From contig CANRBR010000006.1 of assembly GCA_947628915.1 (NCBI GenBank), positions 1 through 35,388 on the forward strand: a stretch of DNA of 35,388 nt, written 5' to 3'. The DNA is from an uncultured Bacilli bacterium (GTDB lineage Bacteria > Bacillota_I > Bacilli_A > RF39 > UBA660). Both the position numbers and the translations under genes were made by a program. Each line of letters starts with the position of its first letter. The first letter of the stretch is position 1. The notes beneath the pieces are model-generated. The model ran no database searches. It was not told where the DNA came from and worked only from the letters and a program-made list of their open reading frames with translations. Positions 1 to 35,388 of this stretch are shown piece after piece.

Positions 1-257
1 CATATGTATGTTTTAAAAAAGATGGAAAGGAATACTGTATAGAAGGGAAAGATGAATCAACATATGAAAAAAATTGGCAAATAATGCGAGATGCATTTGG
101 AGAAAGTTCATGTTCTTTTGAATATGGTTATCCTAAATGTACTGCTGGATCGCTCTTTGTGGATATGAATTCCGATGGTGCTACTGTATATGCCAAATTT
201 GACAAGAGTTATTGCTTTGTGGTTGGTGGTAACAATTTCTATTGTGGTGAAAATTAG
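1..257 (+). CDS. C-terminal fragment of a cysteine-rich, prepilin/pseudopilin-like surface protein (5' end outside window)
   Basis: Open frame from nt 3 to TAG at 255-257: YVCFKKDGKEYCIEGKDESTYEKNWQIMRDAFGESSCSFEYGYPKCTAGSLFVDMNSDGATVYAKFDKSYCFVVGGNNFYCGEN*. Not in the supplied ORF track because the start is missing. Paired Cys and short aromatic repeats resemble C-termini of Firmicute type II/IV pilin-like proteins. Confidence 0.5.
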   Translation, partial: YVCFKKDGKEYCIEGKDESTYEKNWQIMRDAFGESSCSFEYGYPKCTAGSLFVDMNSDGATVYAKFDKSYCFVVGGNNFYCGEN

Positions 258-348
258 ATTTGACCTTATAATTTAAGAGATTTAATGCTTAATTTAATTG
301 ATATTAAAGCGTATTTGAGTGTAATTTTAATACTATAGTTTAGCTAAT

Positions 349-392
349 AATATAGTTTACACATTTTGTTAAACTATATTTTTTTTTTTATT
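349..392 (+). terminator. Rho-independent terminator
   Basis: TATAGTTTA...TAAACTATA stem followed by a long T run; lies between the partial CDS and the ORF at 478. A second A/T hairpin (TTTTTTTAACA...TGTTAAAAAA) follows. Confidence 0.75.
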
Positions 393-477
393 TTTTTAAC
401 AAAATATTGTTAAAAAATTTAATCTGTGGTAAAATTAATATGTATAATGATAACTATAATAGAATGTAGGTGATATT

Positions 478-894
478 TTGAGAGAGTCTGTATGGGGTTA
501 TGCCATTATGGTACTTGGGTTACTTGCTGTTGGAATTATATGGTTTTTTGCTAATGCGACTAGAACTGACCAACACAATTATAATTTGCTAAAAGAGACA
601 GTAGAAGCTTCTATGTATGATGCAATAGATTTAGCAGCCTATAGAAAAGATGGTACTGTTAGAATAGAAGAAGAAAAGTTTGTTGAGAATTTTATACGTA
701 GATTTTCAGAGAATGCAGATTTATCTAATACTTATGTAATTGAAATATATGATGTAAATGAGGTACCACCTAAGGTAAGTCTAAAGGTATCTAGTACTAA
801 TTCTAAAAACTTCTTGATGCCTAATCAAGAAAATGAGGATTTTGAATTTGATTTAGTTAATAATATAGATGCTATATTAGAGACTAAATATTGA
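478..894 (+). CDS. Small single-pass membrane protein, minor pilin/TadE-like candidate
   Basis: TTG start preceded by AGGTGA; N-terminal MRESVWGYAIMVLGLLAVGIIWFF TM; position before cpaB-like gene; N-terminal motif shared with ORFs 5085 and 5549. Confidence 0.65.
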   Translation: MRESVWGYAIMVLGLLAVGIIWFFANATRTDQHNYNLLKETVEASMYDAIDLAAYRKDGTVRIEEEKFVENFIRRFSENADLSNTYVIEIYDVNEVPPKVSLKVSSTNSKNFLMPNQENEDFEFDLVNNIDAILETKY

Positions 895-909
895 GAGGAG
901 AATAAAAAG

Positions 910-1743
910 ATGAATAATTTAGTTATAGGGTTAAAAAGATTTTTTACAAATAAAAATGTAGTTACTATTATATTAGTTTTAGTGATACTAGTCGTTCTTT
1001 ATTTTGGATATAGTGGCAGTATTAAACAGAAAACTGACCCAGTAAATATTCCTGTTGCTGCAAGAAAGATTGCTCCAAGAACTAAGATAACTGCTGATGA
1101 TATAAGATATCAAGCAGTTGCTAGAAGTATGGTTAGTGAAAATGCAATTACTAGTGCGGCTGCTATTTTAGATAAATATACGAATGTAAATGTTACAATA
1201 CCAGAAGGTAGTATGTTTTACAGTGAATGGTTAGATGAGTCAGCTAATATTCCTGGAAATTGGATTGAACAATTAGACCGTGATGCAGGAGAATATGGAT
1301 ATTATATGGATGTTAGTATTGAAAGTACACTAGGTAATTCAGTTCTTCCTGATACATATATAGACATATATATGAAAGCTAATGATGAAAATGGAACGAT
1401 TATGTTTGGTAAATTAATGAAGAACATAAAAGTTTTAGTAGTACACGATAGTAATGGTAATAATATATTTTCAGATTCTGACAATATAGGTGTTCCTTCT
1501 AAGATAGGTTTTGCCGTTAGTCAGGATATGTATATATTACTTACAAAAGCAAAATATTTAAATGTCGATTTAGTTTTAGCTCCTAGAGGTTCTACTGTAC
1601 CATCAGAGGATTATGTAATTGTTACAAGTGCGACATTAAGAGATTATATAGATGCACAATCTATAACGATAGAAGAAGATATTATTGCTGAGGAAATACC
1701 AAATCCTGAAGAGACTCCAACAGAAAATCAAGAGCAAGCATAG
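910..1743 (+). CDS. cpaB: Flp/Tad pilus assembly CpaB/RcpC-like protein (SAF domain)
   Basis: N-terminal TM followed by SAF-like segment PVNIPVAARKIAPRTKITADDIRYQAV...TIPEGSMFYSEWL; directly upstream of cpaF-like gene. Confidence 0.7.
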   Translation: MNNLVIGLKRFFTNKNVVTIILVLVILVVLYFGYSGSIKQKTDPVNIPVAARKIAPRTKITADDIRYQAVARSMVSENAITSAAAILDKYTNVNVTIPEGSMFYSEWLDESANIPGNWIEQLDRDAGEYGYYMDVSIESTLGNSVLPDTYIDIYMKANDENGTIMFGKLMKNIKVLVVHDSNGNNIFSDSDNIGVPSKIGFAVSQDMYILLTKAKYLNVDLVLAPRGSTVPSEDYVIVTSATLRDYIDAQSITIEEDIIAEEIPNPEETPTENQEQA

Positions 1744-1746
1744 CAT

Positions 1747-2868
1747 ATGAATGATAATATATTTGAAGGAATGGACTTCGGTCCATTACAAGAATATTTA
1801 GATAATGACGACATCACAGATATTTCCTATAGCAATAATGGACAAGTTTGGTTAAAAACTTTATCTAAAGGTATTTTTAGAATAGAAAATCCGGCTATAA
1901 ATAATGCTTTTATTGAGAAACTTGCATTTCAATGTTCAAATGTCATGGGAAAAAGTTTTAATGCTGCTCATCCTTTTTTGGATAGTGAAAGTTCAGAACT
2001 TCGTATGAACTTTGTACATGATTCTATTGCGAGAAATGGCATTGCGTGTGTTATACGTAAGACGCCTGCTAAAATACGTTTAGAGAGAAATAAGATATTA
2101 AAAGAAAAATATATTACAGAAGATATATTAGATTTCTTGATAACTTGTGTACACGGACACTGCAATATTATAGTCTGTGGAGAGACTGGTTCAGGTAAAA
2201 CTGAGTTTGTTAAATATTTAGCAGCTAATACATATGAAAACGAGAAATTAATTACTATAGAAGATACACTAGAACTACACTTAGATAAAATATATCCTAA
2301 TAGGGATATAGTAGCTATGAAAACTAATAATATAGCTAGTTATTCTGATGTCTTAGTTACTTGTATGAGACAGAATCCTAAATGGATATTATTATCAGAG
2401 GTTCGTAGTGCTGAAGCAGTTATGGCAGTTAGAAACTCGATATCATCAGGACACTACATTTTATCTACAATACATGCCGATAAAGCTGCATCTATACCAA
2501 ACCGTATGTATAGTTTACTTGAGACAAATCAAGATATAGAACAGTTTTTGAAATCTATTTATAGATATATTCAACTAGGAGTTTATATAAGAGGATTTCA
2601 AGATAAAGTAACTAAAAATTTTGTAAGAGAAATTGCAGAAGTAACAGAATTTTATGTTACTGAAGATAACGAGGCTAAGTATAATACTTTATATAAAAAG
2701 ACACCAGATGGAAAGGTATACAGAAAAAATCCTAGTAAGTATTTAATTGAATACTTAGAGGCTCAAGGAACAGCGCTACCTCAAGGATTTATCAAGCCAG
2801 AATATGACAATAATGAAAAAACAGATGCGACAAACGAACAAGAATCTAATGAAATAATTTTCGAATAG
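1747..2868 (+). CDS. cpaF: CpaF/TadA-type secretion ATPase (VirB11/GspE superfamily)
   Basis: Walker A GETGSGKTE, ITIEDTLEL Asp/Glu box, Walker B-like WILLSEVRS, STIHADKAASIPNRM His box. Confidence 0.93.
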   Translation: MNDNIFEGMDFGPLQEYLDNDDITDISYSNNGQVWLKTLSKGIFRIENPAINNAFIEKLAFQCSNVMGKSFNAAHPFLDSESSELRMNFVHDSIARNGIACVIRKTPAKIRLERNKILKEKYITEDILDFLITCVHGHCNIIVCGETGSGKTEFVKYLAANTYENEKLITIEDTLELHLDKIYPNRDIVAMKTNNIASYSDVLVTCMRQNPKWILLSEVRSAEAVMAVRNSISSGHYILSTIHADKAASIPNRMYSLLETNQDIEQFLKSIYRYIQLGVYIRGFQDKVTKNFVREIAEVTEFYVTEDNEAKYNTLYKKTPDGKVYRKNPSKYLIEYLEAQGTALPQGFIKPEYDNNEKTDATNEQESNEIIFE

Positions 2869-2878
2869 GAGGGGAAAT

Positions 2879-3781
2879 ATGAATATAACTTTACTTTTTA
2901 TAATTGTTGCTATACTAATTATATTTATAATTATATATAGAAGTAGTATGGGTGAACAAACTTATCAATTTATAAGTAAACAAGGTCGTAAATTATATAG
3001 TAAAGTTGCTCCTTATACATATAAAGAAATAAGAAAAAAAATACGCGAATTAAAACAGAATTATACAGTACAACAATACATTGGACAAGTAATAGTTTTT
3101 GCTTTGGGTGCTGGAATAATAACATATTTATATTTTTATGATTTAGTTGTTTCGATAATTTATGCATTAGCGGCTGTTTGTGCAGTTCCATATATAAATT
3201 ATTTAAGGTGTAAGAGATTATATAGTGAGTTTATATTTGAACAAATACAAGTATATACAACTAATGTTATAATGGAATTTAATACAACTCAAAGTTTTGT
3301 TAAGTCTTTAGAGGGTGTTTATTCATCTGGAGTATTGGAAGACCCTGTAAAAGCAGATGTAAAAGCTATGATAGATATGGCATACGAAAACGGAACTATT
3401 AACCAATCTCTTGAATATATGCAAGAGAAGTATGACTTTTATATGGTAAAGAATATGCATCAATTATTCTTACAAATCACTAATGAAGGTGCGAAAGATG
3501 CAAGAGATTCTCTAGAGAACATGTCACTCGATATAGATATGCTTGTCGAAGCAGTATATAGAGATAGAATAGATAGAGCGAATTTCTATAAAAAGTTCTT
3601 AGTATTTGGTCTAGTTTTATATTTAATGATAGCCTTAGTACAAGTAATGCTTGGAGATACTTATCACTCTATGCTAAATCTATGGTATGTAAGATTTATG
3701 CTACACATGATAGTAATAATAAATACATATTTTCTACTTTCGGGAACAAAATATTATAATGAGAATGTGGGGGCTGAATAA
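2879..3781 (+). CDS. tadB: TadB-like inner membrane platform protein (GspF family)
   Basis: Multi-TM, follows CpaF; cytoplasmic helix region and terminal TM pair; tandem with a second GspF-like ORF. Confidence 0.75.
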   Translation: MNITLLFIIVAILIIFIIIYRSSMGEQTYQFISKQGRKLYSKVAPYTYKEIRKKIRELKQNYTVQQYIGQVIVFALGAGIITYLYFYDLVVSIIYALAAVCAVPYINYLRCKRLYSEFIFEQIQVYTTNVIMEFNTTQSFVKSLEGVYSSGVLEDPVKADVKAMIDMAYENGTINQSLEYMQEKYDFYMVKNMHQLFLQITNEGAKDARDSLENMSLDIDMLVEAVYRDRIDRANFYKKFLVFGLVLYLMIALVQVMLGDTYHSMLNLWYVRFMLHMIVIINTYFLLSGTKYYNENVGAE

Positions 3782-4572
3782 TGGAGTTTTTAATAGTAGC
3801 AGTAGCGGTAGTGCTTATATTTATTGTTAATAACATTATAAGTCCAAAGAGTATTTTAGGTCAGGTAAGTCCTTGGGTAAGAAGTCTAATGGAAAAAGAT
3901 TACGAATTTTTACTTAGGGTTAAATATAAAGATAAAGACCTGGATATTAACGCTTTATTTTCTAGAAGAATTAGAGATGGTATATTAGTAACAGCAATTG
4001 TATTATTTATATTGTTTGTTACTGGATATACTAGTTATATGTTTATACTTTTAGCATTTATAATAGGATTTTTGGTATTTAAAAGTGGATATACTAAATT
4101 AAAAAAATACTATAAGGCTCGACTACACTATATGGATTCTATGCTTCCATATTATTTAAAGAGTTTAGAGATTTTGGTACAACACTATACAGTACCAGTC
4201 GCACTATCTAGAAGTATAGATACTGCTCCTGATATATTTAGACCTGGTCTTAGAAAACTAGTTGCTAAAATAGATGAAGGAGATTCAAGTATACAACCTT
4301 ATATAGATTTTGCTAACGAATATCCAGTTAGAGATTCTATGAGAATGATGAGACTTTTATATCGTTTAGGACTTGGTTCAAACGAAGATAAACACGAGCA
4401 GATTATGATGTTTTCAAAAACTGTTTCATCACTTCAAAACAAAGCTCGTGATATAAAATATCAAGAAAGACTTGAAAGTATGGAGAAAAGAACTATGCTT
4501 ATGTTGTTTGTAACTGGTGGTGGAGTTCTTTTGGTATTATTTATGTCAATGAGTATTATGATGGGAATATAA
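3781..4572 (+). CDS. tadC: TadC-like inner membrane platform protein (GspF family)
   Basis: Overlaps the tadB stop by 1 nt; YMDSMLPYYLKSLEILVQHYTVPVALSRSIDTAPDIFRPGLRKLVAKIDEGDSSIQPYIDFANEYPVRDSMRMMRLLYRL; C-terminal TM. Confidence 0.75.
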   Translation: MEFLIVAVAVVLIFIVNNIISPKSILGQVSPWVRSLMEKDYEFLLRVKYKDKDLDINALFSRRIRDGILVTAIVLFILFVTGYTSYMFILLAFIIGFLVFKSGYTKLKKYYKARLHYMDSMLPYYLKSLEILVQHYTVPVALSRSIDTAPDIFRPGLRKLVAKIDEGDSSIQPYIDFANEYPVRDSMRMMRLLYRLGLGSNEDKHEQIMMFSKTVSSLQNKARDIKYQERLESMEKRTMLMLFVTGGGVLLVLFMSMSIMMGI

Positions 4573-4604
4573 TGTAAAAAAGTGTAAATAATATTAATAA
4601 ACTA

Positions 4605-4634
4605 TTGATTTTAATATAGTTAATGATGTATAAT
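4605..4634 (+). promoter_or_regulatory. sigma70-type promoter for the small pilin gene
   Basis: TTGATT (4605-4610), 18-nt spacer, TATAAT (4629-4634). Confidence 0.65.
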
Positions 4635-4668
4635 TATTTTAGATTAGAAGAAGGTAGGTGAGGTTTTA

Positions 4669-4935
4669 ATGAAAGAAGCAGCAGGAGAAGCAAATATGAC
4701 TGTAATTACAATAGTATTAATAGCTATAGTTCTTGCAGTAGGTACAATAATTGTAAATCAAATGATGAGAAATTCTGGACAATCTTCAGCATGTTCTAGT
4801 GCAGGTGGTACTTGGCAGAATGGTAAATGTTATAAATCAAGTGAATGTAAGACTACTACTGGAAATAAAATGGATTGTAATGGTGCTGGAACTTTATCAT
4901 GTAAAGAAACTAATGGTAGTTGGACATGTAGTTAA
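4669..4935 (+). CDS. Small Cys-rich pilin-like protein (candidate major Tad-type pilin)
   Basis: 88 aa; short hydrophilic N-terminus MKEAAGEANMTV then one hydrophobic helix ITIVLIAIVLAVGTIIVNQMM, then a tail with 6 Cys; located after tadC with its own promoter and terminator. Confidence 0.6.
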   Translation: MKEAAGEANMTVITIVLIAIVLAVGTIIVNQMMRNSGQSSACSSAGGTWQNGKCYKSSECKTTTGNKMDCNGAGTLSCKETNGSWTCS

Positions 4936-4936
4936 T

Positions 4937-4957
4937 AAAAAGCAGTAATGCTTTTTT
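4937..4957 (+). terminator. Rho-independent terminator after small pilin gene
   Basis: AAAAAGCA-GTAA-TGCTTTTTT hairpin plus T run. Confidence 0.8.
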
Positions 4958-5020
4958 CTTTTTATTTATACATAATTATGATTTATAAATAAAAGTGGAT
5001 TATAATTTTGTTTTAACTCC

Positions 5021-5050
5021 TTGACAAATAACAGCATTAGTTGCTATAAT
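5021..5050 (+). promoter_or_regulatory. Consensus sigma70-type promoter for ORFs 5085-7054
   Basis: TTGACA (5021-5026), 18-nt spacer, TATAAT (5045-5050). Confidence 0.85.
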
Positions 5051-5084
5051 TATTGTAGTCTAAGATAATGCAAGGGAGAATTTT

Positions 5085-5540
5085 ATGAAACAAAGTGTTG
5101 GATATTCTGTAACTTTAAATATTGTAATAGTCTTTATAGTAATAATATTTACTTTTCTTTCTGCAACCCTAATATATTATAAGAGTAATAAAGTAAGTAA
5201 TATAATAACTGAGACAATAGAAAAGTATGAAGGTTATAATGAATATTCAAGAGCTGAAATATCACAAAGATTGACCGCTTTGGGATATAATAAAAACAAA
5301 TTAAGAAATTGTGGTACGATAGATGGATGTGAACTTCAGTACCACGGAGATGACGGTTATTGCGTTTATACTTGTGATGATACAGAAAGACCTTGTTATT
5401 ATTACTATAGAATAAAAACAAATATGTTAGTTAATGTTCCTATAGTAAATGATTTTTTAGAACTTCCTATATATGCAAATACTGTTAGTTTGTTCGATTT
5501 TGAAGAGTCTTTTGTAAATCCAAGTTGTAGTCAAGAATAG
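5085..5540 (+). CDS. Minor pilin-like single-TM protein
   Basis: MKQSVGYSVTLNIVIVFIVIIFTFLSATL TM; ITETIEKYEGYNEYSR shared with next ORF; Cys-rich ectodomain. Confidence 0.65.
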   Translation: MKQSVGYSVTLNIVIVFIVIIFTFLSATLIYYKSNKVSNIITETIEKYEGYNEYSRAEISQRLTALGYNKNKLRNCGTIDGCELQYHGDDGYCVYTCDDTERPCYYYYRIKTNMLVNVPIVNDFLELPIYANTVSLFDFEESFVNPSCSQE

Positions 5541-5548
5541 GTGAGTAT

Positions 5549-6043
5549 ATGAGAGAATCGTTAGGTAATGCTTTGTTATTAAATTTAGTTATTATTTTTG
5601 CTGGAATAGTAATGTTATTCTTTGTAGGAATATTATCATATTCTAAGGCTTATAGAGTAAAAAACAAAATAATAGATACAATAGAAAAATACGATGGATA
5701 TGATGGAGCTCAAAAAGATATAGATGAATTTTTAAGAGATGCTGGGTATTCAGTTGTATCTAAAGATTATTGCAACGACCCAAATGGAAGAGTTCAAAGA
5801 CATGTAAAAGAAGATATCGGAGTTACATCTTCTCAGATGAAGAGTTTAAATAATAGCGTAAGTGGATATAATTATTGTGTATTTGAGATAACTGGAAAAA
5901 CTACATCTGTTACAGGAGAGGATAGTCCAAAGTATTATGTAGTTGTAACATTTGTACATTTTAATTTTCCAATTATAGGAGATATGATTAATATACCTGT
6001 TTATGGTGAGACTAAAATACTTGGAAGAACTTATAATTATTAA
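5549..6043 (+). CDS. Minor pilin-like single-TM protein, paralogue of preceding ORF
   Basis: MRESLGNALLLNLVIIFAGIVMLFFVGIL TM; IIDTIEKYDGYD; two ectodomain Cys. Confidence 0.65.
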   Translation: MRESLGNALLLNLVIIFAGIVMLFFVGILSYSKAYRVKNKIIDTIEKYDGYDGAQKDIDEFLRDAGYSVVSKDYCNDPNGRVQRHVKEDIGVTSSQMKSLNNSVSGYNYCVFEITGKTTSVTGEDSPKYYVVVTFVHFNFPIIGDMINIPVYGETKILGRTYNY

Positions 6044-6058
6044 AAAGGGGAAATATAA

Positions 6059-7054
6059 ATGAATGTAATTGTGTCAAATAAAAATCAACTCTTACTTGAA
6101 AATTTAGGAATTGATGTAATAAAAGAGATGAATGGAGAATTCGATGTAGATGAAATAATTGCTACATTTCAAAATTTTTTCTTTCAAAGAATGATATTAG
6201 ATATCACAGCTATAAAGAATTATACTGATATAGTTAATTTACAAAAACTATCTATATCTTTAGATATGGAAAAAGTAATTCTTTTATTAGATGGAACAGA
6301 GGCTACATCTAATCCTACATTCCTATCTAATTTAGTATCCATGGGAATATATAATTTTACTAAGAATGTAGAAGGTATTCAATATTTATACAACACTCCT
6401 AATACTTATAGGGATGTTGCTCAGTTCCACAGACTCGATGCGACTTTTGCAAATGCACAGATGGCTCAAAATCAGCAGTTTATCGCACCTGCTCCTGCCA
6501 TAGACACTCCTCAACCAGAGTTCTATGGTACTAGGATAATAGGTGTTAAAAACATAACTAAGCAATCTGGAGCTAGTAGTTTAGTATATATGATGAAAAA
6601 TGAATTATCTAAGAATTATAGCGTAGTTGGAATAGAGGTCGATAAAACTGATTTCAATTACTTTAAAGATAAAAGTTTGATATCTACTATTACAAGTGAA
6701 GTTGGAAGTGTTATTAATAAAAATAGAGATAAAAATGTAATTATAATAGATATAAATAACAGTATGGTTGCTGAAGGTTTTTGCCAAGAGGTGTTGTATT
6801 TAATAGAACCATCTATACTAAAACTTCAAAAACTTATGGTACTTAATGCAACCGCACTTCATGGATTAAAAGATAAAAAAATAGTATTAAATCAAAGTTT
6901 ACTTAGTCAAACTGATGTTGCAAACTTTGAATATGAGGCGAGGGTAAAAGTTTTTTATAACTTAGCTCCTTTAAACGAGAGAGAAAAAAGACTTCCAGAG
7001 TTAAATAAAATGCTTGTTAAACTTGGATTTACTAAGCAACAAAGCGAAATTTAA
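6059..7054 (+). CDS. TadZ/CpaE-like MinD-family protein with degenerate P-loop
   Basis: Receiver-like N-terminal half followed by TRIIGVKNITKQSGASSLVYMMKNELSKNYSVVGIEVD and NVIIIDIN strand; position in Tad block. Confidence 0.55.
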   Translation: MNVIVSNKNQLLLENLGIDVIKEMNGEFDVDEIIATFQNFFFQRMILDITAIKNYTDIVNLQKLSISLDMEKVILLLDGTEATSNPTFLSNLVSMGIYNFTKNVEGIQYLYNTPNTYRDVAQFHRLDATFANAQMAQNQQFIAPAPAIDTPQPEFYGTRIIGVKNITKQSGASSLVYMMKNELSKNYSVVGIEVDKTDFNYFKDKSLISTITSEVGSVINKNRDKNVIIIDINNSMVAEGFCQEVLYLIEPSILKLQKLMVLNATALHGLKDKKIVLNQSLLSQTDVANFEYEARVKVFYNLAPLNEREKRLPELNKMLVKLGFTKQQSEI

Positions 7055-7076
7055 TTGTTAAAAATTGTAAAATTTA

Positions 7077-7105
7077 TTGACAATATTATTATTGAAAAGT
7101 ATAAT
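7077..7105 (+). promoter_or_regulatory. Perfect-consensus sigma70-type promoter
   Basis: TTGACA (7077-7082), 17-nt spacer, TATAAT (7100-7105); 40 nt upstream of the preferred ATG at 7145. Confidence 0.9.
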
Positions 7106-7144
7106 AAGTACATAGCAGTTCTGTGTATTATTAGTGAGGTGAAT

Positions 7145-7759
7145 ATGAAAAAGAGAAAAATATTGCTATTTATTGTATTTGCACTTATGCTTATTCCCTT
7201 TTTAAATGTAAAAGCATTTAGTTGTGAATATAAAAGGGAGTATAATAATCAAGATGTGACTTATAGAATTGACTTTGATAGTAATAATAAAATTACTGTA
7301 TATAATAACAACAGAATATTATTATCAAAAAAAACTTATTTTTCTTATCTTGATAATGTTAGTGAATGTCCTAAGGATGAGAACATTTATATAAAAGAGA
7401 CCGATGATACATTAGTAGTAAGATCTAGTGTTAGTTGTGGCAAAATAGAAGGTATACCTGGCAAGATACCTGAAATTACTAGTTTAATAGTAACTATAGT
7501 TCAAATAGCAGTTCCAGTTATATTAGTACTTATGGGTACATTAGATTTATTTAAAGGTATAACTGCTCAAAAAGAAGACGAAATTAAAAAAGGGCAACAA
7601 ATGTTTATCAAAAGACTTATAGTTGGAGCTATAATATTCTTTGTAATAGTTATAGTAAAAGTTTTGATTAGTATAGTTGCTGATTCAACTAATGACACTA
7701 ATAATATAACAGAATGTATAGATTGTTTCTTAAGTGGAACAGATAATTGTAGGAGGTAA
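7145..7759 (+). CDS. Signal-peptide protein: Cys-containing ectodomain plus VirB2-like two-TM module
   Basis: Preferred start ATG 7145 (GTGAGGTGAAT RBS) rather than TTG 7055 in the track. SLIVTIVQIAVPVILVLMGTLDLFKGITAQKEDEIKKGQQMFIKRLIVGAIIFFVIVIVKVLI aligns with the ORFs at 7763 and 9364. Confidence 0.75.
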   Translation: MKKRKILLFIVFALMLIPFLNVKAFSCEYKREYNNQDVTYRIDFDSNNKITVYNNNRILLSKKTYFSYLDNVSECPKDENIYIKETDDTLVVRSSVSCGKIEGIPGKIPEITSLIVTIVQIAVPVILVLMGTLDLFKGITAQKEDEIKKGQQMFIKRLIVGAIIFFVIVIVKVLISIVADSTNDTNNITECIDCFLSGTDNCRR

Positions 7760-7762
7760 TTT

Positions 7763-8176
7763 ATGAAAAAGAAAATATTTATGATGATGATTGTTATGGT
7801 TTTGATGGTAGCCATTATACCAAGTGTTTCAGCAGTAAATTTAAGAGGGTGTGAGGCAAACCTACCTGGTGTTGTAATAGATACAAAAATACCTAATACT
7901 ATACACACAGTAATTACTGTAATTAAAATAGCAGTTCCAGTATTACTTGTAATATTTGGTATGATAGATTTATTTAAAGGACTAACTGCTCAAAAGGAAG
8001 ATGAGATAAAAAAAGGACAACAGATGTTTATCAAAAGACTTATTTCTGCTGCAATAATATTCTTTGTAATATCTATTGTACAATTACTAGTTAGTTTTGT
8101 TGCAGGTGATGAAGGAATTATGACATGTGCAAATTGTTTCTTAAATGGTGCAGATAGTAGTGGTAATTGTAAATAG
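7763..8176 (+). CDS. VirB2/TrbC-like pilin protein
   Basis: Signal peptide, then TVITVIKIAVPVLLVIFGMIDLFKGLTAQKEDEIKKGQQMFIKRLISAAIIFFVISIVQLLV; two-TM VirB2 topology. Confidence 0.75.
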   Translation: MKKKIFMMMIVMVLMVAIIPSVSAVNLRGCEANLPGVVIDTKIPNTIHTVITVIKIAVPVLLVIFGMIDLFKGLTAQKEDEIKKGQQMFIKRLISAAIIFFVISIVQLLVSFVAGDEGIMTCANCFLNGADSSGNCK

Positions 8177-8185
8177 GAGGGTTAT

Positions 8186-9301
8186 ATGGTTGATGCCTTA
8201 AAAAAATTAGATAAAAAATTTTTGATAATTGCAGGATGTATAATAGGACTTCCAATTGTGCTTATAATATTTCTAGCTCTTATACAATCATGTGGTAGTA
8301 GTAAATTAACATATGAAAAATATGAAGATAAGATGATAAGTTCTGCAGAGAAATATTTTAAAGACAAAGATATGATACCAACTGAAGAAGCTCAATTATC
8401 TACTGTTAAACTATCTGAATTAGTAAGTGATGGTTATATAAAATCTACAGAAAGTTCTTTGGATGACGAGACATGTGATGGATTTGTAAATGTAAGAAGA
8501 AATGGTTCATCTAGAGAAATCAATAATGGGGGATACTTGAGTTATACTGTATCTTTAAACTGTAAAGATTATAATACTGTTCATTTAGTAGATAAAATCA
8601 AAGAAAATATTACTACGACAGAATCTGGGTTATATCAAGTTGGAGAAGATTTAATATTTAAAGGTGATAAAGTTAATAATTATGTTAATTTCTTTGGTAG
8701 TTTTTATAGAATTGTAAGTATAGATAAAAATAATGTAATAAAATTAGTAAAGTCTGAACCAGATATTGCATCTAGGGTTTGGGATAATAAATATAATTCA
8801 GATGTAGACCATTCATATGGAAAGAATATTTATAAAGATAGTATTATTTTGGAATATTTAATAAGTGATTATGAAAACAACAAGAAGGTAAGTAAAAAAG
8901 CAAGACCACATATAGTTGCTTATAATACTTGTATAGGTAAAAGAGATATGAATGATAATAGTATTAGTAAAGAAATAGATTGTAGCGAGGTCTTAGAAAA
9001 TCAATTAGTTTCACTATTAAATGTTTCTGATTTTGCTTTAGCGAGTTTAGATCCGGACTGTAATTCAACTATTTCAAGGTCTTGTAGAAATTATAATTAT
9101 TTATCTGATGTTGCTGTTTCTACATGGACGCCTAATTCTGTAAGTAATAATTCATATGAGGTATTTTATTTAGCCGACGGGTTATCTACTTATCAAAATG
9201 CGAATTCATATAACGAATATAATATGGTAATATATATTGACGGTAATGAATTATATACATCTGGAAGTGGAAGTTCTAGCAATCCATATGTTATTGAATA
9301 A
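8186..9301 (+). CDS. Membrane-anchored pilin/adhesin-like exported protein
   Basis: N-terminal TM; TVKLSELVSDGYIKSTES...CDGFVNVRRNG...YTVSLNCKDYNT segment typical of pilin-like proteins; C-terminus YTSGSGSSSNPYVIE. Confidence 0.55.
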   Translation: MVDALKKLDKKFLIIAGCIIGLPIVLIIFLALIQSCGSSKLTYEKYEDKMISSAEKYFKDKDMIPTEEAQLSTVKLSELVSDGYIKSTESSLDDETCDGFVNVRRNGSSREINNGGYLSYTVSLNCKDYNTVHLVDKIKENITTTESGLYQVGEDLIFKGDKVNNYVNFFGSFYRIVSIDKNNVIKLVKSEPDIASRVWDNKYNSDVDHSYGKNIYKDSIILEYLISDYENNKKVSKKARPHIVAYNTCIGKRDMNDNSISKEIDCSEVLENQLVSLLNVSDFALASLDPDCNSTISRSCRNYNYLSDVAVSTWTPNSVSNNSYEVFYLADGLSTYQNANSYNEYNMVIYIDGNELYTSGSGSSSNPYVIE

Positions 9302-9310
9302 AAAGATGTA

Positions 9311-9339
9311 TTGACTTTTATTAGGAAAATATATATAAT
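9311..9339 (+). promoter_or_regulatory. Near-consensus promoter for VirB2-like gene at 9364
   Basis: TTGACT (9311-9316), 17-nt spacer, TATAAT (9334-9339); AGGAGGAT RBS at 9351. Confidence 0.85.
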
Positions 9340-9363
9340 TAAATTAAGTTAGGAGGATAAAAA

Positions 9364-9741
9364 ATGATATTAGCAAAAGTTTTAATGAAACCAGAGTATA
9401 CTTGTGGAGGAACAAATCTTGTATTTTCAGGTAGTTTTCCATATATAATTTCAACTGTTGTTACTATAATTAAAATAGCAGTTCCGATTTTACTTATAAT
9501 ATTTGGAATGCTAGATTTAGGTAAAGCGGTAGTTGCATCTAAGGAAGATGAGATAAAAAAAGGTCAACAATTATTTATAAAAAGAGCTATATCAGCTGTA
9601 ATAGTATTCTTTGTAATACAAGTAGTTCAAATTATTGTTAGATTTGTATCTGGTAATGATGCAACAGTAGCAAACTGTTTTAATTGCTTTATAAATGGTG
9701 AAGCATCATCAAGTGCTTGTCAATTAGCAGATGCTGAATAA
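9364..9741 (+). CDS. VirB2/TrbC-like pilin protein
   Basis: TVVTIIKIAVPILLIIFGMLDLGKAVVASKEDEIKKGQQLFIKRAISAVIVFFVIQVVQIIV; conserved C-terminal CFNCFINGEASSSAC. Confidence 0.75.
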   Translation: MILAKVLMKPEYTCGGTNLVFSGSFPYIISTVVTIIKIAVPILLIIFGMLDLGKAVVASKEDEIKKGQQLFIKRAISAVIVFFVIQVVQIIVRFVSGNDATVANCFNCFINGEASSSACQLADAE

Positions 9742-9743
9742 TA

Positions 9744-9778
9744 AAAGCAAATAATTATTGATTATTTGCTTTTTTTTT
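9744..9778 (+). terminator. Rho-independent terminator
   Basis: AAAGCAAATAAT...ATTATTTGCTTT followed by 8+ T. Confidence 0.88.
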
Positions 9779-9786
9779 GCTATAAT
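9758..9786 (+). promoter_or_regulatory. Promoter embedded in the terminator, reading into the VirB6-like gene
   Basis: TTGATT (9758-9763) in the hairpin loop/3' arm, 17-nt spacer, TATAAT (9781-9786). Confidence 0.65.
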
Positions 9787-9830
9787 TGTGATATGAGTAT
9801 AAGTATCAAGAAAACAAGGAGGAGTAGAGA

Positions 9831-11915
9831 ATGTTTGTATTAGCTAATATGTGGTTTCAAACATTGATGAGACAATTTTTCTTTAATATAGATAAAATTG
9901 TTTTTGGGTTTATTTCAACACTATATGACCTTTTAATAACTATTGCTAGAACTTCTGTTCTTTCACAAGCTGATATAATGTCTATAGCTGATAGGATATA
10001 TAAATTATTAGCTGTTTTTATGGTGTTTAAAGTTACATTCTCTTTAATAATGTATGTAGTTAATCCTGATGATTTTTCAGATAAATCTAAGGGTGTAGGT
10101 AAACTTGGACTAAATATTGCTTTTTCATTAGCGATACTAGTTTTAACTCCTTATATATTTAATTATGCATATCAATTACAAACTATAGTACTTGAAGATA
10201 ATTCGCTTGCTAACTTAGTGTTTGGCAAAGATGATAGCAGTGCGAATACATTTGATACTGCGGGAAGTAAGATAGCTTATATGACTATGGAACCATTTTT
10301 TATGCCTGATATATCGTTGGATGAACTTTATGAATGCGCTCAACTTACAACTGGATTAGATGGTGAGAGTGGAAATTTGATATTCAACTCTGCTTGTTCT
10401 GGTATGGATTCAAATATGGCTTCAACAGATGATCCTGATTCTCTTTATGCGTTATTAAATAAAAAATTTACTGAACAGGATTTAAAAAATTATGTTGGTG
10501 GTGTTGAATTAAGCAATTTTGGTTTAATGTTTAGACAAGATTTAGCTGTAGCAACTGTTAATGATAATAAAGATTATGTAATAGATTATAAGTATCTATT
10601 TAGTACATTAGTAGGAATAGTCGTAGTTTTAGTATTAATAAGTTTCTGTATGGATGTTGCTATACGTAGTATTAAACTTGCATTTTTGCAATTAATAGCT
10701 CCTATACCAATTATTTCTTATGTAGACCCTAAGAGTGGTAAAGACGGATTATTTAAAAAATGGTATCAGATGTGCTTTAAAACTTATATAAGTATATTTG
10801 TTAGATTAATAGCTCTTTATTTTGCAGTGCATATAATAAGTAAAATAAATAATTTAGTAGATATAGTAGATGGCTCTTATGTAAGTAATTTATTTGTTAA
10901 AGTATTTATAATAATTGGAGCATTGATGTTTGCTAAGCAATTACCTAAAATACTTGAGGGATTGGGATTGAAACTTGATGGAGGATTTACACTTAATCCA
11001 CTTAAGAAAATTGAAAATGAGGCTTTAGGTGGAAAACAGATATCAAAAGCTGCAAAAGTACCATTTAAATATGCTGGAAGAGGAGCTAAAGGTTTAGCAA
11101 CTGCTGGATTAGTTGGAGGAGCTGCTTTAGTAACAGGTCAAGGTCTAAGAGGAATGGGCCATGCTTTAGGTGGTGCTATGAAGGGGGAAAAATTTGGAAA
11201 GAATTTTTCAGGTTCATATTCTGCTGCTAGAGCGAGAAAGAAACAAGTTCAACAAATGAAAAATGATGGAATTAGTCCATGGAATGTTAGAGGAGAAAAT
11301 ATTAAGAATGTTTTTAGAGGCTTGACTCCTAAAGACCAATTAGATGATTTAAATTCATCAATAAAAAGAGTCCAAGATAATTATAAATCTTATTATAATG
11401 GAGTTTTGGGCGCAGATAAACTTGCAAAAGAATTTGAACGTAGAAGATTAGCTGCAGAAAATGCTGGTGATGATGCTGGAATGAAATTGTGGCAAGATTC
11501 TATAGATGCCAGAGTTAAAGAAATAGAACAAAATGGTGGTCATATTATGCTTGGCGATGATGCTAATGTATCAGCATCTATTGCTAACAAAATTAAAAAT
11601 AATGGTGGAACATATTCTGGTAATTTGTCAAATGAAGCTCAAGCATCCAATGCTACTGCACAATTAAATAAAGCTTCCATAACAGAAAGTTCTGGTTTGC
11701 AGTCAATAAGGGAAAATACAACAGATGTTGTAAATTACATAAATCAAAACTATGATGGTAAGTTTGGATATAATGGTTCTCTTGATGCTAGTGCTGATAT
11801 GAAGAAAGTTAATGGTACTGCTAAAGGAGCAGAACTTGATGTATCTAATTCTAAAGATACAAAAAGAGTTACAGATATGTCAAAATATACAACTCAATCA
11901 AGTAAAAAAAGTTAA
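9831..11915 (+). CDS. VirB6/TrbL-like polytopic T4SS channel protein with long hydrophilic C-terminus
   Basis: 694 aa, multiple TMs in the first ~380 aa, Gly/Ala-rich segment, charged C-terminus; position before PrgI/VirB4. Confidence 0.7.
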   Translation: MFVLANMWFQTLMRQFFFNIDKIVFGFISTLYDLLITIARTSVLSQADIMSIADRIYKLLAVFMVFKVTFSLIMYVVNPDDFSDKSKGVGKLGLNIAFSLAILVLTPYIFNYAYQLQTIVLEDNSLANLVFGKDDSSANTFDTAGSKIAYMTMEPFFMPDISLDELYECAQLTTGLDGESGNLIFNSACSGMDSNMASTDDPDSLYALLNKKFTEQDLKNYVGGVELSNFGLMFRQDLAVATVNDNKDYVIDYKYLFSTLVGIVVVLVLISFCMDVAIRSIKLAFLQLIAPIPIISYVDPKSGKDGLFKKWYQMCFKTYISIFVRLIALYFAVHIISKINNLVDIVDGSYVSNLFVKVFIIIGALMFAKQLPKILEGLGLKLDGGFTLNPLKKIENEALGGKQISKAAKVPFKYAGRGAKGLATAGLVGGAALVTGQGLRGMGHALGGAMKGEKFGKNFSGSYSAARARKKQVQQMKNDGISPWNVRGENIKNVFRGLTPKDQLDDLNSSIKRVQDNYKSYYNGVLGADKLAKEFERRRLAAENAGDDAGMKLWQDSIDARVKEIEQNGGHIMLGDDANVSASIANKIKNNGGTYSGNLSNEAQASNATAQLNKASITESSGLQSIRENTTDVVNYINQNYDGKFGYNGSLDASADMKKVNGTAKGAELDVSNSKDTKRVTDMSKYTTQSSKKS

Positions 11916-11932
11916 AAAGGGTGTGATACTAA

Positions 11933-12253
11933 ATGAACAATTCATATTTAATACCTGCAAATTCAAAGAAAAGTTTGCTTAAGTTTGGTGCATTTAATAC
12001 AGTAGATTTAATAATATTTGGATGCGGTGTAGGATTATCATTCTTACTTATGATGATGCTACCTGTAGACAATTTTACTGTTGCGATACTTGCAATTACG
12101 CCAGGTTTAATATGTGCATTTCTGGTAATTCCAGTTCCTAATTATCACAATGTTAGAACGGTAATAATAAATGCATGGAACTTTTATACTACTAGGCAAA
12201 AATATATATGGAAGGGTTGGTGTTTTAAAGATGGCGAAACAGACAAAAAGTAA
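11933..12253 (+). CDS. PrgI-family (VirB3-like) T4SS membrane protein
   Basis: 106 aa, two TMs, PANSKKSLLKFGAFNTVDLIIFG...IPVPNYHNVRTVIINAWNFYTTRQKYIW; immediately upstream of VirB4. Confidence 0.7.
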   Translation: MNNSYLIPANSKKSLLKFGAFNTVDLIIFGCGVGLSFLLMMMLPVDNFTVAILAITPGLICAFLVIPVPNYHNVRTVIINAWNFYTTRQKYIWKGWCFKDGETDKK

Positions 12254-12770
12254 GTATACTGATGTTCCTGTAAAGGATATCGCTAATGGTGTTATAGTGT
12301 TAGATAACAATCAAAAGGTTACAGGTGTAAAAATTATGCCTAGAAATATTTTTATACTTGATCAAGCTATGCAAGATGCTATAATTACTAATTTAAAAAA
12401 TGTTTATAATGCTATAGACTATGAATTTTGGATTGTAGTTGCAGATAGACCAGTAGATATAAATGTCTACTTATCTAATTTACAATTACACTATAATCAA
12501 ATAACAGATACAAAGATAAGAAAATTAATTATGGAAGATATTAATAAAGCTAATATGTTTATGAATAATAATGTTGTTGATACCGAATACTTCTTATTGT
12601 TCAAGGAAAAAGATAATGATTTAATACAAAAGAGAATTCGTAATTTGATTAATAACTTTGCTAGTGCAGGACTTACTGCATTCCAAACTAATAATGACGA
12701 TTTAAGAATGATACTTGATAATTTCTTAAATGGTGGTCAAACTACTACATTTGGGACGGTGTTAGCATGA
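12231..12770 (+). CDS. VirB4 N-terminal domain protein (separate ORF)
   Basis: Preferred start ATG 12231 (MAKQTKSKYTDVPVKDIANGVIVLDNNQKVTGVKI) rather than 12171; homologous in layout to the N-terminal part of TraE/VirB4; stop overlaps next start as ATGA. Confidence 0.7.
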   Translation: MAKQTKSKYTDVPVKDIANGVIVLDNNQKVTGVKIMPRNIFILDQAMQDAIITNLKNVYNAIDYEFWIVVADRPVDINVYLSNLQLHYNQITDTKIRKLIMEDINKANMFMNNNVVDTEYFLLFKEKDNDLIQKRIRNLINNFASAGLTAFQTNNDDLRMILDNFLNGGQTTTFGTVLA

Positions 12771-14554
12771 TGGATATTAGAAGTCAAATTGCTCCTAAAG
12801 GGCTAGAGTTTAAATCAAATGAATTCGTTATTAGTGATAAATATGCATGTATTTTAACTATAATATCTTTTCCTAAATTTATATATCCAGGATACTTGAG
12901 TAGTTTAACTAGTATGTCTGGTATTAAAGTAGTAATTAAACATATTCCACTTCCATTTAGTAGTATAAGTAAAATGTTAAATAAAGAACTTGCAGATTTA
13001 AGACAAAGATATCAAGATGAAAAAGATAATACTATAAAAGAGAGAATTCGTCAGGATTATGAATCTCTGGAGATGTTTATAAGTGAACTTGCTGCAAGTC
13101 AATCTAAGATATATGATTTTCAAATGCATGTTATGATAACTGCAAATACACAGGAAGAGTTGGATGCTAAAAAAGTACAAGTTAAAAATTACTTAGAGGC
13201 TATGGAAATGAGAGCTATTCCTTTAAGATTTGAGCAAGATAAAGTACTTAAATCAATATTGCCAATATATGGTAAACAAGATATCGAAGATAGAATAGGT
13301 ACTCCGATACCATCTCCAACTATAGCTGCCATGTATCCTTTTATATTTGATAGTATAAAAGACCCTGGACTTTCTACTTTACTTGGAATTGATTTTTCAG
13401 GAGGAGTTATTCTATTCAATCAATTTTTGTATCAAATCAAAAAAGAACACAATCGTAATAATGCCAATATGATTATTTTAGGTACATCTGGAAGTGGTAA
13501 ATCTACTGCTGCTAAATTACTTTTAAGAAGTAATATTAGAAATAATAATCAGATAGTTGTAATCGACCCAGAGGGTGAACTTGAAGATATGACAAAGACA
13601 TTTGATGGAGATTTCATAAGTCTTGGTAAAGGTGGCTCATTTGGTATGATTAATCCTCTTGAGGTAATAATTGATGCTGATGAAGATGAAATGAAACAAG
13701 GCTTAGGTTATACTATATTAACTAGAACTTTACAAACTATTAAAGCATTTTTGAAATATTACGATCCTAGTATAGAGGAAGATGTAGTTAATATGTTTAG
13801 TGAAGTAGTACAAGAGACATATAAGAGATTTGGTATAGATTTTGAGGTCGATTTTACAAAATTTAAGTCTGAAGACTATCCAACATTTAAAGATGTATAT
13901 GCTACTATTAAAGGTAGAATATTATCTATGCCTGAAAAGACTCAAGAAAAGGATGTTTTAGAAAGACTAGAAATTAAAATAAGACCAATAGTTAATGAAC
14001 TTAAATATTATTTTGATGGTCATACAACTATTAAGCCTAGAAGCAATTTTATAGTATTTAATATAAAAGAACTTATGAATGCGGATGCTAACATAAGAAA
14101 TGCATTATTTTTCAATATATTAAAATATGCTTGGGGACTTACTTTAAATAGCCAAATTAATACAGTAATGATGGTAGATGAGGCTCATGTACTTCTTAGT
14201 GGTGGAAATACACTTGGAGCTGACTTCTTAGCGCAAATTCAAAGAAGAGCTCGTAAGTATAATACGGGTACTATAATAATCACACAACAACCAACTGACT
14301 TTAGTGACCCAAGTGTTATCACACAAGGTAAAGCTATATTTGATAATGCATCTTATTATTTAGTAATGGGGCTTAAAAAACAAGCGGTTGATGATTTATC
14401 AAAATTAATCGATTTAAATGATAACGAAAAAGAAAGTATAAAACAATACGGTCAAGGAGAAGCACTCTTTGTGTGCGGCTCTAGGCGTATGAGAATAAAT
14501 GTAATAGTATCAGATGAAGAATTAGATTCATTTGGTAGTGGTGGAGGACTATAG
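12767..14554 (+). CDS. virB4: VirB4-family T4SS ATPase (motor domain)
   Basis: Walker A LGTSGSGKSTAAK, IDPEGELEDM, Walker B MMVDEAHVLLSGG, TIIITQQPTDFSDP. Confidence 0.93.
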   Translation: MMDIRSQIAPKGLEFKSNEFVISDKYACILTIISFPKFIYPGYLSSLTSMSGIKVVIKHIPLPFSSISKMLNKELADLRQRYQDEKDNTIKERIRQDYESLEMFISELAASQSKIYDFQMHVMITANTQEELDAKKVQVKNYLEAMEMRAIPLRFEQDKVLKSILPIYGKQDIEDRIGTPIPSPTIAAMYPFIFDSIKDPGLSTLLGIDFSGGVILFNQFLYQIKKEHNRNNANMIILGTSGSGKSTAAKLLLRSNIRNNNQIVVIDPEGELEDMTKTFDGDFISLGKGGSFGMINPLEVIIDADEDEMKQGLGYTILTRTLQTIKAFLKYYDPSIEEDVVNMFSEVVQETYKRFGIDFEVDFTKFKSEDYPTFKDVYATIKGRILSMPEKTQEKDVLERLEIKIRPIVNELKYYFDGHTTIKPRSNFIVFNIKELMNADANIRNALFFNILKYAWGLTLNSQINTVMMVDEAHVLLSGGNTLGADFLAQIQRRARKYNTGTIIITQQPTDFSDPSVITQGKAIFDNASYYLVMGLKKQAVDDLSKLIDLNDNEKESIKQYGQGEALFVCGSRRMRINVIVSDEELDSFGSGGGL

Positions 14555-14571
14555 AAATAGGAGGCGTTTAA

Positions 14572-16527
14572 ATGAATAATAATGATATATTTTTAAGAAA
14601 TACAAAGTCTAATTTTGTAAAGAATTTAAATGCCTCTAATTCTAAAAATGAAGCTCAAAGATTACAAGAAAAAGTAAAAGCTTATAATAATAATGTTAGA
14701 AGTAGTAATTTGGCAAGTAATGTTAATAGTAATTCAAAAGATGCATCAGCAAAAAGTACTAACAGTACCACTGTTAGTAAAAATAGTGGTAATGGTCGTA
14801 TGACAAATGAACTTGCCTCTAAAGGTCTATCTGCATCAGGTGTTCCTAGACCTATTGCAGATGCAGCTGTTAATAGTAAAGCGGGACAGAAAGTTATAGA
14901 AAATGCTAAGAAAAAGAGTCCGGTGCTTAATGCTTTTGATAAATTAACTGGTGGAGGAAAAAAAGAAACTGAAGAACAGGCATCTGATGGTGGAGGTCAA
15001 AGTTTTAGGGTTTCCTTTAAGTTTATTAAAATTGCACTTATTGCTTCAGTACCTGTTTTTACTATGGTTATATTTATATGCTTATTTATGTCTGCATCTC
15101 AAATATATATTAAATCTATAGGACTTGGGAGTGCAGATTCTTTAAGTGATGATAAAGTAGAAGCAAAAATAAAGAAGAAACAAGATAAACAAGAGAATGG
15201 CGGTAATGATTTGAATGAAGAAATTCCTGATGAGAATGCTTATATTTCTTCTAAAGATGATTTATATGTTTTAAATTATAATAGTAATAATGCGTTTATG
15301 ATAAGTAAACTTTCTAGTTCTAATTTAGTACTTGCTAATTCAACAAAATATTTAACCAGAAAATATAATGAAGCTGATTTAGAGCAATTAGAAGATTTTT
15401 TCCCTAATGTTAGTAGTTTGAGTGAAAAATATGAAGAGAACTTAGTATACGATTTCTTCTTTAAAATGTATAATATATTTGTTTATTATAGAGATACTAA
15501 GCCTTATAATGTAGAACTCGATTTACCACTTTTAATGGCAACACTATCTATTCAAACTGATGATATGAATGAATTATTCCGTTCAAATTTAAGTGATGAT
15601 GATAGGAAAGTTACTGGTTGGGTAAAACCTGTTTCAGATTATGATTATTATAAAGATTGGAGTAATCAAAAACTAAGTCCAACAGATAGTACACACGATA
15701 TGGAAATACTTGCTCAACACATGGTATCTAAACAAGTCAAAGAGACTTGTAAAAATTCAAGTGGTGAGGAGACAAAATCAAACATATTAAAAGATAGTCA
15801 GATTGGGACTCAAACCTTAACATGTGCGGAAGGTGAAACATATGAGACATCAGAAGAATATTTTGATGTAGATTATGATAAATACGATGAATTTTTAAAA
15901 GAATTTATAGAAAAGAAATATTATATAAATGATTCTACAATTGAACCTAATGAAGGTGAAAACAGTGGAGATGAAAGTGATGAAGGTGAAGATACTCCTG
16001 AAACTGTAATACCACAAACAACTGGTTCTTGGAGAAATTGGAAACAATGTGGAGGGACTTGGAGTAAAACAATAGTTCCTAAAAGTAATTCTACTATGTG
16101 TAGTATAGGTTGTTTAGTTACATCTGTTACAATTCAAATCGCACGTAGTGGGACTTTAACAGTGGTATCTCCTATTGATCCTGGTGTCGCACTAAATAAA
16201 TTTTCATTTGCTAGTGGAGGTAATTTCGTATGGGGAAGTACTACTAATTTAGCTCCAAATTTTAGATATGTAACATCTGTAAATTTGGCTGGAATGAATA
16301 AGGCTAGTATTGCTAAAAAGTTAGCTAGTTATGACCCTACAAAATACTATATTGTTTTATCAGTATCAAAGAAAAGTTTAAATAGTGCTCACCACTATGT
16401 GGCTCTTGAATACGTAGATTTAAATACTAATGAACTTTATATGATAGATCCTGGGGCTAGCAATGATCCTAAATTATATTCATCTTATAAAGTTTATAAA
16501 GCCCGTATTTTTGAAAAGAAGGATTAA
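14572..16527 (+). CDS. Membrane-anchored T4SS-associated protein with C-terminal C39-like cysteine peptidase domain
   Basis: Ser/Asn-rich cytoplasmic N-terminus, TM near residues 150-175, C-terminal STMCSIGCLVTSVTIQIARSG (Cys) and AHHYVALEYVD (His) motifs. Confidence 0.65.
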   Translation: MNNNDIFLRNTKSNFVKNLNASNSKNEAQRLQEKVKAYNNNVRSSNLASNVNSNSKDASAKSTNSTTVSKNSGNGRMTNELASKGLSASGVPRPIADAAVNSKAGQKVIENAKKKSPVLNAFDKLTGGGKKETEEQASDGGGQSFRVSFKFIKIALIASVPVFTMVIFICLFMSASQIYIKSIGLGSADSLSDDKVEAKIKKKQDKQENGGNDLNEEIPDENAYISSKDDLYVLNYNSNNAFMISKLSSSNLVLANSTKYLTRKYNEADLEQLEDFFPNVSSLSEKYEENLVYDFFFKMYNIFVYYRDTKPYNVELDLPLLMATLSIQTDDMNELFRSNLSDDDRKVTGWVKPVSDYDYYKDWSNQKLSPTDSTHDMEILAQHMVSKQVKETCKNSSGEETKSNILKDSQIGTQTLTCAEGETYETSEEYFDVDYDKYDEFLKEFIEKKYYINDSTIEPNEGENSGDESDEGEDTPETVIPQTTGSWRNWKQCGGTWSKTIVPKSNSTMCSIGCLVTSVTIQIARSGTLTVVSPIDPGVALNKFSFASGGNFVWGSTTNLAPNFRYVTSVNLAGMNKASIAKKLASYDPTKYYIVLSVSKKSLNSAHHYVALEYVDLNTNELYMIDPGASNDPKLYSSYKVYKARIFEKKD

Positions 16528-16529
16528 AT

Positions 16530-17177
16530 ATGAAAAAAATAATTCTATTTGTTTTGTTAACCTTAATTGTATCAGGTTGTACTGCTAATTATGAAATTAC
16601 TTTAAATGGAGATACAGTAAAGGAAAAACTTACTATAATTGAAACTGATAAAACTATTTTTGATAAAGAACTCGATACTGGATTTACTATAAGAGAAAGT
16701 TTTGAATCACTATTAGATGATGATGAGTTTTCTAGAGAAGAATATAAAACTAAATCATTAAGTAGCGAAGATCAATTGGGAGTAGAGTATACATCATCTT
16801 CTGCTGCATCTATAATAAATTCTTCTATAGTTAATACTTGTTATAGTAATCCTAAAGTTGATAAAGATGGAAATATAGTAACTATTAATACTGGTTCTAA
16901 TTTTGAGTGTTATGACTTATATGATAATTTAGATACTGTAAGGGTAGTTTTTAGAACTAATCATAAGGTTATATCTACTAATGCTAGTAGTGTTGAAGGT
17001 GATAGTTATATATGGAATATTACTAAGGACAGTAATAAAGAAATTCAAATTACTTATGATGAATCTATTACTAAACCAAATTATATTCTATACATTGCAA
17101 TTTTTATATTAATCGTAATACTTGGAATATCTATATATTTTATATCAAAGAAAGTAAAAAATAAAAATAATATTTAA
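16530..17177 (+). CDS. Lipoprotein with C-terminal TM (LppM-like)
   Basis: Lipobox LIVSGC; CTANYEITLNGDTVKEKLTI start; C-terminal TM YILYIAIFILIVILGISIYFI + basic tail. Confidence 0.65.
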   Translation: MKKIILFVLLTLIVSGCTANYEITLNGDTVKEKLTIIETDKTIFDKELDTGFTIRESFESLLDDDEFSREEYKTKSLSSEDQLGVEYTSSSAASIINSSIVNTCYSNPKVDKDGNIVTINTGSNFECYDLYDNLDTVRVVFRTNHKVISTNASSVEGDSYIWNITKDSNKEIQITYDESITKPNYILYIAIFILIVILGISIYFISKKVKNKNNI

Positions 17178-17194
17178 ATTTTGGAGGTGAAATA

Positions 17195-18628
17195 ATGTTA
17201 AAAAAATACTTAATATATTTTATGTGTTTTATAGCGCTATTTTACCTTAATTTCAATTTTATTAGTGCATATGAATATATAGACCCTAACAATGAAGATT
17301 CAGTTATGGATAAATTTAATGAGATATATGATGCAAAAGAACAGTACGAAGATTTAGTAGGAGATTATGAAGAAACTGAGATTATCAATGTTTCTAATTC
17401 TGCTTATTGGTGGCCTGTTGGAAGTGAAGAAACTACTGAAAAAAATGGTAAATTATTTGCAATAGGCACTCCAATCTCCGTTAATGTTACTTCTGGATTT
17501 GGCGGTAGACTAGACCCTTTTGGAACTAATGCCAATGTAAATCACTTCGGTATAGATATCGGAAATGCTGGTCATGGTGCGGGAGAGGTTAATATAATCG
17601 CTGCTCGTTCTGGAGAAGTAATTTATCCATTAGATTCTTCACAAACTTCTTATAATGATAATGGAACTAGAACTGATGGTGGAGGTTTTGGGAATCATGT
17701 AAAGATAAAACACAGTGATGGAAGTATTACTCTATATGCTCATATGGCTAAAGACAGTATAACTGTTAAGGCAGGAGATGTAGTAGAACAAGGACAAGTT
17801 ATAGGTAAAATGGGTCATAGTGGTGACTCAACAGCGGTACATCTTCATTTTGAGATTAGACTTGGTGCGGACTCTAGTAAGAGTAGTGTTAACCCTTTAG
17901 ATTATGTAGATCCAAGTAACCCTAGACCTACTTCTAGCGGTGGAGGAAGTGACTTTTCACTAGTTTCTACAATACTTTCTAAAGAAGAATTTGTAGCTAA
18001 AATGAATGATTATTGTACTAGGTCTGGAAAAAAAGGTTTTTGCAATAATTTTGCTAAAAACGCAGAGGAGATATATGATGTATCTATAGATAGTGGAGTA
18101 AATCCAGAGTTAGTTGTAGTAACTGCTGGAGCGGAGCAAAACTGGACTTTGAGTTCTGCTTGTAGTTATACAAATAATTACTGGGGAATAGGAATTGGCA
18201 ACGGTAAAGGATGTAATTCTGGAGGAAAATATAAATCTCTTGCAGAAGGTATAGTTGCTTATTCCCAAGTTTTATCTGATTATAATGTTGGTGGTAAAAG
18301 AGAACAGACTATAACTAATAGATATAACGAAAGAGAAAGTGCAGGATGTAATGCATCTGGACATGGGCTTCCAGGTACTTTATCTGGAATGCAATCTCTA
18401 TACTCTTGGATAGGTAATTATAGATTTAATCCAGGTAACTATGGTTTAGGAGGCTGTGTGTATTTAAATATTATGTATGGAGATAATTATTGTTCTACTA
18501 AGCCAACTTGTACAGATTATAATAACTGTCCTGCAGGTTCAGAAACTACGGTCTGTGAACAAAACGATTATACTGCTTGGCAAATAGATAAAAAATTACA
18601 AATAAGATATGATATATTTGGTTTATAG
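17195..18628 (+). CDS. Bifunctional peptidoglycan hydrolase: M23/LytM endopeptidase plus glucosaminidase/lysozyme-like domain
   Basis: M23 motifs NHFGIDIG and HLHFEI; GGRLDPF, GEVIYP, YAHM; C-terminal NPELVVVTAGAEQNWTLSSACSYTNNYWGIGIGNGKG. Confidence 0.85.
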   Translation: MLKKYLIYFMCFIALFYLNFNFISAYEYIDPNNEDSVMDKFNEIYDAKEQYEDLVGDYEETEIINVSNSAYWWPVGSEETTEKNGKLFAIGTPISVNVTSGFGGRLDPFGTNANVNHFGIDIGNAGHGAGEVNIIAARSGEVIYPLDSSQTSYNDNGTRTDGGGFGNHVKIKHSDGSITLYAHMAKDSITVKAGDVVEQGQVIGKMGHSGDSTAVHLHFEIRLGADSSKSSVNPLDYVDPSNPRPTSSGGGSDFSLVSTILSKEEFVAKMNDYCTRSGKKGFCNNFAKNAEEIYDVSIDSGVNPELVVVTAGAEQNWTLSSACSYTNNYWGIGIGNGKGCNSGGKYKSLAEGIVAYSQVLSDYNVGGKREQTITNRYNERESAGCNASGHGLPGTLSGMQSLYSWIGNYRFNPGNYGLGGCVYLNIMYGDNYCSTKPTCTDYNNCPAGSETTVCEQNDYTAWQIDKKLQIRYDIFGL

Positions 18629-18633
18629 GTGAT

Positions 18634-19140
18634 ATGATGAATAAAAATGAAAAAACTCAAGTTATTGTTACAGTAGTATTGGTAGCGGCAGCTTTAATTT
18701 TAATAATATATAGTACTTTCTTTAATAAAAAAGAAGTTAGTGAAAAAATAGATACTGAGACTATATCTATTGTCAATGATAACAGTAAATTTTTTACAGT
18801 ATCATCATGTGTATCAAAATATTTAAATTATTTGTCAATTAGAGATACTGATAATTTATTAATTTTACTTAGTAACGATTATAAAACAAAAAATAGTGTA
18901 GATAAATCTAATATTTATTCTTTTGTCGGTAGTGTGCAAGGTAATCCAGAATTTTCTCCTAGAAAGATGTTTGTTCAAAGGATGTCTAAGAATGTTTATA
19001 AATATTATGTTTACGGAACAATAACTCAAGATGTTATAAACACATTAGGAGAAAGTATAGATTACTATTTAATAGTAATACTTGATGAAGAAAATATGAC
19101 ATTTGCAATAGAACCATATAATGGAGAAATGTTTAAATAG
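18634..19140 (+). CDS. Single-TM protein of VirB8/TcpC-like topology
   Basis: N-terminal TM then ~130 aa soluble domain; position between wall hydrolase and coupling protein. Confidence 0.45.
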   Translation: MMNKNEKTQVIVTVVLVAAALILIIYSTFFNKKEVSEKIDTETISIVNDNSKFFTVSSCVSKYLNYLSIRDTDNLLILLSNDYKTKNSVDKSNIYSFVGSVQGNPEFSPRKMFVQRMSKNVYKYYVYGTITQDVINTLGESIDYYLIVILDEENMTFAIEPYNGEMFK

Positions 19141-19149
19141 GAGGTAATT

Positions 19150-19644
19150 ATGCAAAAACTTTTAAAAAATAAGTTATTAATTGCTTTAATATGTTTATTC
19201 GTTTTTGTGGTAGCATTTTATCTTTTAAGAGAATATTTTGCGAGTAAAGAAAAATATACTGAATCTTATTTGAGAGATGAAGAGTATTATATGGTTCCAA
19301 AAACATATGGAGTTAATGAATATTCTGTTACTAAAATATCTGACCAAGATATGAGTAGGATATATTTAAACGATTATATTTATAATATAAATCAAAATAT
19401 AGAGTTTGCTTATAACTTATTAAATGAAGAATATAGAAACAAAAAATTTGGTAATTTAGAAAGTTTTAGAAATTATATAAATTCTACTAAATATTCTAAT
19501 ACATTAACTAAATATTCTAAGAGTTCTAAATTAGGAAAAACTATATATGGGGCATACGATAATTATGGTAACCATTATATATTTAAAACAAGTGGTGTTA
19601 TGCAATACGAAGTATATTTAGATGATTATACAGTAGAAATATAG
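19150..19644 (+). CDS. Single-TM protein of VirB8-like topology, possibly related to preceding ORF
   Basis: N-terminal TM LIALICLFVFVVAFYLL then ~135 aa soluble domain; AGGAGG RBS; same size class and position. Confidence 0.4.
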   Translation: MQKLLKNKLLIALICLFVFVVAFYLLREYFASKEKYTESYLRDEEYYMVPKTYGVNEYSVTKISDQDMSRIYLNDYIYNINQNIEFAYNLLNEEYRNKKFGNLESFRNYINSTKYSNTLTKYSKSSKLGKTIYGAYDNYGNHYIFKTSGVMQYEVYLDDYTVEI

Positions 19645-19652
19645 GTGATAAA

Positions 19653-21701
19653 ATGAGATTAAGATTTAGAGCAGAGGCTAAAGATGTAATTATATTTTGT
19701 ATATTTGCATTTGTTTGGCTATTAGTTGTAGCTTTAGCTGTTGCGAATGTTTCTGCGTTTTTAAATGGTGAATCTTTTACAATTAATTTATTTAAAGGAT
19801 TTATTCCTAAGAATTTAGCTGCAACTATTGTATTCTTTTTAGCTGGAATTATTGCTGCTTTTGCAGGAGTAAAATCTGTCTTTATTGAAAAAGAAGATGA
19901 TACAACTGGAATTGGGCTAGCTATAGGGCAGAAAAAAGAAAAAAATTATTCTAGATGGGCAAAAGATAAAGAAATAGAAAAAGGTTTGGATGTTAAAGCT
20001 GTCGACCCTCTTGCTCCTAAAGCAGATGCAGCTGGTATACCACTTAAAATGACTCCTAAAAAAGTATGGGTAGATAATGGTGGATATCACAATATAGTTA
20101 TAGGTTCTACTGGTGCTGGTAAAACTCAAACTACAGTTCTTCCAATGGTTAATTTACTTGCAAAGCACGATGAATCTATGATTATAACAGACCCTAAAGG
20201 TGAAATTTATGAAAATACTGCAAACTATTTAAAAAGTTTAGGGTATAATATAGTGCTTTTAAACTTCCGTGACCCACAACAGGGTAATGCTTGGAATCCT
20301 ATGTATTTACCTTATTCACTGTATCAAAGCGATAATATAGATAAATCTATAGAATTACTAGAGGACTTAGCTGCAAATATATTGCACGACCCAACAGCTA
20401 AAGGACAAGACCCTTTCTGGGAGAATACTTCTGCGGATTATTTTGCAGGACTTGTATGTGCGCTTTTTGAAGATGCAAGTCCAGATGAAATAAATTTAAA
20501 CAGTATTAGTTTAATGACTACAGTAGGTGAAGAAAAACTCGCTAATACTACTTATATTAAAGATTACTTTAGTTATAAAGACCCTGGAAGTACTGCATAT
20601 ACAAAAGCATCTTCAACTTTAATGGCACCTTCTGAAACTAAGGGAAGTATATTATCAGTATTTAAACAAAAAATACAGTTATTCGCATCGCGTGCTAATC
20701 TATCTGAGATGCTTTCTAATAACGATTTCGATATGCGTGATATAGGTAGAAAAAAGACAGCAGTATTTATAGTAATACAGGATGAAAAGACTACATATCA
20801 CTCTCTTGTAACAATATTTTTGAAACAGTGTTATGAAACACTTATATCAGTCGCTCAAGAGTCTGGAGGAAAACTTCCTCATAGAACTAATTTTATACTA
20901 GATGAGTTTGCTAATATGCCACCTTTAAAAGATGTTACAACTATGGTAACTGCAGCTCGTTCAAGAAATATTAGATTTACTTTCATTATTCAAAACTTCG
21001 CACAACTTTATGAAGTTTACGGAAAAGAAAATGGAGAGACAATAAAAGGTAACTGTGGTAATATCGTATATTTGATAAGTACTGAACTTTCCGCACTCGA
21101 AGAGATAAGTAAGATGTGTGGTGAGGTTAAATCAAAAGAAAAAGAAAAGACCTCTTCAACTCCACTTGTTACAGTTAGTGACTTACAGAGATTATCGCAG
21201 TGGGAGACAATTATACTAAGACTTAGAACTATGCCTTTTAAAACTAAATTAACACCTAATTTTCAAATGAATTGGGGTCATAGTTTTCCTAAGGCTGAGT
21301 ATCCTCATAGAGAAAAAATACCAGTAAAAACATTTGATTTAAAATCTTTTGTAAATAAAAAAAGAGAAGATAAAATTAATAATATGCTTAACAACGATTC
21401 TTCACCTTCTAGTATACCTACTCCTTTTGGAGGAGCTCCATTTAATCCATTTATGGGACAAAACGATCCTAAACCTTCTAACGATGGTGGATTTAATGTA
21501 GATGATTTAGTTAAGAGAATAGATGCTAAAATAGCAGAACTAGAAGAAGAAGAAAGAAAAGAGCAAGAAAAGGCTAAATTAGAAAGTCAGAACACAATTA
21601 TTAATCAAGTAAATGAAACAGATGTTAAACAAGAAGTAGAAAATAATAAAAATGGAATAACTGATGATCAATTCTTTGATGACTTCTTTAGTGATGAATA
21701 A
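19653..21701 (+). CDS. virD4: VirD4/TraG-family T4SS coupling ATPase
   Basis: N-terminal TM pair, Walker A IGSTGAGKTQTTVLP, ITDPKGEIYE, FILDEFANMPPLKDVTTMVTAARSRNIRFTFIIQNFAQL. Confidence 0.95.
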   Translation: MRLRFRAEAKDVIIFCIFAFVWLLVVALAVANVSAFLNGESFTINLFKGFIPKNLAATIVFFLAGIIAAFAGVKSVFIEKEDDTTGIGLAIGQKKEKNYSRWAKDKEIEKGLDVKAVDPLAPKADAAGIPLKMTPKKVWVDNGGYHNIVIGSTGAGKTQTTVLPMVNLLAKHDESMIITDPKGEIYENTANYLKSLGYNIVLLNFRDPQQGNAWNPMYLPYSLYQSDNIDKSIELLEDLAANILHDPTAKGQDPFWENTSADYFAGLVCALFEDASPDEINLNSISLMTTVGEEKLANTTYIKDYFSYKDPGSTAYTKASSTLMAPSETKGSILSVFKQKIQLFASRANLSEMLSNNDFDMRDIGRKKTAVFIVIQDEKTTYHSLVTIFLKQCYETLISVAQESGGKLPHRTNFILDEFANMPPLKDVTTMVTAARSRNIRFTFIIQNFAQLYEVYGKENGETIKGNCGNIVYLISTELSALEEISKMCGEVKSKEKEKTSSTPLVTVSDLQRLSQWETIILRLRTMPFKTKLTPNFQMNWGHSFPKAEYPHREKIPVKTFDLKSFVNKKREDKINNMLNNDSSPSSIPTPFGGAPFNPFMGQNDPKPSNDGGFNVDDLVKRIDAKIAELEEEERKEQEKAKLESQNTIINQVNETDVKQEVENNKNGITDDQFFDDFFSDE

Positions 21702-21717
21702 ACTTTTATCCTTTATA

Positions 21718-21756
21718 ATAACCACTTATACTCATATAATGTAGTAGGGTGGTTAT
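21718..21756 (+). repeat. 8-bp inverted repeat overlapping the rhodanese RBS
   Basis: ATAACCAC (21718-21725) and GTGGTTAT (21749-21756); AGGGTGG RBS is in the 3' arm; a TATAAT lies at 21735-21740 in the loop. Confidence 0.5.
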
Positions 21757-21758
21757 TT

Positions 21759-22046
21759 ATGTTTGAAAGTATTTCTGTAATTGATTTAAAAAAATTAAAT
21801 TATATTAATTTAATCGACATAAGAAGTATAGAAAGATATAACAATAAACACATCATGAATGCTATAAATATTCCTATGGAACAATTACTTATAAGACCAG
21901 AAAAATATTTAAGTAAAGGAGAAAAATACTATATATATTGTGAGAAAGGCATACAGAGTAGAAAACTCTGCCAAATATTAGCAAACAACGGTTATAGTGT
22001 TGTAAATGTATCTGGAGGTTACGAGGCTTGGGTAATAAATGAATAA
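21759..22046 (+). CDS. Single-domain rhodanese
   Basis: DIRSIERYNNKHIMNAINIPMEQL...YYIYCEKGIQSRKLCQILANNGYSVVNVSGGYEAW; active-site CEKGIQSR. Confidence 0.9.
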   Translation: MFESISVIDLKKLNYINLIDIRSIERYNNKHIMNAINIPMEQLLIRPEKYLSKGEKYYIYCEKGIQSRKLCQILANNGYSVVNVSGGYEAWVINE

Positions 22047-22073
22047 GATATTAATTAAACTTATTCATTTTTT
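22039..22073 (+). terminator. Rho-independent terminator overlapping rhodanese stop
   Basis: ATGAATAAG...CTTATTCAT followed by T run; extended -10 TGGTATAAT follows at 22083-22091. Confidence 0.75.
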
Positions 22074-22106
22074 GTTTAAGTATGGTATAATTAATATGGT
22101 GATAGT

Positions 22107-23171
22107 ATGGAATACATAATACTTTGTTTATTAATAATAATTTTAGTGATGTTAATGATTATTTTGTTAAAGAAAGATGATAAGTCAGATGAGAAAATAA
22201 ACAAATTAGAAGTAAATATGATAAAAGAAATTGGAGATTTTAAAAACGATTTTACTCGTAGTTTAACTAATGACTTTAATAATCAAACCGAAAAATTAGA
22301 TAATAGACTTAGATATATAAACGATAAAGTTAATGAAAGATTAGATGAAAATTTTGAAAGGACTAATAAAACATTTAATAATGTTTTAGAAAGATTATCA
22401 AAAATAGATGAGGCTCAGAAGAAAATCGATACGCTATCAGGTGATATTGTATCACTTCAAGGAGTATTGACAGATAAAAAAACAAGAGGAATATTTGGAG
22501 AAGTTAATTTGGAGCACATCCTATCTAATGTATTTGGAAAAAACAATACTAAAATATTTGAATTACAATATACATTTAATAATGGTACTGTTGCAGATGC
22601 TGTTCTTTTTACACCCGAACCACTTGGAACAATTGCAATAGACTCTAAATTCCCTTTAGAACACTTTCAAATAATGGTTGATAAGAATAATAGTAATGAG
22701 ATTAGAAATCAAGCAGAAAAGATGTTTAAACAGGATATGAAGAAACATATAGATGATATAAGTAGTAAATATATAATACCTGGAGTTACAAGTGACCAAG
22801 CCGTGTTATTCTTACCTGCAGAAGCTATTTTTGCAGAGGTTAATGCATACCACACTGATATACTAGAATATGCTTATAAGAAAAGAGTTTGGATAACAAG
22901 TCCTACAACTTTGATAAGTACACTTACTACTATACAGATAATCATTAAAAATATAGAAAGAGATAAATATGCTAAAGTAATTCAAAATGAGTTAAGACTT
23001 TTGGATGATGAGTTTAAAAGATATAAAGATAGATGGGATAAACTATATAGAAGTATTGAAACAGTTAGTCGTGATGTTAAAGATATACATACGACTACTG
23101 AAAAGATTACAAAAAGATTTGATAGTATAAATCAAGTGGAGATGAAAGAAATAGATGATAAAAAAGATTAA
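22107..23171 (+). CDS. rmuC: RmuC family DNA recombination protein
   Basis: N-terminal TM, coiled coil, LTDKKTRGIFGEVNLEHIL...IDSKFPLEHF...SDQAVLFLPAEAIFAEV...VWITSPTTLISTLTTI. Confidence 0.93.
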   Translation: MEYIILCLLIIILVMLMIILLKKDDKSDEKINKLEVNMIKEIGDFKNDFTRSLTNDFNNQTEKLDNRLRYINDKVNERLDENFERTNKTFNNVLERLSKIDEAQKKIDTLSGDIVSLQGVLTDKKTRGIFGEVNLEHILSNVFGKNNTKIFELQYTFNNGTVADAVLFTPEPLGTIAIDSKFPLEHFQIMVDKNNSNEIRNQAEKMFKQDMKKHIDDISSKYIIPGVTSDQAVLFLPAEAIFAEVNAYHTDILEYAYKKRVWITSPTTLISTLTTIQIIIKNIERDKYAKVIQNELRLLDDEFKRYKDRWDKLYRSIETVSRDVKDIHTTTEKITKRFDSINQVEMKEIDDKKD

Positions 23172-23742
23172 TTTTTTACTTATATTGGTATCTATAATAA
23201 TTAGTTTTTACTTTGTTTTTACACGAGATAATAATCCTGCTCTTATTTTAAAAGATGCTTCAATTATTATTACAATAACTGGTATTTATATTATAGAAAA
23301 AATATTTAAAGTACATATAAATGATGGAATAAAATGTTGTTATATTGTATTTGTGTTTGTAGCTCATTTCTTAGGGGCAACATGTGAATTATATAATAAA
23401 ATATATTGGTTTGATAAATTTTCTCATTTTGTATCTGGTATACTTACTTCGTTTGGAGCGATATATATATTAGTTAAAAATAAAAGTAATAAATTGTTAT
23501 TTAATATATTATTTATTATATCTTTTTCTTTAGGCATTGCTGCTCTTTGGGAAATATTTGAATACTTAGCTAGTTATTATTTCAATATGGATCCACAAAA
23601 AGTTATTTTAACAGGAGTTACTGATACTATGGGTGATATAATAGTTGCATTTTTAGGTTCAATACTTGTATCTATATGTTATTACTTTGAACACACATCT
23701 AACCATAATATATTTATAAAAAAATTTGAAAAACTTATATAA
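23155..23742 (+). CDS. YjdF/DUF2238-like polytopic membrane protein
   Basis: VAHFLGATCELYNKIYWFDKFSHFVSGILTSFGAIY...GIAALWEIFEYLASYY...TGVTDTMGDIIVAFLGSIL; overlaps rmuC by 17 nt. Confidence 0.75.
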   Translation: MIKKINFLLILVSIIISFYFVFTRDNNPALILKDASIIITITGIYIIEKIFKVHINDGIKCCYIVFVFVAHFLGATCELYNKIYWFDKFSHFVSGILTSFGAIYILVKNKSNKLLFNILFIISFSLGIAALWEIFEYLASYYFNMDPQKVILTGVTDTMGDIIVAFLGSILVSICYYFEHTSNHNIFIKKFEKLI

Positions 23743-23777
23743 ATAAAGTAAAAATATTTACTTTATTTATTTTTTTA
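23741..23777 (+). terminator. Rho-independent terminator with embedded promoter
   Basis: AAATAAAGTAAA-AATA-TTTACTTTATTT + T run; TTTACT (23757-23762), 17-nt spacer, TATAAT (23780-23785). Confidence 0.75.
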
Positions 23778-23803
23778 TGTATAATTAAGTTAGGAGTGAT
23801 TAT

Positions 23804-24313
23804 ATGAACGAAGGTGCAAAAAAAAGTTTTTTTAATAAGAAAAACATATTAATAATAGGAGTAATTGTAGTTGCATTATTAATAGTTCTTTGTTTCTTAC
23901 TTTTTGGAGGAGGTAAGGAAAAAGTTTTAAAATGTACAATGTCAATAAATAATGATCAATACGCAAGTGTTGATATAAGTATAAATGCATATTATAAAAA
24001 AAAGGTTAATAGACTTGATGGAAAAATCACATATGAAATTTTAGATGAAACTTTAAAGGGAAATGCCAATGACTTAGAAAATAGGCTAAAAAATTATTAT
24101 GAACAAACTGTTAAAGGTGATGCAATAAAAATATCTATATCTAGAAATAATTTTAATATTGTAATAGATTATAGCATTGATTATGATAAAATGACAGAAG
24201 ATGAATTAGACTCTTTGGGGTTATTCGAACTTCCTAAAAATAATGAAAAACAAACAATTGAAGATTTAAAATCAGAAATAATTAAATCAGGTGGCACATG
24301 TGTAGAGGAGTAA
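23804..24313 (+). CDS. Small single-TM extracytoplasmic protein
   Basis: N-terminal TM IGVIVVALLIVLCFLLFGGG; AGGAGTG RBS; YehR/DUF1307-like architecture is only a guess. Confidence 0.5.
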   Translation: MNEGAKKSFFNKKNILIIGVIVVALLIVLCFLLFGGGKEKVLKCTMSINNDQYASVDISINAYYKKKVNRLDGKITYEILDETLKGNANDLENRLKNYYEQTVKGDAIKISISRNNFNIVIDYSIDYDKMTEDELDSLGLFELPKNNEKQTIEDLKSEIIKSGGTCVEE

Positions 24314-24318
24314 AGTTT

Positions 24319-25542
24319 ATGAAAAAAATAATTTTTATAATACTAGGGTTAGTTTCTTTAGTTTCACTAAATATTGAAAGTATAAATGCTGTTACTTCTG
24401 TATGCGAGTATGATTTTGATACTAGTAATCCAGGAAATGAATTGATTGTAACTTTTGATGATGCAGGAACGGCAAGTATAAATCAGGATTTTTATCCAAA
24501 ACTAAGAATTCCAAATATTTTAAATGCCCTTGTAAATGTTAATTCTGGGCAAATAAAATCAACTGAAACTTTAGATTTTCAGGTTAAAGAATTGTTTGGA
24601 ACTTGTCCAGAGAATTTATATGTTTGTCAGTATTCTGAAACATCAAGTGAATCGGGAATTTTGAATTTGTTTTCTGATGAACACGGAATAGCTAATATTT
24701 TAAATTTTGTATATATAAAATATAGCGAAAACGAAATGAATGAAGTGTCTAATTTAAAGGACTTACCAAATCAAGAAACAGTATGGGGTAGCGAATTTAT
24801 TGATGCGTGGAATTGGGCATATAAAGGTTGTTCTAATTATAACATTCCTGTATTAAAACAACTTACAGGAGGGTTATGCGGTATAGGATGGGATCTTGTA
24901 ACGTATTTCAAAGGCATTTATTCTACGGAGAATGTATATATTAAATACAAGGATTGTAGAAATGCTGCATATACTGGAGATGGGCCAACTTACAACTTAG
25001 CTTGTCCTAACTTAAATGTATACTTAGGTAGATTTCAAAATGCAATAAAAGAGTATAGTTCAGATAGTTGTATAAATGATGCTTCTTGTAAATCGAGAAA
25101 AATAAGTGAAGTTAATGAACAAGAGAATATGATTAGAAATTATTGTAATACTATAATGTCAAGTCATAATTTTGATAATGGTAATGAGGAGGATTGTCTA
25201 AAGGCATGTATTGATATAAATATACAACTTAGAAAAGCAAAAGAACAGGCTGGAATATTAAAAAGCGGTTCTGGTGATTGTGGATTTTCAGGCAGATTGC
25301 TCGTATGGCTTAACAATATAATGAGATGGATAAAATATATATTGCCAGTTATAGTAATATTACTTGGAATAGTAGATTTTATAAAAGCTATTGCAGCTGA
25401 TAAAGATGATGAAATGAAAAAGGCACAAGGAAGATTTGTAAAAAGATTAATTTCAGCAGCTATTGTCTTCTTAGTACCACTCTTAATAGAATTTATATTA
25501 AATATTATGGGATTTAAATATGACTCATGTAGTCTATTCTAA
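24319..25542 (+). CDS. Exported ectodomain protein with C-terminal VirB2-like two-TM module
   Basis: Preferred ATG 24319 (AGAGGAG RBS, MKKIIFIILGLVSLVSLNIESINA signal peptide). C-terminus IKYILPVIVILLGIVDFIKAIAADKDDEMKKAQGRFVKRLISAAIVFLVPLLIEFIL matches the module in ORFs 7145/7763/9364. Confidence 0.7.
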   Translation: MKKIIFIILGLVSLVSLNIESINAVTSVCEYDFDTSNPGNELIVTFDDAGTASINQDFYPKLRIPNILNALVNVNSGQIKSTETLDFQVKELFGTCPENLYVCQYSETSSESGILNLFSDEHGIANILNFVYIKYSENEMNEVSNLKDLPNQETVWGSEFIDAWNWAYKGCSNYNIPVLKQLTGGLCGIGWDLVTYFKGIYSTENVYIKYKDCRNAAYTGDGPTYNLACPNLNVYLGRFQNAIKEYSSDSCINDASCKSRKISEVNEQENMIRNYCNTIMSSHNFDNGNEEDCLKACIDINIQLRKAKEQAGILKSGSGDCGFSGRLLVWLNNIMRWIKYILPVIVILLGIVDFIKAIAADKDDEMKKAQGRFVKRLISAAIVFLVPLLIEFILNIMGFKYDSCSLF

Positions 25543-25594
25543 TCCTTTTTCTTTACTTAATTTTACACATTATAAATAAAATTGAAGAAAACTA

Positions 25595-25624
25595 TTGAAA
25601 GAAATGTGTAAAATAAATTATAAT
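25595..25624 (+). promoter_or_regulatory. Promoter of rnr
   Basis: TTGAAA (25595-25600), 18-nt spacer, TATAAT (25619-25624). The TTG used as ORF start in the track is this -35 box. Confidence 0.75.
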
Positions 25625-25639
25625 ATAATTGGTGATAAT

Positions 25640-27730
25640 ATGGAAGATAAGATATTAAACATATTAAAGAGTGAAGATAAAGCCTTTGATGTAACTGAAA
25701 TTGAAACTTTACTCGGTATAGATACAGTTGATGGATTAAAAGAATTATTAAAGGAATTAAACCGTCTAGAAAACGAATATAAAATATATAGAACTAAAAA
25801 AGAAAAGTATATGTTATTTGACAATAGTAATTTAAAAGTTGGTAAATTACTAGGTACTAAAAAGAGTTATGCATTTGTAGATATAGAAGGCGACGAAGAT
25901 GTATTTATTAAAGAAGATAATCTTAATGGTGCGATAGATGGAGATCAAGTAATAGTAGAAATAACTTCTAAAAAAGGAATAAAATTAGAAGGTAGAATAG
26001 TTAAAGTAGTAGAGAGAAAGACTAAACAATTTGTAGGTAAAGTTTACTATAAAAATAATAAATGTTTAATTGATTTAGACGATAAAAAAGTAAATGTTAA
26101 TATAATTGTAGATCAAGATAAAACTTTAGGAGCTGTTAGTGGTCATAAAGTAGTAGTAAGACTTTTGGATAGAATAAATAATACTAGTTACAGAGGAGCA
26201 ATTATAAAGATACTTGGGCATATTGATGACCCGGGTGTAGATATATTGAGTATAGCAGCTAAATACGATATATATCCAGAGTTTCCAAAAGAAGTAATAG
26301 ATGAACTAAAAAATATTCCAAGTGAAGTAAAAGAAGACGAATATAAAAATAGAACTGATTTAAGAGAAGAAATAATATTTACAATAGATGGTGATGATAC
26401 TAAAGATATAGATGATGCTATATCAATAGAAAAACTTTCTAACGGTAATTATAAACTAGGTGTACATATTGCAGATGTAAGTTATTATGTAAAAGAAAAC
26501 AGTCCTCTAGATGAGGAAGCCTACAAAAGAGGTACTAGTGTATACCTTGCTAATACTGTAATACCGATGTTACCTCATGAACTATCTAATGGTATTTGTT
26601 CACTTAATCCAAATGTAGATAGACTTGCTATTAGTTGCGTGATGGAAATAGATTCTACTGGTGAAGTAGTGGGGTATGATATATTTGAGAGTGTTATTAG
26701 ATCTAGGATACAAATGACTTATAAGAATGTTAATAGTATACTTGAAGATAATATAACTCCTGAAGGATATGAACCATATGTCGATAGTCTAAAAATGATG
26801 AGTGATTTAGCGCATATATTAAGAGAAAATAAAGTAAAAAAAGGCTATATCGATTTTGATATAGATGAGCCTAAGATAATAACTGATGATAATGGAGAAG
26901 CAATAGATGTTAAACTTAGAAATCGTGGAGTAGGTGAAAATTTAATTGAGGACTTTATGATTGCAGCTAATGAGACTGTCGCTCGTCATATAACATATAT
27001 GGAATATCCATTTATATATCGTGTTCACGGTGAGCCTAATGAAGAAAAAGTCAATAATTTCTTGAACTTTGTAAGTATACTTGGACATAGTGTTCATAAA
27101 ATGAAAAAGATAACTCCTAAGGCTATGCAAGAATTATTAAATGAACTTAAAAGTGTAAAAGAATACGATATACTATCGTCATTACTTTTAAGAAGTATGC
27201 AAAAAGCTGTTTATGATAAAACTAATATAGGACATTTTGGACTTGCAAGTAAGTGTTATACACACTTTACCTCACCTATTAGAAGATATCCAGATACAAC
27301 AGTTCATAGATTACTTAGAACTTATCTATTTGATAAAAATGTAAATATGGATACAATAAAATATTGGGAGCAAAAACTTGTTCCAATCTCACTTCAGACA
27401 TCAGAACGTGAACGTGCATCTATTGAATGTGAACGTGAAGTTGATGACATGAAGATGGCTGAATATATGGAAAAACATATAGGTGAAGAGTTTAAAGGTA
27501 TAATATCGGGTGTTATGAGTTTCGGTATATTTGTAGAGTTAGAAAATAAAATAGAAGGGTTAGTTAGAATAGATGATTTAACTGATGATTATTACACATA
27601 TGATGAGACTACTTATTCACTTATTGGAAATAACAATAAAAGAGGTTATAGATTAGGTGATGAAGTTAAAGTAGTAGTAAAAGCAGCAAGTAAGATAAAT
27701 CATACAATAGACTTTCTTATAAAGAGATAG
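25640..27730 (+). CDS. rnr: Ribonuclease R
   Basis: RNB motifs TIDGDDTKDIDDAISIE, GVHIADVSYYV, ERERASIECEREVDDMKMAEYM, C-terminal S1 domain. Preferred ATG 25640 with GGTGAT upstream. Confidence 0.96.
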   Translation: MEDKILNILKSEDKAFDVTEIETLLGIDTVDGLKELLKELNRLENEYKIYRTKKEKYMLFDNSNLKVGKLLGTKKSYAFVDIEGDEDVFIKEDNLNGAIDGDQVIVEITSKKGIKLEGRIVKVVERKTKQFVGKVYYKNNKCLIDLDDKKVNVNIIVDQDKTLGAVSGHKVVVRLLDRINNTSYRGAIIKILGHIDDPGVDILSIAAKYDIYPEFPKEVIDELKNIPSEVKEDEYKNRTDLREEIIFTIDGDDTKDIDDAISIEKLSNGNYKLGVHIADVSYYVKENSPLDEEAYKRGTSVYLANTVIPMLPHELSNGICSLNPNVDRLAISCVMEIDSTGEVVGYDIFESVIRSRIQMTYKNVNSILEDNITPEGYEPYVDSLKMMSDLAHILRENKVKKGYIDFDIDEPKIITDDNGEAIDVKLRNRGVGENLIEDFMIAANETVARHITYMEYPFIYRVHGEPNEEKVNNFLNFVSILGHSVHKMKKITPKAMQELLNELKSVKEYDILSSLLLRSMQKAVYDKTNIGHFGLASKCYTHFTSPIRRYPDTTVHRLLRTYLFDKNVNMDTIKYWEQKLVPISLQTSERERASIECEREVDDMKMAEYMEKHIGEEFKGIISGVMSFGIFVELENKIEGLVRIDDLTDDYYTYDETTYSLIGNNNKRGYRLGDEVKVVVKAASKINHTIDFLIKR

Positions 27731-27747
27731 ACTTTATCTCTTTTTTG
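27721..27747 (+). terminator. Rho-independent terminator of rnr with embedded promoter
   Basis: AAAGAGATA-GACTT-TATCTCTTT + T run; TAGACT (27728-27733), 17-nt spacer, TATAAT (27751-27756). Confidence 0.75.
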
Positions 27748-27771
27748 TTCTATAATTATATTGGTGAAATT

Positions 27772-28899
27772 ATGAAAAAGAAAAAAAGGAAAGTAAAGAA
27801 GACTGTATATGTAGTTTTGCTTATTGCTGTTATATTTCTTATAGGCATAGTAATATTATCACAAAATCACAATGAAAAAAATGTCAATAAAAAGGGTGAT
27901 AGTGTAAATAAACCTGTAGATAATCAAATTAAGCAACCTGAAGAAAAGAGAATGTCTTTAATAGCAGTTGGTGATGTATTAATTCACGAAAGCGTTTATA
28001 AGGATGCAAAGACTTCTGATGGCACTTATAATTTTCATAAGATGTTTACAGATGTTGCACCAATTATAAGTAAATACGATTTAAAATTCTGTAATCAGGA
28101 ATCAACTATTGGAGGAAGTGCACTTGGAATTAGCGGGTATCCTAGTTTTAATTCTCCGGATGAAATAGGAGATGAAATTGTAAACTTAGGTTTTAATCTT
28201 ATCAGTCTTGCAAATAATCACGCACTAGATAAGGGAGTAGATGCTATAAAATATTCTAATAGTTACTGGAAAACAAAAGATGTAATAACTGCTGGAACTT
28301 ACTCTAATATGAATGATAGAGACAATATAAATGTATATGAAAAAAACGGTATAAAGTATGCATTTTTAGCCTATACAACACTTTCTAATAGAACTCCAAC
28401 TAATGATTATATATTAAATATGTATAGTGCAGATAGGGCTAAGAGAGATATAGAAAGTGTAAAGGATAAGGTTGACGTTATAATAGTGTCAATGCACTGG
28501 GGAGTAGAGGATTCAAATACTGTATCAGAATCACAAAAACAAATAGCTGAATATCTGTCAAGTTTGGGTGTAAATATAATAATTGGACATCATCCTCATG
28601 TAGTACAAGAAGTAACGTATGTAGGGGATACGCTTGTTATCTATTCTTTAGGCAATTTTATATCTAATCAGTTATCAATAGGTATAAATAATGGAATTGG
28701 TCTAATGTATGGTGTAGATATAGTTGTTAAAGATAATAAAGTTTCATTTGAAAATGAATATAAAGAGTTAATACTTGCTTATTCAGAAAATAGTACTAAT
28801 TTCAAAGTAATACCTTTTTCAAAATTAAATAACGATTTACTTAATAATTACAGTGAGATAGAAAAAAAGTATATTAAAATAGTAGAGGGTGAGAAATAA
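27772..28899 (+). CDS. CapA/PgsA-like metallophosphoesterase-fold protein, membrane anchored
   Basis: Preferred ATG 27772. SLIAVGDVLIHESVY, FCNQESTIGG, NLISLANNHALDKG, VIIVSMHWGVE, IIIGHHPHVVQEV, YSLGNFI. Confidence 0.9.
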   Translation: MKKKKRKVKKTVYVVLLIAVIFLIGIVILSQNHNEKNVNKKGDSVNKPVDNQIKQPEEKRMSLIAVGDVLIHESVYKDAKTSDGTYNFHKMFTDVAPIISKYDLKFCNQESTIGGSALGISGYPSFNSPDEIGDEIVNLGFNLISLANNHALDKGVDAIKYSNSYWKTKDVITAGTYSNMNDRDNINVYEKNGIKYAFLAYTTLSNRTPTNDYILNMYSADRAKRDIESVKDKVDVIIVSMHWGVEDSNTVSESQKQIAEYLSSLGVNIIIGHHPHVVQEVTYVGDTLVIYSLGNFISNQLSIGINNGIGLMYGVDIVVKDNKVSFENEYKELILAYSENSTNFKVIPFSKLNNDLLNNYSEIEKKYIKIVEGEK

Positions 28900-29357
28900 T
28901 GATTGAAATAAAAAATAAAAAAGCAACTTTCGATTACTTTATTGAAGAAGAAATAGAATGTGGTATAGTTCTTAAAGGAACTGAAATTAAGTCCATTAGA
29001 AATGGTTTAGCAAATATTAAAGATTGTTATGCAATCATAAAAAACAATGAAGTATTTTTACTTAATATGTTTATTGCTAAATACGAGGATGCTAGTATCT
29101 TTAATCACGATGAAAGAAGGACTAGAAAACTTTTGTTAAATAAAAAAGAGATACTTAAATTAAGAGATAAAGTAGAAATAAGTGGCTATACTTTAGTGCC
29201 TATTAAATTATATTTTAAAGGAAATAAGGTAAAATTATTATTAGGACTTGGCAAAGGTAAGAAGAATTACGATAAAAGAGAATCTATGAAAGAAAGAGAT
29301 ATTAAAAGAGAGATTAATAAATCTTTAATAGAGAAAAATATAAAAAAAGGATTTTAA
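28899..29357 (+). CDS. smpB: SsrA-binding protein SmpB
   Basis: NKKATFDYFIEEEIECGIVLKGTEIKSIRNGLANIKDCYAIIKNNEVFLLNMFIAKYE...RRTRKLLLNKKEI...LGLGKGKKNYDKRE. Confidence 0.97.
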   Translation: MIEIKNKKATFDYFIEEEIECGIVLKGTEIKSIRNGLANIKDCYAIIKNNEVFLLNMFIAKYEDASIFNHDERRTRKLLLNKKEILKLRDKVEISGYTLVPIKLYFKGNKVKLLLGLGKGKKNYDKRESMKERDIKREINKSLIEKNIKKGF

Positions 29358-29368
29358 TTCCTTTTTTT
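29342..29368. terminator. Shared bidirectional terminator between smpB and ferredoxin gene
   Basis: AAAAAAAGGA-TTTTAAT-TCCTTTTTTT, symmetrical; both stop codons lie in or next to it. Confidence 0.8.
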
Positions 29369-29567
29369 AGTCACTATCTTTAACTTCTTCAATGGCACCT
29401 GTTGGACACCCTTCTTTTGCATCTATTGCATCTTCTTTTAACTCTTCTTTAATTTCATCAACAATAACTCCTGCAAAACCATCATCTTCTATTTCAAATA
29501 CTTCAGGACATACTGCTTGACAAGCTCCACATCCAATACATAAATCTTTATTTACTTTTAACTTCAT
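29367..29567 (-). CDS. Ferredoxin ([4Fe-4S])
   Basis: MKLKVNKDLCIGCGACQAVCPEVFEIEDDGFAGVIV...GCPTGAIEE. Preferred start 29567 with GGAGG RBS; the track TTG at 29612 coincides with a minus-strand -35 box. Confidence 0.93.
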   Translation of the reverse strand: MKLKVNKDLCIGCGACQAVCPEVFEIEDDGFAGVIVDEIKEELKEDAIDAKEGCPTGAIEEVKDSD

Positions 29568-29583
29568 AAATACCTCCATATCA

Positions 29584-29612
29584 ATTATAAATAAATTATA
29601 TGAAAAAAGCAA
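29584..29612 (-). promoter_or_regulatory. Promoter of ferredoxin gene
   Basis: On minus strand TTGCTT (29612-29607), 17-nt spacer, TATAAT (29589-29584). Confidence 0.65.
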
Positions 29613-29666
29613 GTAAAATATTTTAATATTTAAAAAAGTGTGATATATTATTATTAGGGTGATAGT

Positions 29667-30443
29667 ATGGCTAGTAGAATGGATAGATATAATAATGAAA
29701 CTTCTATAAGAGGTCGTAGTGATAGAAACAAAAATCTATATAGACAAATAGAAGATTTGGATAGTTATACAAATATCGAAGGTGTAGCCACTATTGAAAA
29801 GACTAATGAAATAGATATCTCTAAAGTAAAAGAGATGTTAAAAAATAGAGAAAACTATAAAAAGCAAAGAGAACTTAGAGGTATAATAAAGGAAGAAGAA
29901 ATAAAAGAAGAACCTACTGTAGAAAAAGAAGAGGAAATTAGAAATTACGATATAAACGATATACTTTCTAAATTAAAAGAAGAACCTAAAGAAGAGAATA
30001 AATATAGAAGTTTAGGCGAAGAACAATTTAATGTATTAAAAAGTCTTAATAAAAAAGGAAAAGACTACGATGTAGAAAAAGAGGAAAAAGAATTAAAAGA
30101 GTTAATTAATACATTAACTGCTACAAAGGCACTCACAAGTAGTGATGATCCAAATGATGTTGGATTACTCGATGAATTAAAGTCAGATACTATGGTTGGG
30201 GATGTATCTTCAATTAAAAAAATTATTGAAGAAGAAAAACAAGTCGCAAAACCACAAGAAGAAGAAAAAGAAGAGATAGATAAATCTTTCTATACATCTA
30301 GTTTTGGATTTACACAGAAAGATTTTGAAGAATTAAAGAACATGAATCATAATATAAAAAAGAGTAATAAATTTATAATTATATTACTCGTAGTATTAAT
30401 AGTTTTAGTTGCTGCGGGTGCTTTATACTTCGTTTTGACATAA
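29667..30443 (+). CDS. Highly charged, tail-anchored membrane protein of unknown function
   Basis: Lys/Glu-rich cytoplasmic region, single C-terminal TM KFIIILLVVLIVLVAAGALYFVLT; GGGTGAT RBS. Confidence 0.75.
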   Translation: MASRMDRYNNETSIRGRSDRNKNLYRQIEDLDSYTNIEGVATIEKTNEIDISKVKEMLKNRENYKKQRELRGIIKEEEIKEEPTVEKEEEIRNYDINDILSKLKEEPKEENKYRSLGEEQFNVLKSLNKKGKDYDVEKEEKELKELINTLTATKALTSSDDPNDVGLLDELKSDTMVGDVSSIKKIIEEEKQVAKPQEEEKEEIDKSFYTSSFGFTQKDFEELKNMNHNIKKSNKFIIILLVVLIVLVAAGALYFVLT

Positions 30444-30473
30444 AAATAAGTAATTGGCATTACTTATTTTTTT
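30442..30473. terminator. Shared bidirectional terminator
   Basis: AAAAATAAGTAA-TTGGCA-TTACTTATTTTT between convergent ORFs. Confidence 0.85.
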
Positions 30474-30762
30474 AACTAAATAAATCTGAATGACTTCCCG
30501 TATTGATTAATAAAAGCAATAGTTCGTTATCGTTATATTGATAAATTAATAACCAGTCTGGATTTATATGACACTCATTACAGTTTTTATAATGTTTATC
30601 ATCTATTAGTTTATGATTTTTATATTTAGGGTCCAGTTCTTCTTTAAATGCTAATTTATCGATAACATCCAATAGTTCATCAATATTTTTATTCTTTTGA
30701 ATTTTCTTTAATGATTTTTTAAATTTTGTAGAAAAAACTACATTGTATTTATACTTAGTCAT
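30472..30762 (-). CDS. YafQ-family mRNA interferase toxin
   Basis: KYKNHKLIDDKHYKNCNECHINPDWLLIYQYNDNELLLLLINTGSHSDLFS retains YafQ His/Asp/His/Phe positions. Confidence 0.92.
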   Translation of the reverse strand: MTKYKYNVVFSTKFKKSLKKIQKNKNIDELLDVIDKLAFKEELDPKYKNHKLIDDKHYKNCNECHINPDWLLIYQYNDNELLLLLINTGSHSDLFS

Positions 30763-31045
30763 CTGATAGTAATGCCTTCTTTAAATCTTCTCTATTGCTA
30801 TATCTTGGGTATTTTTCTTCATTCTTAATCATTTCATTTACTTCGTTTAGTGCTTCTTTTAATTCTTTACTAGGCGTAGGATTTACAACTTCAAAAGGTA
30901 CTCCGTTTTTCTTAATTACTTGTTTTAAAGTCATATTAATTAGTGTTGTCATGTTTAATCCTAGACTTTTTAAAATATTGTTTGCTTGTTCTTTGTCTTT
31001 AGGGTCAACGTGTACATTAATAACACCGCTTGCTATATTTTCCAT
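30755..31045 (-). CDS. RelB/DinJ-family antitoxin
   Basis: INVHVDPKDKEQANNILKSLGLNMTTLINMTLKQVIKKNGVPFEV; overlaps toxin start by 8 nt. Preferred ATG 31045 (GAGGGA RBS) over GTG 31057. Confidence 0.92.
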   Translation of the reverse strand: MENIASGVINVHVDPKDKEQANNILKSLGLNMTTLINMTLKQVIKKNGVPFEVVNPTPSKELKEALNEVNEMIKNEEKYPRYSNREDLKKALLSDD

Positions 31046-31160
31046 ACTATCCCTCACTTTCTATTATATGGTAGCACATCTCCAACATTTTGTCAATCTA
31101 TAATGTGTACAATATATATCTAATATCTACATTATTATATGCAATTCTTAAATTATTATT

Positions 31161-31197
31161 AATAAAAATAAGTAATCACTTTTTACTTATTTTTATT
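31161..31197 (-). terminator. Terminator of ger operon
   Basis: AATAAAAATAAGTAA-TCACTTT-TTACTTATTTTTATT; symmetrical A/T hairpin; gerAB stop (TGA, minus) is in the loop. Confidence 0.65.
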
Positions 31198-32255
31198 TTA
31201 ATACATATAACTGCTATCCATATTATAGTAAATATAGATGCAAATATTGGAATAATATTAGTCATTAATTTATCTAGATAGATATTGTATTTTGATAAAA
31301 GGATTGTTCCTATTATAATTAAAATACAAGTTATAAAATATAGTAAATTAGTCTTTTTAAACTTTAATGCGCTTTTAACATTATTAGCAATAAAATAAAT
31401 AACCAAAACATTAAATATAAATATGTCGTATAACAGTTGCATAACTAAAATACTTTCTATTCTTGAATTAAGACCAAATAAAGTTACGTGTTTAAGTACA
31501 TGAAACTCAGCGTATTCATACAGTGAAGATAATTCATATCCAAATACTGCTAGTGTTTCAAACAATATACCAAATATAGTAATAATAGATAGTATATATG
31601 ATATTATTAAATATTTTTTTAACTTAGGATTTTCTATACTATCTTTTGGAATCATAGTAAGTAAAACCATAGGAGCAATATTAAATGCATAAAAACCATT
31701 TAAACCACTTGCATAATCTTTTAAAGTTGAAACTAAGAAAGGCTGTAAATTAGATATTTTAAGTGACTGAAGTAATCCTAAAAAACTGATTACTAAGAGT
31801 AATATATTCAGATAAAAGAGTATATTACTAGTCCTAGATACCGTATTAATTCCTTTAGATAAAATGTAGAAACTTGCAATAGCAAAAAGTATAGCTATAG
31901 CAAGAATAGGTGTTTTAGTTAAAAACTGACTTTGTATGAAGCTGCACAAATTCAAATAGTTTAAAGTACACATTAGGTATGCAAATAAAGATGTAATAGT
32001 TATAATAACTATGCCTATTTTTCTTTTAAATAGTTTAATAATTTTATCAGGCAGGCTAAGCGATGGCTCGTAGTTCATAATATATTCTACAAGTAATATA
32101 AATATAATACCTGGAATAACACTTAAAAGAGGTATAATCCAACTATCTTGTTTCATAGAATTTATTAAAGCATTAAAAGTAATACCGATAATAAATGCTC
32201 TAGTAATAAAATAATTTAAGGTTGCTACTTCAAAATTAGTAATCTTTTTTTTCAT
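31176..32255 (-). CDS. GerAB-family spore germination permease
   Basis: Polytopic APC-type permease, KITNFEVATLNYFITRAFIIGITF; third gene in GerAA-AC-AB order. Confidence 0.85.
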   Translation of the reverse strand: MKKKITNFEVATLNYFITRAFIIGITFNALINSMKQDSWIIPLLSVIPGIIFILLVEYIMNYEPSLSLPDKIIKLFKRKIGIVIITITSLFAYLMCTLNYLNLCSFIQSQFLTKTPILAIAILFAIASFYILSKGINTVSRTSNILFYLNILLLVISFLGLLQSLKISNLQPFLVSTLKDYASGLNGFYAFNIAPMVLLTMIPKDSIENPKLKKYLIISYILSIITIFGILFETLAVFGYELSSLYEYAEFHVLKHVTLFGLNSRIESILVMQLLYDIFIFNVLVIYFIANNVKSALKFKKTNLLYFITCILIIIGTILLSKYNIYLDKLMTNIIPIFASIFTIIWIAVICIKIKISKK

Positions 32256-33429
32256 CGTGTATTTCCTCCAAACTATTTTTAGAAGATACCTTAGTCTTAA
32301 GTATCAGTTTACTATCTATATTAACATCTATTTCAGTAAAAACATCATCCCAATCGTCTTTAACGCTCTTAAAATACTTAGGATGGTTTTGATAAAATTT
32401 AAGTCCAAAACCAAATATGTCTGATTTATATTTTCTTGCAATACTTAATGCCTCGTTTATATGACTTTTAATCTTATTATTAGATTTCTTTTCTAGTTCT
32501 TCTATTACCTTTGAATCCTCTAAGTTAATCTTGCCACGCACCTCTATTATTCTAGCCTCACCTTCAACACTTATATCAACACTCGGCTTACCATTTTTAA
32601 CACTCGTTTTAATACTAGATTTAAAAGATGTCGTATCTACTACTACATATCCATCTTTATAATTTAAAGTTAAATACATCTCACTTATCATATTATTTAT
32701 AATATTTATACCTAGACTCTCATCGTGAGTAGTGAAGTCTACAAGTCTATCATCTTTAAATATAGCAAGATTTCCAATTTTAATATACGCTTTAGGCATA
32801 CTTGATTCTAAGTTCTCTTTATTTTCTCCTTCATCAGGGTCTCCAACAACACTTATAGAGTTTATTGAAGGCTCAATACCATCCCTTAAAAGAATAGATA
32901 GTAAATCATTAAAACTTGTCCTTGCTATTGTACCTTGAAGATTAGTTGTAAATTTTAGGTTATCTGCTATATTTTGAGATGGGAAACTAGCAAGAGGAGT
33001 TAGGATTTTAAGAGTATTAACTGCTTTAGTATCTTTTGCAATCGCTATATAAAAATTATTTCTCGCACTAGTATATCTAACAAATAAATCTACAACATTT
33101 TCAAGACCTTCTTTTGCAATATCTTCTGATACTACAAGCACTGAAAAACTACCTATATAAAGTTCTTTAGGAGATATAAGTCCTATATTCTTTAATGCTT
33201 GGAATAGTGACTCTCCATCTTCTGAATATACTACTATTTGAGACTGTGCGGAGTCACTGTTATCCCCGCTACTTTTAGGTGCGTTTGATATTAAAACACT
33301 AACCTCATACTTATCATCTTTCTTATCTATTGCTATTCCTGTAACGATAGAATAGTCATTTAACTCTTTATAGTTCCAACAACCACATAAAGTTAATAGT
33401 AAAACTAAACTAATTATTATTTTCTTCAT
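32236..33429 (-). CDS. GerAC-family germinant receptor lipoprotein
   Basis: Lipobox LLTLCGCWNYKELNDYSIVTGIAIDKKDDKYEVSVLI is diagnostic for GerAC. Confidence 0.93.
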   Translation of the reverse strand: MKKIIISLVLLLTLCGCWNYKELNDYSIVTGIAIDKKDDKYEVSVLISNAPKSSGDNSDSAQSQIVVYSEDGESLFQALKNIGLISPKELYIGSFSVLVVSEDIAKEGLENVVDLFVRYTSARNNFYIAIAKDTKAVNTLKILTPLASFPSQNIADNLKFTTNLQGTIARTSFNDLLSILLRDGIEPSINSISVVGDPDEGENKENLESSMPKAYIKIGNLAIFKDDRLVDFTTHDESLGINIINNMISEMYLTLNYKDGYVVVDTTSFKSSIKTSVKNGKPSVDISVEGEARIIEVRGKINLEDSKVIEELEKKSNNKIKSHINEALSIARKYKSDIFGFGLKFYQNHPKYFKSVKDDWDDVFTEIDVNIDSKLILKTKVSSKNSLEEIHDEKKDY

Positions 33430-34879
33430 TTAAGTCACCCATTCTTTTTACATTTTTAGTTAGATAAGTAGGTCTATTTTTAAGATGTTTTCTTGATAAT
33501 CTAATCACACTATCTTTAAGGCTTCTAACACTTATAGGACTAAATGGAGTAAGGTATGGAGTTCCTAAGCATTCTAGGCTAGATAGTTTAGCAATAAACA
33601 TGATAAATATAAGCATAAATCCTACTATACCCATAAATGTCGCACCTAGTATAAATAATATTCTCCATTCTCTAACTGCATCTATGACATCAACATCGTA
33701 AAATACGAGTTCTGATATAGATGTTGCAGCCACGACTATTATTACAATAGGTGAGACTATTCCAGCCGCAACTGCCGCATCACCTAATATTAACGCCCCA
33801 ACTACATTCATCGCACTTCCTGAAAATGATGGAGAGTGAATATCCGCTTCTCTTAATACTTCAAATGTAAGAACGAACAATAATACCTCTATTGCAGTAG
33901 GGAATGGCACGCCATCTCTTTGAATTGCGACCGATATTAATAACTGGTCTGGTATTATTTCTGGATTGTATGTCATTAATGCTATGTAGAGTGCGGGTGT
34001 GATTAAGGCTATAAAAAAGCAAATTATTCTTATTATTCTTGAAAAAGATATATTAAAAGACTTTTGATAGTTATCTTCAGGTGAATGAATAAAGTCAGTT
34101 AGTACTGCAGGAAGAATTAATACAAAAGGTGTATTTTCAACAAGTATTACAATTTTACCATTTAGTAGTGATGTACACGCTTGATCAGGTCTTTCAGTAC
34201 TTATAACTTTTGGAAAAACTGATTTTTGGTTTTTTTCTATCAACTCTCTTATGTAACCACTATCTATTATTGCATCTATATCAATAGCTTTTAAATCGTC
34301 AAGTATTCTTTGTACTTTCCAGTCTGGTACGATATCTTTTATAAATGCAACTGTAACTTTAGTTTTACTTCTTCTTCCAACTTTAACATCCTCGTACCAC
34401 AAATTTGGGTCCTTAATTCTTTTTCTTATTAAACCTAGATTTTTATTATGATTTTCAGTAAAACTGTCCTTAGGTCCGCGTATAATAGTCTCACTAGTTG
34501 ATTCAACCACACCTCTATCAAGGTTTGCTCTTGTCTCAATTACTATTGCCTTTGTTGAGTTATCTACAACAATTATAGTAAAACCACTAGCTAGATAGTA
34601 AAACATATCTTCATAAGTTTCGCATGTCTTCATGTTACTGTTGTAAATACTGTTTTTAACTTGTTCATAAAACGAATCAAATAATTTTTTTCTGTCCAAA
34701 TTAATAATAGCCTTATTTAAAAAGTCACTTATCTTATCGTCACTACTAACACTCTCTAAAAATATGTATCCAACTCTATAATTCTTTTTTTCAATTAGTC
34801 TAGTTACGATATCGCTACTTTTTCCATTCATCGTATTTATAGTTTCAAATATTTTATTTATATTAGTATCTATTTTCAT
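33410..34879 (-). CDS. GerAA-family germinant receptor subunit
   Basis: RANLDRGVVESTSETIIRGPKDSFTENHNKNLGLIRKRIKDPNL, VENTPFVLILPAVLTDFIHSPEDNYQ, IRIICFFIALITPALYIAL, TFEVLREADIH. Confidence 0.94.
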   Translation of the reverse strand: MKIDTNINKIFETINTMNGKSSDIVTRLIEKKNYRVGYIFLESVSSDDKISDFLNKAIINLDRKKLFDSFYEQVKNSIYNSNMKTCETYEDMFYYLASGFTIIVVDNSTKAIVIETRANLDRGVVESTSETIIRGPKDSFTENHNKNLGLIRKRIKDPNLWYEDVKVGRRSKTKVTVAFIKDIVPDWKVQRILDDLKAIDIDAIIDSGYIRELIEKNQKSVFPKVISTERPDQACTSLLNGKIVILVENTPFVLILPAVLTDFIHSPEDNYQKSFNISFSRIIRIICFFIALITPALYIALMTYNPEIIPDQLLISVAIQRDGVPFPTAIEVLLFVLTFEVLREADIHSPSFSGSAMNVVGALILGDAAVAAGIVSPIVIIVVAATSISELVFYDVDVIDAVREWRILFILGATFMGIVGFMLIFIMFIAKLSSLECLGTPYLTPFSPISVRSLKDSVIRLSRKHLKNRPTYLTKNVKRMGDLNEENNN

Positions 34880-34898
34880 ATACTCACCCTTGTTATTA

Positions 34899-34928
34899 TT
34901 GACAGTTTTAAATAATTTATTATATAAT
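34899..34928 (+). promoter_or_regulatory. Consensus promoter for WG-repeat gene
   Basis: TTGACA (34899-34904), 18-nt spacer, TATAAT (34923-34928), AGGAGG RBS. Confidence 0.85.
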
Positions 34929-34950
34929 AAGTGTGTTATAGGAGGTTTTT

Positions 34951-35388
34951 ATGGATTTTTTAAAATTTGAAGATAGCATAGAAAATAAATATGTAGATAT
35001 TTGGTCTTTTTATGAGGGTTTAGCGAGAGTTAGAAATAGAGAAGGTTTATATGGATTTATAAATAAAGAAGGAAAAGAAATAATCCCTTGTAAGTATAAA
35101 GATGCATCAGATTTTCAAGAAGGATTGGCAGTAGTTCAAAATAAGAAGTATTTATATGGATTTATAAATAATGAAGGTAAAGAAGTAATTCCTTGTAAGT
35201 ATGAATATGCATTAGATTTTCATGAAGGTTTAGCAAGAGTTTTAAATGCAGAAGATTTATATGGATTTATAAATAATGAGGGTAAAGAAGTAATTCCTTG
35301 TAAGTATGAATATGCATCAGATTTTCAAGAAGGATTGGCAGTAGTTCAAAATAAGAAGTATTTATATGGATTTATAAATAATGAAGGT
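34951..35388 (+). CDS. WG-repeat protein (3' truncated by window end)
   Basis: MDFLKFEDSIENKYVDIWSFYEGLARVRNREGLYGFINKEGKEIIPCKYKDASDFQEGLAVVQNKKYLYGFINNEGKEVIPCKY...; open to window end so absent from the track. Confidence 0.9.
   Translation, partial: MDFLKFEDSIENKYVDIWSFYEGLARVRNREGLYGFINKEGKEIIPCKYKDASDFQEGLAVVQNKKYLYGFINNEGKEVIPCKYEYALDFHEGLARVLNAEDLYGFINNEGKEVIPCKYEYASDFQEGLAVVQNKKYLYGFINNEG
35014..35388 (+). repeat. Tandem 105-nt (35-aa) WG-type repeats with 210-nt higher-order period
   Basis: Units begin 35014, 35119, 35224, 35329 (partial). The 60 visible nt of unit 4 are identical to unit 2. Confidence 0.93.

Follow-up and report, generated by a model that had tools for sequence, protein, structure and literature searches.

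A Tad-like cluster joined to a type IV secretion locus

The window, that is the whole stretch of 35,388 nucleotides that was analysed, carries a chromosomal Tad-like cluster joined to type IV secretion system (T4SS) genes in the order virB6-prgI-split virB4-M23-virD4, and all the window genes described here lie on the + strand. The Tad-like cluster (910..7054) contains cpaB/SAF, tadA, tadB, tadC, a small pilin-like gene, two tadE-like genes and a tadZ-like gene. Among these, tadA is recognised by PF00437 (93 bits) and as NCBIfam TadA/VirB11; matches of the others are weak and they were named by gene order and conservation. The T4SS part begins with a VirB6/TrbL-like channel protein (9831..11915; PF19597, 35 bits; NF045889/NF045848 mycoplasma ICE families), followed by a PrgI/VirB3-like protein (11933..12253), weak by itself and assigned by PF12666 (13.3 bits) plus position, and by VirB4 (12171..14554; NF045975, 351.9 bits), the split of which into two ORFs (12171-12770 and 12767-14554) is conserved. 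Downstream lie a membrane protein (14572..16527) that was placed by synteny, looks C39 peptidase-like by eye and gave no match in a Pfam scan, an M23 and glucosaminidase-like cell-wall hydrolase (17195..18628; PF01551, 74.3 bits) which its sequence makes a candidate for a VirB1-like role, and the VirD4 coupling ATPase (19653..21701; PF02534, 193.6 bits). No relaxase was found among the scanned window ORFs, and a genome-wide search that covered the PF03432 family found no member of it.

Four VirB2-like paralogues, P1 to P4, are inserted in this arrangement, on the + strand and at the positions proposed in an earlier note made from the sequence alone. Three of them form a cluster that is interrupted by another gene, orfX. 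P1 (7145..7759) consists of a signal peptide, a Cys-delimited ectodomain of ~75 aa and a C-terminal hairpin module that ends in a CxxCF motif; its start is sensible, an alternative TTG upstream at 7055 being possible. P2 (7763..8176) has the signal peptide and the module without an ectodomain. The orfX product (8186..9301) is a single-TM extracellular protein with 14 orthologues, whose position between P2 and P3 is conserved in the genus and which gave no match in a Pfam scan. P3 (9364..9741; orthologue clade SH-aLRT 99), the shortest and most conserved paralogue, lacks a signal peptide and stands immediately 5' of virB6. P4 (24319..25542, with a sensible start and a possible alternative ATG at 24298) carries a hypervariable ectodomain of ~320 aa before its C-terminal module. 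Signal peptides were seen by eye in P1, P2 and P4, as well as in P5, a fifth copy found elsewhere in the genome.

The shared hairpin module

The module common to P1-P4 runs TM1, K/E-rich tip predicted to be cytoplasmic, TM2, which agrees with the transmembrane-basic loop-transmembrane unit described earlier. Its identical columns are P, G, D, K, A, K, DE, KK, Q, F, KR, I, I, F, V and a C-terminal C; the initial 'IAVP' of the signature in the earlier note holds only in P1-P3 (YILP in P4). The likeness is not due to chance, because leave-one-out profiles recovered P1, P2, P3 and P4 with E-values of 1.6e-36, 4.8e-39, 1.4e-33 and 1.4e-18, far below the best values reached by shuffled controls (0.0037-0.46; 200 per paralogue). 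The same profiles detected no further family ORF in the window at E<1e-3. The genome does hold another copy: P5, a protein of 334 aa (G000:C2:2203-3207(-); leave-one-out E 1.9e-29), is unlinked to the window locus and flanked by PduL-like and U32-peptidase genes. An extra copy, P0, lies immediately 5' of P1 in most members of the genus and is absent from this genome.

A VirB2-like identity is supported by the Pfam T4SS_pilin family, PF18895: P4 passes the curated cut-off (30.4 vs 26.6 bits), and P1, P2 and P3 fall below it (10.1, 18.3 and 23.7 bits), yet are homologous to P4 by leave-one-out profile. PF18895 is also the sole recurrent Pfam match among module relatives (24/46 short, 41/115 N-extended and 6/31 C-extended proteins), other membrane families recurring less often. 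Two further PF18895 matches in the same genome, an FtsW/RodA-like protein (C18) and a DUF4190-like protein (C22), were judged false by eye. PF04956 (TrbC/VirB2) gave no match to P1-P4 at E<=1. The AlphaFold2 model of P3 is a two-helix hairpin (helices 24-58 and 61-95, pLDDT 82); that of P4 has a mean pLDDT of 54 and is poor outside the hairpin and a membrane-proximal helical bundle. Short hairpins give structure and sequence searches little power, and neither Foldseek (best E 2.6, to unrelated hairpins) nor a PDB sequence/profile search matched a solved pilin.

Between P4 orthologues, the modules are 71% identical and the ectodomains 26%, vs 23% for shuffled sequence. On this comparison of sequences, the P4 ectodomain aligns no better than shuffled sequence and appears to be fast-changing. 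The idea, formed by eye, of one recurring Cys-delimited ectodomain in P1, P4 and P5 was dropped when an iterated profile search returned only 2 distinct proteins. In relatives, the hairpin is fused to CHAP, NlpC/P60, C39, VanY and GDSL domains, and also to Amidase_3, S11, M23, YkuD and GH99 domains. These hypervariable and enzymatic fusions, like the joined Tad locus and the order-wide conservation, extend beyond the earlier note.

Distribution and competing explanations

Of the 117 genomes sampled from the order, probably RF39, 107 carry the module, with 1-16 copies each; none of 131 other Bacilli genomes does. Its occurrence goes with that of virB4 (98 genomes with both, 9 with neither, 9 with the module only and 1 with virB4 only, n=117; Fisher 5e-8, kinship ignored). 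With gene order read from recognised genes that share a strand, a module stood directly 5' of virB6 in 59/59 loci, and the tadZ-virB6 interval of relatives held 1-6 modules. The proposed linkage to a T4SS, visible in the window as P3-virB6-prgI-virB4, is supported, and the family is indeed expanded and differentiated, with six orthologue groups that are retained one-to-one within the genus. Homologues away from T4SS genes, named at the outset as what would speak against this identity, do occur, since P5 and many long copies in relatives are not near such genes; at the genome level, however, the module tracks virB4.

These scattered copies, which include most of the 16 in one genome (G044), bear on the strongest competing explanation, in which the hairpin is a general membrane anchor that displays adhesins and wall enzymes and P3 alone, if any, is a pilin. 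The variety of fused enzyme domains fits it too, and three genomes in which virB4 was undetected (G095, G131 and G147) retain long, mostly enzyme-fused copies; therefore some members may not be pilins, and in these the hairpin may also act as a plain membrane anchor. This explanation is in our view doubtful: Cys are found N-terminal to TM1 in 357/369 module proteins and after TM2 in 368/369, fusions included, several orthologue groups are retained in parallel, one to six copies keep a tight synteny 5' of virB6, and a mere anchor would have no need to co-occur with virB4.

The modules could also belong to the Tad pilus, as subunits or accessories, and not to the T4SS. A module gene comes after tadZ in 65/65 loci that have both (loci retrieved via the module), and a small module remains beside tadZ in G019, G022 and G044, in which the Tad and T4SS loci are separated. 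This improbable explanation is already weakened by genera g42, g60 and g64, which lost Tad and kept the module directly 5' of virB6 (loci L189-L196), by G128 and G141, whose Tad loci have no module, and by PF18895-like proteins 5' of virB6 in an ICE showing no Tad genes (see below). Because the Tad-less genera keep the module before virB6 and G128 (3 contigs), with Tad and without a virB4 of this type, has none, we conclude that the module follows the T4SS. That these are small proteins of a channel or holin type with no link to secretion, as suggested by the two-TM hairpin and by isolated, weak matches to MscL, DUF621 and 7tm, is very improbable given that these matches are low and scattered, with wide recurrence limited to PF18895, that the genes lie beside virB6 and co-occur with virB4, and that no relative was found in plasmids or viral contigs at the sensitivity used.

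Proposed function and relation to known systems

Altogether, we favour, with a probability of about 0.6, the explanation that P1-P5 belong to one VirB2-like (T4SS_pilin) family whose differentiated members serve as subunits of a chromosomal T4SS, found across the order and joined to a Tad locus, with P3 as the core and P4 and P5 for display. Homology, conservation, synteny, virB4 co-occurrence and ectodomain divergence are observed; polymerisation, heteromeric mixing and partner recognition are inferred. Each subunit is predicted to be a membrane-inserted helical hairpin, which by the positive-inside rule would place the K/E/R-rich tip in the cytoplasm and the Cys-bearing ends outside. Short, conserved and adjacent to virB6 throughout the genus, P3 is probably the core subunit; P0-P2 would be co-subunits, and P4 and P5 minor subunits showing fast-evolving ectodomains on the cell surface. 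Extraction of the hairpins and their assembly into a surface filament or collar would fall to VirB4 and VirB6, and the ectodomains might recognise a partner cell there. The sub-cut-off scores of P1-P3, the absence of PF04956 and solved-pilin matches, the lack of a signal peptide in P3 and the position of P5 and many long copies away from T4SS genes count against this explanation. More speculatively, the order could use a composite Tad-T4SS machine with a heteromeric filament or collar, in which the core pilin stays constant and cartridges fused to pilin modules (variable recognition domains or enzymes that cut the wall) are interchangeable, to attach to neighbouring bacteria and exploit them, paralleling epibiotic Patescibacteria, a proposal that we consider rather unlikely.

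Similar arrangements exist elsewhere. On CP074574.1, a deep-sea Mycoplasmatota plasmid, short and ectodomain-fused PF18895-like proteins (the latter in a 791-aa ectodomain version) are encoded directly 5' of virB6-prgI-split virB4, with cpaB/tadZ/tadA/tadB/tadC-like genes downstream. It differs in being plasmid-borne, in its VirB4 (28.8% identical) and in that only two pilin-like genes were seen, whose hairpins fall below detection by the Bacilli module's own profile. In the genome that holds the window, a separate ICE-like element encodes one PF18895-like protein, then virB6-prgI-virB4, and no Tad genes were seen in it. With classical VirB2/TraA pilins, the modules share a predicted two-helix hairpin, with a charged tip probably in the cytoplasm, and a gene adjoining virB6/virB3/virB4, whereas they have no PF04956 or structural match and bear extra Cys and ectodomains. 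The classical pilins also have shorter helices and a shorter tip.

The expectation of a usually single-copy VirB2 is true of classical systems and not of Patescibacteria, Bartonella and Anaplasma, where VirB2 arrays were already known (PMC12102498). In the TrwL/VirB2 expansions of Bartonella and Anaplasma, several VirB2 paralogues likewise serve each T4SS (PMC12102498, PMC3406051); these are diderm host-interaction systems, whereas in the Bacilli the appended ectodomains vary and the module is conserved. A 2025 review holds VirB2 to be absent from Gram-positive T4SSs except in Patescibacteria (PMC12857230), and among single-membrane bacteria such a pilin-like subunit set was earlier described solely in these epibionts. 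In these uncultured gut Bacilli, across the entire order, the module set at the T4SS/Tad junction resembles secretion pilins. If our interpretation is true, this order would be a second monoderm lineage with VirB2-like pilins, in which the modules bear swappable domains; it also offers a concrete hypothesis for T4SS function in these bacteria, and a family whose members allow constant pilin parts to be distinguished from variable ones. The closest known case, by arrangement, is that of the Patescibacteria, whose T4SS VirB2-like pilin arrays are essential for epibiont growth in the one case tested (PMC12102498; PMC12857230); here, in contrast, the host is an order of Bacilli, the Tad genes are joined to the T4SS and, in a survey of fusions on the Bacilli side alone, the modules are joined to hypervariable ectodomains and, among relatives, also to wall enzymes.

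Gene order and a family of hairpin proteins

The source genome (1.06 Mb in 90 contigs, ~90% complete) contributes one entire contig as the window. At its 5' side, a Tad-like cluster on the + strand comprises cpaB/SAF (at 910), tadA (1747), tadB (2879), tadC (3781), a small pilin-like ORF (4669), two tadE-like ORFs (5085 and 5549) and a tadZ-like gene (6059); all labels but tadA were assigned from order and conservation, because single-protein matches were weak. On the same strand follow P1 (7145-7759), P2 (7763-8176), orfX (8186-9301), P3 (9364-9741), virB6, prgI and virB4, the last as two overlapping ORFs (12171-12770 and 12767-14554), a split shared by plasmid CP074574.1 and by those relatives whose region is intact. 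Next come a C39-like membrane protein, a lipoprotein, an M23 hydrolase, two small ORFs termed VirB8-like from position alone and virD4, then rhodanese, rmuC, P4 (24319-25542) and the housekeeping genes rnr and smpB. OrfX matches no Pfam family; this extracellular protein with one TM segment separates P2 from P3 in the genus members mapped at this point, and also in several further genera. Ahead of cpaB are a truncated, Cys-rich extracellular protein (3-257) and a TadE-like ORF (478-894); relatives encode longer proteins at this position, reaching about 1500 aa. Three ORFs on the - strand (31176-34879) resemble by eye spore-germination GerA/GerB/GerC and adjoin a RelB/RelE-like pair (30472-31057).

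The earlier note had read P1-P4 as four VirB2-like paralogues. The family is genuine, each member being matched by a profile from the other copies (E 1.4e-18 to 4.8e-39; best of 200 shuffles per paralogue, 0.0037), and the genome scan proposed there revealed a fifth copy, P5, on another contig and unlinked to any T4SS gene. The common module is a hairpin of TM1, a charged, probably cytoplasmic tip (D..K....K.DE.KK.Q..F.KR) and TM2. As read from sequence, a signal peptide (absent in P3) is followed by an optional ectodomain, with a Cys immediately N-terminal to TM1; a C-terminal CxxCF...C follows TM2 in P1, P2, P3 and P5. PF18895 (T4SS_pilin) was the sole recurrent Pfam match, with P4 above the cut-off and the other paralogues under it; among relatives it matched 24/46 short, 41/115 N-extended and 6/31 C-extended proteins. 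P1-P4 gave no match to PF04956 (TrbC/VirB2). AlphaFold2 models P3 as a hairpin of two helices (24-58 and 61-95; mean pLDDT 82), for which Foldseek found no significant match in the PDB.

Module and virB4 co-occur in most genomes

In an even sample of the order, 107/117 genomes carry the module, with copy numbers of 1 to 16; in the class-level sample it was found in 17/18 genomes of the source genome's own family and 0/131 others. Within the genus, gene order is unchanged in sufficiently long assemblies and the module tree resolves six essentially one-to-one groups, including P0, a further paralogue just before P1 that is missing from the window's genome; the exception is P4, doubled in three genomes. 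P3, P4 and P5 are best supported (SH-aLRT 99, 97 and 97), and the shortness of the module leaves P2 (86) and P0/P1 (93 jointly) with lower support. One relative, G044, holds 16 copies, four in tandem.

In public genomes, 52 loci with both tadZ and virB6 have 1 to 6 modules in between, and a module lies directly 5' of virB6 in 59/59 loci (recognised genes, same strand), figures biased by retrieval of loci through the module, the tadZ figure most. Profiles of virB4 and tadA were run on the 117 genomes also scored for the module. In 107 of them the module and the chromosomal virB4 are either both present (98) or both absent (9), an association with Fisher p 5e-8, kinship ignored. Ten genomes have virB4 without tadA, including both sampled species of genera g42, g60 and g64: nine bear the module, which stands directly before virB6 in all seven mapped loci reaching that point, and in the tenth, G094, the contig begins at virB6. 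G128 (3 contigs) has Tad, and both the module and virB4 of this type are absent. A contig end comes within about 240 bases of the module in G048, G080 and G124, so that the virB4 missing there may be a gap. A link to Tad is less likely, yet a short module gene adjoins each tadZ in G022, G044 and G019, where Tad and T4SS are apart.

The same genome carries a second T4SS in an ICE-like element (G000:C1:46000-56999, L009), with VirB6, PrgI, VirB4, M23 and a single PF18895-like protein before virB6-prgI-virB4. Among plasmids, the closest VirB4 (28.8% identity) is encoded by the 98-kb CP074574.1 of a deep-sea Mycoplasmatota bacterium (L256, L257). Two proteins of 112 and 791 aa, the longer with a hairpin at its C terminus, have PF18895 as their top Pfam match, under the cut-off, and precede virB6, prgI, the split virB4 and then a Tad set; Tad, T4SS and ectodomain-bearing pilin-like proteins are thus linked beyond this order too.

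Variable ectodomains and enzyme fusions

Identity among genus orthologues of P4 is 71% in the module and 26% in the ectodomain (23% for shuffled sequence); for P5 the values are 62% and 32% (22% shuffled). Ectodomains come and go in P1 and P0 among close relatives, and P3 is without one throughout the genus. In other genera the module stands at the N terminus with enzyme domains behind it; among 31 proteins these were C39 (5), CHAP (4), NlpC/P60, VanY and GDSL (2 each), and one each of Amidase_3, S11, M23, YkuD, GH99 and esterases. These copies are mostly distant from the T4SS locus; they are all that remains in G131 and G147 and one of two copies in G095, three genomes in which the profile detected no virB4. 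Hairpin fusions in G044 (L204-L206, L248-L252) carry peptidoglycan hydrolases, an SGNH hydrolase, an L,D-transpeptidase-like domain and a GH99-like domain.

Possible function and known systems

We interpret the module as a VirB2-like subunit. From its position, conservation and absence of additions, P3 would be the core subunit, P0-P2 would be co-subunits, and P4 and P5 would display variable domains, VirB4/VirB6 driving assembly into a putative, heteromeric filament. No relaxase was found among scanned window ORFs and PF03432 is absent from the whole genome, which argues against a conjugative role, although relaxases beyond this profile may occur. The whole machine may serve in DNA uptake; ComEC, common in many bacteria, is found in most relatives.

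For RF39-type lineages, PMC10868615 notes that peptidoglycan synthesis is incomplete and that muropeptides may have to be scavenged; neither the passages covered there nor those covered in PMC7301438 mention the system. A 2025 review regards Patescibacteria as the sole exception among Gram-positive systems, which otherwise lack VirB2 (PMC12857230). In Patescibacteria, VirB2 arrays (441, of 2-11 genes) occur in monoderm, relaxase-poor T4SS and are essential in one epibiont (PMC12102498).
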